The position numbers and the translations under genes were made by a program. Below, piece after piece: positions 1 through 58,453 of a stretch of DNA of 58,453 bases. Source of the stretch: a virus; IMG/VR virus record IMGVR_UViG_3300025141_000103, positions 1 to 58,453 of that record; one strand, written 5' to 3'. Position 1 is the first letter of the stretch. Every line of letters starts with the position of its first letter. The notes below the pieces were generated by a model that searched no databases, was not told the origin of the DNA, and saw nothing but the letters and a program-made list of their open reading frames with translations.

Positions 1-278
1 TCGTTGTAATACATCTCTGTTCTCTCTGGTTGTGTTAATCCTATTAACACGAATGTTTCATTATGATTAAGTGTTTTATTTTTAGTGAACCAATCGATTG
101 TGGTTCTGAGTATTCTGTCGTTACTACCACCTTGCAAAGATAAGTTGATATCTTTTGCCGAATATCTTTTAGCAAACAACGCAGATAGTCTATTCTGAAG
201 TCTGCCACCTCCATCTTTACTGGTGACACCCATTCCTTCCATCCAACTACATCCGTTTGAAACAATTCTTTTTATCAT
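1..278 (-). CDS. SGNH/GDSL-like hydrolase, GCS variant (N-terminal part, runs off the left edge)
   Basis: The first 92 residues of a protein cut by the window edge, starting at an ATG (278) with AGGA five bases upstream. The N-terminus IVSNGCSW matches the start of five other proteins in this window. Ser11 of GCS sits where the nucleophile of SGNH block I (normally GDS) is expected, a GGSND turn follows near residue 50, and a hydrophobic strand FVLIGL lies near 76, where the relatives have W-S/T-G. It most resembles the copy at 5858..6712 (NGCSW, GSN-R). The C-terminal His block lies outside the window. A 73-codon frame at 44..265 on the same strand is a shadow. Substrate unknown; the family mainly contains esterases and deacylases. 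Confidence 0.72.
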   Translation of the reverse strand, partial: MIKRIVSNGCSWMEGMGVTSKDGGGRLQNRLSALFAKRYSAKDINLSLQGGSNDRILRTTIDWFTKNKTLNHNETFVLIGLTQPERTEMYYN

Positions 279-285
279 TTAATTC

Positions 286-570
286 CTATGGATGAAACAT
301 ATCCCACACGTGTTTGACAAATAACCCTACGAAACCTGTGCCTATGACACCTCTCCACCTAGACGTTGATTGTCTGAATTGTGAATTGAGTTTAGTTTCT
401 GCCCATAATCCATCATGTGGATTGAATAAATTTTCTTTAACGAACCGAAGATTCTCATCTACTTTCTGATGAGCTTTATCCATCTCGACGCGTAGCTCAT
501 CTATAGAAGACGTGATATTGTCTATCTTATTATGTATTAAATCGAATTCTTTTTTGTCTGCTTGGTTCAT
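286..570 (-). CDS. Small coiled-coil protein with C-terminal membrane segment
   Basis: 94 residues. Positions 1-50 form a charged, heptad-like helix (NKIDNITSSIDELRVEMDKAHQKVDEN) and positions about 73-90 are hydrophobic (GVIGTGFVGLFVKHVW), so it looks like a short membrane-anchored coiled coil. AGGAT stands five bases before the ATG. It lies between two SGNH-like genes, seven bases before the next one. I do not recognise the family. A holin-like or membrane-tether role would be a guess; a single membrane span and cytosolic coiled coil is all the sequence supports. Confidence 0.6.
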   Translation of the reverse strand: MNQADKKEFDLIHNKIDNITSSIDELRVEMDKAHQKVDENLRFVKENLFNPHDGLWAETKLNSQFRQSTSRWRGVIGTGFVGLFVKHVWDMFHP

Positions 571-588
571 TCCACATCCTATGTTTGG

Positions 589-1317
589 TTACTTAAATAA
601 ATATCTACACTCATCTAATTTATTTAGGTATTCTGCGAACTTTCTATGACTTTCTGGTGATGGGTGTACTTTATCTTCATAATAAGTAAGATTGTTATCT
701 CTTACCCATTCATACTCACCACCAAACTCACCACCACACCATAAATCAGGAAAATGAAACTTATCCCAATTAACTTGGTTTTCTAAATTTTTTGCTCTTT
801 TATGTTTCCCATAATAGTCTGTAAATATATCTTTGTAAGTTAAGAATAGATATGGTATCTTACGATTACTGAGAAACTCTTGCACACCTATAATATAATT
901 TAATGTTTTTAAGTAAGAATCCTCTTCTGTGTGATATGTTTTGTAATAGTTATTCCAATGTTTTTTGATAGGATTATATCCACCACTATGCAACCAATCG
1001 TCTACAGCATCTCTTCTCTCAGATATTAGATGAAACTCTTCTTTACTGACTGCTCTATCAACTCTGTCAATTCCACTCCACATAACTATTACAACTGAAT
1101 TATTCCAATGAAATTTAGAAGTATCTATTGTTTCGTATATCTTATTTGATATGTAAAAATTACCTGCTGCACCTCTACCCTTACATATGGGATTAGTATT
1201 AGTTAATCTAGCTAACTCTACTGGCCACGTTTTGTGTGGTTCTGTATATTTCCCATCAACCATTTTCTCCTCATCGTTGTCTGTGAAACTACAACCAAAG
1301 GTTAATAGGTTTTTCAT
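589..1317 (-). CDS. SGNH/GDSL-like hydrolase, GCS variant
   Basis: 242 residues with the blocks shared by this window's SGNH-like paralogs: LLTFGCSFTD (Ser10 as presumptive nucleophile), GRGAAGN near residue 50 (oxyanion Gly/Asn region), VIVMWSGIDR near 80, and VHPSPESH near the C-terminus with His218 as candidate catalytic base. The usual block I Asp is Cys. It is clearly paralogous to 10516..11271 over its whole length (GNFYIS-KI, MWSGIDR, DWFHSGG, NWDKFHF/DWDKFHF). The start overlaps the stop of the HNH-like gene by four bases (ATGA). The general SGNH role is hydrolysis of ester or acyl groups; a glycan acyl group is a reasonable guess given the neighbours, but no substrate is shown by the sequence. 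Confidence 0.75.
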   Translation of the reverse strand: MKNLLTFGCSFTDNDEEKMVDGKYTEPHKTWPVELARLTNTNPICKGRGAAGNFYISNKIYETIDTSKFHWNNSVVIVMWSGIDRVDRAVSKEEFHLISERRDAVDDWLHSGGYNPIKKHWNNYYKTYHTEEDSYLKTLNYIIGVQEFLSNRKIPYLFLTYKDIFTDYYGKHKRAKNLENQVNWDKFHFPDLWCGGEFGGEYEWVRDNNLTYYEDKVHPSPESHRKFAEYLNKLDECRYLFK

Positions 1318-1949
1318 TTTTTTCCTGAACGTTTAGGATTCATTAAATCTGTTTTGTCGTCTTGAACTACATCACCTAAATTATAAGTTACTCTTTCTTC
1401 TTGTTCTTCTAATGGTGTCGGACCCAATGCCTCTAACATCTTGTTACGTAACTTAACCACATTAGATGGTGTATGTAATAGCTTACCACCTGGCTTGAGT
1501 AGATAGAAACAGTTATAGCACAAGAAATATAAGTTCTCTAACTTATGGTTCTTACCATCGTTATCATAGAAACATAATAGTAACGGTGTCGTCATGTCTG
1601 ATTTTCTGTAGTCATCAAATCCACAATTACTACACTCTGATGCTAAATAACCATCTCTTAACAATCTCTCTTGTAATCTGTAGTGTGGATAGTTTGGATG
1701 TTTACAACTAAATATTCTTTTCATCGTAACTGTGCTTGAACCCTTAGGACCTTTGGATATACCAACTCCTGTTGCATTCTTATTCTGATGGAACAAGTCG
1801 TACAGTTTAGCATACTTCTTGAACGTGTTATACGATACTTGTAATAACCGAGCAGCGGACATCAATGATTTAGTTTGTGATATAGCCCATTCTATTCTAC
1901 CTTTCGGTATTGGTCTCTTACCAAACGGATGAGCACCTTGTTTAGGCAT
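1314..1949 (-). CDS. HTH plus degenerate HNH/zinc-knuckle protein
   Basis: 211 residues. Residues about 18-50 resemble a helix-turn-helix (AARLLQVSYNTFKKYAK). Residues about 105-150 look like an HNH endonuclease core: C-X2-C (ECSNCG), then a DNDGKNHKLENL turn, then FLCYNC. In active HNH enzymes the first catalytic residue is the His of an LDHIDGN-type strand; here the aligned residue is Asp (CFYDNDG), while the Asn-Leu and the two Cys pairs remain. The fold is probably kept but cleavage activity is doubtful. It could be a DNA-binding regulator derived from an HNH protein, or a nuclease using another residue. A good ribosome site (AAGGAG) precedes the ATG. Confidence 0.65.
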   Translation of the reverse strand: MPKQGAHPFGKRPIPKGRIEWAISQTKSLMSAARLLQVSYNTFKKYAKLYDLFHQNKNATGVGISKGPKGSSTVTMKRIFSCKHPNYPHYRLQERLLRDGYLASECSNCGFDDYRKSDMTTPLLLCFYDNDGKNHKLENLYFLCYNCFYLLKPGGKLLHTPSNVVKLRNKMLEALGPTPLEEQEERVTYNLGDVVQDDKTDLMNPKRSGKK

Positions 1950-2133
1950 TACGTCTCCTTACGGGCTTCTGCTTTGGTTGAGGTTTTCTACCTCTTTGTT
2001 TTAATGTTTTTACTTCGTGTTGTAATTCTGATATTCTTTGGTTATATCTACTAAATCTGTTAGCACTTAACAATGCCATTGACATTATACCTAACATAGC
2101 ACCACCCATTACATACGCTATAATTTCTATCAT
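1942..2133 (-). CDS. Small membrane protein
   Basis: 63 residues from the ATG at 2133 (MIEIIAYVMGG). That start is preferred because AAGGAG stands seven bases upstream and it avoids overlap with the gene before; an in-frame start at 2169 would overlap it by 26 bases. Residues 3-22 form one hydrophobic span (IIAYVMGGAMLGIMSMALL), followed by a short helix and a very basic tail (KQRGRKPQPKQKPVRRR). This gives a single-span protein with a positively charged C-terminus. Function unknown. Confidence 0.65.
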   Translation of the reverse strand: MIEIIAYVMGGAMLGIMSMALLSANRFSRYNQRISELQHEVKTLKQRGRKPQPKQKPVRRRNA

Positions 2134-2143
2134 AATATTCTCC

Positions 2144-2785
2144 TTAGTTATGGTAAGCGGTTCTTTCACTTATCCTAACTTGTTTTCCAGTCCAATCTTT
2201 TCTATTCTCTTTTGGAACAAACTCTTCTTGGTCTTCCAATGATTCATATTTTATTTCTGTAAAATCAACTGCCATCTTATCTCTCTGTATATTCTCCCAT
2301 ACCCATTTCTTCATATGAACATTTCTATCAAAACTTTTAATCTTTTCTTCGTGTTCGGGAAACATCTCTAAATACTTTGGTTTCTCTTCGTTCTCAAAAC
2401 ACCTTTCGTGCCAACTCACGAGCGGATTTCCAAACATATCAATCTGAGGGTCATTCTTATTTGGATAAATCCTATCTTCTGATTCAATCACATCCTCATT
2501 ATTTCTATCCACCCAAACAACAAGAGTTTTTACTTCGAGCTCGAAGTGCACTCCAGTTCCACGTGACAAGGTATGTATCTTATGACTCTGTCCTGGTGTG
2601 TGGAGTATAGTCGGGCATTCATATGCTTCATGAATATCTTTATTCATATATTTAAAATTTTTTAGTCTTTCATCTAACAACATACCGACAAATCTTGTTC
2701 CTGAACGTTGTGGTCCTGTTACAATTATTTTATGATATCTTAAACTAGCCACCCATTCATTACTGAAAGGTTTTCCTATTAACAT
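2144..2785 (-). CDS. P-loop sulfotransferase-like protein
   Basis: 213 residues from the ATG at 2785, whose start overlaps the preceding stop (TAATG). The N-terminal strand-loop-helix IIVTGPQRSGTRFVGMLL fits the 5'-phosphosulfate-binding loop of sulfotransferases (P-x-x-S-G-T) better than a kinase Walker A because no GK[ST] follows. VVWVDRNNEDVIES near residue 90 could hold the second phosphate-binding element. Sulfotransferases move sulfate from PAPS to a sugar or other hydroxyl group. A second, different sulfotransferase-like gene lies at 12050..12673. No PAPS-making gene is seen here, so donor supply would have to come from the host. Confidence 0.55.
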   Translation of the reverse strand: MLIGKPFSNEWVASLRYHKIIVTGPQRSGTRFVGMLLDERLKNFKYMNKDIHEAYECPTILHTPGQSHKIHTLSRGTGVHFELEVKTLVVWVDRNNEDVIESEDRIYPNKNDPQIDMFGNPLVSWHERCFENEEKPKYLEMFPEHEEKIKSFDRNVHMKKWVWENIQRDKMAVDFTEIKYESLEDQEEFVPKENRKDWTGKQVRISERTAYHN

Positions 2786-3015
2786 TAGTACTCGTCTAAC
2801 TTGGTGCTTTCTTCTTCCCACCATTTATATGCTCTACCAACGTATGGTTTAGCTTTAACACTAAATATTTTGTCAAATTCCTTTTCTTCTAATTGTTTTC
2901 TACTGACAAAATATAACTTAGCACCTCTGTTATTAGCAGTTGGTGTTGGCCCTTCTGTGTAATCTATTGTATCAACAACCTCATCGTTTGTTTTAAGTCT
3001 TAACTCATACTTCAT
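2785..3015 (-). CDS. Conserved-looking hypothetical protein, 76 aa
   Basis: Starts at the ATG at 3015 (MKYELRLKTND), overlapping the stop of the lipoprotein gene by four bases, with GGAG ten bases upstream; a longer in-frame start at 3054 would run 43 bases into that gene. The protein looks like a small alpha/beta domain (KYELRLKTNDEVVDTIDY then a helix) ending in an aromatic-acidic tail (YKWWEEESTKLDEY). I do not recognise a family. It is translationally coupled on both sides. Confidence 0.6.
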   Translation of the reverse strand: MKYELRLKTNDEVVDTIDYTEGPTPTANNRGAKLYFVSRKQLEEKEFDKIFSVKAKPYVGRAYKWWEEESTKLDEY

Positions 3016-3452
3016 TCCATGATTACTCCTATTGTTTTTGAGTAGTCTAACCACTCATATTCATCAAAATACTCAGCTTTAATATAAATAGTATCACCAA
3101 TCATACTTAGTGGGATAGCTGCCCAAGCATATGCCTTAGCATCCTTTGTATAACTTGCACCATTTATCATAGGTACACTCTGACTTTCATATTCCCAACT
3201 GCCAGAGTAGAACAGAACTTTCTGAATGTTTGGGTTGTTTGTATTTGCTACAAACTTTGTTCTACTTGTTAGATTATGAACTATACCATCACTCATCTTA
3301 AAGTGATAGAATCCACGACCATCTTCCTCAAATGATTCGGAATACAGCTCAAATGTATATTCTACAGGTTTAGGTTGAAGTTCACAACCTATTAGAAATA
3401 TACTAACTACCGTTAGAACTATCTTTGTCAGATTCTTTTTTGTGTTTAACAT
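3012..3452 (-). CDS. Phage-encoded lipoprotein
   Basis: 146 residues. Start chosen at the ATG at 3452 because it gives a classical lipoprotein signal peptide: MLNTKKNLTK, a hydrophobic stretch (IVLTVVSIF), then lipobox LIGC with Cys23 as the lipidation site. AAGG lies nine bases upstream. The mature part (residues 24-146) is beta-rich with no recognised domain (YTFELYSESFEEDGRGFYHF, WEYESQSVP). After export it would be tethered to an inner or outer membrane. Phage lipoproteins are often superinfection-exclusion or spanin-like factors, but nothing here decides this. Its first 50 bases overlap the 54-codon gene upstream in another frame. Confidence 0.65.
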   Translation of the reverse strand: MLNTKKNLTKIVLTVVSIFLIGCELQPKPVEYTFELYSESFEEDGRGFYHFKMSDGIVHNLTSRTKFVANTNNPNIQKVLFYSGSWEYESQSVPMINGASYTKDAKAYAWAAIPLSMIGDTIYIKAEYFDEYEWLDYSKTIGVIME

Positions 3453-3567
3453 TCTGTTTAACCTTACTTTCTTTTTGTAACTTATGTTTAATTTTACTAC
3501 GAACTTGTTGACTTGCAAGTTCTTCTTCCACCTCATCCCAATCTTCCCAATTATCTACTTTTGGCAT
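3403..3567 (-). CDS. Small charged protein, 54 aa
   Basis: A short gene with a strong ribosome site (GGGAGAAGGAA directly before the ATG at 3567), sitting about 15 bases below the predicted start of transcription of the promoter at 3589..3618. The product begins MPKVDNWEDWDEVEEELASQ and ends in a Lys/Ser-rich tail (KHKKESDKDSSNGS): acidic N-terminal half, basic C-terminal half, no hydrophobic core. Its last 50 bases overlap the lipoprotein start in another frame. Function unknown; likely an early product given the promoter. Confidence 0.7.
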   Translation of the reverse strand: MPKVDNWEDWDEVEEELASQQVRSKIKHKLQKESKVKQNVKHKKESDKDSSNGS

Positions 3568-3588
3568 TTCCTTCTCCCATTATAGTTG

Positions 3589-3618
3589 AATATACGAATA
3601 AAATCATATATTTGTCAA
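3589..3618 (-). promoter_or_regulatory. Sigma70-like promoter, copy 1 of a four-member set
   Basis: On the minus strand: TTGACA (3613..3618), 18-bp spacer ending TTCG, then TATATT (3589..3594). The 10-mer AATATACGAA on the plus strand is identical in all four copies. The -35 lies inside the 3' end of the gene at 3604..4434; transcription should begin near 3582 and serve the genes from 3567 leftward. Confidence 0.75.
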
Positions 3619-4434
3619 GCTTTTTCTTAAATAATCACTAAAAACTTTATGTCCTTTTGTACTTGGATGTCCGTCTGGTATAAATAAGTTTTTACGTGAA
3701 TCTTCTTCTAAATACTTTGTGATACTTGTTAAGACATTATCTCTTATTATATTCTTTCTTAAATGTTTCCATGCCCAAGATTCTCCTATATCATCATCTA
3801 ATAACATTTCTTTATCGTGTTCAAACATAAATGTATAATATGGTTTAATATTATTAACTTCACAATAGTTCTGTAATGTTGTCCAATTCCATAACGATTC
3901 TATAACATCATTAGGAGTATTTGATATGTATTTGTAATACATCTTATCTAAATAATCAGAATTATCTTCAAACATACCCTCACTTTTATGTATTAAATAA
4001 TAACCATTTCTTTTCTTATTTAAAAGCTCTTCTCTATTGTCTGGTTTAGGCATCTCTTCACCATCTTCAAAAATAATTGGATTAAAATCTCGTGGCCCAA
4101 TGTCATATTGATGTATGTCATCACGATACCATAACCATTCATCTATTTCTGTAGATTCTCTGTCAATAAAAACTTGATGTCTGCATATACCACTCCATTG
4201 AACAATACATAAAATATCTTCACCTTTTACACCCTTATCCAATAGTCTACTGAGAGCTTCGATAACACTTCTAGCAATTAACATATTACCGTTACCACCT
4301 CTACCTCTATGAAGTGAACTGAAGTCTTCAGATAAAATACCATCGGATAAAAGTTGTTGTTGTAGATATTGATTCCAACCAGGCGAATCCCACAAACTAA
4401 AACTACAACCACTTGTAACTAAAGCTTTATACAT
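3604..4434 (-). CDS. SGNH/GDSL-like hydrolase, GCS variant
   Basis: 276 residues. Blocks: ALVTSGCSFS (Ser11), RGRGGNGN near residue 45, CIVQWSGICRH near 85, and DGHPSTKGH near the C-terminus (His256). It is more divergent than the 589/10516 pair, with an inserted acidic middle region (DGEEMPKPDNREELLN). The start overlaps the preceding small gene by eight bases. As in its relatives, block I carries Cys instead of Asp and the GxND block is replaced by W-S-G, so activity should be tested rather than assumed. It closes the glycan island on its left side. Confidence 0.72.
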   Translation of the reverse strand: MYKALVTSGCSFSLWDSPGWNQYLQQQLLSDGILSEDFSSLHRGRGGNGNMLIARSVIEALSRLLDKGVKGEDILCIVQWSGICRHQVFIDRESTEIDEWLWYRDDIHQYDIGPRDFNPIIFEDGEEMPKPDNREELLNKKRNGYYLIHKSEGMFEDNSDYLDKMYYKYISNTPNDVIESLWNWTTLQNYCEVNNIKPYYTFMFEHDKEMLLDDDIGESWAWKHLRKNIIRDNVLTSITKYLEEDSRKNLFIPDGHPSTKGHKVFSDYLRKSLTNI

Positions 4435-4651
4435 TCCTTATTTCCATCTTTAAGGATTCTAATGTATCTATAAATTCAGTTATTGTTAAGTCTACGTTTT
4501 GATCTGTTTTGATTGTGATTTTTGATAACATCTCTGGTGTTTCGTTCATAATTTTATACAACGCTTTTAATCCGTCACTCGGCCAAAATTTACCAAGACT
4601 CTCTTCACCTATCTCAACGTGAGAATCTTCTAATAATAAGTAGTATGTCAT
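4427..4651 (-). CDS. Hypothetical protein, 74 aa
   Basis: A small, slightly acidic protein (MTYYLLLEDSHVEIGEES...) with a predicted strand-helix pattern and no motif I recognise. Its start overlaps the stop of the family 2 glycosyltransferase by four bases and its stop overlaps the SGNH start, so all three are likely translated from one message. It could be an accessory subunit of either neighbour; that is only suggested by position. Confidence 0.5.
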   Translation of the reverse strand: MTYYLLLEDSHVEIGEESLGKFWPSDGLKALYKIMNETPEMLSKITIKTDQNVDLTITEFIDTLESLKMEIRNV

Positions 4652-5871
4652 AATTTGAAATCGTAACTTTTTAATGGTTTAGATTTAATTAAATCTTTTG
4701 TCTTGTGTTCTAATGTATTTATTGTAACTTCAAATATATCATGAGCAAAATTACCAACTTCATTATGTTCTTGTAATATCATTGGTAATTGAGATACAAA
4801 GTTTATATTTTCATTTGTAACTTTAGAACCATCAAACCTAACTATTATGTCATTATCTGGTTCAAGTGTGAGGTAATCTATCTTCTTTTCTAAATCATAT
4901 TCAGTTTTCTCTTGTTCATCTTTTATGTATTTATGTACACCGATTCCTATTGCATCAGAAGGCTTTTTGTCATGTCCTATCCAATCACCATAAATATTAC
5001 TACACCAGGGTTCTAATGCTCTCAATAATTCTACATTACAATTAGTTACTACCAATCCAATATTATACTTAGGTAACACTATCGGTTTCATCATAGCATC
5101 GTGCATTGGTGTAGTTCCCCACTTACGAATGAAGTTTCTCATATTTCTACTATTAGAATATTTCCATTCATCACTATCTTTACCAACACCATCTCTGAAT
5201 CTACTACCACGACTTGTCAAATGATATACGAAACCATCCCATATCTGTCTAAACTGATATCCGTTTAAATAAAATCTATTAAATATGTCTGAGTCTTCTC
5301 TTGATTGTGGAATGAATAGTTGGTCGTGTCCGTTTACATCAAAGTAATCCTCTTTGTACAAAGCCCACGGCGCAAATACTCCCTCTGTGTATTCACTTTT
5401 TGTGTATAATTCTACATCTTTGTTAAACTTCTCTTCATCAAACTCTTCAGGTTCAAATCCCAATGGTGATATTATCTTCTCTGGCCCATCTGGATGTAGT
5501 GGTGGTTCTATTCTTGTAGCACTAACTACAGTACCTCTCTCTAACCTATCCAATATCTTCTTATCCATGTCTTTTGATGGATACATATCAGCGTGAAAAA
5601 ACATAATCACATCATTAGTTGCTAACTCTTCTGCTAAGTAATCATACAATACAGTCAAACCTAATCTATCAGGACCAAAGTTTCTGTAGATGGATAGGTT
5701 CTTGTTCTTCTTCTTCTCTTCAACCATCCATTCCCAAGTTCCGTCAGTAGATGCATCATCAGCCATACAAATCTGATGTTCTTGACTACAATTCTTTCTT
5801 AATCCCTCATAAGCCCATTTTAGATATCTGAGATTATCTCTTGATGGTATTATGAAACTAATCTTTTCCAT
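4648..5871 (-). CDS. Family 2 glycosyltransferase (GT-A)
   Basis: 407 residues. The N-terminal 230 form a GT2 domain: SFIIPSRDNLRYL (first strand), CMADDASTDGTWEW (nucleotide-binding Asp pair near residue 38), MFFHADMYPS near 90 standing in for the DxD motif (HAD), and PQSREDSDIFNR near 190 carrying the catalytic acidic residues. Residues about 270-407 form a second region (YNIGLVVTNCNVELLRALEPW) with no clear match. It should transfer a sugar from a nucleotide donor to a glycan acceptor. It overlaps the SGNH gene 5858..6712 by 14 bases. Confidence 0.85.
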   Translation of the reverse strand: MEKISFIIPSRDNLRYLKWAYEGLRKNCSQEHQICMADDASTDGTWEWMVEEKKKNKNLSIYRNFGPDRLGLTVLYDYLAEELATNDVIMFFHADMYPSKDMDKKILDRLERGTVVSATRIEPPLHPDGPEKIISPLGFEPEEFDEEKFNKDVELYTKSEYTEGVFAPWALYKEDYFDVNGHDQLFIPQSREDSDIFNRFYLNGYQFRQIWDGFVYHLTSRGSRFRDGVGKDSDEWKYSNSRNMRNFIRKWGTTPMHDAMMKPIVLPKYNIGLVVTNCNVELLRALEPWCSNIYGDWIGHDKKPSDAIGIGVHKYIKDEQEKTEYDLEKKIDYLTLEPDNDIIVRFDGSKVTNENINFVSQLPMILQEHNEVGNFAHDIFEVTINTLEHKTKDLIKSKPLKSYDFKL

Positions 5872-6712
5872 TAAGTGCCTCTATTTCTTTTTGTATTTGT
5901 TTAGCCCATATGTCATGCTCATCTTTATTAGGATGAACTGGATAATGTTCTCTGAATGTTCTACCATCATCTCTTACATTATCTTGAATGTGATACTGAA
6001 ATGTTCTGTCGTAATCCACAAATGATGGGAATAATTCTAAATCTATTGCATTCTTCCAACCTTTTGGAATCCACCCAGCTTTCACCCAATGCTTCCAAAC
6101 CTCTTCATCTGAATAATCAGATTTTTTAGGATTAGTTGGAATACCTAATTTACCTTTTAATGCTTCCAAACCAGATTGTAGTAAACCACTATAACCATAA
6201 TGTTGGTGAGTATATGGATCCTCAAAAGCAAAAGACCTAAAGAAGTAATAATCAATATTATTAGACTTTAGGAAGTTCTGTAAAAGTATTACATTATTAA
6301 AATAATCTTGAAAAGAACCTAACTCAGACCAATGTTGTTCATAGTATGCCTTAGCCATATCTCTTTCTTGTCTCTCTTCAGTTGACTTTAAGTGATGATC
6401 CTCTTTGATACTCCAATTATTTACTGCTACCCATTTGGTTTGGAACGGACTAAAGAACTCTGGTCTATCTACTGCACCAGTCCAACCAATCAAAACAAAC
6501 ATATCATCCCACTCATCTTGATGTTCTAACAACCAATGAATTGTTACTCTTGATATTCTAGCATTAGAACCTTTCTTTATAGATAAGTTTTGCACCATCT
6601 TAAACCCAGCATTTGTAGCTAGTGTTGTTGCAAAGTTATCTTTTTTTGGATTCTTTAACTTATCACCAAAAACCCAACTACACCCATTTGTAACTAATAA
6701 TTTCTTATTCAT
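5858..6712 (-). CDS. SGNH/GDSL-like hydrolase, GCS variant
   Basis: 284 residues: LLVTNGCSWVFGD (Ser12), KKGSNARISRVTI near residue 48, VLIGWTGAVDRPEFFS near 78 (W-T-G instead of W-S-G), and VHPNKDEHDIW at the C-terminus (His260). With the partial copy at 1..278 it forms a NGCSW subgroup, distinct from the TFGCSFTD subgroup. It sits between a family 2 glycosyltransferase and an SDR epimerase and overlaps both. Acyl-ester chemistry on a sugar is the natural guess, unproven. Confidence 0.72.
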   Translation of the reverse strand: MNKKLLVTNGCSWVFGDKLKNPKKDNFATTLATNAGFKMVQNLSIKKGSNARISRVTIHWLLEHQDEWDDMFVLIGWTGAVDRPEFFSPFQTKWVAVNNWSIKEDHHLKSTEERQERDMAKAYYEQHWSELGSFQDYFNNVILLQNFLKSNNIDYYFFRSFAFEDPYTHQHYGYSGLLQSGLEALKGKLGIPTNPKKSDYSDEEVWKHWVKAGWIPKGWKNAIDLELFPSFVDYDRTFQYHIQDNVRDDGRTFREHYPVHPNKDEHDIWAKQIQKEIEALNGKD

Positions 6713-7616
6713 TGGTTTCCTTAATGTATTCTATTACATCTCTTGTTGGTTGCCAATCAAGTTGCTCTCTAGCTTCTGTGTCTGTACACAATGTCTCTCT
6801 CATTTCACCTCTCCACTCATCAACATACTTTCTTGGATAACCATCACCAAAAGCATCAGCTATCTCATTGATAGAATAGTTCTTACCTCTACCTAACTCA
6901 AACTCTTTAAAGTTATTTATTGCGTGAGTATGTGAATATCTTGAATCTAACATTGATGTATAACATCTCATTAATCCATCTACAATATCATCTACGTGAG
7001 TAAAGTCTCTTCTCTGTTCTCCATCACCTGTAATAGTTAATGGTTTATTCTTTTTGTATAAACTTTCAAATATACCAAGAACCGTACAATAATCACCATC
7101 AGTAAGTTGATGTGGTCCATAAACATTATAGAATCTACATATCGTAACAGCTAAATCATACACATTAGCATACATCTCACATAGTTGTTCACCTTGCCAC
7201 TTTGTAAATGTGTATGGATTAGAATATATGTCTCCATGTTTTGATGACGATCCTGCATAAACTACAGGTATATTTCCATTCTGTCTAGCCCACTCTAAAA
7301 TGTTTTGTGTTCCAGCAACATTACTTTCAAAAGATTGTGTTGGTGTTTTGAATGATGGTTGTATTCTTGCTCTAGCAGCCAAATGAAATATTATATCACA
7401 GTCTTCTATCATATCAGAATAATCTGTTATTTTAGATATATCTCCACCAAAGTATTTTACACCAGGGCAATCTATCTCATTCTCTGCTAAACCTGTAGAG
7501 TAATTATCTATTGAAGCTATTATATTCTCACGATATTCTACGTGGTTATTGTTACTTAATCTCTTTATTAGATTAGTTCCAATAAAACCACATCCTCCTG
7601 TTACTAATGCTCTCAT
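6705..7616 (-). CDS. NAD-dependent epimerase/dehydratase (extended SDR, nucleotide sugar)
   Basis: 303 residues, full length for an extended short-chain dehydrogenase. GGCGFIG at residues 7-13 binds NAD; IIFHLAARARIQPS near 75 is the strand and loop over the cofactor; AGSSSKHGD carries the catalytic Ser/Thr position; NPYTFTKWQGE supplies the Y-X3-K pair. RRDFTHVDDIV and the C-terminal segment fit UDP-sugar binding. The closest known enzymes are UDP-glucose 4-epimerases and related UDP-sugar epimerases or dehydratases; the exact substrate cannot be read. It overlaps the next glycosyltransferase by four bases. Confidence 0.88.
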   Translation of the reverse strand: MRALVTGGCGFIGTNLIKRLSNNNHVEYRENIIASIDNYSTGLAENEIDCPGVKYFGGDISKITDYSDMIEDCDIIFHLAARARIQPSFKTPTQSFESNVAGTQNILEWARQNGNIPVVYAGSSSKHGDIYSNPYTFTKWQGEQLCEMYANVYDLAVTICRFYNVYGPHQLTDGDYCTVLGIFESLYKKNKPLTITGDGEQRRDFTHVDDIVDGLMRCYTSMLDSRYSHTHAINNFKEFELGRGKNYSINEIADAFGDGYPRKYVDEWRGEMRETLCTDTEAREQLDWQPTRDVIEYIKETNE

Positions 7617-8545
7617 TGTTTACTCCAAAATTTATTCCAACGACTGAGGTAATGTTCCTCTGAATATTCTTCTTCCCATCTATCTCTAGCTATCTTAGAA
7701 CATTCATCATAGAAACCTGGCTCCTCTTTCAGTCTGACTGCTAACTCACGAGCTTTATGTAAATCACCCAAGTCTACAGTCAGATTAGGATGACATATCT
7801 CTTGTGTATCTAATCCTTTGTAACCAATACAAGGAATACCATGCCAAGCACAATTCATAGCAAATGTTCCAGCAGCGTGTGTTCTCATTAAATGTATACC
7901 TACCTCAAATTGAGATAAATTAGTTACCCACTCTTTCCACAACTGATAGTTTAGATAATTTATATCTTCTATCTGATTTTCCATCTTCTGCTTTCTACCC
8001 ATTGATGGTGCATATATCTCACACTCAGGTTGAAACACACTAGCCACCATATATGAATCGAATCCACCATACCAACTAACGAAGTTTCCACCCATAATTA
8101 CTTTACCAGTTCCACCTTGACTCTTTGGTGTCATACCATCGGTTAACATTAAACTTCTCATTACAAATACAGGTTTACTTGTAATACCTCTGTAGTATTT
8201 CTTATCACTTTCATTGTGTGCGAAGATATAATCAGCTTCCATCAAATGATTATGGAAATGAAATTGATGTGTCAATGCATAATCTTGAAAATACCAATGA
8301 GGACCTTCTTGTTGGATTGCTATCTTTTTACAATGTTGTTTCAAAGGTATCATGTTTATTTCTGGATTGGTTTTAGGAACTATAACAATACCCAAGTCAT
8401 AGTCTTGTGTAAACTTTGGTGCATGAATATTGTAATGGTCAGCGTCTAATGCACTCATCCATGCAAACTCTGTTCTCATATTGTTATGGGTTGTTCTATC
8501 TATCTTACCATCAAAACCCATTTCTGTAAAGTATGCTATTTTCAT
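7613..8545 (-). CDS. GT-B type glycosyltransferase
   Basis: 310 residues from the ATG at 8545 (MKIAYFTEMGFDGK), preferred because it overlaps the preceding stop as ATGA and follows AAGGAAGAG at good spacing. The N-terminal half looks like a Rossmann acceptor domain (YIFAHNESDKKYYRG). The C-terminal half has the donor-domain signature of GT4-like enzymes: VIMGGNFVSWYGG, FEVGIHLMRTHAAGTFAMNCAWHGIPCIGYKG, where a His/Ala-rich loop replaces the usual E-X7-E. It probably transfers a sugar from a nucleotide donor, but the donor motif is atypical. Confidence 0.7.
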   Translation of the reverse strand: MKIAYFTEMGFDGKIDRTTHNNMRTEFAWMSALDADHYNIHAPKFTQDYDLGIVIVPKTNPEINMIPLKQHCKKIAIQQEGPHWYFQDYALTHQFHFHNHLMEADYIFAHNESDKKYYRGITSKPVFVMRSLMLTDGMTPKSQGGTGKVIMGGNFVSWYGGFDSYMVASVFQPECEIYAPSMGRKQKMENQIEDINYLNYQLWKEWVTNLSQFEVGIHLMRTHAAGTFAMNCAWHGIPCIGYKGLDTQEICHPNLTVDLGDLHKARELAVRLKEEPGFYDECSKIARDRWEEEYSEEHYLSRWNKFWSKQ

Positions 8546-9372
8546 ACGACTGCTCTTCCTTTCATTTCTTCCCAATCTCTATTTTCTCTTACCCTATCAT
8601 TGACTTTTAATACTGCTTGTAGTAGTTCCATATCACCATAACCATTTACTATTGCTGATATATCTTTTGGTAAACAATGTCCACCAAATCCTAACTCACC
8701 ATCAGGACCTGGAACAGCCCAATGTGATTTACCAAGTCTCTCATCATATGTTGCATACTCTACTACTTTATCATAGTCAATATCTATCTCATCACACAAC
8801 ATCTTCATCTCATTAGCGAATGATACCTTAGTTCCCAAGAAACAGTTAATGAAATACTTTACGGTTTCTGCATACTTTGCATTTGTCTTCACGATTGTTG
8901 CGTGTGGAAATACTTTACTATAAACCTGTCTCAATAAACTTGTTCCTCTACGAACACCACCTAATATAATTCTACTCTGATTCTTAAAGTCTTCAATGAA
9001 GTTCATCTCTGTAAGAAACTCTGGATTGAATATAACATCAACACCCTTATATTTTCTATGCAACCTATCTGTAGTTCCTGGTGGAACTGTAGATTTAATT
9101 ACTACAGTTGGTTTGGGAATGTTTGCTAAATCCACTCTATCATCTATTTTTTTTACAACACTCTCAACTATATCTGTATGACAACTACCATCTTTGTTCA
9201 TTGGTGTTGGAACACATACAAATATAACTTGACAGGTTTCAACCAAATCAGTTAATTGAATGGTAGTTTTCCAACCATCATACTTATCGTATGTTTCTAC
9301 AGTATAATGTGGTTCAAACCCAACCTTGATTGCAGTTCCCACGTAACCTTGTCCTATTATTCCTATTTTCAT
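8542..9372 (-). CDS. Shortened UDP-glucose/GDP-mannose-type 6-dehydrogenase
   Basis: 276 residues from the ATG at 9372, which overlaps the upstream stop (ATGA). NAD site GIIGQGYVG at the N-terminus; VCVPTPMNKDGSCHTD; STVPPGTTD; FNPEFLTEMNFIEDF; AETVKYFINCFLGTKVSFANE with the conserved Lys (about 172); and GFGGHCLPKD with the catalytic Cys (about 233). All active-site blocks of the NAD and central domains are present. The family normally runs 390-450 residues; this protein stops about 40 residues after the Cys block, so the C-terminal UDP-binding domain is missing. Expected reaction: UDP-hexose to UDP-hexuronate with two NAD. Activity without the last domain is uncertain. Confidence 0.85.
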   Translation of the reverse strand: MKIGIIGQGYVGTAIKVGFEPHYTVETYDKYDGWKTTIQLTDLVETCQVIFVCVPTPMNKDGSCHTDIVESVVKKIDDRVDLANIPKPTVVIKSTVPPGTTDRLHRKYKGVDVIFNPEFLTEMNFIEDFKNQSRIILGGVRRGTSLLRQVYSKVFPHATIVKTNAKYAETVKYFINCFLGTKVSFANEMKMLCDEIDIDYDKVVEYATYDERLGKSHWAVPGPDGELGFGGHCLPKDISAIVNGYGDMELLQAVLKVNDRVRENRDWEEMKGRAVV

Positions 9373-10529
9373 TGTGAACATAAACCTTTCAACTCTTGTA
9401 TAAATATTTCAGTTGGTTTCTTAAATTCCAATAATATTTTACAATTGTGTTCTAACTTACTTTTCAAATTCATATTTTTCCAATCTAACTGACTAACTCT
9501 TTCAAGTTCTAACAAAATGGCATTACATCTATCATCTACATCTTCTATCTCATCATAACTCTCATCAAATATTTCTGAAAATGTATGAAATCCCCATTCT
9601 TTTAATTGTTTCAAGACACCTGGATAACACCATATAAGAAATGGGTGTCCGTAATAAATCGCTCTTGTTAACTTTTCTGATAAAAATACTGTTGGTGTTT
9701 TGAATCCCGTAGGGTTATTCATTGGTAAAAAATTAGCGGATTCTGGTACAAGTGAAAAATATGAATCATCATAATATTGTTCTAAAACATCTGTTTCAAA
9801 ATCTGACTCTGTAGTTATTTCGTTTTCAACCTCTTTTTGAAATTTATCCATATCTACATGACTATTTGGTAATAACTTATTTAATGCCATATTAGATACA
9901 TAACTCTTATTATTTAATGACTCACTTTTTACAATATAGTTATACATTCTTTCTCTATACTCATCTCTTCTACCAAATAATGAAATGAATGTTTTATTTG
10001 GATTTTTTGGCTTTACTTCTCTTAACCCCTTTCTTCTATAATCTGATAATAGTATATTAATGTACATTGGATAACCAAGTAAATTTATTTTACTATCAAA
10101 GTTATGGTATTCAAACCACTCATCATATGCTTCCCTACAATTCAAATCATTCGTTATAAATAAAATCTTATCTTGTGGTACTGAAGTTCTTTCGCACATC
10201 AAATGAATATATCTTATAACATTACACTCTAAACCATCTTTAGTCCTAAATTCTTCATATCTCCATGTTGATTCTGTGGGTTCTACTATTGCTATAAACT
10301 TTTTATCTGATTTTAAAAATTCTTCATATGTCAACTTGAAAAGATCATCTCTAAAAATACTTTCTAAATTTAAAGTATACATAGGTTCTAAATGTGGATA
10401 TAGAATAGTATTCTCTGTAAGAATATCCCAACTGTCATATAAAAAATGTGGTTTCAGATATTCAAACCATTCTTGATAATTAGAATAATGTTTGTATTCT
10501 TCTACAAATTGTCCATCAAAGAATTTCAT
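9369..10529 (-). CDS. Exostosin/fucosyltransferase-like glycosyltransferase (tentative)
   Basis: 386 residues from the ATG at 10529 (MKFFDGQF), chosen over 10544 because GGAG lies seven bases upstream. The C-terminal third carries TVFLSEKLTRAIYYGHPFLI followed by PGVLKQLKEWGFHTF, a pattern seen in exostosin-like and GT10-like enzymes where the conserved SEK and a following aromatic-Pro-Phe segment contact the nucleotide sugar. The N-terminal half (TENTILYPHLEP, CERTSVPQDKILFITND) resembles a Rossmann domain. It overlaps the SGNH gene by 14 bases. The glycosyltransferase call rests on one motif block, so moderate confidence. Confidence 0.58.
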   Translation of the reverse strand: MKFFDGQFVEEYKHYSNYQEWFEYLKPHFLYDSWDILTENTILYPHLEPMYTLNLESIFRDDLFKLTYEEFLKSDKKFIAIVEPTESTWRYEEFRTKDGLECNVIRYIHLMCERTSVPQDKILFITNDLNCREAYDEWFEYHNFDSKINLLGYPMYINILLSDYRRKGLREVKPKNPNKTFISLFGRRDEYRERMYNYIVKSESLNNKSYVSNMALNKLLPNSHVDMDKFQKEVENEITTESDFETDVLEQYYDDSYFSLVPESANFLPMNNPTGFKTPTVFLSEKLTRAIYYGHPFLIWCYPGVLKQLKEWGFHTFSEIFDESYDEIEDVDDRCNAILLELERVSQLDWKNMNLKSKLEHNCKILLEFKKPTEIFIQELKGLCSQ

Positions 10530-11271
10530 ATAGATGCTCCGCATATTTATAATGTGATTCTACAGTTGGATGAATATTATCTTCCGCACGTGTGAGCTTA
10601 TTCAAGTCAACCCATTCAGCTTCTCCACAAAATTTTTCCTTACCTATCTGTTCAAAATGAAATTTATCCCAATCTATTAAGTTTTCAAATGGTTCTGCTG
10701 ATTTATACTTACCAAATGATCGTGAAAATATGTCTTTGAAAGTTACAAATTTGTATGGAATATTTTTTAGTTTTAATAGATTTTGTGTAGCCAGCATATT
10801 GTTTAATGATTTGAGATAAGAATTTTCGAAAGTGTGGTAGTTTTTAAAAAATGTCCTCCAAAACCATTCAAAAAATTTTGAACCACTAACATAATCAGTA
10901 ATACTGAGAGTAGAATCGGTTACACTTGGTATTGGCATTCCTCCACTATGAAACCAATCTCCCGATGCATTTGTGATATCTGTATCTGTATAACCAAGTT
11001 CCATAGCTTCTTCATTAGTAAAATTATGTTCATATTTACTTACAACCAAATCCTCTCTATCTATACCCGACCACATTACAACTACATAAACATCCTGTTC
11101 CTCTAACTTTGATACCGCTTCTACTATCTTACTAGAAATATAAAAATTGCCTGCAGACCCCTTACCATAATTTGTAAGTTCTCTCCCCATCAATTCTGCT
11201 AAACGATTAGGCCAACCAACACCATGTTGTCCATCTGTAAAACTACACCCGAAAGTTAATAATTGTTTCAT
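10516..11271 (-). CDS. SGNH/GDSL-like hydrolase, GCS variant
   Basis: 251 residues from the ATG at 11271 (MKQLLTFGCSFTDG; GAGGAG eight bases upstream; ATGA overlap with the previous stop). With this start Ser10 falls at the same position as in the paralog at 589..1317. Blocks: GKGSAGNFYISSKI, VYVVVMWSGIDRED, and DNIHPTVESHYKYAEHL with His234. The middle section (NYHTFENSYLKSLN, IPYKFVTFKDIF, DWDKFHF) also tracks the 589 paralog, so this is a true duplicate pair now separated by about 9 kb. It is flanked by two glycosyltransferases. Confidence 0.75.
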   Translation of the reverse strand: MKQLLTFGCSFTDGQHGVGWPNRLAELMGRELTNYGKGSAGNFYISSKIVEAVSKLEEQDVYVVVMWSGIDREDLVVSKYEHNFTNEEAMELGYTDTDITNASGDWFHSGGMPIPSVTDSTLSITDYVSGSKFFEWFWRTFFKNYHTFENSYLKSLNNMLATQNLLKLKNIPYKFVTFKDIFSRSFGKYKSAEPFENLIDWDKFHFEQIGKEKFCGEAEWVDLNKLTRAEDNIHPTVESHYKYAEHLYEIL

Positions 11272-12053
11272 TCGTACCACTCCTCATAAGTTCTTTTCAT
11301 CCAATACTCTGCGTGTCTTTCATTCTTTGGTATAGCATTGAAATGAAATATGTAACCTGTATCTTTGTATATTAACTCATCCTTAGACCAATCATTATGT
11401 CCTGGTATGTGTAACATATTCTTTCTAAATAAATCTGTTAAGTTGAATCTCTCTGGCAAGTACGTCATCTTTATGTCGTGTTGTTTTACCAAGAAGTTGA
11501 CACAAGTTTGTCCTACGCCAGGTATTGGTAAACCATCATACTTCTCTTTATTTCTGACTTCATACAATCTATCTACATTCTCTAAGTAAAACTCTTGTAT
11601 TGTCTTGAAGAATGGTTTATGCTTTTTGTTAGCTATAATAAAACCTGTATTGAAATATTCCCATACCTTTGGTTTCTCCATATCAGGAAACATAAAGTGT
11701 CCCCATGCATTTATACTTCTTGTAACCCATTCGAAACAACCATTGTTAACTACAGCAGTATATTCGTGGTTAGTTCTTTCAAAGAAGTTAGGACAATCAG
11801 GATGAACTATAGTGTCTGCATCAATAATCAATACTTGGTCGTAATCTACCTCATTATGTTCTAAGATGTCAAACACCCATTCTCTCTGATATATGATTGG
11901 AAAGTTGTTGTGGTCCATTATTGGTTCAGTCCACTCAACTAATTCAACATCATGTTTATCACACCATGTCTGCCAGCTCTTTACTGAGTAATGATAAGGT
12001 GTTGACCTACCATTTCCTAAATCTATATTTGGTATAAATACTACGTTCTTCAT
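11268..12053 (-). CDS. GT-A fold glycosyltransferase (DxD type)
   Basis: 261 residues. VVFIPNIDLGNG starts the nucleotide-binding fold; VLIIDADTIVH near residue 75 is the DxD metal/nucleotide motif; EYFNTGFIIANKKHK and GVGQTCVNFLV match the acceptor-side blocks of GT8-like and related capsule glycosyltransferases; FHFNAIPK near the end provides the late His. It is paralogous to 15752..16501 (IDADT/VDVDT, YFNTGFII/YFNCGIIL, WNLTHM-like end). Its first 23 bases are nearly identical to those of the neighbouring sulfotransferase-like gene. Confidence 0.75.
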   Translation of the reverse strand: MKNVVFIPNIDLGNGRSTPYHYSVKSWQTWCDKHDVELVEWTEPIMDHNNFPIIYQREWVFDILEHNEVDYDQVLIIDADTIVHPDCPNFFERTNHEYTAVVNNGCFEWVTRSINAWGHFMFPDMEKPKVWEYFNTGFIIANKKHKPFFKTIQEFYLENVDRLYEVRNKEKYDGLPIPGVGQTCVNFLVKQHDIKMTYLPERFNLTDLFRKNMLHIPGHNDWSKDELIYKDTGYIFHFNAIPKNERHAEYWMKRTYEEWYE

Positions 12054-12673
12054 AATGTTATCATTTTATTACTATTAGTTATTTTATTATAATAAAATTC
12101 TTCTATGTTTATCAGTCTATGAAAAAAAGATTCCTCTATCTCACTCATTTTTAGCTTTTGAATAAATTCCATCTTTTCATCTGGCAAAAAAGTATGCCAT
12201 GCTGTATTGTTATTTTGTTCATGAATATGTGGTATCTTTTCTACCTTATTCCACTCTTTATCTTTACTTCTTAAATACTTCAAAAAATTAATATTACTTA
12301 AATCTTTCAACTGAACAAACTTAGTGTTATAGGATGTACTATATTCATAATACCAAACATAAGAAAACTCATTCCAAACATGAGGACCATCTGCCCAATT
12401 GAAACCATCTCTCTTATCTTGATAATAAGATGAAACAAACTTATCCATAACAGGTCTAACCACTACTATTATTTCATCAAACTCCATATTCCATTTACGT
12501 AAAAAGTTTTCTACATAACAGTCATTTTTATAAAAAGTTCCTTCTTTATGACATATATTTCTTAGTGAACCCGAACCTAATTTCAAATTCATGACAATAG
12601 AAACTTTTCTTGTACCACACAAACCTAACTCTGAGTACACTCCCTTACCTGGTATAAATCCTACGTTCTTCAT
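12050..12673 (-). CDS. Carbohydrate sulfotransferase-like protein
   Basis: 207 residues. NLKLGSGSLRNICH near residue 31 resembles the K-x-G-S-T-S-L-R phosphosulfate loop of family 2 sulfotransferases, and IIVVVRPVMDKFVSSYYQDKR near 70 matches the 3'-phosphate block (R-x2-x-R/K-F-V-S-x-Y). Both blocks are in the right order and spacing. It would move sulfate from PAPS to a sugar hydroxyl. The first eight residues (MKNVGFIP) copy the start of the adjacent glycosyltransferase (MKNVVFIP) and do not look like part of a sulfotransferase fold. It overlaps both neighbours by four bases. Confidence 0.6.
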   Translation of the reverse strand: MKNVGFIPGKGVYSELGLCGTRKVSIVMNLKLGSGSLRNICHKEGTFYKNDCYVENFLRKWNMEFDEIIVVVRPVMDKFVSSYYQDKRDGFNWADGPHVWNEFSYVWYYEYSTSYNTKFVQLKDLSNINFLKYLRSKDKEWNKVEKIPHIHEQNNNTAWHTFLPDEKMEFIQKLKMSEIEESFFHRLINIEEFYYNKITNSNKMITL

Positions 12674-14370
12674 GCAGCTACTTTCAATCTTTCTACTAAT
12701 TTATTAGCTGCTTCAACACAAGTTCCTATCTTACCTGAAAATATAGTATAAACATTGTGAGCTACTTGATTAACAATAGTTGGTCTTGCGTCATCTTCAT
12801 CTCTATACGGTAATACAGTTCTGATAGTAAACATAGAACCAATGTGTTCTAACTTATCGAAGTCTTCAAAGAATTCCATACCTGCTTCTATAAACTTGTT
12901 TATCTTGGTGACGTGTGGATTATGAATAACACCATTGTTCAGATATTCAACAATATGTTTATTTAACACCATTGGATAATCCCCTACATTAGTAGAATGT
13001 ATTGCGTGTTCAACGTGTCCTAAAACGTGATATCCATCCTTATATGGATCGAGACACATAAAAGGTCCATCCATCACAACCACACTCTTATTCTTATATT
13101 GTTCTGGCAACTTAACTACGGGTTTCTCTACCACCTCATACTGATATTGTATTGGTTCATCTAATAATTCATTAATCTTTGCATATGTAGCAATCACAAC
13201 ATAATCATAATCATCAAAATCTTCTTCAGTAGTATGTTTGTTAAGAACTACATTAACACCAGCACCTTTCATCTTTTGTGTAACTTGCACTCTGAGCTTC
13301 TCACTATCGAATAACTCTTCTCCTACTTCTACAGTTAAATCAGTTCCATTAAATGGTTCATTTATATTATACTTCAATCCCATCTCATACAAAAACTTTA
13401 AGTATTCTTCTTTTGACACCATTGAATCACGTGATGATATAGCATAGAAATGATTTACATTTCCATTGACTACACTATCTCCATACTTTCTCTTAAACGA
13501 TTTCAATCCATCCAAACATTCTTGTGCAGTCGATTTACTTCTTGGATAGTGATATCCTCTATGTAACCTATATTGGTTTATATCTGAAGCACACTTCATT
13601 ACACTATCTAACTCTTCGTGCAAAGTTACATTGAAACCTGATGTTGCTAATGCTACACTCGCTGTAGTTCCAAATATTCCACCACCTACTACCAATACTT
13701 TTGGATATAATTTCTTCTTGACTATCTCAGATAGTTTGATTGCATTTAGTGTCATCTTTCTATTCAATTCATAATCACCTGCATTTGAAAATAGAAACTC
13801 AAACATTGTTCTTAGTGGACTATCAGCACTATACGTCATATCATGCTTATTGACAGTATGTGTTACTGCTCTACTATTACCATAAGAAAACTCTGCAACT
13901 CTACCATCTTCTAATTCTATCTCAAAGTTATTTAAATCACCTGTAACATTTTTTACATCAATATCATCATCACCAACCCACATATAAAAATGGTGGTATG
14001 CTAATCTATCAATATAATTCTCATCTTTTTGATTTGGTTTCTTCCAAGTAAATTTGTTGGTATCTTCAATTATATATTCATCTTCTTTTCTCCAACTAAA
14101 TACATCATCAACATAAAGCTTGACGTTGAAGAAATCAGCAAGAGAAAATAATGCTTCAGCACTACGTCTAGTTAGAGTTAATGGTTTCTCACAAAATACA
14201 TTCTTTCTTTGACTTAACCAATACTCCACTTGTTCGTGATGTAAATCATTTGGTGTAGATATGATAATCCAATCTGCATCCTTTGGTTCTACGTACTCCA
14301 CCATATCATTGATATTTTTATCAATGACTGTACCCCATCTACCTTTTCCTATTATGGAAACTTTTACCAA
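12670..14370 (-). CDS. Fusion of Gfo/Idh/MocA-type oxidoreductase and FAD-dependent oxidoreductase
   Basis: 566 residues. The frame has only TTG starts; the one at 14370 (GTA AAA GTT follows) gives MVKVSIIGKGRWG and has GGGAT just upstream. Residues 1-222: NAD(P)-binding IIGKGRWG, ISTPNDLHHEQVEYWL, then NVFCEKPLTLTRRSAE with the EKP signature of Gfo/Idh enzymes, and a possible active-site His pair (RLAYHHFYMW). Residues 223-566: VLVVGGGIFGTTASVALATSG is a FAD Rossmann motif, NQYRLHRGYHYPRS and TIRTVLPYRDEDDARP follow as in DAO-type oxidoreductases of surface-polysaccharide clusters. The Gfo/Idh half is short (usual about 330). An unusual two-enzyme protein, probably for sugar oxidation. Confidence 0.8.
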   Translation of the reverse strand: MVKVSIIGKGRWGTVIDKNINDMVEYVEPKDADWIIISTPNDLHHEQVEYWLSQRKNVFCEKPLTLTRRSAEALFSLADFFNVKLYVDDVFSWRKEDEYIIEDTNKFTWKKPNQKDENYIDRLAYHHFYMWVGDDDIDVKNVTGDLNNFEIELEDGRVAEFSYGNSRAVTHTVNKHDMTYSADSPLRTMFEFLFSNAGDYELNRKMTLNAIKLSEIVKKKLYPKVLVVGGGIFGTTASVALATSGFNVTLHEELDSVMKCASDINQYRLHRGYHYPRSKSTAQECLDGLKSFKRKYGDSVVNGNVNHFYAISSRDSMVSKEEYLKFLYEMGLKYNINEPFNGTDLTVEVGEELFDSEKLRVQVTQKMKGAGVNVVLNKHTTEEDFDDYDYVVIATYAKINELLDEPIQYQYEVVEKPVVKLPEQYKNKSVVVMDGPFMCLDPYKDGYHVLGHVEHAIHSTNVGDYPMVLNKHIVEYLNNGVIHNPHVTKINKFIEAGMEFFEDFDKLEHIGSMFTIRTVLPYRDEDDARPTIVNQVAHNVYTIFSGKIGTCVEAANKLVERLKVAA

Positions 14371-14771
14371 CTTACATCCCAATCTTTAAATTCTGATGCT
14401 ATACAATCTACTTTGTAATCTTTTCTACCACCAACTACTTCCATAATTTTATTTATAGCAGTATTTCTAATACCATTCAATCCATGAGTTAACATAAGAT
14501 TATCTGAACCCTTTTCACCCTTACGAACTTGTGATTCATTATACCAAATGTGTGCATTCATTTGTGATAGAACAACTATAGCTCTGATAACATCACCTGT
14601 TAATTTACCTTTGTGTTCTTTCAATAACATATCTATATCATGAACCATATCACTCATCTCTTTAGCATAGTTCTTTTTGTTCTCTGGTATAAAAACTTCC
14701 TTTAACTGATGTATGCTAAGTCTATCTATTAGTTCACCTAGTGTTGGTAAGAACTTCCTCTGTTTAGCCAT
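14364..14771 (-). CDS. Helical hypothetical protein in the sugar cluster
   Basis: 135 residues, mostly alpha-helical: TLGELIDRLSIHQLKEVFIPENKKNYAKEM, then LSQMNAHIWYNESQVRKGEKG, then RNTAINKIMEVVGG. The opening helix resembles that of 18432..18836 (LSAYFDRLITENIKLFFFKKEKD), so the two may be paralogs; small helical proteins with such an opening are found in bacterial LPS clusters, but I cannot confirm the family. The stop overlaps the start of the Gfo/Idh-FAD fusion, which would couple their translation. Possibly an accessory or scaffold protein. Confidence 0.5.
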   Translation of the reverse strand: MAKQRKFLPTLGELIDRLSIHQLKEVFIPENKKNYAKEMSDMVHDIDMLLKEHKGKLTGDVIRAIVVLSQMNAHIWYNESQVRKGEKGSDNLMLTHGLNGIRNTAINKIMEVVGGRKDYKVDCIASEFKDWDVSW

Positions 14772-15765
14772 TGTCTTCTCCTAATTTTTTAAATTTGTTT
14801 TGATTTTGTCCTAATACATTATCTAAATTATACTGACAAGTTTCGTGATTGCTCATCCATTTACTATTGGATTTTCTCTTTTCCTTGTTAGTCTTCATAT
14901 CTTTTTCACCCTTTACATATTCTCTTTTTAGTGGATGATTTCTGTTGTGAACCTTTAATAAGTTTCTAATTATAAACTGAACAAATGCAGGTCCCATTAT
15001 CTGCTGAGTTACATTTTGAAATCCAGTATCTTCACCACAAGACCAAACACCATGTGGAACATTACAACCATTCTTGATTAAGTCTGTAGATATAACTAAC
15101 CCACTACCATCAAATCTTGGATATCTAATCATTCTTAAATCTACTTCTTCAGTTTCATCATTGATTGCATTCATCTCATCTATGTTCATCGTATACCAAA
15201 TACTGGAAGGATCGTCTTGCCAAGTGTTATGGTGCATTTCGTGATAAGTAGAATTATCAAACTTAGGGTGTTGTAGTATCTTCCAACTGTCATCCCACAT
15301 CTTTCTAACACCATAAGTTGCAACGTATTTGTTTATGTTTTGTGATTCAGCATACTGACTGACTTGTTCTAATGATGGGAATAATTCTTTTGGCATCAAA
15401 CAATCTGACTCACCCCATATGATTAAGTCATAATCCATACAATTATTATAGTTTAAATCTCTACGATAATCACCAATGAAATATGGTTTGTCGTTGTCTT
15501 CATAGTAATGTGTTGTCGTCTTACAACCATAATTCCATAACTTTTTCTCAATCTTAACCCACTTATCTATAATCTCATCTTTTCTTGCAGGGTTATCAAA
15601 CTCCTCAAAGTATTCAGATAGATTTAAACAGAAGTGAAACTTAATATTCTCTTTGTTCTCAACATATTTAAGTGCATTGATACAACTATCTACGAACTCA
15701 CCAACCATATCAATTTCATAGAACATTACGTGTGTTCCGATTATATATTTTTTATTTAACTTCAT
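14764..15765 (-). CDS. Glycosyltransferase-like protein (GT-A, tentative)
   Basis: 333 residues from the ATG at 15765 (MKLNKKYIIG), with GGAAAG just upstream; an in-frame TTG at 15777 is less likely. IIGTHVMFYEIDMVGEFVDSC opens a nucleotide-sugar-type fold, LIIWGESDCLMPKELF near residue 125 places an acidic E-S-D where DxD sits, and RYPRFDGSGLVIST plus CGEDTGFQN near 225-255 resemble late catalytic acidic residues. The last 45 residues are basic and low in hydrophobics (KREYVKGEKDMKTNKEKRKSN), perhaps a membrane-surface or partner-binding tail. Sugar and acceptor unknown. Confidence 0.55.
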   Translation of the reverse strand: MKLNKKYIIGTHVMFYEIDMVGEFVDSCINALKYVENKENIKFHFCLNLSEYFEEFDNPARKDEIIDKWVKIEKKLWNYGCKTTTHYYEDNDKPYFIGDYRRDLNYNNCMDYDLIIWGESDCLMPKELFPSLEQVSQYAESQNINKYVATYGVRKMWDDSWKILQHPKFDNSTYHEMHHNTWQDDPSSIWYTMNIDEMNAINDETEEVDLRMIRYPRFDGSGLVISTDLIKNGCNVPHGVWSCGEDTGFQNVTQQIMGPAFVQFIIRNLLKVHNRNHPLKREYVKGEKDMKTNKEKRKSNSKWMSNHETCQYNLDNVLGQNQNKFKKLGEDNG

Positions 15766-16501
15766 AATTCTTTCCAAAGTTATCCCAATATGCTTGCATC
15801 ACTTGTGTTCTCATAGTCTTTTCAAATCCATTGAAATGCCACAACCAAGCAGTATCTACAAACATAAAGTAATTCAATATTTCTTTTCTCATCATATGAG
15901 TTAGATTCCATCTCTTTGACATCAACTCAAACTCCACGTCTCTGTTAACCATATAGTTTACAGGTGTTTGGTCTGAACCTTTCTTTAATGTCTTGTGTTG
16001 TAAATCTAATATCTGTTGTTCATTTGTCTCATAAAATGATGTTATAGTTTTACATAAATCTTTGTGTTCCTTGTTCATCAATATAATACCACAATTGAAG
16101 TAAGTTTCCCAATCAACTCTTGTATCAGGAAACATATGTTGGTATCCCTCTATACTTTCTTTTAACCAACCTAAGTTATCATTGTCAACACAAGCTCTGA
16201 ACTTACCATTAGCACACTCTTCAAATATGTTTGGTGCGTTCCAATGTATCATTGTATCTACATCAACCATAAAAATGTTATCGTATTCTACATTGTTACT
16301 TTCTAATATATCGTGAACATACCATCTTTGCCAAGTGATTTTCATCTCATCAGGGTTTCTTAGTGGTGTATCCATTATCATTAACTCAGCACCTATCCTA
16401 TTTGCATAGTGTCTCCACGTGCTTAGAGATAACTCTTTGTAATTGTCTACGTCTGATAAATGTTTGGATGGAACACAAGGAATGAATATAATGTTTTTAG
16501 C
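15752..16501 (-). CDS. GT-A fold glycosyltransferase (DxD type)
   Basis: 249 residues if read from the TTG at 16501 (MAKNIIFIPCVPSK), which has GAGG six bases upstream and aligns with the MKNVVFIP start of its paralog at 11268..12053; a GTG at 16516 is the alternative. Core motifs: FMVDVDTMIHW (DxD), ETYFNCGIILMNKEHKD, GSDQTPVNYMV, and WLWHFNGF near the C-terminus. The two paralogs are separated by four genes, so the island grew partly by duplication. Likely transfers a hexose-type sugar; specificity cannot be told. Confidence 0.73.
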   Translation of the reverse strand, partial: AKNIIFIPCVPSKHLSDVDNYKELSLSTWRHYANRIGAELMIMDTPLRNPDEMKITWQRWYVHDILESNNVEYDNIFMVDVDTMIHWNAPNIFEECANGKFRACVDNDNLGWLKESIEGYQHMFPDTRVDWETYFNCGIILMNKEHKDLCKTITSFYETNEQQILDLQHKTLKKGSDQTPVNYMVNRDVEFELMSKRWNLTHMMRKEILNYFMFVDTAWLWHFNGFEKTMRTQVMQAYWDNFGKNYEVK

Positions 16502-17447
16502 CAAAGTAATCCTCACTTTCTACTAATATCTTATCTATCAAATATTCAGATAGTGGTTCTATAAAGTTTGGATGTGATTTGATATCCTCTGGATGGTCGA
16601 AATCACAGAACCTTATCCAAGCATGAGTTAGTTTAGGGTCTAATGGTGGATGAGGTCTAACTCTTATTCTCTTGTATTTAAACTCAGGAACTTTTGATAT
16701 TGAACTCAAGAAGAAATTCCAATAATCATGATCTCTATTTAGTTGTGCTAATCTCATCTCAGCATACTTGCCAGGTCTAAACCAAGCATAATGATAAGTT
16801 ATCATTTCTAAGTCTTCTAACATAGGATACTTTTGTGTCATAAAATTTAACAATACATTTCTGTAATAATCAGGAGTTCCATATTTGATAACAAATCTTC
16901 TTTGTCTACCTGTCTCAGCTTTGAAAAATGGTTTTAATGTCTTCTCTTCTGCATAGTATTGATTTGCTACAAAGTCAACCCAGATAGTTTTCAATCCTTG
17001 ATCTGGTTCTAACTTGTTACATGCTTCTTCTATTGTATCAGCATCATCTTCGTGATGAAATACATCTCCCTCATATGGAAATATCAAATCACCCTCTTCT
17101 ACCTCTACACCAAAATCATTAAAATTATTACAACCAACATAATAATTAGTTGGTGCATCTGTAGACATATAATCCATTGGATTTAACATTATCTTTGTAT
17201 CTTTATATTCCTTTTGTGCATCTGAAATAACATCTTGAAGTTCTTCATAATCAAAACCTCTCTTACCATCTAAAGTATAAGTCTGTAGAAAATGGTTAGT
17301 AACAAAGGTATTACTTTCAGGACCACTTGGAAACATACCCTCATTATACAAAATATAATCAGGATTAATTGACTTAATTATGTTTGGTATCTGTAACTTT
17401 ACAAGATGTGTATCGTTAAATACTGGTGCTATTACTATCTTCTTCAT
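16497..17447 (-). CDS. Glycosyltransferase-like hypothetical protein
   Basis: 316 residues. The opening strand and loop KIVIAPVFNDTHLVKLQIPNII, an acidic centre FPYEGDVFHHEDDAD near residue 125 and MITYHYAWFRPGKYAEMR near 215 look like a GT-A-type sugar-transfer protein, but no textbook motif is complete. Its neighbours on both sides are a DxD glycosyltransferase and an SDR epimerase, with overlaps of five and 32 bases. I treat the glycosyltransferase assignment as inference from pattern and position. Confidence 0.45.
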   Translation of the reverse strand: MKKIVIAPVFNDTHLVKLQIPNIIKSINPDYILYNEGMFPSGPESNTFVTNHFLQTYTLDGKRGFDYEELQDVISDAQKEYKDTKIMLNPMDYMSTDAPTNYYVGCNNFNDFGVEVEEGDLIFPYEGDVFHHEDDADTIEEACNKLEPDQGLKTIWVDFVANQYYAEEKTLKPFFKAETGRQRRFVIKYGTPDYYRNVLLNFMTQKYPMLEDLEMITYHYAWFRPGKYAEMRLAQLNRDHDYWNFFLSSISKVPEFKYKRIRVRPHPPLDPKLTHAWIRFCDFDHPEDIKSHPNFIEPLSEYLIDKILVESEDYFG

Positions 17448-18435
17448 TTTTCCAATAGGAATAAATTCCCTTATCTATTTCATAATTTTTCCAAACAAAT
17501 CTATCTCTGTTTGGTTGTGTTTGTGCCCACTCCCACATCTTTGTTAATCCATCTTCAAGACTTGTCTTGTGTTCGAACCCTAACATTCTTACCGACTTAT
17601 CCCAAGTGGAATATGCATAGTGTGCTTCGTGTCTCATCTCATGGTGTTCAGGTAGTAAGTCTGTACCTGTAACCTTTAGTAGAGTATCACATGCTTCTTG
17701 AATACTGACTTCATGAATACCACCTAAGTTTATTATTTCACCAACACACTCATCCTTTTGACTTGCATTCCAAAATGGAACTAAAGAGTCATCGACATAA
17801 CTGAATGCTCTGACTTGAGAACCATCACCAAATATCGTAGGTGAATAACCATTGATTATCTGCCACATCCATATACCTAATACATTTCTGTACTTATCCC
17901 ATATGTTTTGGTTTTTACCATAGAAGTTATGTGGTCTAACTATTGTGTAAGGTAGTTTGTGTTGTTCATATGCTACTCTTAAATCTTGTTCGACTGAATA
18001 CTTTGCGATACCATAAGGATCGATTGGTCGTGGTTGTAAATCTTCTGAAAATGGTGGATTATATATGTTACCATATACTGACATAGAACTTGCAAATACA
18101 AATCTTTGAACATCATGTTTGATTGCATGATTGATTAGGTTTGTAGATGCTAATAGATTATTTTGATAGTTATATTTTCTTATGAATGGACTTAAACCCT
18201 CAGCGGCGTATGCTGCAAAGTGATAGATAATATCTATCTTGTGTTCTTCAAAGATACTATCTAAGTTATCTACTGATAGATTCTCTTCATAAAACTTTAC
18301 TCCTTTTGGAATATTCTCTTCGTAACCACCACTCATATCATCAATACCAATAACAGTATGTTTTGTATTCTTTTGAATCCAATCTGCTAATCTTGAACCA
18401 AGTAAACCTGCTACGCCTGTAATTAAAATATTCAT
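17416..18435 (-). CDS. NAD-dependent epimerase/dehydratase (UDP-glucose 4-epimerase-like)
   Basis: 339 residues, normal length for GalE-type SDRs. ITGVAGLLGSRL gives the GxxGxxG cofactor site, IIYHFAAYAAEGLS the substrate-side strand, FASSMSVYGN the catalytic Ser, DPYGIAKYSVEQ the Y-X3-K, RPHNFYG and RAFSYVDD the UDP-sugar side. It differs strongly from the SDR at 6705..7616, so they probably have different substrates. The start overlaps the upstream helical gene by four bases. Confidence 0.88.
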   Translation of the reverse strand: MNILITGVAGLLGSRLADWIQKNTKHTVIGIDDMSGGYEENIPKGVKFYEENLSVDNLDSIFEEHKIDIIYHFAAYAAEGLSPFIRKYNYQNNLLASTNLINHAIKHDVQRFVFASSMSVYGNIYNPPFSEDLQPRPIDPYGIAKYSVEQDLRVAYEQHKLPYTIVRPHNFYGKNQNIWDKYRNVLGIWMWQIINGYSPTIFGDGSQVRAFSYVDDSLVPFWNASQKDECVGEIINLGGIHEVSIQEACDTLLKVTGTDLLPEHHEMRHEAHYAYSTWDKSVRMLGFEHKTSLEDGLTKMWEWAQTQPNRDRFVWKNYEIDKGIYSYWKNEEDSNSTSI

Positions 18436-18836
18436 TTTTTTACCTCAACCATATCCTTAAATAAAATGTCTATCTGATTCTTATTGTTAGCTCTACCCTC
18501 ATTTGCTTTTCTTAATCTTTTCTCTTCCATCTGTGCAATCCTAAGTCTAGCTCTGTCTGATTCACCAATATGAATATCATTAGTAACTAAGTCTTCTAAC
18601 TCTTCAACGATAGAACTTGAATCAAAAGTTCTCTTCTCACCAACATATTGATATTCACCCGTATCGAAAGTCTCTTGTAGTAATTGTGATATCTTCTCTT
18701 TTATCATATCGATTGCTACTTCTTGATGATGTATCTTCTGTAAGTCTTTCTCTTTCTTAAAGAAAAACAACTTTATGTTTTCTGTTATCAGTCTATCAAA
18801 GTATGCTGACAATGTATCTATGTTAGATAGTCTCAT
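18432..18836 (-). CDS. Helical hypothetical protein in the sugar cluster
   Basis: 134 residues of mainly charged helix (TLSAYFDRLITENIKLFFFKKEKD, QEVAIDMIKEKISQLLQETF, DRARLRIAQMEEKRLRKANEGR). It lies exactly between the aminotransferase (zero spacing) and the epimerase (four-base overlap). The first helix resembles that of 14364..14771, and both proteins directly precede a sugar-modifying oxidoreductase or epimerase in transcription order. I do not recognise a family. Confidence 0.5.
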   Translation of the reverse strand: MRLSNIDTLSAYFDRLITENIKLFFFKKEKDLQKIHHQEVAIDMIKEKISQLLQETFDTGEYQYVGEKRTFDSSSIVEELEDLVTNDIHIGESDRARLRIAQMEEKRLRKANEGRANNKNQIDILFKDMVEVKK

Positions 18837-19982
18837 TTAATCCTCAAAATATTTGTTAACCCAATAGATAACATAATCTATGTCTTCATCAGTCATAGCA
18901 GGATGACAAGGTAGACTGATTAGAGATTCCCAAATACTATCTGCTACAGGATAATCTCTATAGTTAGTCTGTCTCAAGATACCATACTTGTGTAATGGTT
19001 TAAAGTGAACTGAAGTGTGAATATTCTTATCAGCTAAATAGTCAATTAAACCATCTCTACTAACACTTGTAGCACCACTATTATCAGGTGCGTAGTTTTT
19101 ATACTTAGGAACTCTAGCAATATAATACTGAACTGTATCTGAATGTGGTGGTCTCTTGATTTCACTAAACAATCTTTCATTGTATTGATTTTGAATATGT
19201 TGACGTTTATCTAAGTGACCAGGTAGTTTCTTCATTTGTTCTAAACATATAGCTGCCATAATATCAATCATATAATATTTGTAACCAAGAATCTCTACTT
19301 GATAATCCCAAGCGTAACCTGGCTTACCACTTTGACCTTGAGCTCTACTCCAAGTAGAAGATACACCAAACCAAGTCATATCTTTTACTTTACAATATAA
19401 ATCGTAGTCATCAGTTGTAATCATACCACCATCACCACAAGGCATTGTCTTTACTGCTTGAAATGACCAAACTGCACAATCACCTTTCTTACCAGCTCCC
19501 TCTGTATAACAACTATGAGCAGTATCTTCTATAATGAAACCATCATAGAACTCTCTAATCTCATCTATTGGTGCAGCAATACCAGCCATGTTAACTGCAA
19601 TAAGTGCGTCTGAATTTCTTTTTAGCCTAGCTTTAACATCTTGAGGATCGATATTTAAATCCCATTCTTGAACATCAACAATATTAGTTGTACAATCATT
19701 CCATAGTGGAATTTGTGCAGTTGCTATAAACGACATAGTAGGATTGATGACATCTATTCCCTTAAATCCCTTAGCTTTCATAACTAAGTCTTGTCCATGT
19801 GAAGCCGATGTTACAGCGACTGCATATTTAGCACCAACCATCTCAGCAAACTTCTGTTCGAACTCTGCTACTTTTGGACCTTTTCCCCACCAACCACTTT
19901 CAATAACTTCTCTAAGTGCTTGTACTTCTTCTTCACCACCAAGTGGTCTGAGTACGGGCAACATTGTATCTCTAATCTCCAT
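18837..19982 (-). CDS. DegT/DnrJ/EryC1/StrS-family sugar aminotransferase
   Basis: 381 residues from the ATG at 19982, which has a perfect AGGAGG six bases upstream. This is a PLP enzyme of the nucleotide-sugar aminotransferase family: VTSASHGQDL (phosphate loop), EDTAHSCY (Asp153 under the pyridine nitrogen), WSFQAVKTMPCGDGGMI with Lys178 as the PLP Schiff-base residue, and a C-terminal domain ending SLPCHPAMTDEDIDYVI, typical for the family. It would aminate a keto-sugar nucleotide, for example the 3-keto product of a Gfo/Idh enzyme such as the one encoded at 12670..14370. Confidence 0.93.
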   Translation of the reverse strand: MEIRDTMLPVLRPLGGEEEVQALREVIESGWWGKGPKVAEFEQKFAEMVGAKYAVAVTSASHGQDLVMKAKGFKGIDVINPTMSFIATAQIPLWNDCTTNIVDVQEWDLNIDPQDVKARLKRNSDALIAVNMAGIAAPIDEIREFYDGFIIEDTAHSCYTEGAGKKGDCAVWSFQAVKTMPCGDGGMITTDDYDLYCKVKDMTWFGVSSTWSRAQGQSGKPGYAWDYQVEILGYKYYMIDIMAAICLEQMKKLPGHLDKRQHIQNQYNERLFSEIKRPPHSDTVQYYIARVPKYKNYAPDNSGATSVSRDGLIDYLADKNIHTSVHFKPLHKYGILRQTNYRDYPVADSIWESLISLPCHPAMTDEDIDYVIYWVNKYFED

Positions 19983-20193
19983 TGTTTTCCTCCTGAAATA
20001 CTTCAACCATTAATACATTAGGATCGTGTATCAAAACCATTCTACCATCTTTGGTAAAGAATTTTGTAAATTGTCCTTGCTCAATAGTATCTGTATCTAT
20101 GTTTCTAATTGTTTTTCTGTAACCACCCTTGAAGTGTATAATTTGAGTTACATACTTCCCTTGTTTAGTTACACTTGACTCAAGATTCTTCAT
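19972..20193 (-). CDS. Small beta-rich hypothetical protein
   Basis: 73 residues from the ATG at 20193 (MKNLESSVTKQG), AAGG five bases upstream; a GTG at 20199 is the alternative. YVTQIIHFKGGYRKTI, GQFTKFFTKDGRMVLIH and VLMVEVFQEEN form a likely small beta barrel or sheet. The last codons overlap the aminotransferase start and contain its AGGAGG, so translation of the two is probably coupled. Function unknown. Confidence 0.6.
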   Translation of the reverse strand: MKNLESSVTKQGKYVTQIIHFKGGYRKTIRNIDTDTIEQGQFTKFFTKDGRMVLIHDPNVLMVEVFQEENNGD

Positions 20194-21004
20194 ACTCACC
20201 TTTCAAATGTTCGATCATATTATCAATATCATTTTTACTTTTTATTTTTTTAAAAACTTGACTTGAAACTTCGTGGTTTTCTTTTGCTATATTGTCTATA
20301 TTTAAACCTGTCCTTTCAGCTCTAATCCTATCAGGTCGTGTAATCATATTTCTTGAACCAGCCCAATGATGATAAATCAAGTCATCGTAGATTGCATAAT
20401 ATAATGGATGTAAATCAATCTTATTACTTCTTGTCAATGGATAGTAATCATATCCACGTTCTTTCAACCAATTGATTGTTCCACCCCACCAATTGTCATT
20501 CTTGTCTTTAATTATGTTTCTTAGATAATCAGTTAAGTTATCCTCTATTATATGTTTAGCCTTGAATGCCATGAACATCGGATGTGGTATCAGATATAAT
20601 GGGTCTCTATCCCATTCGTGCATCGGTTCTTGTGCTGATACAAATGGATACTCTTCTAATTTCTTTTCTAAGAAGTCTCCCATCGGTGCGATTGGAAAAG
20701 CATCTGAATCTAACAATAGTATTGTATCGTCTTTCTTCACTTCAAAGTTCTCTAATACATAATCTATTAGTTTACCCATTGAGTAAGTCCAATGTTGTGC
20801 TCCTGATATAGCACCATCAAACTTATCTTTATGCTTATCATAACTTATGGTGGTATCACTATATTTAACACCATTTTTAAACTTAAATGGTTCTTCACCT
20901 AATCTTGCATAAACCTTGTATGGTTCTGATATAAACCTAGCTAACTCTCTCTTTTGAATGTCAACCCACTTGTCACTCAGATGTAATGTAAGTATATGTA
21001 ACAC
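20180..21004 (-). CDS. GT-A fold glycosyltransferase
   Basis: 274 residues from a GTG at 21004 that overlaps the preceding TAG (TAGTG), with GGAGG upstream. ILTLHLSDKWVDIQKREL opens the fold, ILLLDSDAFPIAPM near residue 97 is a clear DxD (DSD), IPHPMFMAFKAKHI and WWGGTINWLKERG follow, and YHHWAGSRNM near 218 supplies a late His as in DxD glycosyltransferases. Donor and acceptor unknown. Confidence 0.72.
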   Translation of the reverse strand: MLHILTLHLSDKWVDIQKRELARFISEPYKVYARLGEEPFKFKNGVKYSDTTISYDKHKDKFDGAISGAQHWTYSMGKLIDYVLENFEVKKDDTILLLDSDAFPIAPMGDFLEKKLEEYPFVSAQEPMHEWDRDPLYLIPHPMFMAFKAKHIIEDNLTDYLRNIIKDKNDNWWGGTINWLKERGYDYYPLTRSNKIDLHPLYYAIYDDLIYHHWAGSRNMITRPDRIRAERTGLNIDNIAKENHEVSSQVFKKIKSKNDIDNMIEHLKGEYEES

Positions 21005-22656
21005 TACCCAACCTCCTGTAATAAATCAAATCCCCATTGTTCCATTGATATATGATTAAATGGATAACCCTTATAACTTTTCATCTCAATAAACTTATCA
21101 ACACCATCTTTACCCTCTTGTTTTATCTTCCTATTCTCTTCTAAAGTTCTATGTGCTGATGGTTTCACCATATGCATTCTACTGAAATAAAATCTTGGTT
21201 CTGCAAAGTTATAACCACCAATGTTCACACTATAGTTATACACCAAATCATCATCATCCTCACAACCAAAGAATCTAAACTTACCACTATCTTTACCAAA
21301 TGGATGTATCTCTTGTGGTAACTCTATATTCTCATCTTCAATTTGTTTTCTTAACTTACTACTGAATACTAAATCTAAATCACCATTCTTATTCTTTCTT
21401 GCATCTACTCCCATAACTGCTAAGATAGCACTATTACATATTGCATACTCTTTCTTTGGAAAACCCATTATATCCATTATCTCAAGATAGTTTATGTAAC
21501 GAAGTGGATTTTCTACATTTCCCTTAAATACCTCTGCTTCGGGCATATAGAATGGTATGTATTCCTTACCATTGATTAACCTACCAATCATAGCAACTGC
21601 TCTGTGATATCCATGCTTGAGAAAACCACCAAAGAAGTTTACAGGATCGTCAACCAAAGCTACTTGTATCTCCTCATCTGTCATCATTTCTAAAGAATCA
21701 TAATATTCTTTAGTCATATTTTCCCAACCTTTTTCGTGATGTCCCTCAACATTATTTCTAAACTCAGCCCACATACAATTCCAATACTGATGGTTTTTAT
21801 TTGTTAGTTTACTTTCAGCTTCTTTTCTATTCTTCTCATCTGAAAAGTATTCTACAGCTTCTCTTACAGTTTTGATTTGTTTATCATTATGTATAATCTC
21901 TTTACCACCACTACCATGTTGTAATTCCATATTCAAAAAGTATTCTAAGTTGATTGGAGCAGTAGCTAATAAGTTTCTAACAAAGTGTTGATAATTCTTT
22001 TGTGCCATAAAATCACTAAAAAACTTAGGTGATTCTAAGTAATCCCCATCTACTCTACTACCAGCAGCTTCTCTTGTGTAAGTGTTATAGTGATGTTGAT
22101 TTAAATCATCATACCGATTACAATCATAAACTCCCTCTAAATCAATTAATGTTGGCTTACCATCATACTCATATGTATGATACTCACAAAAGTCATAAGC
22201 AAAATGATTACTCTGTATGGTTTTTGCTTTTATTCTTGTGAACATTTCATTAAAGTGCTTATCTGAGTTTGGTGTAAGTCTAACTAATCTTGATCCAGTA
22301 TCAGCTCTGTCTGTCTCATCTTTTATGAATAGTTGTTGACACTCTTCAGTTACATATCCTCTACAGATATTATCCTCATCGTAAATCATACCAACAAAAT
22401 TTGGAACGATTGTGCTATCATAGAAACCACTTGCGAATGCAGTTGGTAATGTATCTTTTCTTATATAATCTTTATCCCATACTTTGACAAAGTATTTATC
22501 TGTTTGATAGATAGTTCTATTGTGGTTTTCACTACCCCAACGGCTATCTTTGTGTTTGACTTGTTTGTAACTATTGAAATCTAAATCTTCATATTTAAAG
22601 ACACCATAAACGTCTCCAATCAAAGATTCAAACTCAAATATTTGAGTAAAGTTCAT
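21004..22656 (-). CDS. Kinase-like / nucleotidyltransferase-like fusion protein
   Basis: 550 residues that look like three joined parts. Residues about 40-185 resemble an aminoglycoside-phosphotransferase-type kinase: YFVKVWDKDY with Lys58, a hinge-like YVTEECQQ, NHFAYDFCEYH, and LIDLEGVYD as a divergent metal-binding loop. Residues about 335-372 (GGFLKHGYHRAVAMIGRL, then YIPFYM) recall the GxHR turn of ParB/sulfiredoxin-type domains. Residues about 405-435 (AICNSAILAVMGVDARK, GDLDLVFSS) look like a minimal nucleotidyltransferase with a D-x-D pair. A kinase plus nucleotidyltransferase could activate a sugar or alditol for the glycan genes around it. Assignments are by motif only. Confidence 0.55.
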   Translation of the reverse strand: MNFTQIFEFESLIGDVYGVFKYEDLDFNSYKQVKHKDSRWGSENHNRTIYQTDKYFVKVWDKDYIRKDTLPTAFASGFYDSTIVPNFVGMIYDEDNICRGYVTEECQQLFIKDETDRADTGSRLVRLTPNSDKHFNEMFTRIKAKTIQSNHFAYDFCEYHTYEYDGKPTLIDLEGVYDCNRYDDLNQHHYNTYTREAAGSRVDGDYLESPKFFSDFMAQKNYQHFVRNLLATAPINLEYFLNMELQHGSGGKEIIHNDKQIKTVREAVEYFSDEKNRKEAESKLTNKNHQYWNCMWAEFRNNVEGHHEKGWENMTKEYYDSLEMMTDEEIQVALVDDPVNFFGGFLKHGYHRAVAMIGRLINGKEYIPFYMPEAEVFKGNVENPLRYINYLEIMDIMGFPKKEYAICNSAILAVMGVDARKNKNGDLDLVFSSKLRKQIEDENIELPQEIHPFGKDSGKFRFFGCEDDDDLVYNYSVNIGGYNFAEPRFYFSRMHMVKPSAHRTLEENRKIKQEGKDGVDKFIEMKSYKGYPFNHISMEQWGFDLLQEVG

Positions 22657-23254
22657 TTTGCTTTATCTGCTTCTCTATAGTTTTAGGATGATATAAGGAT
22701 AGTTCTTCGTGTGGTGGTAAATGTGCATATGTTTTACAACCATCAATATACTCATGAACCTTTCGTGTCCACCTGATATCTTCTCTGTTTCTAAATACTC
22801 TTGCTTGGTAATCTGGATAGTTTACCCAACCTTTTTCTGATACTCTCCATCCCCATCTTTGAATCCATTCTTGAGTTAAACCCTCTACTGTATTTACTCT
22901 TGGTAGCCATACTAAATCTACATCATTCATTTCTAATATAGTATGTATTTGTGCCATCAATATTTCATGTGGAATTTCATCTGCATCTAAATGAAATATA
23001 TAATCACCACTACTCATTTCTATTGTATGATTTTTTAAATCTGAAAAGTTGTCGTTAAAATCAAATTTGTGCCAACTGAACTCACCATTTACTGAATGTG
23101 TTCTTAGATAGTCTTCAACACCTTTAGAACCATTCTTAGAATCATAAGTGATAACAATTTCATCTTGTAACTCTTTGTGTTTTAATAAAAATGTAACTAA
23201 TCTCTGTATCTCAGCTTCTTCGTTACAAACTGTTATTCCGTAACTTATTTTCAT
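22634..23254 (-). CDS. Family 2 glycosyltransferase, short
   Basis: 206 residues. SYGITVCNEEAEIQRLVTFL opens a GT2 fold, IVITYDSKNGSKG is the nucleotide-side Asp region, IFHLDADEIPHEI near residue 92 is the metal-binding DAD, and YQARVFRNREDIRWTRKVHE near 155 matches WaaE/SunS-like inverting enzymes, where the R-x-W-x3-x-H-E segment lines the catalytic site. At about 200 residues it is a minimal catalytic domain with no membrane part. Overlaps the kinase-like gene by 23 bases. Confidence 0.82.
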   Translation of the reverse strand: MKISYGITVCNEEAEIQRLVTFLLKHKELQDEIVITYDSKNGSKGVEDYLRTHSVNGEFSWHKFDFNDNFSDLKNHTIEMSSGDYIFHLDADEIPHEILMAQIHTILEMNDVDLVWLPRVNTVEGLTQEWIQRWGWRVSEKGWVNYPDYQARVFRNREDIRWTRKVHEYIDGCKTYAHLPPHEELSLYHPKTIEKQIKQNELYSNI

Positions 23255-23255
23255 A

Positions 23256-23714
23256 TTATCCTATAAACTTAGAAGACACTATCTTTGAATAATCATATGC
23301 CAAAAGTCTAACTTGACTCATATTTGACATTTTATATGTTCTGTAAGCATTATCCACCAATCCACCAACTTTTGTTAGTTTTACATCGTAGAATTTAAGT
23401 GGGTCTCCTCTACGTTCTCCTAATTCCCATTGCCCCTCTTGAATTGCACCTGTTCCAACTACAGTAGCTAATCTTCTTAGATGTTGGTCTGAAACTAAAT
23501 CCATACTTAGAGCATGAAGTTTTCTGACACTAAAATTTCCACCATATGGATACATTCCTGTAACTAATGCTACAACCTCTTGGTTTGGTTGAGCATCTCC
23601 AGACTTAGCAACTTTTTTATATCTAAATTGCAACATTTGACCTGTTTCAATCGCACTTCTTGGTATAGTCTTTCGAGCTGATACTCTTGATTTATGTAAA
23701 GCGATGAATCCCAC
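23256..23714 (-). CDS. Hypothetical beta-rich protein
   Basis: 152 residues. IETGQMLQFRYKKVAKSG, VVALVTGMYPYGGNFSVRKLHALS, LKFYDVKLTKVGGLV and YRTYKMSNMSQVRLLAYDY suggest a compact mostly-beta domain like small RNA- or DNA-binding barrels. I recognise no catalytic motif. It follows directly on the zinc-ribbon gene (one-base overlap) and precedes the glycosyltransferases, so it may be a phage core hypothetical around which the sugar genes were inserted. Confidence 0.55.
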   Translation of the reverse strand: MGFIALHKSRVSARKTIPRSAIETGQMLQFRYKKVAKSGDAQPNQEVVALVTGMYPYGGNFSVRKLHALSMDLVSDQHLRRLATVVGTGAIQEGQWELGERRGDPLKFYDVKLTKVGGLVDNAYRTYKMSNMSQVRLLAYDYSKIVSSKFIG

Positions 23715-24199
23715 TATTTACCCTTTTTATCTAAGTCTTTAATTATTCCCATATCTTGACACGCTTTGAAAAATTCAAACTTACCATAAGCTTGTGCATT
23801 TTCCACGTCAAGTCTCTTATCATAATTATTATAATTTGCACGTTCTTCTTCAGGTATTTCAACAACTTTTGCATATTTCCAAACATAATTCTTTTTATCT
23901 GTAGCTTTGAATGCTGCTTTGTCTTGTGGGTCTTCATCAGGATATATTATACCTAACTCACCCATATTGATAACACAAGGAAACCAAACAATACCTTTAG
24001 TTTCATCATTGTATTGTAAGTCTTGAACTAACTGAGGACTTGCATTCATATTATCAAGTAACTCAACACTACCAGCTCTGTATCTTGAGTCACTCATAAA
24101 TCCACAATTAAAACACATATAACTACTGAAGTTTTCTTGTATCTCTTCGAAACAAGTATCTGTGTCTTTACATACTGGACAAACTATTACTCTTTCCAT
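23714..24199 (-). CDS. Zinc-ribbon protein
   Basis: 161 residues with a C-terminal charged tail. VIVCPVCKDTD and YMCFNCGFMSDS give two C-X2-C knuckles about 20 residues apart near the N-terminus, a zinc ribbon. The rest (VWFPCVINMGELGIIYPDED, VWKYAKVVEIPEEER) is beta-rich. Similar N-terminal ribbons occur in T4-like marine phage hypothetical proteins; the function is not known to me. Start and stop overlap both neighbours by one base. Confidence 0.65.
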   Translation of the reverse strand: MERVIVCPVCKDTDTCFEEIQENFSSYMCFNCGFMSDSRYRAGSVELLDNMNASPQLVQDLQYNDETKGIVWFPCVINMGELGIIYPDEDPQDKAAFKATDKKNYVWKYAKVVEIPEEERANYNNYDKRLDVENAQAYGKFEFFKACQDMGIIKDLDKKGK

Positions 24200-25566
24200 T
24201 ACATCTTCCTCAACTTAGGTAGTTTTATAACTTCTTTTACTTTTGGTTTTTGTGGTGGTTTTATTGCACCTGTTTGTCCACCATCTATCTTCTTCAACTT
24301 AGGTAGTTTAAGACTTACTGCTTGTGGAACATCACCAATCATTCTATCAACTATCTCAACAAACTTTTCACCCATCTTACTTCTTGTGAACTTAGTTTTA
24401 TTTGACTTTGCTACTTGATTGAATATAGGTGTATATTTCTTGTAGTTCAAAAATACATCTTTCATCTTTGCTGATGCTTTACTGTAGTTTACACCAAACC
24501 AAGCCATACCATCAACAAACATATCCTTTGGAAATGAACCTTTAGGAACTTGAACCAAACTACCCTCAAGTGCTGTGCTTAAACTTGGTGGTAAGAAATC
24601 TAAATGTCCACTCCATGCTGGATATATAATTGGTTTACCTGTTAGTGATGCTTCAAGTAATGGTCTACCAAATCCCTCACCATGTGTGAAAGAAACATGA
24701 GCTTTTACTTTCGGATGATTGTATAACTCATTCATTTCTTCGTCTTCGAAATCACCATGCATCAGATAAATATTTGGAAATATCTTAGCATCTACACTAT
24801 CTTTGATAGTTCTAATCTTACTTAAAATATCTTCTCTGTCTATTACTGAGAATGTAGCACTACTTGTTTTTAGGATTAGTGCTGGTCTCTTCTTCTTACC
24901 CTTGTTCTTAAACGTTTCGATGAATGTTTTAATCAACATACCAACGTCTTTTCTATCTTGAGTAAGATTACCACTTAACCAATGTCCTGTAAATAAGAAA
25001 CAAAATGACTCTGATATCTTATTCATTTCAGTAACTAAATCTTCACTAAACTTATTTGTCTTACCATAGATTTTTTCATCATAACCCTCAAATAGAACTT
25101 CGATAGGTGTCTTAACTCCATGAACACCAACGACTTCTTTACCTTGCTTTTCCTCATACTTAGTTTGTAGTATCATTTCTTTTACAAACTCAGCTGGAAC
25201 TATATTTAAATCCATTCTATTACAACCATCAACCCAATGTTTAGGTATAGCTGTTGATTCTAAACCTGCAGTAATACCCATATTCTTCTTACCAATCTTC
25301 TGAAACTCATTTGGTACTGTAACTTGAATATGTAAATCAGGTTGTTTTTCTAACTTACCCTCATATATCATTCTATCTAATATGAGTTTATGGTCTGGAT
25401 TCTGTTCGTTTAATGCATTCATCGGTGTGTTTCCCCAACGAAGTGATGCTATTCTTAAATCATACTTGTCAGATTTTATTAACTCTAAAGCTAAATCTCT
25501 TGCGTGAGCTCCATAACCACTTCGTGTAGCTACTGGACCTTGAAACAAAATAAAAGGTTTTGTCAT
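24199..25566 (-). CDS. GT4-type glycosyltransferase (GT-B)
   Basis: 455 residues. LFQGPVATRSGYGAHARDLAL is the donor-side glycine-rich start of GT4 enzymes; VSFTHGEGFGRPLLEASLTGKPIIYPAWSGH near residue 300 is the E-x-F-G-x2-x2-E block that binds the nucleotide sugar, with both acidic residues. The last 70 residues are Lys/Pro-rich (LPKLKKIDGGQTGAIKPPQKPK) and contain a repeated KLPKL-K segment, probably a flexible tail. It is paired with 25575..26954, another GT4 protein, and the two may be an old duplication. Confidence 0.85.
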   Translation of the reverse strand: MTKPFILFQGPVATRSGYGAHARDLALELIKSDKYDLRIASLRWGNTPMNALNEQNPDHKLILDRMIYEGKLEKQPDLHIQVTVPNEFQKIGKKNMGITAGLESTAIPKHWVDGCNRMDLNIVPAEFVKEMILQTKYEEKQGKEVVGVHGVKTPIEVLFEGYDEKIYGKTNKFSEDLVTEMNKISESFCFLFTGHWLSGNLTQDRKDVGMLIKTFIETFKNKGKKKRPALILKTSSATFSVIDREDILSKIRTIKDSVDAKIFPNIYLMHGDFEDEEMNELYNHPKVKAHVSFTHGEGFGRPLLEASLTGKPIIYPAWSGHLDFLPPSLSTALEGSLVQVPKGSFPKDMFVDGMAWFGVNYSKASAKMKDVFLNYKKYTPIFNQVAKSNKTKFTRSKMGEKFVEIVDRMIGDVPQAVSLKLPKLKKIDGGQTGAIKPPQKPKVKEVIKLPKLRKM

Positions 25567-25574
25567 TTTAACTC

Positions 25575-26954
25575 CTATGCCTTATATAAGGTGAATCGTT
25601 TACGTGGTGTCCACTTTTCAAATGCAGTGTCCATGTCTTTAATGAATCGGTTGCTCATGTTCTCTGCTGTCATACCTATCTCTTCCATTTGAACAAACTC
25701 AACACCTTTTTCACCACATTCTTTTCTTTTCTCAGCACCCATGTCATAAAAATGCTTAATACCATCTGCAGCATCTTCGTAACGTGGTCTGTCATCAAAG
25801 ATATATGGTGTCGGTGGTGAACCTTGTAAGGAAAGATTAGATGGAAATACAGGATATGCCCAATCACCATGCTCTTTGTATCTACCTCTGTGGTTAGATT
25901 GAAACTCATCAGTATAATCATCTACTGTAAGATAAGAACCATCTTCTTTTTTGAAACCACATTGGTCTTGTAATCCACCTGTAACATTAACCACGATAGG
26001 TGTTCCACACATTAGAGATTCACAAGTTCCCAATCCAAATCCTTCATTAGATGCGATATTAATTGTAACGTCTGCTATGTTATACATCCAACACATCTGA
26101 TTGTTATCCAATTTCTCATTTGAGAATATAACATCATAATCGGGACACATCTCAGCAACTACTGCTGGCAAGTCAGTTCCATTGTCATCAACTGGTTGAG
26201 TGTGCATTATTAATGCACATTTTTTAGATTCATCTTTTGGTAACATATCACAAAATGTTTTAAATGCCATAACTACATCACCAGGTAATTTTCTACGAAT
26301 ATTTCTGTTGTTCCAAAATACTACAAAATCATATTGTTTACCACCAAGAATATGTTGCTTATACTTTTTAAGTTTATCATAATCTTGATGTAATGTATCT
26401 ACTGGTTTAAAATCTTTATGATTTATACCATGTGGAATATAGGTATTATCCCAATCGGTTCTTGGTTTCTTCTGACATACATTATCTACAATATTAACTG
26501 TTTGTCGTGATATGTTCATAATCAAATCACAACTCTCATAATATGGTTCATTCCATCTTGGATAAGGTAAGTTATCCCATATATTGTAGTAGAAGATAGG
26601 AACATTCTGTCTTACTTCATGTTCCATATTATATAACCACTGCCAAAATCTTGGGTCTGTATAGTGTAGGATAGCATCTGGTTTTTCCATTCCCATTATA
26701 CTTCTCAATATTTCATCATTTCCATAACCACTTATTGGATATATCTTTAGATATGCATCTTTAATACCGTAGTCTTTAGATATAGCTTCAGATAAATCTA
26801 CAACGTTTCCCTCTTCAGGATGTTTTATTGCTCCACCTATCTGAACCCAATCATATCTATCTAATGTACCAACAACAAATTCTCTTGACATCGTTCCAAC
26901 ACCACTTGACATTCTCAAGTCATCTGATAGTAATAATATCTTCTTTTTTGCCAT
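25575..26954 (-). CDS. GT4-type glycosyltransferase (GT-B)
   Basis: 459 residues from the ATG at 26954 (MAKKKILLLSDDLRMSSGVG), with AGG seven bases upstream. LLSDDLRMSSGVGTMSREFV is the N-terminal acceptor/donor loop, and NIASNEGFGLGTCESLMCGTPIVVNVTGGLQDQ is the E-G-F-G-x2-x2-E nucleotide-sugar block. HPEEGNVVDLSEAISKDYG and HYTDPRFWQWLYNMEHEV resemble GT4 enzymes acting on glycan chains. The first ATG follows the stop of the ribbon-helix-helix gene immediately, so it is probably co-transcribed with it. Confidence 0.87.
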   Translation of the reverse strand: MAKKKILLLSDDLRMSSGVGTMSREFVVGTLDRYDWVQIGGAIKHPEEGNVVDLSEAISKDYGIKDAYLKIYPISGYGNDEILRSIMGMEKPDAILHYTDPRFWQWLYNMEHEVRQNVPIFYYNIWDNLPYPRWNEPYYESCDLIMNISRQTVNIVDNVCQKKPRTDWDNTYIPHGINHKDFKPVDTLHQDYDKLKKYKQHILGGKQYDFVVFWNNRNIRRKLPGDVVMAFKTFCDMLPKDESKKCALIMHTQPVDDNGTDLPAVVAEMCPDYDVIFSNEKLDNNQMCWMYNIADVTINIASNEGFGLGTCESLMCGTPIVVNVTGGLQDQCGFKKEDGSYLTVDDYTDEFQSNHRGRYKEHGDWAYPVFPSNLSLQGSPPTPYIFDDRPRYEDAADGIKHFYDMGAEKRKECGEKGVEFVQMEEIGMTAENMSNRFIKDMDTAFEKWTPRKRFTLYKA

Positions 26955-26955
26955 A

Positions 26956-27147
26956 TTAGTACCTACTACCACTTTGTGTTAGATTACTGTAGGTCATTAT
27001 TTTTTCTTGAAATTTCATATCTGTACAATATAAATCCATTGAACGATTAACTAATTTTTGAAGAGTAAACTCTTCCTCTATACTCAGTCCTTTAAATTTT
27101 TTATATAAATCGGTAAGAACTTTAACCGATGTTAGTTTGCTTTCCAT
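26956..27147 (-). CDS. Ribbon-helix-helix (Arc/MetJ-like) DNA-binding protein
   Basis: 63 residues from the ATG at 27147 (MESKLTSVKVLTDLYKKF), chosen over 27162 because GGAG lies nine bases upstream. A short strand (LTSVKVL), then two helices (DLYKKFKGLS, FTLQKLVNRSMDLYCTD) fit the ribbon-helix-helix fold, usually a dimeric repressor binding operator DNA through the strand. It lies at the head of the glycosyltransferase group and just after the SLOG gene, so it may regulate early transcription of this region. No operator was identified. Confidence 0.6.
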   Translation of the reverse strand: MESKLTSVKVLTDLYKKFKGLSIEEEFTLQKLVNRSMDLYCTDMKFQEKIMTYSNLTQSGSRY

Positions 27148-27187
27148 ATGTAATAACTCCATTCATATATATATAAATATAAATATA

Positions 27188-27598
27188 TTAAGAAATAAAC
27201 ACAACTTTTTTCTTGTGTTTCTTAGCGTGATTTACTGCGTTTTTTGTTCCTGATGTTAATTCTCCATCTTTAATAAAAGCAACAACTCCATCTGAATATT
27301 TGATAATAGCTTCATTTCTGATAAAGAAATGTTTAACATTGTATTCTTTACCATATTTGAACTGATTTTCTATACAGTAAGAATTGTGTGGTTCGTGATA
27401 TGGTGGAAATTCAGTATATTTTATACCAAACTCAAGTGCATACTCTCTTGCGTATTTGTCTGCACCAAATTTAGCTCCACCACTAACAACTTCTATAAAC
27501 TCACCATGCTCTTCTTTTAGTTTATAGACGAACTCTTTTATCTTTAGTTTGTTAGTGTATGTTCTTGAACCTATTATTGCTATCTTGACGGTCTCGAT
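27188..27598 (-). CDS. SLOG-family (DUF2493/YspA-like) nucleotide-binding protein without a canonical start
   Basis: A 136-codon open frame between a TAA (27617..27619) and a TAA at 27188. It has no ATG, GTG or TTG before the conserved region, so automatic calls miss it. The protein reads KIAIIGSRTYTNKLKIKEFV, VVSGGAKFGADKYAREYALE, IRNEAIIKYSDGVVAFIKDG, SGTKNAVNHAKKHKKKVVFIS: exactly the GSR, SGG-x-G-A-D, R-N, D-x-V-x-A-F and SGT blocks of SLOG proteins that bind nucleotide or NAD-like ligands. The likely start is ATC at 27598 (AAAGGA ten bases upstream). A -1 frameshift from the upstream gene, with which it overlaps by 19 bases, is the alternative. The family appears in phage and defence contexts. 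Confidence 0.7.
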   Translation of the reverse strand: METVKIAIIGSRTYTNKLKIKEFVYKLKEEHGEFIEVVSGGAKFGADKYAREYALEFGIKYTEFPPYHEPHNSYCIENQFKYGKEYNVKHFFIRNEAIIKYSDGVVAFIKDGELTSGTKNAVNHAKKHKKKVVFIS

Positions 27599-28020
27599 GT
27601 TTCTATTGTCCTTTGGTTAACACTTAAAATAAAATTAGATATTTTTATGTAATCATCTAATCCTTTTGGTATCAATTCTCCGACTTGGGATTTGTAGGTA
27701 TATCTACTTCTGTTAAACTTTTTATTATTTGGTAGTGGATTGTTAGGGTCTTCAACTTCAAACAAAACATAGTCATTGACATTTATAGTGCTTGATTGTT
27801 TGAACGAAGTTCTGTGCTTGAAAATTCCATCATAACGTTTTGCAAAGTTTACTACTGGCTTTGCATCAATCAAATCAGTATTCATAGATACTTTTAAAGT
27901 CCAAGATGTATTAATCTTAGAGTAACATTCTTTTATTTTTTCAACAACCAATTCTTCACAATCTTTTTCAATGAAAAGATGTGCTGGTAGTCTTAGACTT
28001 ATATTAAATCTTTCGTACAT
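27580..28020 (-). CDS. Hypothetical protein, 146 aa
   Basis: Begins MYERFNISLRLPAHLFIEKDCEELV and has alternating strand and helix segments (TSWTLKVSMNTDL, NVNDYVLFEVEDPN, SRYTYKSQVGELI). No motif I recognise. It lies two bases below the PD-(D/E)XK nuclease gene, and its last codons overlap the SLOG frame, which sits in the -1 frame. If that gene is made by frameshifting, this protein would be its N-terminal half; nothing in the sequence gives a classic slippery site. Confidence 0.55.
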   Translation of the reverse strand: MYERFNISLRLPAHLFIEKDCEELVVEKIKECYSKINTSWTLKVSMNTDLIDAKPVVNFAKRYDGIFKHRTSFKQSSTINVNDYVLFEVEDPNNPLPNNKKFNRSRYTYKSQVGELIPKGLDDYIKISNFILSVNQRTIETSRPSR

Positions 28021-28022
28021 AT

Positions 28023-28886
28023 TTATTTAACTCCTGCATCACAATATTCAGTTTGATTAAACTCACAAAAACGACAGTTCTTCTTTGAAGCTTCTTTCCT
28101 ATAAATATGTTCTTGGTTATACTTTCCATCAACAAAACATTCATCGATAAAAGATTTGATATTGTTAGTAACTTTATTGATACTTGGTGTACCATTTGCA
28201 GGTGTGAATGTCTGAACTCTTCTTTGTGGCCAGTCTACTTTGTCATATAACTTACGTTTTACAATAAAATATTCTACATCTATCTTATCTAATGGTATGT
28301 CATGTTGAGCACCATAGAATTGTTTGTATAATAATAATTGATCTGTCTTAGTCTTGTCAGCTTTAGCCCACTTATTCCAACCCATCGTAGAAGTCTTAAT
28401 ATCTATGATTTTATACTTTTCTCTTACAGTATCATAGATTAGAACATCAATATAACCGACAAACTTAATCTTATTTGGTAAGTCATAATCAATAGGAACT
28501 TCTATACCAACTAACTCATAACCTTTTTTACTGAAATACATTCCACGTTTCTTAATAAACCACTCTATTATAGCTAACCCATGTTCATAGAACTCTTGCA
28601 TCTCCTCTTGAGATGATACTTCTTCACCATGTAAATCTTCTACTATCTCTTTGTAGTAGGTTTTCATCCTATGTAATAACATACTTGCTAATGGTAGAGC
28701 ATCAGCTTTCTTGATATTATCATTATACATTACAGTTAGATATGTCTGTAATACATCGTGCATAGCTGAACCAAACAAGGTATGTATATTACCCTTGAAT
28801 GTTCTTAACCCATCAATATAGTTTAACTTCCACTTGTGAGGACATACAGCCCATTGTGAATATTGACTATAACTAATCTTTTTCAT
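28023..28886 (-). CDS. PD-(D/E)XK nuclease with Fe-S-type cysteines (Cas4/RecB-like)
   Basis: 287 residues from the ATG at 28886 (MKKISYSQYSQW), which overlaps the small gene's stop (TGATG); an ATG at 28898 is the alternative. Near the N-terminus is CPHKWKL; the nuclease core follows: ELVGIEVPIDY, FVGYIDVLIYD (Asp), YKIIDIKTS (D-x-K) and a Q-x3-Y (QLLLYKQFY). The C-terminus has a C-X2-C-X7-C cluster (CRFCEFNQTEYC), which with the N-terminal Cys fits the four-Cys iron-sulfur cluster of Cas4/AddB-type exonucleases. Likely a DNA exonuclease in recombination or host DNA breakdown. Confidence 0.87.
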   Translation of the reverse strand: MKKISYSQYSQWAVCPHKWKLNYIDGLRTFKGNIHTLFGSAMHDVLQTYLTVMYNDNIKKADALPLASMLLHRMKTYYKEIVEDLHGEEVSSQEEMQEFYEHGLAIIEWFIKKRGMYFSKKGYELVGIEVPIDYDLPNKIKFVGYIDVLIYDTVREKYKIIDIKTSTMGWNKWAKADKTKTDQLLLYKQFYGAQHDIPLDKIDVEYFIVKRKLYDKVDWPQRRVQTFTPANGTPSINKVTNNIKSFIDECFVDGKYNQEHIYRKEASKKNCRFCEFNQTEYCDAGVK

Positions 28887-29017
28887 CAATCCATCCACTT
28901 TCCATGTTTAAATAAATGCCAGGTTCTATGTTTGAAAATTTCCCATAATAAACCTATGAAAGTATCTGATTCATACTTTCCAACATCACAATAATATACG
29001 AACATTTTGCTATTCAT
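28886..29017 (-). CDS. Small protein, 43 aa
   Basis: Begins at the ATG at 29017, two bases after the Mom-like stop begins, with AAGG six bases upstream, and ends at a TGA that overlaps the nuclease start. The product MNSKMFVYYCDVGKY... ends GKWMD and includes DTFIGLLWEIFKHRTWHLF, a dense aromatic helix that does not look like random translation. The promoter at 28993..29022 lies across its first codons, so it can be made only from read-through transcription. Function unknown. Confidence 0.6.
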   Translation of the reverse strand: MNSKMFVYYCDVGKYESDTFIGLLWEIFKHRTWHLFKHGKWMD

Positions 29018-29022
29018 GTCAA
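28993..29022 (-). promoter_or_regulatory. Sigma70-like promoter, copy 2 of the set
   Basis: Minus strand TTGACA (29017..29022), 18-bp spacer ending TTCG, TATATT (28993..28998). The -35 overlaps the stop codon of the Mom-like gene and the -10 lies inside the small 43-codon gene. Transcription should start near 28986 and carry the nuclease, SLOG, RHH and following genes. Confidence 0.7.
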
Positions 29023-29651
29023 GCCTTTTTTAATCTTTTTATCTTCTTTTTAATACCTTTGTTAAGGTAGTAAACGTATCTGTTTTTACTCTTTCTCTTC
29101 TTAAAGAATACATCAGGGTCTTTTGCTTCCCATCTTGCACGTATTCTTCTACTATATGGTTTGATTGGTTGACTTAAAGACCTACTATGATACTCTCTAC
29201 CATCAACCATCAGAACTCTACCTGCGCCAGTCTCACCTACGAACTCAAAGTTACTAGCTCTGTAAATTACACCTGTGTGTCCGTATTGTTTATCTGCAAA
29301 TGAGATTATAACTTCGTAATCTGTATTCTGTCTTAACCATTTTATAGTTTGAGCTATAAAGAAACTCTCTGCATTCTTTGGTGTATCGTCAATACAAACT
29401 AATCTTCTCAACTCCACACATCTATCAGGATTGATAGGATTGTATGCTTTAGCAGTATTTGGCATGGATGGTATGGCATACATCATAGCACCTACCATTT
29501 TTGGAATACCAAAGTTACCTGGAGCAAATAATGCGAAACACTCCAAACCTTGTATTCCATTGGTGTTATGACTATAGTGGTGTTTATGAATAAACTCCTG
29601 TATAGCCATACGAGGAACTACCTCAACTGTGTAATCCTTGAAATCAGGCAA
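29019..29651 (-). CDS. Mom-family protein (putative DNA adenine modification), copy 1
   Basis: 210 residues. HKHHYSHNTNG near residue 24, VELRRLVCIDDTPKNAESF near 80, VIISFADKQYGHTGVIYRASNFEFVG near 115-138 match the layout of the Mu Mom family, a GNAT-like fold that converts adenine in DNA to a carbamoylmethyl derivative and so blocks restriction. The C-terminus is very basic (KKRKSKNRY, KKKIKRLKKA), fitting contact with DNA. A second, divergent member lies at 33120..33881. Mom needs other factors that are not fully known; no hydroxymethyl or thymidine hypermodification gene is seen here. Confidence 0.78.
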   Translation of the reverse strand: MPDFKDYTVEVVPRMAIQEFIHKHHYSHNTNGIQGLECFALFAPGNFGIPKMVGAMMYAIPSMPNTAKAYNPINPDRCVELRRLVCIDDTPKNAESFFIAQTIKWLRQNTDYEVIISFADKQYGHTGVIYRASNFEFVGETGAGRVLMVDGREYHSRSLSQPIKPYSRRIRARWEAKDPDVFFKKRKSKNRYVYYLNKGIKKKIKRLKKA

Positions 29652-30147
29652 TTGTTCTTATGTCTGTGCCACTTGATTCAAAGTATAAACCAACTGATTT
29701 AAGTTGTTTATCTTCTACACCAAACTTTTTTAACATAGCTGATAGTTCCATTTGACCTGCTTCGGTTAACATATACATTTCGATAGCATCAACTGCTTCT
29801 CTAACACTAACCTCTAAGTCATTACGAACTACATTTACCATCCATTGTGGATAATCCATATTCTTTTTCTTCTTTCCCTTGATATACTTCAAGTAGTAAT
29901 TTCCTTTTGGAATGATATCCATATACGTTTTGTATATTAGTTCAGGCTTTAAATTGTATTTCTGAACCTCATTTACTATGGGTAGGAAATCTGATCTCAT
30001 TGAAAGGAATCGGTTTACAAGAAATGTAGACCAACCCTTTTTGTCTTCATCAGAAAGGGATTCCCAAAATCCTTTTTTCTGAAATTTGGTGATTTGTTTT
30101 AGATAATCAAATACACCTTTACGTTTAACTGTCTGTTTCTTCGCCAA
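29644..30147 (-). CDS. 62: Clamp loader small subunit (T4 gp62-like)
   Basis: 167 residues from a TTG at 30147 that gives MAKKQTVKRKGVFDYLKQ; AGG lies eight bases upstream. Longer in-frame starts exist (to 30210). T4 gp62 is 187 residues; shared features are a helical N-terminus, STFLVNRFLSMRSDFLPIVNEV, YKTYMDIIPKGNYYLKYIKGK and a late charged helix (SAMLKKFGVEDKQLKS). It works with the ATPase gp44 to load the clamp gp45. The gene order gp44, small zinc protein, gp62 in one transcription unit supports the call. Confidence 0.75.
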   Translation of the reverse strand: MAKKQTVKRKGVFDYLKQITKFQKKGFWESLSDEDKKGWSTFLVNRFLSMRSDFLPIVNEVQKYNLKPELIYKTYMDIIPKGNYYLKYIKGKKKKNMDYPQWMVNVVRNDLEVSVREAVDAIEMYMLTEAGQMELSAMLKKFGVEDKQLKSVGLYFESSGTDIRTIA

Positions 30148-30403
30148 GTTCTTTACCTGTAATATCAGTTCCTTCAAGTAGTTTTGATGGAACGTGTCCA
30201 CAATTACCACAACTATAGACCTGAATAGGAACTACTCCCTCTTCTCCTGTGGGTGATACCAATGCCGATATTCTCTTCAATACAAAGGATTGTATAAATA
30301 GATAGTTCGTACACTTTTCACATTTCATAGTTTCAGCTTGTTTCAAATCTACCTTGACTTGAGCTTGTGGTTTCTTGATAGGTCCTTTTGGATGCATACT
30401 CAT
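30125..30403 (-). CDS. Small zinc-ribbon protein between clamp loader genes
   Basis: 92 residues; start at 30403 with AGGAG seven bases upstream and an ATGA overlap with the gp44 stop. CEKCTNYLF and YSCGNCGHVP form two C-X2-C knuckles about 39 residues apart around ISALVSPTGEEGVVPIQVY. The layout is a four-Cys ribbon with a beta hairpin. Small zinc proteins at this place are common in T4-like marine phages; the role is not known. Confidence 0.65.
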   Translation of the reverse strand: MSMHPKGPIKKPQAQVKVDLKQAETMKCEKCTNYLFIQSFVLKRISALVSPTGEEGVVPIQVYSCGNCGHVPSKLLEGTDITGKELGEETDS

Positions 30404-31317
30404 TTGATTACTCCTAATAATTCAATTAACATAGCCATAAAGTTTATTTCTTTATCGACAACTTGCATATCGGACTGTTCATATCTGGCTAATATCAATA
30501 TAACAGCTGCCATATTACCTGCTGCAAACTCATCCACATTATCATACAATAATCTGAAACAATCTGAATAATCTCTGATAGCATTATCAGCAAGTAGTTG
30601 TCGTAAATTTGCGAAAGCAGTCTTCTTATCTTGTGTTTTAAGAATATCCAATACTTTCAATTTATAATCATTCTGAATGGTGCTTTGTCTATCCATAACA
30701 ACCTTATTATCAACAACACTTCTTTGTGTAGCATTGATAATCTTTCTAACGTCAGGATAACTACTATCAATCAGAACTTTTAAGTCTTCATTATCATAGG
30801 TTGTATTTTCTAATTCCATCACCTTAGTAAGATGAACAGCCACATCTTTCTTACTTGGTGGTATAATCTCAAATACTTGACAACGACTCTGTAGTGGATC
30901 GATTATTCTTTCTACAAAGTTACAAGTCAAGATAAACCTACAATGTTTACTAAAGGTTTCCATAAGGTTACGGAGAGCTGCTTGTGCGTTAGGTGTAATA
31001 TAATCACACTCATCTAAGACAATCACTTTCATATCCTTGAAACCAATCGTAGATGCGAATTGTCTCACCTTATTACGAACTGTATCTACACTATTCTCAT
31101 CAGATGCGTTAATGTATAGATAATCACACTCAATATTCTTAACAATCAGTTTAGCAAGTGTTGTTTTACCTGTTCCAGCTCTTCCATATAAAAGTAGATG
31201 TGGAACATCATTTGATTTGATGTATCTCTCTACCTTTGCTTTTAAATGTTCGTTACCAACATAGTTTTCTAACTGAGTTGGTCTATATCTTTCTACCCAT
31301 AATGAATGTTCAGCCAT
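30400..31317 (-). CDS. 44: Clamp loader large subunit, AAA+ ATPase (T4 gp44-like)
   Basis: 305 residues (T4 gp44 is 319). Walker A GRAGTGKTT at residues 45-53, Walker B VIVLDECD at 98-105, sensor region FILTCNF, and the SRC arginine finger PLQSRCQVF at about 141-149, as in replication factor C. N-terminal WVERYRPTQLENYVG is the RFC box. It assembles with gp62 into the complex that opens the gp45 clamp at primer ends. Confidence 0.96.
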   Translation of the reverse strand: MAEHSLWVERYRPTQLENYVGNEHLKAKVERYIKSNDVPHLLLYGRAGTGKTTLAKLIVKNIECDYLYINASDENSVDTVRNKVRQFASTIGFKDMKVIVLDECDYITPNAQAALRNLMETFSKHCRFILTCNFVERIIDPLQSRCQVFEIIPPSKKDVAVHLTKVMELENTTYDNEDLKVLIDSSYPDVRKIINATQRSVVDNKVVMDRQSTIQNDYKLKVLDILKTQDKKTAFANLRQLLADNAIRDYSDCFRLLYDNVDEFAAGNMAAVILILARYEQSDMQVVDKEINFMAMLIELLGVIK

Positions 31318-31873
31318 TTATTATTTCCTTTATCTGGTTTAATTCTTTAATTCTATAACTTGGGTTTGATTCTTGATTGTATATTTGATTCATCATTATA
31401 TAACCCTCTTTCATTCCACGACCTCTAACCCAATTATCAAAGTTTTCTGGTGAATCATCTACTAAATAATCCACAGGTATCTTCCATTTAAATCTACCTC
31501 TTGTAAAGTATACTGTATCAAAATTCAATCCATACTTACCTAACCAAGATAAAGTATAATGTCTAACGTGTGGTATCTGAGAAGTAACACAAACAAGACT
31601 ATGATTATTATTATCCGCCCATTCAAATAAATCATACATTTGTTCTATAGCACCATCTATAGGAATACTATCTCCCATAATCTCTTTCGCGTATTCATCA
31701 CGATAAATTCTTTTTATATCTTCTCTGGTACAATTAAAATCATTTTGGAAACTCCAATCTGATATTTCCACAAAATCATCTTTAAGATAGTGAGGATAAT
31801 TTTCACGAACCACTTTAGTAAGTCCTTGACAAAAATCTCTTAACACTCCGTCTACATCTATTCCTATTACCAT
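31310..31873 (-). CDS. 5'(3')-deoxyribonucleotidase-like HAD phosphatase
   Basis: 187 residues. Motif I GIDVDGVLRDF gives the two catalytic Asp residues (6 and 8); VCVTSQIPHV near residue 103 has the motif II Ser/Thr; FKWKIPVDYLVDDSPENF near 145 gives the motif III Lys and motif IV Asp pair. This is the 5' nucleotidase deoxy C family that removes phosphate from deoxynucleoside monophosphates. A phage may use it to trim nucleotide pools, or the fold may serve another phosphate. First gene after a promoter, with TTGGAG upstream of its ATG. Confidence 0.83.
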   Translation of the reverse strand: MVIGIDVDGVLRDFCQGLTKVVRENYPHYLKDDFVEISDWSFQNDFNCTREDIKRIYRDEYAKEIMGDSIPIDGAIEQMYDLFEWADNNNHSLVCVTSQIPHVRHYTLSWLGKYGLNFDTVYFTRGRFKWKIPVDYLVDDSPENFDNWVRGRGMKEGYIMMNQIYNQESNPSYRIKELNQIKEIING

Positions 31874-31905
31874 AAAGCTTATATTTCTCCAATTTAGTAT
31901 ACTGG

Positions 31906-31935
31906 AATATACGAATAAAAACCAGTATAAGTCAA
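31906..31935 (-). promoter_or_regulatory. Sigma70-like promoter, copy 3 of the set
   Basis: Minus strand TTGACT (31930..31935), 18-bp spacer ending TTCG, TATATT (31906..31911). Predicted start of transcription near 31899. It heads the nucleotidase, gp44, zinc protein, gp62 and Mom-like genes. Confidence 0.75.
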
Positions 31936-31943
31936 GTCTTTTT

Positions 31944-32786
31944 TCAGCTATCTCTTCCCATTATTTTTTTAAGGTCGTCACCACGATAGAAATCAGTTTG
32001 TGATTCTTTTGAGTTTTCATAATTATCCAATATTTTTCCTCTAGCACATTCATATATCCAATCGGAACGTAAGTATTTTTTTGATAAAAACCCTATTTGA
32101 TTATAGTCAAATAGCCTATTATACTTGTAGTTATTTAAATTAGGAAATTCATTTCCCCAACTGCTCAATCCTTTACCACCTCTGTAACCATACTCACCTT
32201 TTTCTTCATTTACTAACTCTGCTGAAACATATGCATCATATCTTGGTTCAAACCCACCTATCTCCTTAACAGTTTTGTATTGCATAGCTAAGAAACTTGG
32301 TCTAACACTTATAAGGTTTTTGATTGGTTTATCAAAAATATGTCTATTCTCTTCTTTGACATAATCAACTGCTCTCATACCATCAAACTCTTCCTTAATA
32401 CCAACATCAATGACCTTATTATAGTCATAGTTTTGAACAAGATAGTTAGCACCATTACCCATAATCTTGTATCCATCTAAAGTAAGAATATCAATAACTA
32501 ATTTAATAAATTCAAAATCCTTTATGACTAAATCATCGTGCATAAAGAAACACACATCTTCATCATCTATATCAAGATAGTTTATAGCTTGTTCGTATGC
32601 ACCATACTCTTCTCCACCATTAGGAAATACCTTATAATCAAAGTTTTCTTTTATAAAATCTGTAGGTTCTTTGTGACAAGACCAAAAAACGTGAATATCA
32701 TCTGGATTGTATTCTTGTAATGTATTAAAACCATTTAATACTGTTTCTTGATTCATGTGCCAACCACATATTATAAATCTAACCAT
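31944..32786 (-). CDS. Glycosyltransferase-like protein (GT-A)
   Basis: 280 residues. FIICGWHMNQETVLNGF opens the fold, HVFWSCHKEP and VFPNGGEEYGAYEQAINYL follow, and VCFFMHDDLVIKDF near residue 85 carries a double Asp in place of DxD. PSFLAMQYKTVKEIGGFEPRYDAYVSAELVNEEKG resembles the acceptor-side block of GT2-type enzymes. It lies away from the main glycan island, between the replication promoter at 31.9 kb and the small membrane protein. No clear SD precedes its ATG; translation may depend on the upstream gene two bases away. Confidence 0.65.
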   Translation of the reverse strand: MVRFIICGWHMNQETVLNGFNTLQEYNPDDIHVFWSCHKEPTDFIKENFDYKVFPNGGEEYGAYEQAINYLDIDDEDVCFFMHDDLVIKDFEFIKLVIDILTLDGYKIMGNGANYLVQNYDYNKVIDVGIKEEFDGMRAVDYVKEENRHIFDKPIKNLISVRPSFLAMQYKTVKEIGGFEPRYDAYVSAELVNEEKGEYGYRGGKGLSSWGNEFPNLNNYKYNRLFDYNQIGFLSKKYLRSDWIYECARGKILDNYENSKESQTDFYRGDDLKKIMGRDS

Positions 32787-32787
32787 A

Positions 32788-33123
32788 TTATTTATTCACA
32801 AGTTGTATTAAAATTATAGTTGTTGCAAGAACTAAACAAAGACCTGTTTTCCAATTAGGTATCTCACCTAATATACCCCAAGTCATTACTGCAAATATCA
32901 AGTTACCAAGACCAAATCCTATTAATCTGATATTCCATACATAACCAAAGTGTTCATATGAAAGTCGTGTTGAATAGTAAAACAGATAACTTATAGGTAA
33001 TCCTGCTAATATTATCCACCATTGAGATTTCATAAAATCCCACTTAAATTGTCCATTCATATGGAAAAATGCTATTATGTGTCCCATTATACTAAGACAG
33101 ATAGCTCCTAATAACTTACTCAT
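32788..33123 (-). CDS. Four-span membrane protein, DMT/SMR-transporter-like
   Basis: 111 residues with about four hydrophobic segments: LLGAICLSIMGHIIAFF, WWIILAGLPISYLFYY, LIGFGLGNLIFAVMTW and TGLCLVLATTIILIQL. The pair TWGILGEIPNWKTGLCLVL resembles the G-E-x5-G turn before the last helix in drug/metabolite transporters. That would make it a single-domain transporter or flippase-like protein in the inner membrane; EmrE-type proteins are of this size. A link to carrying a small precursor for the neighbouring Mom-like or glycosyltransferase genes is only a position-based idea. Confidence 0.6.
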   Translation of the reverse strand: MSKLLGAICLSIMGHIIAFFHMNGQFKWDFMKSQWWIILAGLPISYLFYYSTRLSYEHFGYVWNIRLIGFGLGNLIFAVMTWGILGEIPNWKTGLCLVLATTIILIQLVNK

Positions 33124-33881
33124 AGTTTACTTTCTACTTCAATCTCCTCTACAGGTGGAACATATTGTTCAGGGTCTGTAGGATATGGTTTTGATTCATA
33201 CTTTAAATTTTTCATATACTTCTTATTTTCTTTTTTATTTCCTATAAAATAAATGTAACGATGCTTTTCTGGTTCTTTTCTTCTCCAAAACGTATGTCCT
33301 ATACCTGCTTTCAGCTTCTCCACATTATGACTTCCCCAAGTAGCTGATACAGTTCTACTATGTATCCACTCATAAGGTTTAACTAAAGATACTGAATGGT
33401 TTGGCATTAGATTCAATCCTGCTCCTTGATACATCCAATTGGTAGCTTTGTAAATACCACCTAAATGTAATCTGTCTGGGTCTGCATAACTGATTAATAC
33501 CTTAACATCCTTATCGTATTTTTTCAACCACTTGAATGATTGTGAGATAGAGTAAGATTCAATATTCTTACCATACCCATCATGGATGAATAATCTTGTT
33601 AACTCCAGAATATTCTTTGTTTGCAAGATTTCTTCATCCTTGAAAATAGACTTCATAACCGATCTTCCTACAGGGTAGCCATAAGTCATACAACCAATAA
33701 GTTTTTCTTGATTCATATCCTTAAAAAAAGGATGTGCTTCTTCTGACTTATAGAATATACCTATGGCGTACCTACAAGAAGAAAATTTATGCGAATAGTG
33801 ATTGTCTACAATCATCCTCTTCGCAGTTTTCTTATCTATTTCCTGTAGATAAACTTTTGATTTATCTACATATTCTTCCAT
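33120..33881 (-). CDS. Mom-family protein (putative DNA adenine modification), copy 2
   Basis: 253 residues. NHYSHKFSS near residue 27, LIGCMTYGYPVGRSV, ILELTRLFIHDGYGKNIESYSISQSFKWL, and VLISYADPDRLHLGGIYKATNWMYQGAG follow the same order as copy 1 at 29019..29651, but with low identity and a longer C-terminal tail (YPTDPEQYVPPVEEIEVESKL). The conserved H-Y-S, E-L-x-R-L and G-x-I-Y-x-A-x-N/W blocks suggest the same GNAT-like fold and a comparable chemistry. It shares one base with the clamp gene. Two copies may act on different sequences or in sequence. Confidence 0.75.
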   Translation of the reverse strand: MEEYVDKSKVYLQEIDKKTAKRMIVDNHYSHKFSSCRYAIGIFYKSEEAHPFFKDMNQEKLIGCMTYGYPVGRSVMKSIFKDEEILQTKNILELTRLFIHDGYGKNIESYSISQSFKWLKKYDKDVKVLISYADPDRLHLGGIYKATNWMYQGAGLNLMPNHSVSLVKPYEWIHSRTVSATWGSHNVEKLKAGIGHTFWRRKEPEKHRYIYFIGNKKENKKYMKNLKYESKPYPTDPEQYVPPVEEIEVESKL

Positions 33882-34612
33882 TAGTCTACAGTAGTTTTAG
33901 CTACTAATACGTAACTTGAATCGAAATTATCTACCTTGAAACTAACCTTAGCCAACCCTTGACTTGAAACATAAAGAGTTGCTGATTCACAATCTTTATT
34001 TGCAGTTAGAACTTCTTTGAAAGTATCTGCATCAAAAAAGATAGCATCGTCAAGAGAAGATATTTTCTTAGCTTCTACAGGAATAGTTACCTTGTTTGAT
34101 TGTGTGCTTGAACTATAACCAATAACAACCTTTGCTTCTACACCGTCTGATAAGACTGCGAAAGTAGAAACATCACTCAAAGCACCTTTACCTGATATGA
34201 AAGAACTGATAAAATGTTTATCTATCTTTAGTTCTAATTCAAAATCAGGAACATTTGTCAAATCTGGTTTTTTAGAAACCACATCAAGACGGGCTAAGCC
34301 ATAGTTAACTTTGGTGTTGTTACTCTTTTGTTTGATTACCAATTGTGATACGACATCACCAACTTCATTAGCTTCAACAACCAACTCACCATCTACTACA
34401 TTCAATAACTTGATTAAGTCTTGTATCTCATACAATCCCATCTCATAATCACCGAAACCATTCTTAGCCAGAACGATATCACCAACACAACTTTTTGCTG
34501 AATTGATGAATGAACAACTAAGTGTATCTTTTGTTGAAACGACAGGTGCAGATTGTGTCTGACCACCTAAATAGAATCTGTTGACAAATCCCATCAGCGT
34601 TTGTTTATCCAT
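33881..34612 (-). CDS. 45: Sliding clamp (T4 gp45-like)
   Basis: 243 residues (T4 gp45 is 228). A two-domain beta-rich clamp monomer: LMGFVNRFYLGGQ, CVGDIVLAKNGFGDYEMGLYEIQDLIKLL, ELELKIDKHFISSFISGKGAL, DAIFFDADTFKEVLTANKDC, and a C-terminal strand SSYVLVAKT. Trimers of this protein tether the polymerase and drive late transcription in T4. Position just below the polymerase and SGNH genes fits the T4 order 43-45 with one insertion. AAAGGAGTTAC stands before the ATG. Confidence 0.92.
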   Translation of the reverse strand: MDKQTLMGFVNRFYLGGQTQSAPVVSTKDTLSCSFINSAKSCVGDIVLAKNGFGDYEMGLYEIQDLIKLLNVVDGELVVEANEVGDVVSQLVIKQKSNNTKVNYGLARLDVVSKKPDLTNVPDFELELKIDKHFISSFISGKGALSDVSTFAVLSDGVEAKVVIGYSSSTQSNKVTIPVEAKKISSLDDAIFFDADTFKEVLTANKDCESATLYVSSQGLAKVSFKVDNFDSSYVLVAKTTVD

Positions 34613-34663
34613 TTTGTAACTCCTTTATATACATATATATAAGTATCATGTTATTTCTCCAAA

Positions 34664-35338
34664 TTAAAGTAATTTTCCATTAAATACATCATTAAGATGT
34701 TCTGCATATTTCTCATAACCTTCAGAATAAGGATGGCTAGTATCATTAAGTTCTAAACCATTTTCTGTACACCATTCCATACAACCTTTAAATCCATCGT
34801 GGAAATAAAAATTATCCCAATCTATACATTTTTCTAAATAACTAACTTTTTCATACTTTTGATAAAATTCAGATAGTATATCTCTGTGGGTTAAGAACAA
34901 ATATTTTATGTTTTTTTGTTTTAAAAAATTTTGAACATTCAACATATTAAGTATTGTATGATAATATGCATTTTGATTACTGTACATATATTTTAGATAA
35001 TTTTCTCTAAATCCCTCACGACCAGTTTTTGACATTCCACTATGAAGCCATTCATCATTTTCAATCATATCATATCTATGCAATCCCGACCACATTACCA
35101 TAACAACAAAATCTTCATCATTATATTCATCAACTAATTCATAAACTTGATTAGCCATATAAAATGAACCAACACCATTTGCACCCTTATTCACAACTAT
35201 CCTATCAGTTAGTTTACCTAAGTAATGAGGCCAATTACCATATTGATGATTCACATCAACTCCATATATGATTCGAGAATCTTCACAATCATGACCTATG
35301 GTGTAACTACAACCAACCGCTAAAATATACTTATGCAT
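34664..35338 (-). CDS. SGNH/GDSL-like hydrolase, GCS variant, inside the replication operon
   Basis: 224 residues: YILAVGCSYTIGHD (Ser11), NKGANGVGSFYMANQV near residue 56, FVVMVMWSGLHRYDMI near 80, and TSHPYSEGYEKYAEHL at the C-terminus with His202. It belongs to the TFGCSFTD subgroup by its FYMANQV and W-S-G-[IL] blocks (compare GNFYIS-KI). Its ATG overlaps the polymerase stop (TAATG), and it separates gp43 from gp45, genes that are usually close in T4-like phages. No sugar gene lies directly beside it, so its activity may not be limited to glycans. Confidence 0.72.
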   Translation of the reverse strand: MHKYILAVGCSYTIGHDCEDSRIIYGVDVNHQYGNWPHYLGKLTDRIVVNKGANGVGSFYMANQVYELVDEYNDEDFVVMVMWSGLHRYDMIENDEWLHSGMSKTGREGFRENYLKYMYSNQNAYYHTILNMLNVQNFLKQKNIKYLFLTHRDILSEFYQKYEKVSYLEKCIDWDNFYFHDGFKGCMEWCTENGLELNDTSHPYSEGYEKYAEHLNDVFNGKLL

Positions 35339-37839
35339 TAGAAAAATTTATTGAAACCAAAATCATCATTTGGTTCTTCCCATTTTAATGCTTCATATAA
35401 CATCTTGATTTTTTTAGCTAATGCTTGTTTATAAATCTTATCTGTATTAATGTATTTTTTTATATAATCTAATACTTGTTTAGGGTCTTCATGCCCTTTG
35501 TAACAAATTGTTTCAAACTTGAGTGGATTATCTTTTAAGTAAGTCCACTTAATTTTCTCACCATTACCAACTGATGGGTATTTCTTATTCAATTTATTAA
35601 TCAACAAAAAGTTATTGTAATTGATTGCTGATTTGATATGAACTGGAGTTCCCTTTTTAGCTATGAGAATACCCTCACCCATTGATATAAATTTCTTAAC
35701 ATTCTTAGCTGAAGTTGGCATTGATATTGTATCATAGTTTTTTAACTTCATGGATTTTTTAAAGTTAAGAATAAACTCATTAATCTTTAACATTGGAACA
35801 CCTGCTAATATATCTTCTAATACCTTAGTTAAACACTCTTTAAATGCTGCAGGGAAACTTGAACGAACTATATCTAAACCTTTGACGTGAAGTTTATTTA
35901 CCTTAACACCATTATCATTGATAATCTTCATACCATATCGTTTCTTAGTAACAAATAAACCACTCTTAGCAATTAATTCCTGCTTAATCTCAAACCTATG
36001 TTCGTCTATATTACAAAACTTCTTAGCAAATAAATCATATGAGTTATTTAGATATTGTTGAACCTCTGATGCAATCTCTAATATTTTGTTAGTCATCAAA
36101 GTTTCATCTTTGATATCTATATGTGGATATTTCTTTTGAATGATAGGAATAGCAGAATAGAAAACTGAATCTGTATCAATATAGATACAATAATCTTCTT
36201 TATCTTCTACCACCGAATTGTAATAATGATTAGACATTCTCTTAGTATATTTAATCAACTCAACACCTGTAGTAGTAGTTGCTTCTGCATTATCCAAATC
36301 ATAAAAACGAAATATAGGTAATCCCAATACACCATACAATGAGTTTAGAACAACCTTTTGAATGTATTGTCGTCTATCAAAGTATGCATATTTTTCTTTA
36401 TCACCTTGTTCAGCAAACTTCTTAGCTAACTTTCTAAACTGAACTCTATCATCGAACCACTTTTCTAATAGTGTTGGTATAAGACCTTTTCTATCTTGTG
36501 TGTACAATACACCATTAGAAGATATAGATACATTGTGAGTTTCTAAAAAGTTCTTAAACTCACTTGTGGTTAGTTTAGCACTCTCCTTACCATTCTTATC
36601 TTTAATACTGTATGTTCTATCAACACCTTTGAGGAATGGTTCTACATCCCAACTATCTAATTTACCCAACTTAGTTTCAGGAGATATATTTAAACTCATA
36701 ATAATAGACGGATACATACTTGTAATATCTAAGTCATACACCCATTCGTGTTTACCTTTTTGTGGGTCTTGGACATATGCACCTGCAAATTTATCAGTTC
36801 CATCCATCAGTTGTCTGTTAGCTCTTATTTTATTTGGTGCTACGATACCAATCTTCTTCAGATACACAAGAATAGCACCCTCAAGAAATCTTGATGAGTA
36901 ATAAACATCTTCATAAGGAACGTGTCCTAAGTGACATATAGCTCTAGCAATACCAATAAAATCTAACTTCTCATCAAGTTTCTGTAAGATTACAACGTCA
37001 TTTATATTATATTCTACGAACTTATTTCTATCACCATCATATAAATCATTAAGTGTACCCTCATAAGCCACCTTATTTATACCAACTTCTAACTCACCGA
37101 TATCATCTAATCGATATGAAGACCTCTCACCAAATGTAAGTTTTCTATATAACTCAAGATAATCAAGTGAAGCCACACCTGCAATCTTATATGTTCCTTT
37201 ATATTTTTGATAGTCTACTATACCGATTGGTGATAGACACTTAGCAGCTTCTTTACCTAATAATCTTTGAGTACGATTATAAAGATAAGGAACGTCAAAT
37301 CTATCACTATTCCAACCACTAATGATTGTTGGTGATATCTCAAGATATTTTGTAAAAAATGCTGTTAGTAAGTCTCTTTCATCTTTAAACTTAATAACAG
37401 TTGTATTACCGAACTGATTTGTATTTACTTTATTTTCTACATCAAGAACATAACAATAATACTGTCGTGTTAAATCATCATAAAATGCGATAGATGTAAT
37501 TGTATTTTCGGCTTTATTTACATCAGGAAAACCCTGTGTAACTTCAACCTCAATATCAAAGAACATAACACGATGACCCTCAGATACTTCATCCGAATCT
37601 GTATAGTTATCAACCAAGTATCTAATCTCTGGAGCAACATCAGATTCAAAAGGTGTGTCGGTTTCATCTATTCTACTGATAGGTAATTTACGTAACTTAT
37701 CACCATATAATGATGTATGAGTTCCTTTACCATCTTTTACATAGGCGTATTGACTGAAAGGTACAACTGAGTACCCTTTTTTGTCATCCCAAATATGGAT
37801 TCTTCGTCTCTTAAACTGATAAAAGATGTTTTGATATAT
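35338..37839 (-). CDS. 43: Family B DNA polymerase (T4 gp43-like), apparent ATA start
   Basis: 833 residues if read from ATA at 37839. The frame opens directly after an in-frame TAA (37852..37854) and has no ATG, GTG or TTG until a TTG 74 codons later, yet those codons read as the usual polymerase N-terminus (YQNIFYQFKRRRIHIWDDKKGYSVV) and AAAGAGG stands seven bases before the ATA. Exonuclease motifs: FFDIEVEV (Asp95, Glu97), GWNSDRFDVPYL, YNINDVVILQ. Polymerase motifs: DLDITSMYPSI (A), KVVLNSLYG (B), YIDTDSVFY (C). T4 gp43 is 898 residues. The promoter at 37867..37896 gives a leader of only about 20 bases. Confidence 0.93.
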   Translation of the reverse strand: MYQNIFYQFKRRRIHIWDDKKGYSVVPFSQYAYVKDGKGTHTSLYGDKLRKLPISRIDETDTPFESDVAPEIRYLVDNYTDSDEVSEGHRVMFFDIEVEVTQGFPDVNKAENTITSIAFYDDLTRQYYCYVLDVENKVNTNQFGNTTVIKFKDERDLLTAFFTKYLEISPTIISGWNSDRFDVPYLYNRTQRLLGKEAAKCLSPIGIVDYQKYKGTYKIAGVASLDYLELYRKLTFGERSSYRLDDIGELEVGINKVAYEGTLNDLYDGDRNKFVEYNINDVVILQKLDEKLDFIGIARAICHLGHVPYEDVYYSSRFLEGAILVYLKKIGIVAPNKIRANRQLMDGTDKFAGAYVQDPQKGKHEWVYDLDITSMYPSIIMSLNISPETKLGKLDSWDVEPFLKGVDRTYSIKDKNGKESAKLTTSEFKNFLETHNVSISSNGVLYTQDRKGLIPTLLEKWFDDRVQFRKLAKKFAEQGDKEKYAYFDRRQYIQKVVLNSLYGVLGLPIFRFYDLDNAEATTTTGVELIKYTKRMSNHYYNSVVEDKEDYCIYIDTDSVFYSAIPIIQKKYPHIDIKDETLMTNKILEIASEVQQYLNNSYDLFAKKFCNIDEHRFEIKQELIAKSGLFVTKKRYGMKIINDNGVKVNKLHVKGLDIVRSSFPAAFKECLTKVLEDILAGVPMLKINEFILNFKKSMKLKNYDTISMPTSAKNVKKFISMGEGILIAKKGTPVHIKSAINYNNFLLINKLNKKYPSVGNGEKIKWTYLKDNPLKFETICYKGHEDPKQVLDYIKKYINTDKIYKQALAKKIKMLYEALKWEEPNDDFGFNKFF

Positions 37840-37866
37840 AGCTATACCTCTTTAATTTGATGTGTG

Positions 37867-37896
37867 AATATACGAATAAAATAGTATGTAAGTCAA
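37867..37896 (-). promoter_or_regulatory. Sigma70-like promoter, copy 4 of the set
   Basis: Minus strand TTGACT (37891..37896), 18-bp spacer ending TTCG, TATATT (37867..37872). Predicted start of transcription near 37860, just before the polymerase SD. It lies in the gap between the ribonucleotide reductase and the polymerase. Confidence 0.78.
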
Positions 37897-37899
37897 GCT

Positions 37900-39885
37900 T
37901 TATTTTATTTCTTCGCCTGGTATTTCACAAGTGTCGTTGTTACAGAATTTATCTATTTCTGCTTCTTCGTTTTTGATTACACCGAATGAAAGTTTACCAA
38001 GTTTTTTAACTTCTTTGTTGTATGTCTTTTCGTCAATTGCTTCATATGGCATCTGTTGATAAGCACCATAATCATGTCTTGGTAATAAAGAAATACCTTT
38101 CAAGTGATATTGAAAGTAGTTTAAAGCAGGTGCAATTTCATTAGCTTCTGTTTCAGGATTGAACGTTACAGTACAACTCACTTGGTTGTCAGCCCAATGT
38201 CTTTGCATAAATGCTGCTAGACTGAATTGTTCCCATATAGAAAGTTCTGATGCAGTTCTGATACCCTCACCAACATCTACTGGAACTTCAACAACCATTG
38301 TTGTATCTTCCGAACCAAATGCAGGTTCTAACTTATATCCTGCTTTTTGTAATGGTTCTAATAACTCTGAATGATTTGAAAGTCTTACTCTCCTGATGTA
38401 AAAACGACTTTCAGGATAATGTAAGCCTGGAGTAGCACCAGCCAATAATGAGACTGTACCACTTGGTTTAACTGAAGTAGTTTTGATGGAACGTGGTATT
38501 GCAAACCAATCTGAATACATCTTATCCCACTCTTCAATTGTATCGTATCCACCCTCTAACCAATCTCTAAATTCATTTAGTCCACGATTAGTTATGAATT
38601 GTGCGACACCACTTACACTACATCCGATTCTTCTGTTTCTTAACATCACTCTGTTTGTATCACTCCAATGAGTTCTACCAAGTGTCACCGATTTGGCATA
38701 CAGATAAGCATATTTAAGTGTCCTCTGATAATCCTCTAACGAATCATGATTACTTGGAAATGTCTCTACTAAACAACATAACTCATATGATTCAAGTGAT
38801 TGTTCAAGACAAGGATTACCACCAGCTACTCTATGGTCTTTATTGTCACCACCATTCTTCATTCTTGAGTAATGTCTCATATTATCCAACCAAGCAAAAC
38901 CTGGTTCACCATTATCTACAATACGTTTTGCTGCTTCTGTATAATCCATACCAAGTTCTGCAAAGATAGAGTTGTTAGATGTCCACCCATACATTTCTCT
39001 ATGTGGATTTACCTTATAATTTTTTAAGTCTAAATATTCTTCCGAATCGGGGTCACCAAAAACGATCTCAGCAGTTCTACGAACATTTCCCGCTACAACA
39101 CATTTACCTATAAGATTCATTATGTCTACGATCGTAGTTACTGTAATTGGTTCACCACTATTACGTTCTAATACTTCTCTGATACTATCGTGAACTTCTT
39201 TTAGTGGTTCAGGACCACTTGAAACACCACCAAAACCTTTGATTGGTTCTCCTGCTTGTCTTATCTTAGTGTAATCAAACTTGATAGCTGATGTTCCATG
39301 AAAGAAACTTTCTAATAATAGTCTAAGTGATTCTACCCAACCCTCTCTTGTATCAGGTATCTCAAATATTTCTTTGTTTCTACTCTTATTTATACCCTTT
39401 ACTACGATTTCACCAGCACCTTTAGTGTCAAAACCGACACCTACACCTAACATAGATGCATCCATTAGGAAACAGAATGGTTTTGAGTAGTCTTCTTTGA
39501 TTGTTGATGTTGATACGAATGCACAATTGTTAAGAGCTGCATATAACCCTTTTTCTTCGGTTATTGCTGTTCCCATAGCCCATAAACCACGACCAGGTGG
39601 TAGGAACTTCATATTAAATATTCTGTCGTACATTTCTTGTGCTGATTTTTGAGCTTGCCATGCATTCCAACCCAACTGATAGTTATCAATGTGATTTTTT
39701 TGCATCGAGTAAGTTCCTTCTACAACTCTTTGAACTGTTTCCCACCACCTCTCGTTTTTACCATCGTCTTTAATACGAGAATATGTTCTCATGTAAACTA
39801 ATTCTCCTAACCCATTAAAACCGAAAGGTGCTTTCTTTCTCTTATACTTACTGACGAAATTTTCCGATAACTTAAACTTTTCCAT
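37900..39885 (-). CDS. Adenosylcobalamin-dependent ribonucleotide reductase (class II, monomeric type)
   Basis: 661 residues. GFNGLGELVYMRTYSRI and FLPPGRGLWAMGT near residues 22-106 are signatures of the monomeric class II enzymes of the Lactobacillus type. NNCAFVS gives the first redox Cys (121), GGNPCLEQSLES the radical Cys359 with Asn357 and Glu361, YELCCLVE the partner Cys, KTTSVKPSGTVSLLAGATPG the phosphate loop, and the end has C-X4-C (Cys648, Cys653) for rereduction. It makes deoxynucleotides from nucleoside triphosphates using vitamin B12 and no oxygen or small subunit. The 120 bases upstream (39886..40005) are very AT-rich with AGGAGG and a possible TATATT; no strong promoter there. 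Confidence 0.93.
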   Translation of the reverse strand: MEKFKLSENFVSKYKRKKAPFGFNGLGELVYMRTYSRIKDDGKNERWWETVQRVVEGTYSMQKNHIDNYQLGWNAWQAQKSAQEMYDRIFNMKFLPPGRGLWAMGTAITEEKGLYAALNNCAFVSTSTIKEDYSKPFCFLMDASMLGVGVGFDTKGAGEIVVKGINKSRNKEIFEIPDTREGWVESLRLLLESFFHGTSAIKFDYTKIRQAGEPIKGFGGVSSGPEPLKEVHDSIREVLERNSGEPITVTTIVDIMNLIGKCVVAGNVRRTAEIVFGDPDSEEYLDLKNYKVNPHREMYGWTSNNSIFAELGMDYTEAAKRIVDNGEPGFAWLDNMRHYSRMKNGGDNKDHRVAGGNPCLEQSLESYELCCLVETFPSNHDSLEDYQRTLKYAYLYAKSVTLGRTHWSDTNRVMLRNRRIGCSVSGVAQFITNRGLNEFRDWLEGGYDTIEEWDKMYSDWFAIPRSIKTTSVKPSGTVSLLAGATPGLHYPESRFYIRRVRLSNHSELLEPLQKAGYKLEPAFGSEDTTMVVEVPVDVGEGIRTASELSIWEQFSLAAFMQRHWADNQVSCTVTFNPETEANEIAPALNYFQYHLKGISLLPRHDYGAYQQMPYEAIDEKTYNKEVKKLGKLSFGVIKNEEAEIDKFCNNDTCEIPGEEIK

Positions 39886-40005
39886 TTTCTTCTGGCTCCT
39901 CCTATTTCCTGTAAACTTTATACAATGATAACTATAATATATATCAGATTAAAAACAAACTATTTAATTTTTTTACTATTTTTAAATAATTTTTTCTTAT
40001 TAGTT

Positions 40006-41382
40006 TTATTCAAAGCCATCTACATCACTCTGTTTCATGTCGTTGTACTTACTTGCCAACAATTGTCTCTTAAATTCTTCACTATTATCCATTTTACCTT
40101 GTTGTTCTTTACCTGGCTGAGTTGTTGACTCATAAATCTCTATCTGACCAAGATTAGTATTCATACTCATTGGATAAGTTACACCATCAATACCAAATCT
40201 ATTCTTAATGATATGACATCTTGCAGTATGACTTAACTTATCTTCTGCTTTTCTACTGATACTCAATACGAAGTCAGCTATCATAATCTTACTGTATGCT
40301 TCTGCAATCTTTGTTGCTTCTATCACTTCTTCTTCTAATGCTGAACGATTTGCTTGTGATGCAGTCCATATTGGAACTTTAAACTCACCAGCTAATCCTC
40401 TTAACTCTTCATATACAGCACCCAACTGATGTCTTACCTCTCTCATACCACTATTATCTCTCAAGATATCAGCGTAATCAACAATAACCATATCAGGTTT
40501 TATATTTTTTAGTTCTAATTGTTTTAGATGTGCTGAAAGTGTATTAACAGTTGCTGCTCTTGTTGGGTAGTATTTAATAATCATCTTACCCTCAATAGAG
40601 TCAATGACTTTCTTCACTTCATCTTTTTGAAACTTAATGTTTTGTGTAGTTATACCACTAAAAACAGTATCATATCTTAACCCAACATAGGTTTCATTCA
40701 ATTCTAATGTGTAATGAACTACAGTAAATCCTCTTTTCAAAGCACCTGCAGCGATACTCTGAAGTAACCAAGTCTTACCAACACCTGCTGGCGCAACTAC
40801 AACACCTAATTCACCCTCACCTAAACCACCATCCATGATATCATTTGTAATATCCCACGGCGTTTTTATCGTAACTCTTGTAGACTTAGTTAATCTCTCT
40901 TCAATACCCACGTTATAATCGTGTCCAATATCTACAGCTGTTCCAGCTTTCATAGCACTATCTATAACTGTTTTTATACCATCATAATTTTGATTTTCTA
41001 ATAGAGTTACAGATTCCATAATAGCAGATTTGATAACTTGATTCTTACAAAACTCTAATGTTTTTTCTTGAACAAACTGTAAGTCTGTTGCTTCTCTATG
41101 TCTCCAAGCATCTTTTAGTGCTTCTACAACTGATATCTTCAGCACATCATTCTCAACATCATCTATTGCTATCTTGATAGCCTCTAATGTAGGTGTGGTT
41201 TTATACTTTATAAAATAGTTATGTATTTCTTGAACCAACCACTTATTTGAATCAGATTCAAAATACTCTGGCTCAAGAACTTCCATGATTGTTTGTAAAA
41301 ACATCGTATCAGTTAAGCAAGATGCTATAACTTTGGATTGGAATGAAGTTCCAAATTCTACTAAAGAAGTGTTACTCTCCAT
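40006..41382 (-). CDS. 41: Replicative DNA helicase (DnaB/T4 gp41-like)
   Basis: 458 residues. An N-terminal helical domain (residues 1-150), then the RecA-type motor: VVVAPAGVGKTWLLQSIAAGALKRG with Walker A Lys203, VVHYTLELNETYVGLRYD (H1a, with catalytic Glu), DMVIVDYADILRD (Walker B) and IWTASQANRSALEEEVIEATKIAEAYSK (H3/H4 and arginine-finger side). It unwinds DNA ahead of the fork as a hexamer. T4 gp41 is 475 residues. No primase gene is seen in this window, so a gp61 homolog must lie elsewhere. Confidence 0.93.
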   Translation of the reverse strand: MESNTSLVEFGTSFQSKVIASCLTDTMFLQTIMEVLEPEYFESDSNKWLVQEIHNYFIKYKTTPTLEAIKIAIDDVENDVLKISVVEALKDAWRHREATDLQFVQEKTLEFCKNQVIKSAIMESVTLLENQNYDGIKTVIDSAMKAGTAVDIGHDYNVGIEERLTKSTRVTIKTPWDITNDIMDGGLGEGELGVVVAPAGVGKTWLLQSIAAGALKRGFTVVHYTLELNETYVGLRYDTVFSGITTQNIKFQKDEVKKVIDSIEGKMIIKYYPTRAATVNTLSAHLKQLELKNIKPDMVIVDYADILRDNSGMREVRHQLGAVYEELRGLAGEFKVPIWTASQANRSALEEEVIEATKIAEAYSKIMIADFVLSISRKAEDKLSHTARCHIIKNRFGIDGVTYPMSMNTNLGQIEIYESTTQPGKEQQGKMDNSEEFKRQLLASKYNDMKQSDVDGFE

Positions 41383-41551
41383 ATATCTCTTTCGTGAGTC
41401 TTGTTTTTGATAAATTTAATTTCTTCTGTCTATACTTGTCTTTCATCTTCTTCAAAATGGTCTCTTTATTTCTGTAGTAATAATCCATTTGCCATTTTCT
41501 TTGAGCTTCTTTCTTTTCCTTTGCTGTAAAATATTTCTTTTTTCTACCCAT
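41372..41551 (-). CDS. Small basic protein, 59 aa
   Basis: Read from the ATG at 41551 (MGRKKKYFTAKEKKEAQRKW), overlapping the exonuclease stop by eight bases; an in-frame ATG at 41566 is possible. About 40% Lys/Arg, one long amphipathic helix (AKEKKEAQRKWQMDYYYRNKETILKKMKDKYRQKK). The pattern W-x3-YY-x-N-x-E-x-I-L is often seen in small phage DNA-binding helices. It sits between the exonuclease and the helicase and probably binds nucleic acid; function unknown. Confidence 0.6.
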   Translation of the reverse strand: MGRKKKYFTAKEKKEAQRKWQMDYYYRNKETILKKMKDKYRQKKLNLSKTRLTKEIYGE

Positions 41552-42605
41552 TGGTTTTTTCCGCATACTTATCCATAGTGGTAAATGTCTGAGCTAACCA
41601 ACTACTTACATTTGGTAGATTTTGAAATAATCTATCTTCCATAAACATGGCTTCAAATTTAAATTTTACTAAACGTCTGATAGGACCTCTGATAACATCG
41701 ATTAATTTTGTTTTAGTTGAAGCACTTATGTTCACATCTTCTAACTGCATCAACTTATAGTTACGTTCAAGTAACTCCTTATTCTGTAATATTTTCACAA
41801 AGAAGTTTCCATCATCATCTTTGTGTTTGTGTGCATATTTGTATATCTCTTGTAGACTATAATTATTATTCTCAACTCCCAAAGTTGGTATATTTTTTAC
41901 CAATGTTTTAGTGGCTATTCCTTTTACACCATTTATATTGTCAGACTTATCACCCTCAAATATTTTAGCCATAATAAAATTCTCTGCAGTTACACAATAC
42001 TCTTCTAAAACTGCTTCTTTGTTATATAATTTCTTTTTTGTGGGAGACCAAACTTTGATATCGTCTGATACTAATTGTAGGAAATCTTTGTCGGTTGACA
42101 TGATAATCTTTTCACCATCGGGTATTACACTCTTTGCGATATAAGCTATAGCATCATCTGCTTCGATACCATCTACGGATATATTAGTTACTGGTAATAA
42201 TTCAAGATACTCTGCTACTCTTCTGAGTTGTAGATACATATTCCGTCTCTCATCCTCTACGTTTTCTAAACCTGCTACTCTATTAACTCTGTAAGACGTT
42301 CTACGTTTGTTTTTGTAATCGGAATATAATTTACGGCGGCGGTTGCTCCCACCCTTGCCATCAAATACTATGATAACACGAGTGGGATTAAACATATTAA
42401 TGGCAAATCCTATGCTTTTAAGGAAACCAACAATGCCACCAACATGAACGCCGTTGTCGTTTAGAGTTGGCATTACGCTGAATACTCTGATAAAAGTATT
42501 CAAGCCGTCAACTATTAGTACTTTTTTGTTTGTGTTCTGAAAGTTAACAGAACCACCTTTTTTCTTTATCTCATTCAGGATGGAAAGGTATCTGGCGTTT
42601 GACAT
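41544..42605 (-). CDS. 5'-3' exonuclease / RNase H (FEN-like)
   Basis: 353 residues from the ATG at 42605 (TGATG overlap with the recombinase stop). VLIVDGLNTFIRVF (metal Asp), VIIVFDGKGGSNRRRKLYSDYK (bridge Asp/Arg/Lys), VDGIEADDAIAYIAK (Glu-Ala-Asp-Asp cluster), IIMSTDKDFLQLV (two Asp) and GDKSDNINGVKGI (helix-hairpin-helix with Asp) are all in place, so it should be an active flap/5' exonuclease like T4 RNase H, removing RNA primers. The C-terminal 130 residues are unlike the bacterial enzymes and may bind gp32. Confidence 0.93.
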   Translation of the reverse strand: MSNARYLSILNEIKKKGGSVNFQNTNKKVLIVDGLNTFIRVFSVMPTLNDNGVHVGGIVGFLKSIGFAINMFNPTRVIIVFDGKGGSNRRRKLYSDYKNKRRTSYRVNRVAGLENVEDERRNMYLQLRRVAEYLELLPVTNISVDGIEADDAIAYIAKSVIPDGEKIIMSTDKDFLQLVSDDIKVWSPTKKKLYNKEAVLEEYCVTAENFIMAKIFEGDKSDNINGVKGIATKTLVKNIPTLGVENNNYSLQEIYKYAHKHKDDDGNFFVKILQNKELLERNYKLMQLEDVNISASTKTKLIDVIRGPIRRLVKFKFEAMFMEDRLFQNLPNVSSWLAQTFTTMDKYAEKTNG

Positions 42606-43702
42606 CACTCACCAACCACCTCTTCCGTCTCAACTACATCATCTATTCCCAAATCCTTCATATCATATTTCAATATAACTTTTTCGCATATCTGTTCGTA
42701 AACGAATGATTTGAAATCAGGGTCTGATAGTTTCTCTCCGAATTCTTTTGATTGAAACTTGTGTTCTGCTCCTAAGTGGTCTGTAAGTGTATACCATGCA
42801 CCAGCTTGTTTTACAATCTTATGGTCTTTCATTACTTTTAACCAACTACCTACATCATCAATACCACTTTCAAAGTATAAAGGGAACTCACAACTTCTCA
42901 AAGGTGGACCTAAACGATTCTTGATAACTTGTGCAAGTATCGTCATACCAATAACGTGATTCTTTTTATCTTTGATTTGACCTTTGTTTTTTAATCTAAC
43001 TCTTGTAGATGCGTGAAATGGTAGTGCTTTTCCACCACTTGTTGTCCAGGGGTCTCCGAACATCACACCTAATTTTTGTCTTAACTGATTTGTAAACACA
43101 AGAGCCACTCTCTGTCTACCAATCATTTGAGTAATTTTTCTCATAGCTTTAGATATAATGATTGCTTTACTTGTAGCCCAACCATCCTTATCAAAGTCTG
43201 CTTCCATCTCTACGTTTGTAGATGCAGCTGCTAGTGAATCTACAAGGATAGTTACTAACCTATTTTTGTCTGATTCACGAACTTTGGATACAATCTCTTC
43301 TACTGCTGCAAATATATCTTCTACAGTTTCTAAATGCAAATACAACATACTATTGATATCAACACCAATAACCTTTAGAAAATCTTGACTTACTGCAGTT
43401 TCAGTATCTATGTAAACTGCCACACCACCCTTTTTCTGAGTCTCAGCTAAAAGATGTGCACCAACCAAAGATTTACCACTTGATTCTAATCCATTAAGTT
43501 CTGATATCCTACCTACTGCAATACCACCATTTGGTCTATTTGATATTGCCAAGTCTAACAATGTAGAACCTGTGGAAATAAATTCTTTTATATCTGTGGG
43601 TGTTGTATCTGAACCATCAAGAAAATAAGCGACTTTAGTATCTTTGAAAGTTTTATTTAAACTAGCGGCAAGTTGCCCTGCCAATTCGTCTCTTGTTGAC
43701 AT
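42605..43702 (-). CDS. uvsX: RecA/UvsX-type recombinase
   Basis: 365 residues from the ATG at 43702 (AGGAGA six bases upstream); the in-frame start at 43762 would extend into the hairpin. Walker A GLESSGKS at residues 71-78 is closer to bacterial RecA (GPESSGKT) than to T4 UvsX. GGVAVYIDTETAVS, VTILVDSLAAAST (Walker B) and LVFTNQLRQKLGVMFGDPWTTSGGKALPFHAS (L2 region) follow. The C-terminus is acidic (DDVVETEEVVGE). It forms filaments on ssDNA for recombination-dependent replication; gp32 is the next gene upstream, as expected for partners. Confidence 0.93.
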   Translation of the reverse strand: MSTRDELAGQLAASLNKTFKDTKVAYFLDGSDTTPTDIKEFISTGSTLLDLAISNRPNGGIAVGRISELNGLESSGKSLVGAHLLAETQKKGGVAVYIDTETAVSQDFLKVIGVDINSMLYLHLETVEDIFAAVEEIVSKVRESDKNRLVTILVDSLAAASTNVEMEADFDKDGWATSKAIIISKAMRKITQMIGRQRVALVFTNQLRQKLGVMFGDPWTTSGGKALPFHASTRVRLKNKGQIKDKKNHVIGMTILAQVIKNRLGPPLRSCEFPLYFESGIDDVGSWLKVMKDHKIVKQAGAWYTLTDHLGAEHKFQSKEFGEKLSDPDFKSFVYEQICEKVILKYDMKDLGIDDVVETEEVVGE

Positions 43703-43730
43703 ATAATGTCTCCTAAATTTATATAACTTA

Positions 43731-43760
43731 GGGGAGTGAAAGTCGGAACTCGCACTCCCC
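43731..43760 (-). terminator. Hairpin between gp32 and the recombinase gene
   Basis: A perfect 8-bp inverted repeat GGGGAGTG / CACTCCCC with a 14-base middle that can add a 4-bp inner stem around TCCG. It is the only GC-rich hairpin seen in an AT-rich intergenic gap. The following bases (TAAGTTATAT) have no T-run, so it may act as an mRNA 3' end protector or partial terminator below the abundant gp32 message rather than a full terminator. Confidence 0.6.
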
Positions 43761-43777
43761 AACTTATTCGTGTTCTA

Positions 43778-44536
43778 TTAGTTATTAAACAGATCGTCAA
43801 ATGCTGCTGAAACATCCTCAGTTGATTTTACATCTTCTTTAACTTCGGATTTAGTTACAGGTTGCTCTTGTGATTCTTCATCACCCTCTTCTGGATTCAA
43901 CCAATTATTTAGAACTTCAGTTAGTTCTTCATAGGTTTGTTCCTGATAGATTTCGGTGATGTCCTTTTGATTATCTATAAGATTCTCAAGAAGAGTTGCA
44001 TCTTCCGTAATCGGGGTTTGATTTGGTTTAACCCTGATTGTTGTTTTTGGAAACGAAGCTCCAACTTCTTCTGCTGTCTTGAACTCTACAGTAATATCAC
44101 GACCATTCATTGAATCGGTAATATCACCATAATCAGGATCAGCAATAATGGAAAGCAGTTCTTGATAAACTGTTTTACCAAAACCCCAAAACTTAACACC
44201 TTGATTCTCTTCACCACGTATTACTACTGGAGCAAACGTTCTCATTTTGGATTCAATTTTACGAGCTAATTGATAGTCTTCCTTGTTACCCGAAGCTTTG
44301 AGTTTTTGAGAAAACTCTTCGATTGGGTCTGGACGACCGAATGACATTGGTGAAAGATAAGATTTTCTACCTAAATCATAATGGAAAAATAACTCGATAA
44401 AAGGATTGTCCTTATTAAATTTATAAGGTACGATTCTTACTTGAGTTGTGCCGGGTGACGGCTTCCATAGATTTGAGGTACGATTGTTTGTGATTTGAAG
44501 TTGACCTAGACGCTTCTTCAGTGCGTTAATATCCAT
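43778..44536 (-). CDS. 32: Single-stranded DNA-binding protein (T4 gp32-like)
   Basis: 252 residues (T4 gp32 is 301). N-terminal basic LAST-type segment (NALKKRLGQL), OB-fold core (TQVRIVPYKFNKDNPFIELFFHYDLGRKSYLSP, VVIRGEENQGVKFWGFGKTVYQELLSII), and a C-terminal acidic tail ending VSAAFDDLFNN, the typical partner-binding end. T4 gp32 holds zinc with one His and three Cys; here the matching region (HYDLGRKSYLSPMSFGRPDP) has no Cys, so zinc is probably absent. It coats ssDNA at forks and recombination sites. The leader at 44537..44620 may control its translation. Confidence 0.93.
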   Translation of the reverse strand: MDINALKKRLGQLQITNNRTSNLWKPSPGTTQVRIVPYKFNKDNPFIELFFHYDLGRKSYLSPMSFGRPDPIEEFSQKLKASGNKEDYQLARKIESKMRTFAPVVIRGEENQGVKFWGFGKTVYQELLSIIADPDYGDITDSMNGRDITVEFKTAEEVGASFPKTTIRVKPNQTPITEDATLLENLIDNQKDITEIYQEQTYEELTEVLNNWLNPEEGDEESQEQPVTKSEVKEDVKSTEDVSAAFDDLFNN

Positions 44537-44633
44537 TAGATATCTCCTATTTGTTATTCATTAAGTTTAATTGTTTAATTGTTACTGTTACTGTTTTTTG
44601 TGTAACCATTTTCATACATAAATAAGTATTATA
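44537..44633 (-). promoter_or_regulatory. gp32 leader: tandem repeats, possible autoregulatory operator, and -10-like box
   Basis: A TATAAT box lies at 44628..44633 (minus strand) without a good -35. The leader has two perfect tandem pairs, (AGTAAC)x2 at 44581..44592 and (AATTAAAC)x2 at 44565..44580, then AGGAGATATCTA and the gp32 ATG. In T4, gp32 represses its own message by binding unstructured UUAAA-type repeats next to the ribosome site; these AATTAAAC repeats look comparable. A 20-codon frame (44547..44609, no SD) runs through them and stops at the SD. Confidence 0.5.
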
Positions 44634-44668
44634 TAAATTCCCCAAAATACATTTTATTTTTTTATTTT

Positions 44669-45961
44669 TTATGGTTTATCTGTTGACCAAGTTGGATAAT
44701 CTGTAGTATCTCCAGAATCAGCGGTCAAAGTTCCATGATTACCATTTCCTGATGAATCATAAGCTGTAGTTCCACTACCCTCATTAAATCTCCAATATCC
44801 TACAATACCACTTTCGCCTGATAAATCCGTTTCACTTTTACCACGATATACATTTGCAACCCAATCAGAATCTTTAGCTGTATTAAAAATAGCTACATCT
44901 TGAAGACCACAAGCCCATCCGTTTTCATATTGGTTGCCTGATGTTCTGCGCCCCCCAAAAATCATACCACCAGTATCACCACCTGTGAAGCTCCAATTGA
45001 AATTATCTGTCTGACGAAGTACTCCGTTTACATATACTTTACGAGCCGTACCAGAAGATGTATCTGAGCGGTCATCATACGTTACTACTATATGATACCA
45101 AGTACCATCTGTTTTTAGATTCCAGTAACTACCGTCCTCAACTAACAATGATTCTTCTACTGGGGTGTCCATGTTAACCCATGCTTTTACTCCTGTATTT
45201 GAACCAATGCCGAAGAATGATTGACGTTTTCTATTAATACCAAATGTAAATCGTTGGTTATTGGCATGCTTTCTACCGAATGCAAACATAGTATTTCCTA
45301 CTTCATCTGGTCTAACCCAATAAGAAACAGTAAATCCTAAATTAAGGTTATAAGTATCGGGGTTAAAATCAGTTGTTACATGATTATTTAGACTACCAGC
45401 ACCAGCATTCCCACTAAATGTTAATGAGTAATTTTTTTCTGTAACTGCTCCACCACCTCGTGATATTTTTCTATCTTCAAAATTTCTTCTTATATATTCA
45501 GTAGTAGCATTATAAACATCTTTAGCTACACTTTCATTTATTTCATACAGATATCTATTCTCTGGTATGGTTAACCAACCTTTCCAAGTTAATTTTTGAT
45601 TAGCTTGTTTTTTTCTTCCAACGGTTGTTAACATAGATATTATCTTTGTATCTACAACTTTTATTTCACCAAGAATTGTTTTAATGTTACCTTTATATTT
45701 TGATGAGAAAGTAACTTTATTTTCTAACCAGCCAGATTCCTTTAATTCTTCTAAAATAGTAGATTTTTGTTTTTGTAATATAGAAATTTGATTTTTTAAT
45801 TCAAGTATTTCTTCCTCTAAATTTTCAATAATCCCATCTCTATCGTGAATATGATTTTCCAATTCTTCGACAGGAGCAAATAAGTTATCAGTATAATCAA
45901 TACCTTCAGAATACTCTGGATGTAATTTGTCAAATTCTTCTATATGTTTTTTTAAACTCAT
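44669..45961 (-). CDS. Coiled-coil LamG (concanavalin-like) virion protein
   Basis: 430 residues. Residues about 30-75 form a coiled coil (VEELENHIHDRDGIIENLEEEILELKNQISILQKQK). Residues about 170-430 are a LamG/concanavalin-like beta sandwich: YSLTFSGNAGAGSLNN, FTVSYWVRPDE, WYHIVVTYDDRS, KVYVNGVLRQTDNF, MIFGGRR, LQDVAIFNTAK and VGYWRFNEGSGTTAYDSSGNGNHGTL. Such domains bind sugars and are common in phage fibres and adhesins. It lies at the end of the structural genes, so a decoration or receptor-binding role is likely. Confidence 0.8.
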   Translation of the reverse strand: MSLKKHIEEFDKLHPEYSEGIDYTDNLFAPVEELENHIHDRDGIIENLEEEILELKNQISILQKQKSTILEELKESGWLENKVTFSSKYKGNIKTILGEIKVVDTKIISMLTTVGRKKQANQKLTWKGWLTIPENRYLYEINESVAKDVYNATTEYIRRNFEDRKISRGGGAVTEKNYSLTFSGNAGAGSLNNHVTTDFNPDTYNLNLGFTVSYWVRPDEVGNTMFAFGRKHANNQRFTFGINRKRQSFFGIGSNTGVKAWVNMDTPVEESLLVEDGSYWNLKTDGTWYHIVVTYDDRSDTSSGTARKVYVNGVLRQTDNFNWSFTGGDTGGMIFGGRRTSGNQYENGWACGLQDVAIFNTAKDSDWVANVYRGKSETDLSGESGIVGYWRFNEGSGTTAYDSSGNGNHGTLTADSGDTTDYPTWSTDKP

Positions 45962-45962
45962 T

Positions 45963-46385
45963 TTATTTTTCGTCTATGTCAGATTTCCAAGTTTTTGTGT
46001 GTATTATCGAATATACCCTCGTTGGTATTTCGTAAAGTCCCTCTTCATTTGTCAATAACATACGGTTTCTGTAGTTCTCCCAGGGTATTGGGAATGAGTT
46101 ATCTAATACACCATTGTTTAATGTCTTGACTAATTCATTAAGTGCGTTTATTGTGTATAAAGAGTTTGATTGTTTCTTTCTGTGTATGGAAATAGTATCT
46201 ACTGAACTCTCAATATAATCATCGGTTGCTTCTACGTTGTATGTACATATCAATTGATGATAATCATTCTCATTCTGAAATACATATATCTTGTCGAACA
46301 CTATATCGTTACAAGCTATAATCAAATCTATTGTTTCGTATAATCTATTCCTTTTACAAAATGTCGCTAACAATTGTGTCTTCAT
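45963..46385 (-). CDS. Hypothetical protein, 140 aa
   Basis: Begins MKTQLLATFCKRNRLYETIDLIIACNDI and contains VFDKIYVFQNENDYHQLICTYNVE and LYTINALNELVKTLNNG followed by IPWENYRNRMLL. A compact alpha/beta protein without recognised catalytic motif. It sits one base from the LamG gene and overlaps the large charged protein by one base, so it is presumably part of the late structural group. Confidence 0.55.
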   Translation of the reverse strand: MKTQLLATFCKRNRLYETIDLIIACNDIVFDKIYVFQNENDYHQLICTYNVEATDDYIESSVDTISIHRKKQSNSLYTINALNELVKTLNNGVLDNSFPIPWENYRNRMLLTNEEGLYEIPTRVYSIIHTKTWKSDIDEK

Positions 46386-48511
46386 TATTTTTTCCCCTTA
46401 AAGCAATTTTGCATATCTGTACTATAACTCATAGTGTTTTGTGTTTTTCCAGCTGCACCATTTTTTGAACGATAAGTTTTGTATCCTACTTCTGTTCTGT
46501 TATTGTCTTTATCAATGACGTATGTGTATACATTTTTACCAGTTACATTTCCTTTTTTATCATATTGTAACTCATCTACCTCTACTATTGTCATCTCTTC
46601 TTCAAATTCTTTTGAATTTTTTACACCTAAACATTCTTTTAAAACTTCACCATCAACTATATTTCCACCCATATTGACATCCATCGCTGCTCCCATAATA
46701 CTATTAGGATTTCCCTTTTCATATTTCTTAGGTGGATAATCCATCATATTAAAATGAAACGACCTTGATACTTCTTTTGCTTCCATTAATGTTCCAAGTC
46801 CTGATTTCATTTCGTTTAGTTTTTCAACTCTTTCTCTTTGCATAGAAACTACTTCTTCTCTTTGGTCAGATAAAGTTTTCTTAACATCTAAACCACCTAC
46901 ATCAGGATGTTGCTTTTGATACTCTAAACCTACTTTATTTATTGATTTTGTTATTTCGGCTGTAAGTTTACCACCATCGGCGGCATATCTCAAAAGCATT
47001 TGATATTGTTCTTCTACAGTTAAATCGTCATCAAGAGTCTTTCCCTCAGGCAAATATTTTTCAAATTTGCTATTTGCTGGCGGTTCTCCATTATCTCCAT
47101 ACAAAGCTTTACTTATGTTATTCTGAACACCTTGTGGATTATCTTTTAAAACTTTTGATAAATCTTCTTCAGGTTGAGTCAATAAATTATCAGCTACAGG
47201 TACTGCAGCTTTGTTGTAATTTTCTTCTATATCATTTATTTTTTCACTATATTCATCAATAAGTTTTTTAGCTTCTTCTTTTTCTTTATCTGTTAAGTTT
47301 GGATCGTTATCTATATTTTGTTTAAAATTTTCACCCTCTTGCATCAATGTTGAATTGTCTTGAATATCATTAGTAGTGGTTTTATCAGAATGAAATTGTA
47401 ATAACAGATTACCTTTATCATCGGTAACAAAAGTAGCAGTATCGGATGGATTCATTCCTTTACCACCTGCTCGTATAAAAGCTATAGCATCTTCTTTGTC
47501 TACTTCTTGTCCATTAGGTAAAATAACTGTTTTAGCTTCTTCTACCATTTTAACTTGAGCATCTATAGATTCTTGTGCTCCATAAAAAGTTTCAACCTTT
47601 TTTGGTTCACCAAATTTTTTGATTTTCTGTAATTTTTTAATTCTTTCTTTTGTTCTCTCAAGTTTCTTTTTTGCTGACCTAGCAGAAACTAAACACTTAG
47701 AGAAAAGATTTTCATTTTCAATATCTTCAGGTATATCCTTTTTATTTACACCAAAGGTTGATTTTTGTTCTTTTCCAAGCTTAGTTTTTTTAGTTCTCTC
47801 ATACATCTCTCTAGCTAAATCTTCTTCTGTCATATCAGGATTATCCATTAACATCTTAACTCCCTCTCCTGACATTATTTCATTGAAAGCTGAACCAGCT
47901 CCTCCTGGTGCAGGTTTTTTACCTGTTGCTTTTTTATAACCACTATATCCATGTTCTAACATATCACTTTTTACTTGATTATCACCTTTACTTAAATCTC
48001 CAGAAACAAAACTCTTTTTCTTCTTTTTAGGTTTATCATCTTCAGGTTCATCCATGCCTCTATCTGTATAATCAGTATTAACATTTTTATTATGGTCTTT
48101 ACCTCTATCCGCTACAGCGTCTTTACCTACTACAGTTGCTTTAGGTTCTTCTTTTTCTTCTCCACCCTTTTCTTTATCATCACCCTTTTCTTTATCATCA
48201 CCCTTTTCATCATCTACAGCAACAAGTTTATCACCATCTACTTTATGAGTAACCTTATTTACATTTTCAGGACCATAACCTTTACCTTTCCATTTCAATC
48301 CCATATCTTTAGCTTGTTTTGCTATTTTAGGATTTGTAGGTTTTTTTGGTGCTTCAAACAAAAGAGTTTTGATAGCGTAATCAACATCTTCTGTTAACAT
48401 ACCTTGTTCTATTAGATAGTTTTGTAGGGCATATACGTGTTTTTCATTAGTGAAGTCGGGTACTGCATAGTACTTATCTGCGAAATCGTTAAATAATTTA
48501 TTCCAATCCAT
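46385..48511 (-). CDS. Large charged late protein of unknown function
   Basis: 708 residues, rich in Lys, Glu and Asp. Residues 1-50 are an ordered N-terminus (MDWNKLFNDFADKYY), then a low-complexity stretch (residues about 100-170) with a DDKEKG repeat and KKKKK, then long helices (ARSAKKKLERTKERIKKLQKIKK; KEEAKKLIDEYSEKINDIEENYNKAA; SDQREEVVSMQRERVEKLN), and a C-terminal region with SMGAA/NMGGN-type glycine-rich turns and YVIDKDNNRTEVGYKT. Possibly a head or internal virion protein. No enzymatic motif seen. Confidence 0.55.
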   Translation of the reverse strand: MDWNKLFNDFADKYYAVPDFTNEKHVYALQNYLIEQGMLTEDVDYAIKTLLFEAPKKPTNPKIAKQAKDMGLKWKGKGYGPENVNKVTHKVDGDKLVAVDDEKGDDKEKGDDKEKGGEEKEEPKATVVGKDAVADRGKDHNKNVNTDYTDRGMDEPEDDKPKKKKKSFVSGDLSKGDNQVKSDMLEHGYSGYKKATGKKPAPGGAGSAFNEIMSGEGVKMLMDNPDMTEEDLAREMYERTKKTKLGKEQKSTFGVNKKDIPEDIENENLFSKCLVSARSAKKKLERTKERIKKLQKIKKFGEPKKVETFYGAQESIDAQVKMVEEAKTVILPNGQEVDKEDAIAFIRAGGKGMNPSDTATFVTDDKGNLLLQFHSDKTTTNDIQDNSTLMQEGENFKQNIDNDPNLTDKEKEEAKKLIDEYSEKINDIEENYNKAAVPVADNLLTQPEEDLSKVLKDNPQGVQNNISKALYGDNGEPPANSKFEKYLPEGKTLDDDLTVEEQYQMLLRYAADGGKLTAEITKSINKVGLEYQKQHPDVGGLDVKKTLSDQREEVVSMQRERVEKLNEMKSGLGTLMEAKEVSRSFHFNMMDYPPKKYEKGNPNSIMGAAMDVNMGGNIVDGEVLKECLGVKNSKEFEEEMTIVEVDELQYDKKGNVTGKNVYTYVIDKDNNRTEVGYKTYRSKNGAAGKTQNTMSYSTDMQNCFKGKK
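48163..48207 (-). repeat. Short in-frame tandem repeat in the large charged gene
   Basis: Two perfect copies of cacccttttctttatcat (18 bp, plus strand) and half a third copy, coding for a repeated DDKEKG. In-frame repeats of this kind arise by slippage and change length among relatives; here it lies in a disordered linker. Confidence 0.85.
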
Positions 48512-48513
48512 TA

Positions 48514-49422
48514 TTAACCCTTGTGAATTTTACCTTTTCGTTCTTTGAACCATTTTCTAAACTGAGCTGGTGCACCAATAGTTATTGGTTTGTTACCACT
48601 TGCTGTTGATAATAATTTTTCTATTTCAAGTTTGGCTAGTGGACTATTATCCAATACTCTTTGCATTACAAACATATCAATTATCTTTGTATCATAGACA
48701 ACAATTTCATTCCACCAAGCACTTTTTTTGTTAACATCGGAATCAATCAAACTCTTTTTGAATATTTTTTTATTTTTGATTAGAGTTTTGTTTGCCACAT
48801 TAATAAAATCTTTTATATATTTTGCTACTAAAGGCCCTTGTTCTTCTTTAACTTTTGCTTTATACTCATCATACTTAATATCACCCTCTATCCATTTATC
48901 TTTATAGTCTCTTTCTATCTTACCCATTTTTCCATCAATACTATCAAAATCAACTTTTGAAGCCTTTAAAGCATTTGTCCATATCATCTTATCCTTATCA
49001 AACACGTGAAAAGAACTTACCCATCTACGACCTTGTTTATCAGGTGTTGTATCAAAATCCATACTTCTTTGTGCTAATAAATGTCCCTCTACATAACAAA
49101 TGATACCACCCATACCTGTTTGAACACCACGACCTTTAGCTAATGCTTCAGATTCATGAGTTTGTGTAAATGTTGAGATTGATTTTTTTCTTCCAAGAAC
49201 ATTTTTGAGTTGTCGTATTCCATCTGGTCCTGTAATGTGAAATGATTTTACAGGTATCTTTTTACCAAGTGCTTTCTCCACAACCGATGGTGTAAGAGGA
49301 ATGTATTCTTTTCTCCGTACCCAATTCAATACTGATTTTGTATGAGCGGGATACCACTCACCATCTATCCAACTTGGACCAACTTGTGCTTCTGTTAATA
49401 AGTCTTTAAGTTTAATCAACAA
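48514..49422 (-). CDS. Hypothetical late protein, possibly ART-like fold
   Basis: 302 residues. MLIKLKDLLTEAQVG is a start often seen in marine T4-like virion proteins. KSFHITGPDGIRQLKNVLGRKKSISTFTQTHESEAL near residue 60, GVQTGMGGIICYVEGHLLAQRSMDFDTTPDKQGRRWVSSFHVF near 100-145 are the most conserved-looking parts; the order His-G-x2-G, S-x-S-T-F, then a beta strand pair recalls ADP-ribosyltransferase-type folds, but no R-S-E triad is complete. The rest is Lys-rich helix. I cannot assign a function. Confidence 0.5.
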   Translation of the reverse strand: MLIKLKDLLTEAQVGPSWIDGEWYPAHTKSVLNWVRRKEYIPLTPSVVEKALGKKIPVKSFHITGPDGIRQLKNVLGRKKSISTFTQTHESEALAKGRGVQTGMGGIICYVEGHLLAQRSMDFDTTPDKQGRRWVSSFHVFDKDKMIWTNALKASKVDFDSIDGKMGKIERDYKDKWIEGDIKYDEYKAKVKEEQGPLVAKYIKDFINVANKTLIKNKKIFKKSLIDSDVNKKSAWWNEIVVYDTKIIDMFVMQRVLDNSPLAKLEIEKLLSTASGNKPITIGAPAQFRKWFKERKGKIHKG

Positions 49423-50695
49423 ACTTCTCCGTTATGTCAATAAGTTCATCATAATTATTTCCCCATGCAGCTTTAACTGGATACTTACCTCTCTCTAAAA
49501 CTTCTTTTATTTCTGTAAGAAGTGGTAATCCATCGTCAATGTGCATATCAAACAGAAATGAATCGTAACTATATAATACAAACTTACTCTTATATTTTCC
49601 CATTATTTTTCTTACATCCTTTATAACTAATGCATTCGATTCTGTCTCAAGTAACTGAATATAATAGTTAAATAACTTATTTGCGTTAAAATCATTTCCT
49701 CTTATTTGTCTACTATAAATATCTGATTTGATAAAATTCTCTCTCTTATAGAGTTGCCATAACTTATCTGTAAACTCTCTCACCTTACCGAAATACTCTA
49801 TACTCTCTGCTATGTCGTCAGGAATAAAACCATATAGATATTGGAATGAAAGACCCTTTGCTTCTTTATAACTAATATCAAATCTATCTGCAAAATGTTG
49901 GTGAACTGATTCGTCTGAAAACTTATAATCCACTTTCTCTGCAATCAATCTCAAGTGATATGCATCATAATCAAACTCAACTAATTTACCTTTACTACCA
50001 AACCTACTAATGAATTTTTTCCTACTACCATCATTCTTATTCAGAGCTGCAAAGTTAATTCCACCAAATCTATTGGATGGACGACCTGTGGAAGTGAATG
50101 GATTATACTCTGAATACACCATTCCATCAGGTGTTTGTAAACCATTTTTTTCTATGTATGTAAAGTTGTCAAACATATCGTTGTTATATGTCAAGATGTC
50201 AGGAGTAGGGTATTTTGAGACGATAACCTGTATTCCTGTTGCTATCTTATATAAGTGTGAGCTAAATCTCATTATAGGAATAGACGTATTTACATCTTTT
50301 TTCTCATGATGTTTCATATGATAATGTCGGATTATATCATCAGAATACAAATCAAAATCAGTTTTCTCACCTGTATTCCAATAGTTGAGTAGATTTACAT
50401 CAATAAGATTATTTAATCCAGTAAGGTGATATGCTTGTTTTTTATCAAGGGTATAGACATTTTTATTTTTATTTCTTAATATAGTTAAATCACCAAGTTG
50501 TAGACACAATCCATCGGTATGATTGAACGGTAATATATATGCACTATTGTCAACTAATAAAAAAAGAAAGGATAGTTTTGTTTCTACTGGATGTTTTTTG
50601 TGGTCGGTAGGAATAGGGATTGCGACAATCTCTTTTGCTTTCTCATAATCGTTCAAGAAAGCATTAAACTCGGAACTATTCTCTATGAATTTCAA
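49412..50695 (-). CDS. Divergent family A (PolI-like) DNA polymerase
   Basis: 427 residues from a TTG at 50695 with AAAGG seven bases upstream. Residues 1-110 look like a decayed 3'-5' exonuclease domain (EIVAIPIPTDH, LLVDNSAYILPF, LIDVNLLNYW) without catalytic acids. The polymerase half has T-G-R (STGRPSNRF, 202-210), motif A FDYDAYHLRL with Asp242 where PolI has DYSQIELR, motif B YKEAKGLSFQYLYG with Lys280, Phe284 and Tyr288, and motif C LYSYDSFLFD with Asp378 (PolI VHDE). Both metal-binding Asp residues remain; motif A Glu is His, motif B Arg is Tyr, motif C His/Glu are Tyr/Ser. It lies among virion genes. Confidence 0.72.
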   Translation of the reverse strand: MKFIENSSEFNAFLNDYEKAKEIVAIPIPTDHKKHPVETKLSFLFLLVDNSAYILPFNHTDGLCLQLGDLTILRNKNKNVYTLDKKQAYHLTGLNNLIDVNLLNYWNTGEKTDFDLYSDDIIRHYHMKHHEKKDVNTSIPIMRFSSHLYKIATGIQVIVSKYPTPDILTYNNDMFDNFTYIEKNGLQTPDGMVYSEYNPFTSTGRPSNRFGGINFAALNKNDGSRKKFISRFGSKGKLVEFDYDAYHLRLIAEKVDYKFSDESVHQHFADRFDISYKEAKGLSFQYLYGFIPDDIAESIEYFGKVREFTDKLWQLYKRENFIKSDIYSRQIRGNDFNANKLFNYYIQLLETESNALVIKDVRKIMGKYKSKFVLYSYDSFLFDMHIDDGLPLLTEIKEVLERGKYPVKAAWGNNYDELIDITEKFVD

Positions 50696-50697
50696 TG

Positions 50698-50718
50698 TAT
50701 AACCTTTATATGGTTATA
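50698..50718 (-). promoter_or_regulatory. Hairpin over the SD of the PolI-like gene
   Basis: TATAACC, seven-base loop ATATAAA, GGTTATA on the minus strand: a perfect 7-bp stem. The SD of the PolI-like gene (AAAGG) is formed by the loop end and the first two stem bases, three bases before its TTG. This would weaken or regulate translation. Confidence 0.55.
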
Positions 50719-50722
50719 AATA

Positions 50723-51286
50723 TCAACCCTCTTTCCCAAATTCAATAAAATTATATATCTTCATTCGAATTTGTGGGAATGTTTTTTCTACTTCAAGGGT
50801 GTTCTTTACATTTAATCTTTCTTGTTCCTCAATGTCTTTACTAAGAGACCATCTCATTTGTGTTTTACGATATATAGCATCTGCATTCATGTACTTTGGT
50901 TTTTTAACTTCTATGACTGGTGCTTTATCATCTGATGCTAATTGTAAAAAATATCTAATAAAAAATCCTTTTGTATAATCTGCTTTCTTTGGTTCACATT
51001 TTTGATTTTTAAAATATTTTGATACTTTTACATTATTACTTTTAGCTTGTATGTAACCCTCAATGTCAGATAGATTTCTAACCCTTATTATTTCTTTTGA
51101 ATACTTTTGTGGATTAGGGAATGTCTGATAAACAACTCTTTTAGTCTTTGTTATTATTTTATGGTATTCTACACCACTTGGAACAAATATTGATGAATCA
51201 TAAGAATATACAAATTCTTTTACGTCTGTTACTCCAGCTGAAAACTCCAATTGTTCTATTGTTTTATCGTTTTCTAAAATAACCAT
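50723..51286 (-). CDS. Hypothetical late protein, 187 aa
   Basis: Begins MVILENDKTIEQLEFSAGV with AAGGAC before the ATG. Strand-rich N-terminal half (VYSYDSSIFVPSGVEYHKIITKTKRVVYQTF) and a charged helical C-terminus (SLSKDIEEQERLNVKNTLEVEKTF). It follows the 1054-residue structural gene with one base overlap. Probably a baseplate or tail component by position; no domain recognised. Confidence 0.5.
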   Translation of the reverse strand: MVILENDKTIEQLEFSAGVTDVKEFVYSYDSSIFVPSGVEYHKIITKTKRVVYQTFPNPQKYSKEIIRVRNLSDIEGYIQAKSNNVKVSKYFKNQKCEPKKADYTKGFFIRYFLQLASDDKAPVIEVKKPKYMNADAIYRKTQMRWSLSKDIEEQERLNVKNTLEVEKTFPQIRMKIYNFIEFGKEG

Positions 51287-54200
51287 TATTGTCCTTGCCC
51301 TGCTTCTGCTTTTTTAACACCTGATGTAAGCTTGTCTTCTTCGTTAATTTCTTTTGGAGGATTTGGGTCTAACCTAAATGGTGATTTTCTTCCTTTGGTT
51401 TTAGTTAAATAATCCACAAAGTTTAGATATGGTGGGTCGTTTGGGTTAGTATTTGGATCATCATCATTGACTATATCAGCTTGTTTTTGTAACATATCTT
51501 TTAAAATATTAGCTACTGGTTTCTTTGCACCAAACCCATAATCAATTCTCATTAAACCTCTAAGTTCAGTTTTCCAACCTGACGAATCTAAGGTATGAGA
51601 GACATCCATAATCTGAAATGCACAAGCATCTCTATATCTCTTGGGAATGTACGAACTTGAAAATGCTTCACCTGCATATATTCCACCTGTTCCATCTATT
51701 GTTATAGATAATTCTATTGGTGTAATAATATCTTTTGTTCTTTCTAAAGAAGTCGGTGATTGTTTCAAAAAATACATCAAAGCACTTTTAAAATGTTTTT
51801 TCATTACTCCACTATTTGAATATAAATATCTGAAATCTAAATCACCCATAAACCAATTTGCTACTGCTTTTCTATTTTTTTCTTTTGAAAGCGCATATAC
51901 ACCTGCAGCTCCTAATGCAAATGGAAGACTAATTGTTGCTGCAGCAACAAATAATGTTCCTATTAGTACTTTTTTACCAACGCTTGCTTCAGGCTCACCT
52001 GTTTCAGGGTCTATGACAGGAACACCATCATTTAATATTTCCATAATTTGTTTTTCAGTATAAATTTGGATAATCTCATCTACATCTAAAGTAATTCCTT
52101 TTTTACCATCAGGATAAGTAGCAGATGAATTTAATTCAGGCACTACATTATTTTCTGGAAGTGCATTGTAACCCCAATTATCATATGTTGAATTACCTAA
52201 TACTCTTTGAACATTTCTTAATATTTTATCTTCTGGATTTTTTGGTTCTTCCATTCCAGCGTTAAATAATTTACCTATAGCTCTACCTGCAGGGTCTAAC
52301 GTTAAATCTTCAGCTGCAGCTTCACCACTTCTTATATTTTTTCCGTAGATAGCTGCTGTAGCCATTTGTGATGGTAACTTGGTAACCATATTTTGATTGT
52401 AGACTATTGAATTAACTTGCCAAGCTGGAAATACCATCAATCCTGGATTTGGAACATTACCTTCAGTATCAACATAACCATTTGTTATTTCACCTGTATC
52501 AAAATCAAGACTTTTGTTATTTAATAAATTTCTTACAGGTTTTTCAGTACTACTATCTTCAATAACTTTAACTTGAAACTCATTGTCTGAATCTGCAGTT
52601 AGTTTAAATTCCCAAATACCACCACAAGCAGCACTAATTCTTGATAATAAATTCCCCAAACCACTTTCAAGTGAACTAGCTCTACCCATTTCTTCTTCTA
52701 TAATTTTTGAATGTATAAGTAAATTTCTTAAATAACCTTTTCCTTGTGGTGGTGCTTCTCCGTCTTTTGTTCCCTTTATTTTCTCTCTTATATTAACATC
52801 TCTTCTTTTCAATTTTTCCATTTGTTTATTAGAGGGACTATCATCTCCTAATGTACTTTCATCTATAGGTTCTACGTTAAATGGTGGTAATTCTCTTACT
52901 TTGTTCATCAACTTTATATATGACTGTCTTGTCCAAGAATACTTTTCAAAGTCCTCACCCATTGAACTAGCTGAACCACCTCCAATACCTGTGTTAGTGT
53001 CATCATTTATATTTGCTTTTACAAAATCTAAATCCATTGGCCATTGACCAGGTATGATAACTTCATTTGCATTTAATGTTATTAGATTAACAGAATCATT
53101 ATTTATTTTTACACTTTCATAAAAAAATACTCCATCCTTAGATTCAAATTTTCTATCTACAGAACGTATTTGATAACCTATTTTATTACCATCGTGTATT
53201 TTTGCAACATAACGATTTAATATATTATCTTCAAACCAACCATATGTTATATAAGGACCAAGATATCTTTCATCAATATCACTATTATTTTCAAAAACTC
53301 CAAGTAGTTCACAAATTATAGTATCATCAAATTCTTTACGACCCACACTCCCATCTTCATTTTTTACAATTCCATTAAACCAATCAGCATCTCCACCTGC
53401 ACCTAAAACTCCACCATCGTTATACTCATATTTTAAGTTCAATAAAATTTCTCTAAAATTTTCAAATAATATTTTTGGTGGTATATTTTGTATAACATTT
53501 GCATCTATATTTTGGTCTTTTCCAGCACTACCCAATCCCTTCTCAGCTAATGCTTTTTGTATAACTTCATTATCTCTTATTTTTTTAACTTCACCTTCTC
53601 TACTTTTTCTGACTCTACGTTCATCTCTAATTTGATTTCTAATATCAGCTGGTATTTCAAAGGATGGTGCTGTTTCAGAATCACCTAATGGTGAACTAAA
53701 AACATTAGAAGATGGTGATAGTATTTCTGTGACACAATCGAAACCACCATCATCTCTACCAGTCCATGTAAAATTTTTAACAACACCATATACTAATTCT
53801 TGATTACCTTCTCCTTTATTTCTAACTACTTTACTTAAATCTCCAATCTTTCTTGCATCTAGTTTTTTCCAATTATCATAAATAAATTCTTCAGGTGTGT
53901 GACCAGACCACATCCAACCAAACTCTAATGCTACAGATGCTCCAGGAGCTAAAAAATATGGTGTTAATCTTTGTAATGTATCAAAATCCCAACATATCCA
54001 TTTTATCTCAGCACTTCTGACAGCTTTACTTTGACCTTGTATTCTTGTACTTATACCTTTTAGTCCAGCTATTGGTCTGTTATAATTGTTTGTTTGATAT
54101 ACATCAGCAAACTCACCACGCAGTCCTCCACCAATCCTTTGTATATTCCCCCCCATCAAATAATCTTCACTTTTTTTCTGATTAATACTTTGAAGTAAAT

Positions 54201-54450
54201 CTGTAGAATCTTGATTAGTAGATAAATTTACTTTTTCTTCACCTGCTGAAATAACAACGGGTTCATTTGGTGCACCTTTAGGTACTGATAATGAAATCAT
54301 TCTAGCCCAAGTAGTTCTTGTTTGCATATAGTTAGATGGTTTTTGATTTGATATAGGTTCTTGAACTGGACGTTCTTTTCTTCCAGATTGTTTTATCTTT
54401 TCAATAAGAGTTTTTTGAACTGCTGAGTCAATTGGTTTTAACTGAATCAT
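51286..54450 (-). CDS. Large virion structural protein (probable baseplate/tail), 1054 aa
   Basis: Disordered N-terminus (residues 1-60), then NRPIAGLKGISTRIQGQSKAV, EIKWICWDFDTLQRLTPYFL, SVALEFGWMWSG, VYGVVKNFTWTGRDDGGFDC near 140-245, a pattern I associate with large structural proteins of marine T4-like phages. Mid-region IPPKILFENFREILLNLKY and SLESGLGNLLSRISAACGGIWEFKL. Near residue 860 there is one hydrophobic span (GKKVLIGTLFVAAATISLPFALGAAGVYAL). The C-terminus (CAFQIMDVSHTLDSSGWKTELRGLMRIDYG) resembles domains that make up hub or spike bases of contractile tails. Function inferred from size and place. Confidence 0.6.
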   Translation of the reverse strand: MIQLKPIDSAVQKTLIEKIKQSGRKERPVQEPISNQKPSNYMQTRTTWARMISLSVPKGAPNEPVVISAGEEKVNLSTNQDSTDLLQSINQKKSEDYLMGGNIQRIGGGLRGEFADVYQTNNYNRPIAGLKGISTRIQGQSKAVRSAEIKWICWDFDTLQRLTPYFLAPGASVALEFGWMWSGHTPEEFIYDNWKKLDARKIGDLSKVVRNKGEGNQELVYGVVKNFTWTGRDDGGFDCVTEILSPSSNVFSSPLGDSETAPSFEIPADIRNQIRDERRVRKSREGEVKKIRDNEVIQKALAEKGLGSAGKDQNIDANVIQNIPPKILFENFREILLNLKYEYNDGGVLGAGGDADWFNGIVKNEDGSVGRKEFDDTIICELLGVFENNSDIDERYLGPYITYGWFEDNILNRYVAKIHDGNKIGYQIRSVDRKFESKDGVFFYESVKINNDSVNLITLNANEVIIPGQWPMDLDFVKANINDDTNTGIGGGSASSMGEDFEKYSWTRQSYIKLMNKVRELPPFNVEPIDESTLGDDSPSNKQMEKLKRRDVNIREKIKGTKDGEAPPQGKGYLRNLLIHSKIIEEEMGRASSLESGLGNLLSRISAACGGIWEFKLTADSDNEFQVKVIEDSSTEKPVRNLLNNKSLDFDTGEITNGYVDTEGNVPNPGLMVFPAWQVNSIVYNQNMVTKLPSQMATAAIYGKNIRSGEAAAEDLTLDPAGRAIGKLFNAGMEEPKNPEDKILRNVQRVLGNSTYDNWGYNALPENNVVPELNSSATYPDGKKGITLDVDEIIQIYTEKQIMEILNDGVPVIDPETGEPEASVGKKVLIGTLFVAAATISLPFALGAAGVYALSKEKNRKAVANWFMGDLDFRYLYSNSGVMKKHFKSALMYFLKQSPTSLERTKDIITPIELSITIDGTGGIYAGEAFSSSYIPKRYRDACAFQIMDVSHTLDSSGWKTELRGLMRIDYGFGAKKPVANILKDMLQKQADIVNDDDPNTNPNDPPYLNFVDYLTKTKGRKSPFRLDPNPPKEINEEDKLTSGVKKAEAGQGQ

Positions 54451-54453
54451 TTT

Positions 54454-54750
54454 TTACTCATTTAATGTGTTGAAATTAGCGATTATTTTTGTTATATTTC
54501 CTGGAATTCTTACTTGAAAGTTTGGATTTAATACTGTTCTACCCTTACCCAAACCATTTGCTTGTGCGATTACCCACCATAAAGAAGCGTCATTATAAAA
54601 TTCAAAAGCGAGATTGTCTAATCTAGAACCATCTTTAGGATAAATAAATTGATCTTCATCTGATAATGGTATTTGTGGATATAAAGTTGGTACAAGAACT
54701 CTTTGTCCTTTTTTGTTAAATTTTAATAATGTATCGTCATATCTTCCCAT
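54454..54750 (-). CDS. LysM-containing baseplate protein (T4 gp53-like)
   Basis: 98 residues. DGSRLDNLAFEFYNDASLWWVIAQANGL is a LysM-type helix-helix core (D-x-L-x2-L-A-x2-F-Y-x-D-x2-L-W-x-V-I-A-x-A-N), followed by VLNPNFQVRIP, the closing strand. Small proteins of this make-up, such as gp53 of T4, join baseplate wedges. AGGAGTTT stands before the ATG. The neighbours are two very large structural proteins, in agreement. Confidence 0.75.
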   Translation of the reverse strand: MGRYDDTLLKFNKKGQRVLVPTLYPQIPLSDEDQFIYPKDGSRLDNLAFEFYNDASLWWVIAQANGLGKGRTVLNPNFQVRIPGNITKIIANFNTLNE

Positions 54751-54761
54751 AATTTAAACTC

Positions 54762-57700
54762 CTAAAACTTAAATGGTATAGCTGGTAAAGGTATATCTAC
54801 ATTTGGAACATTTATTTCAGATTTAAGTGCATCTATTTTAGCTCTAGCTTCTTTAATATCGTCTTCACCTGATTTTAGTTTAGCATATACACTTTCATCT
54901 ACACCTGCTATTCCTAATTCTTCAAAAAGATGTGGGAAATCATGTTTACTTGTATGTGAATATCCGTCTGGATTATCACTTGTAGGTTGTCCTCTATCAT
55001 ATGCCACTCTATTTGGTGCTAATGATGCTAAATCTGCTGGATCGTTTTTGAATGTTCCATATTTGTAATCACCCCTTAACCAATCTAAACCATAATGTTT
55101 ACCTGTAGTCTGTGGAACTTGTTTATCAATAACTCTCATATCTGCAGATATTTGAATTAGTTTTGGTAATCTTAAACCAGGTTTAATTTCCCAAGTAGAT
55201 TGTGTATCTACTGCATAGTTTAAACTCTGAAAAATCATTGGTTGTTTATCAAACATATCACCTAATGTAAAATTAAAAAATGGTGATACCATACGATTAT
55301 TTTCTATTTTAGGATATACCAACCCTCTTAAATAATTTAATTTTTCCCAAAGAGTAACTAATTCTTGAACTGATTTTGGCATCACCTTAAATGTAACATT
55401 AACATTTCTTGTAGCACCTTGATAAACATAAACCTTATCTGGTCTACCAATATATCTTTCTTCTGCATAATCAGGTGATGATGTATCAGAAACACTTTCA
55501 AGTATTGCTCTGAATATAATCCACTTACCATTCACCATATCTCTAAATTTAAATGGAACAAAATCTATGTTAGTATCGTTAATGTCGTCAGTTATAGTAC
55601 TTCCACCATATGGATGTAAATTTATTTTATCTTGTAATCCTGAAGAGTATTTACCATCAGTACTCATTCTTACAACACCCATTTCTTCATCAGCTATTGT
55701 TCTAGCAGGTGCACCTTGACTTCCAAGTCCTCTTACTACATCAGCTTTTTGAGCTGTATCTTCATATCTATTATCTTCACCAAGATTCCCATACGACAAC
55801 ATATTATATCTTTGTATTCTATTCCCTAATCTATCTTTAGAATCGTTAACGACATTATCAGGAAAGTTTATCTCTCTTGCTCCTCCTAATACTCCTTTTT
55901 TTGTATTTAACAAACCCTCAGTTTCAGTAGGGTCTACACCCCACTTTTCACCAGATGCAAAACCTGTTGCAATTGCAAATGGCTGTATTCCAAAAGGGTC
56001 ATTCCCAAGATTTATACCTAAAGAACCCTCTCTTGAAACAGCTACATCACTTACACCCACACCTCTAAAAGATACAGGACCATCAGGATTAAAATCGTTT
56101 TTACCCACAAAGACTGTTGTATATTTTTGAAGAGTAATATCCTCATACTTACCACTAACATCATATAGGTTACGTAACGCACCTTTAGTATCTTGAGCTG
56201 CACTTGGATTAGCTACTGTATAATATAGATTTGGTGTATCAAAAAAATTATGTGAGAAATCTGTATGGATTGAACCGTCAGTTTCTATACCAATTCCATA
56301 TCTTTGTCCGTTACTACCTATCCAATCAGGACGATCTACATTATCTTTACCAAAAGATTGTGCTGGAAGTTTTTTAAGAGCATCTGGTTGTGTCAATAAG
56401 TTTTTTAATCCTGCTTGAAACGCTGCTTTACCCTCATCAAAAGCAGCCATATCAAAACTCAATGAACCTTTAGATATATTAGCATTTAATCTAAACGATG
56501 GGAAAGCTGATGATACAGTTCTTGCGACAGCACCTAAATTTAATCCACCTTTACCACTAAACTTGGGAAAACCTATATCTATACCTTTTACAGCATTACT
56601 GAGTCCAGTAAATGGATTTCCAAAACTTGGTAAATTTACATCAGGTAATGATGGAAAATTTGGTAAGGGTGGTAAACTTATACTTGGTAATTTAATTCCA
56701 CCTAAAGCTGAAGCAACTCCTCCACCAATACCTTTTAAAAGGTTTGCTGTAGTATCTGCTAAACCACCTAATATATTTGCTATACCACTAAGATTTGGTG
56801 TTCGTGGTGTAGGAATATCTATTAAGAATGGAAACATCGATGTTAAACTAAACGATTTTCCTAATATTGGTTTTATTGAATCGCCCGATCCTATTGGAAT
56901 ATTTGATAGATTTGATTTAAAATTTGAATCACTAATGTTTGGAAAAATATCAGCTATACCATTTGCAGCTCCTTTTATAGCCGCACCTACTCCTGTTAAA
57001 ATATTACCTGGTTGGAAGTTTGGATTTAAACCAACCTGAGGAAATGCTACATCTATACCATCCATGAATTTCATTACACCATTTCCTGCATCAACGACAA
57101 AGTTACCAATATTTTTAAGTAGTTGAACACTTGGTGAACCTGCAGGTTGTAGATGTCTAACACCATGTGCACCTATTGCTAATGAATCAATTATTGATGT
57201 TGGTCTCCAAGTTCTTATATCACTACCTACTAATTCATCGACACTTGTACCTGGCTCAGTTCCTTTTACTACATTTTTAAATTTATCTTGACCAAAATTA
57301 AATCTTTGTTGTTTTGGTCCAGGTAGAGGTTGTTTTCCACCTAAAACATCACCAATCTTTTTTACTAAACTTCCACCTTGTGGAACTCCATCAACTCCAA
57401 GACCATTTGCATTCATCTTCTGTAGAATATTTTGTTTTATTACAAAACTAACACCTCTTGGTGTTAATAAAAACTTACCTAATCTTTGAACATCAGCTAC
57501 AGTTCTTGCAGCTTGAGTAACAGCACCTGCTCTTACTAATCCTAAATCTATTTTTCCTAAACCTCCTGGTCCCCATCTATCACCGATTCCTTTAAGAACA
57601 AATGGTTCATCAAAACCTAATCTACTATTATTTCTTGCACCTAATCGGTCACTACCTTTAAATGCTCTATCATAATAATCTTGTAATTTAGGTTCTGTGG

Positions 57701-57929
57701 TTTTGAATAAACTTGGTGTAACGAATGTAGTATCAAATTGAAATTTAAGTTCTTCACCTTGACGACTAAGAGCAGTAAATACTTTATTTTCTATTTGAAC
57801 TCTTGGTGGTGTAGGGAATGTTTTTGCTCCCGTAACAGTAGTTGCAGAATGGCCATCTTGAAAAGATTGTGGTGTTTGTTTTGAACCAACACCAATAGCT
57901 AAATTTGATTTCATATCTTTTAATGCCAT
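54762..57929 (-). CDS. Large virion structural protein, 1055 aa
   Basis: N-terminal 300 residues are mixed (SRQGEELKFQFDTTFVTPSLFK, DRWGPGGLGKIDLGLV). Residues about 290-500 are Gly/Pro/Leu-rich with short repeats of the type LPSISLPPLPNFPSLPDVNLPSFGNPF, low in charge, probably extended or beta-structured. The last 300 residues contain an ordered domain (DFVPFKFRDMVNGKWIIFRAILESVSDTSSPDYAEERYIGRPDKVYVYQGATRNVNVTFKVMPKS), which resembles tail tube-initiator or baseplate modules. GGGAG precedes the ATG. Probably a tail-associated protein; exact role open. Confidence 0.6.
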   Translation of the reverse strand: MALKDMKSNLAIGVGSKQTPQSFQDGHSATTVTGAKTFPTPPRVQIENKVFTALSRQGEELKFQFDTTFVTPSLFKTTEPKLQDYYDRAFKGSDRLGARNNSRLGFDEPFVLKGIGDRWGPGGLGKIDLGLVRAGAVTQAARTVADVQRLGKFLLTPRGVSFVIKQNILQKMNANGLGVDGVPQGGSLVKKIGDVLGGKQPLPGPKQQRFNFGQDKFKNVVKGTEPGTSVDELVGSDIRTWRPTSIIDSLAIGAHGVRHLQPAGSPSVQLLKNIGNFVVDAGNGVMKFMDGIDVAFPQVGLNPNFQPGNILTGVGAAIKGAANGIADIFPNISDSNFKSNLSNIPIGSGDSIKPILGKSFSLTSMFPFLIDIPTPRTPNLSGIANILGGLADTTANLLKGIGGGVASALGGIKLPSISLPPLPNFPSLPDVNLPSFGNPFTGLSNAVKGIDIGFPKFSGKGGLNLGAVARTVSSAFPSFRLNANISKGSLSFDMAAFDEGKAAFQAGLKNLLTQPDALKKLPAQSFGKDNVDRPDWIGSNGQRYGIGIETDGSIHTDFSHNFFDTPNLYYTVANPSAAQDTKGALRNLYDVSGKYEDITLQKYTTVFVGKNDFNPDGPVSFRGVGVSDVAVSREGSLGINLGNDPFGIQPFAIATGFASGEKWGVDPTETEGLLNTKKGVLGGAREINFPDNVVNDSKDRLGNRIQRYNMLSYGNLGEDNRYEDTAQKADVVRGLGSQGAPARTIADEEMGVVRMSTDGKYSSGLQDKINLHPYGGSTITDDINDTNIDFVPFKFRDMVNGKWIIFRAILESVSDTSSPDYAEERYIGRPDKVYVYQGATRNVNVTFKVMPKSVQELVTLWEKLNYLRGLVYPKIENNRMVSPFFNFTLGDMFDKQPMIFQSLNYAVDTQSTWEIKPGLRLPKLIQISADMRVIDKQVPQTTGKHYGLDWLRGDYKYGTFKNDPADLASLAPNRVAYDRGQPTSDNPDGYSHTSKHDFPHLFEELGIAGVDESVYAKLKSGEDDIKEARAKIDALKSEINVPNVDIPLPAIPFKF

Positions 57930-58453
57930 TAATTTACTCCCTGATTTTGTACTGCTCTAACCATTTTTGCGTTACCTTCATTTACAGCACCTATTAACAT
58001 ATCCATTTTATCAGTTCCACCACCACCTGCTGGTGCTCCACCTGTTCTCATAGCTGATGTTATTCCACCACCTGTACCACTAACAGCCTTACCAAAAGCT
58101 GCTACATCTAATCCAACAGATTCAGCTACTTTTTTCCTTGTAATTGCATCCAAAGATTCAAATTCTGCTGCAGACATCATATTACTTATTTCACTCATAG
58201 CCCCTGCTATATCATTATTAAATACCAGTTCTCTTGCTTTTTCTAAGTTTAATTCTCTACCTAATAAAACCTCTGCTTCCATCTGTCTAGTTATTGAATC
58301 TTCAAAGTTTAATAGACTATCTGCTACTGAAGCTACATTGGATAATTCTAAACCTAACTTCTTAGCTGCTATTGCAGCTGCTGTTATATTTCCACCACCA
58401 TCTTTACCAAATTTTGCAAAAAGTTCTGTATTCTTTGCTACATCATTCATCAC
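57929..58453 (-). CDS. C-terminal part of a probable tail tape-measure protein (enters from the right edge)
   Basis: At least 174 codons; the frame is open to the window edge, so the true start is outside. ELFAKFGKDGGGNITAAAIAAKKLGLELSNVASVADSLLNFEDSITRQMEAEVLLGREL is Ala/Leu-rich helix of the kind found in tape-measure proteins, and the end is Gly-rich (GTGGGITSAMRTGGAPAGGGGTDK) followed by a short helix. Its stop overlaps the start of the 1055-residue protein (TAATG). Place beside baseplate-type genes agrees with a tail-length role, but other helical virion proteins are possible. Confidence 0.55.
   Translation of the reverse strand: MMNDVAKNTELFAKFGKDGGGNITAAAIAAKKLGLELSNVASVADSLLNFEDSITRQMEAEVLLGRELNLEKARELVFNNDIAGAMSEISNMMSAAEFESLDAITRKKVAESVGLDVAAFGKAVSGTGGGITSAMRTGGAPAGGGGTDKMDMLIGAVNEGNAKMVRAVQNQGVN

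Follow-up and report, generated by a model that had tools for sequence, protein, structure and literature searches.

Gene content of the island

The window, meaning the whole stretch of viral DNA analysed here (58,453 nucleotides), contains an unbroken run of 25 tightly packed minus-strand ORFs at 3604-26972, many of which overlap by a few bases in the ORF list. As this 58-kb virus record is a fragment, and its relatives may be fragments too, absences reported below are not proof. Pfam recognises glycosyltransferase (GT) families in four ORFs, named here by their first coordinate: GT2 in 4648 and 22634, and GT4 in 25575 (over the cut-off) and 24199 (below it). It also supports two SDR epimerases (6705, 17416), a dehydrogenase (8542), a Gfo/Idh protein with a DAO domain (12670) and a DegT aminotransferase (18837). 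The glycan island that a first-pass annotation had proposed on this phage DNA is therefore real, and the dehydrogenase, Gfo/Idh, DegT, epimerase and GT classes it listed are present. Its count of about ten GTs does not hold at the level of families, as those beyond the four are GT-like by eye only. The island profile searches gave no family support for these remaining putative GTs, for the sulfotransferase it had placed at 12050-12673 (no Pfam, PHROG or NCBIfam match) or for its kinase/nucleotidyltransferase at 21004-22656 (no match in the same three collections, and a predicted structure without a significant match in the PDB). The SGNH-like enzymes fared better: GCS and HPx..H motifs, corresponding to the catalytic Ser (GxS) and His of SGNH hydrolases/acyltransferases, occur in 3604, 5858 and 10516, with DUF6071 matches over the cut-off in 5858 and below it in the other two. 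Two features had been overlooked: the fusion of the Gfo/Idh ORF to an FAD (DAO) domain and the missing C-terminal domain of the dehydrogenase. Another two genes of glycan type are found beyond 3604-27147. All are listed from the upstream boundary onwards; fractions refer to 49 viral loci with a Gfo/Idh-DAO fusion (fusion loci).

28023..28898, minus: PD-(D/E)XK nuclease (PF12705, 2e-19), upstream boundary of the island
25575..26972, minus: GT4-like glycosyltransferase, scaffold (PF00534, E 1.5e-6); homologues in 34/49
24199..25566, minus: GT4-like glycosyltransferase, scaffold (PF00534 weak, E 6.6e-4)
23714..24199, minus: zinc-ribbon-like small protein, scaffold (DUF2387-like, below cut-off)
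23256..23714, minus: small protein between the zinc-ribbon protein and GT2; no Pfam/PHROG match, orthologues in closest relatives
22634..23254, minus: GT2 glycosyltransferase, scaffold (PF00535, 3.7e-10); in 39/49
21004..22656, minus: modular protein, kinase-like N-terminal part (by eye), conserved C-terminal domain of ~300 aa
20180..21004, minus: GT-like (by eye); no significant family match
18837..20006, minus: DegT-family sugar aminotransferase (PF01041, 3.5e-76)
18432..18836, minus: small protein, probably helical; no family over cut-off
17416..18435, minus: SDR, C4-epimerase type, GalE/UDP-GlcA epimerase like (PF01370, 3.3e-43)
16497..17447, minus: GT-like (by eye); weak DUF6564 match only
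15752..16516, minus: GT8-like (by eye, DVDT motif); no Pfam match, homologues in 27/49
14764..15777, minus: GT-like (by eye); no Pfam match, homologues in 24/49, no relative in the phage collection
14364..14771, minus: small protein, probably helical
12670..14382, minus: Gfo/Idh (NAD)-DAO (FAD) fusion oxidoreductase (PF01408, 9e-12; PF01266, 3e-9)
12050..12673, minus: sulfotransferase-like (by eye only)
11268..12053, minus: GT8-like (by eye, DADT motif); homologues in 32/49
10516..11280, minus: SGNH/DUF6071-like enzyme (weak DUF6071; motifs GCSF, DNIHPTVESH)
9369..10544, minus: possibly GT-B-like; no family match
8542..9381, minus: compact nucleotide-sugar 6-dehydrogenase (PF03721 and PF00984 only; TIGR03026 over cut-off)
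7613..8575, minus: GT-like (by eye), semi-conserved scaffold; no Pfam/PHROG match, homologues in 30/49
6705..7616, minus: SDR, epimerase type (PF01370, 2.2e-39; motif SSSKHGD)
5858..6712, minus: SGNH/DUF6071 enzyme (PF19547, 2.4e-15; catalytic motifs)
4648..5871, minus: GT2 glycosyltransferase, distal scaffold (PF00535, 1.3e-11)
3604..4434, minus: SGNH/DUF6071-like enzyme (PF19547, 1.1e-5, just below cut-off; motifs GCSF, DGHPSTKGH)
31944..32786, minus: GT-like (by eye), beyond the interval; no Pfam match
34664..35338, minus: SGNH-like, beyond the interval; weak DUF6071 match, GCSY motif, DTSHPYSEGY read from the sequence

A conserved scaffold with exchangeable cassettes

Around 15 viral homologues of the fusion the genes follow the same order: PD-(D/E)XK nuclease, two GT4-like genes, zinc-ribbon gene, small protein, GT2, and then variable genes. 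Flavobacterium phage immuto (vB_FspM_immuto, Immutovirus, NC_055915) has a glycan locus at the same site and with the same scaffold order, the nuclease included; identities are 44, 50, 44, 29, 47 and 47% for the nuclease, the two GTs, the zinc-ribbon protein, GT2 and the distal GT2, whereas the cassettes between them differ. Those of immuto comprise a DegT with an epimerase, a methyltransferase and a pilin-glycosylation-type protein; its DegT is only distantly related to the one described here, and its locus lacks both the Gfo/Idh-DAO fusion and the dehydrogenase that the window has. Microcystis phage Mel-JY01 carries the first half of the scaffold, and Rhodothermus phage RM378 weaker traces. 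Scaffold GTs are found in 34-39 of the 49 fusion loci, and in immuto, as in most relatives, the zinc-ribbon-like gene stays next to the GTs. The island thus has a fixed position in the genome, and related viruses exchange its sugar genes as cassettes between conserved scaffold genes.

How fast do these genes change? Selection was estimated against L002, a close relative with a 90% identical fusion. For nearly all genes retained between the two, dN/dS is 0.03-0.31, with 11268 among the most constrained (0.03); the exceptions are 9369, a divergent allele (32% identity, ratio 0.62), and 14364, which has few silent changes and a 100% identical product. The island ORFs are mostly under purifying selection. 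Three others (3604, 10516 and 12050) have no counterpart in L002, which is gene-by-gene replacement. Among relatives, 21004 shows domain shuffling, and the small gene 18432 travels with its neighbouring SDR (co-conserved in L057, L068, L182 and L200). The gene 31944, outside the run here, has orthologues within the islands of both L002 and immuto; at four loci (L187, L190, L195, L196) its orthologue lies upstream of DegT, immediately or almost so.

Which bacterium is infected? The nearest annotated relatives of GT 25575 belong to immuto (Flavobacterium), Mel-JY01 (Microcystis) and RM378 (Rhodothermus), and the moraphages, large aquatic phages with four core GT orthogroups, have predicted Bacteroidota hosts (PMC12619734). 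Taken together, these relatives and this prediction make a host from the Bacteroidota likely.

Nucleotide-sugar enzymes and the amino-uronic route

ORF 8542 has the NAD domain, the central domain and the active-site Cys (GGHCLPKD) of a UDP-glucose dehydrogenase, and Pfam finds no C-terminal UDP-binding domain (PF03720) in it. Is this a local truncation? Most of 56 viral loci with a homologue encode a protein of 273-293 aa, which makes the absence of the C-terminal domain a stable trait. In 31 of the 56, an SDR of the 6705 type (same best match) lies within 6 kb of the dehydrogenase. The second SDR, 17416, carries the motif SSMSVYG and has a UDP-glucose 4-epimerase as its nearest PDB entry (1.7e-43). 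Neither SDR has the catalytic Glu of dehydratases and decarboxylases, which is present at this motif in E. coli RffG, E. coli ArnA and the dehydratase of locus L194, and by their sequences both look like C4-epimerases. An ArnA-type decarboxylase was considered for the SDRs and is ruled out by motif and scores.

Does the aminotransferase act at C3 or at C4? Its nearest PDB entry is ArnB (1.9e-47), with WbpE at only ~1e-19, and it scores like the C4-type ArnB/PseC and not like WbpE. In the DegT tree, whose deep branches are unresolved, ArnB, WecE and WbpE do not separate relative to the phage clade, so the assignment to C4 rests on scores and neighbourhoods. Orthologues adjoin a GDP-mannose 4,6-dehydratase-like gene (L194) and an RmlC-like gene (L198), both identified by reading, and such neighbours fit C4 amination. 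A second DegT also flanks the dehydratase at L194. No 4,6-dehydratase was recognised in the 58-kb window. The DegT protein is more likely of C4 than of C3 type.

These results bear on the pathway that the first-pass annotation had seen in the island, a near-complete Wbp/Wlb-like route to 3-amino-3-deoxy-uronic nucleotide sugars. The broad enzyme classes do match, but with WbpA-B-E-D-I of Pseudomonas aeruginosa the island shares superfamilies only (UDP-sugar dehydrogenase, Gfo/Idh, DegT), the DegT scoring nearer ArnB than WbpE and no orthologue of WbpB, WbpD or WbpI being found. The fusion matches WbpB with an E value of 0.36; in the positive control, Marinoscillum locus L017, the corresponding values are 1.3e-105 for Gfo/Idh against WbpB and ~1e-90 for DegT against WbpE. 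As L017 carries this genuine WbpB-WbpE set together with a Gfo/Idh-DAO fusion of its own, the two Gfo/Idh proteins are distinct. Pfam detected no homologue of the N-acetyltransferase WbpD or the 2-epimerase WbpI among the island ORFs of this incomplete genome. Moreover, the key genes assort independently in nine fusion-bearing relatives: the fusion occurs without a full-length DegT in G001-G003 and G009, and DegT occurs without the dehydrogenase in G004/G005. In a separate count of 24 loci, DegT and the dehydrogenase lie no more than 6 kb apart in 2. An amino-uronic route of this kind is therefore highly improbable.

A putative two-cofactor oxidoreductase

If the Gfo/Idh protein is not a WbpB, what is it? 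The fusion is conserved over its full length in 14 aligned viral sequences, its AF2 model has a pTM of 0.81, and for the DAO half the fold matches include GlpD, NikD and relatives, with a Z of about 26. GlpD, NikD, sarcosine oxidase and L2HGDH all have this fold, and it does not discriminate the substrate. The two halves are fused in about 50 viral loci; a search of the cultured-phage collection gave no homologue of the fusion. Bacteria and archaea mostly encode DAO on its own, with Gfo/Idh directly next to it at 18 of the 35 cellular loci (Fisher p 2e-14; 16 of the 18 pairs were found with a phage-derived profile, and the adjacency profile was seeded from those 16). Neighbouring genes are mostly GT4 and rarely DegT (3/128), which makes the Gfo/Idh-DAO pair a glycan-locus module independent of DegT. 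A relative of the fusion (52-63% over two contig pieces) lies in a chromosomal glycan locus of Marinoscillum; L017 is taken as chromosomal because its start reads as ribosomal protein S1. These Marinoscillum contigs were also considered as a phage-host link and rejected, the other ORFs of L017 and L051 not matching the phage scaffold.

DprE1/DprE2 form a two-step epimerase that uses FAD plus NAD. Like the Gfo/Idh-DAO pair they join FAD and NAD enzymes in glycan metabolism, whereas their folds are unrelated to DAO and Gfo/Idh, and the activity of the present enzyme is putative. The fusion may carry out paired oxidation and reduction. Tentatively, we regard it as an uncharacterised NAD+FAD enzyme of sugar tailoring, which might be an oxidation-reduction epimerase or a keto-sugar synthase. 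Phages, candidate-phyla bacteria and archaea would share this enzyme, the phages as a fusion and most cells as two neighbouring genes. A role of the DAO half in recycling 2-hydroxyglutarate was set aside as speculation: WbpB makes D-2-HG (PMC8651671), the DAO-fold 2-HG enzymes in the fold search are L-2-HG dehydrogenases, and that search does not discriminate between the candidates. A narrow literature search found no described Gfo/Idh-FAD pair; the fusion appears undescribed and to be the newest element of the island.

Where does the glycan go?

By Pfam, the island ORFs include no initiating transferase, flippase or polymerase, as the first-pass annotation had said, and the set that defines a Wzx/Wzy capsule or O-antigen locus (initiating transferase, flippase, polymerase/ligase) is missing from records that may be fragments. 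Nor were PF01943 (Polysacc_synt), PF02397 (Bac_transf) and PF04932 (Wzy_C) found in nine relatives covering about 1.1 Mb, including a 216-kb contig, in searches that detected the positive controls. Hydropathy predicts no multi-pass membrane protein in the island; the only peak, at residue 229 of 12670-14382, falls in the FAD-binding beta-alpha-beta stretch. With no export genes found, decoration of an existing acceptor is more likely than capsule export, in agreement with the earlier suggestion. But which acceptor?

Could the enzymes modify the surface polysaccharide of the host during infection, for example to keep competing phages from attaching? Host polysaccharide modification has been proposed for the jumbo-phage clusters of the cyanophage P-SSM2 type (PMC7824862), which have in common with the window GTs plus SDR sugar-nucleotide enzymes that are polymorphic between relatives. 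Those clusters also carry PfkB kinases and HIGH-type nucleotidyltransferases (PMC7824862), whereas the window has a C4-type DegT, a compact dehydrogenase, SGNH enzymes and the Gfo/Idh-DAO fusion. The chromosomal Marinoscillum locus with its related fusion points the same way, and some GTs could act on lipid-linked intermediates of the host in the cytosol. Against this stand the missing membrane proteins and the three export families absent from the relatives; in addition, no integrase occurs among the ORFs scanned, so that nothing points to long-term persistence serving superinfection exclusion. On balance a host-surface target seems somewhat less likely than a virion protein.

Addition of the sugars to phage DNA, as glycan hypermodification of hydroxymethylated pyrimidines, is far less likely still. 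Work cited within PMC12619734 reports virus-encoded GTs by which DNA is hypermodified with a variety of glycans, and two Mom-like DNA-modification genes lie nearby; Mom-type modification, however, needs no GT, and it would be unusual for DNA glycans to involve uronate and SGNH tailoring genes. Members of the thymidylate synthase/hydroxymethylase family are present in G003-G005, with a weak match in G002, but the family has no member in the 216-kb relative G001, which argues against DNA glycosylation there.

We infer that a virion protein is the likeliest acceptor; a published precedent, virion glycosylation in mycobacteriophages, is cited in PMC12619734.

Model and implications

We propose, with a probability of about 0.5, that the locus is a cassette-type glycan-assembly island of large aquatic tailed phages, whose product is assembled in the cytosol and most likely attached to a virion protein. 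The conserved scaffold GTs presumably build the inner glycan, and the swappable cassettes would change the outer sugars. One cassette, the compact UDP-glucose dehydrogenase with the C4-epimerase SDRs, may supply UDP-uronates; DegT probably acts at C4 of a 4-keto-sugar nucleotide supplied by the host; further cassettes would comprise the NAD/FAD Gfo/Idh-DAO oxidoreductase and SGNH (de)acylases. Glycan assembly by soluble enzymes could thereby proceed in the host cytosol and require no phage genes for a lipid carrier, flippase or polymerase. The benefit may lie in evading receptors, defence or competing phages. Islands of this type are already known, and the fused two-cofactor oxidoreductase is the component that appears new.

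What does this mean for these viruses? A plausible but unsupported pathway call, the amino-uronic route, is corrected, and the Gfo/Idh-DAO pair and the compact UDP-sugar dehydrogenase become biochemical targets. A conserved scaffold and an exchange site for glycan cassettes are identified in a widespread group of aquatic phages, and the cultured relative immuto, growing on Flavobacterium sp. LMO8, makes virion glycosylation directly testable.

The C-terminal domain of the modular protein encoded at 21004-22656 is constant among relatives and its partner domain is shuffled (domains named by eye). The kinase-like part is N-terminal in the window and is found at the C-terminus of five counterparts (L077, L081, L084, L085 and L096); four others (L070, L073, L094 and L111) have a GT8-like domain at the N-terminus in its place.

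Elsewhere, the window carries two Mom-like DNA-modification genes and a lectin-domain protein, possibly a tail or adhesion protein:

29019-29651, Mom-like DNA-modification gene (phrog_1384, 1e-53)
33120-33881, Mom-like DNA-modification gene (PF25680, 2.6e-46)
44669-45961, Laminin_G_3 (ConA-like lectin) domain protein (domain match)

Flavobacterium phage immuto has a queuosine/7-deazaguanine DNA-modification set (L117:801-7808), annotated as QueD, QueE, FolE, DpdA and QueF.

The small, probably helical product of 14364-14771 is the same protein in the close viral relative L002, with a pS of 0.05 compared with 0.2-0.4 for most neighbours, and this combination of protein identity and low pS suggests a recent transfer tract.
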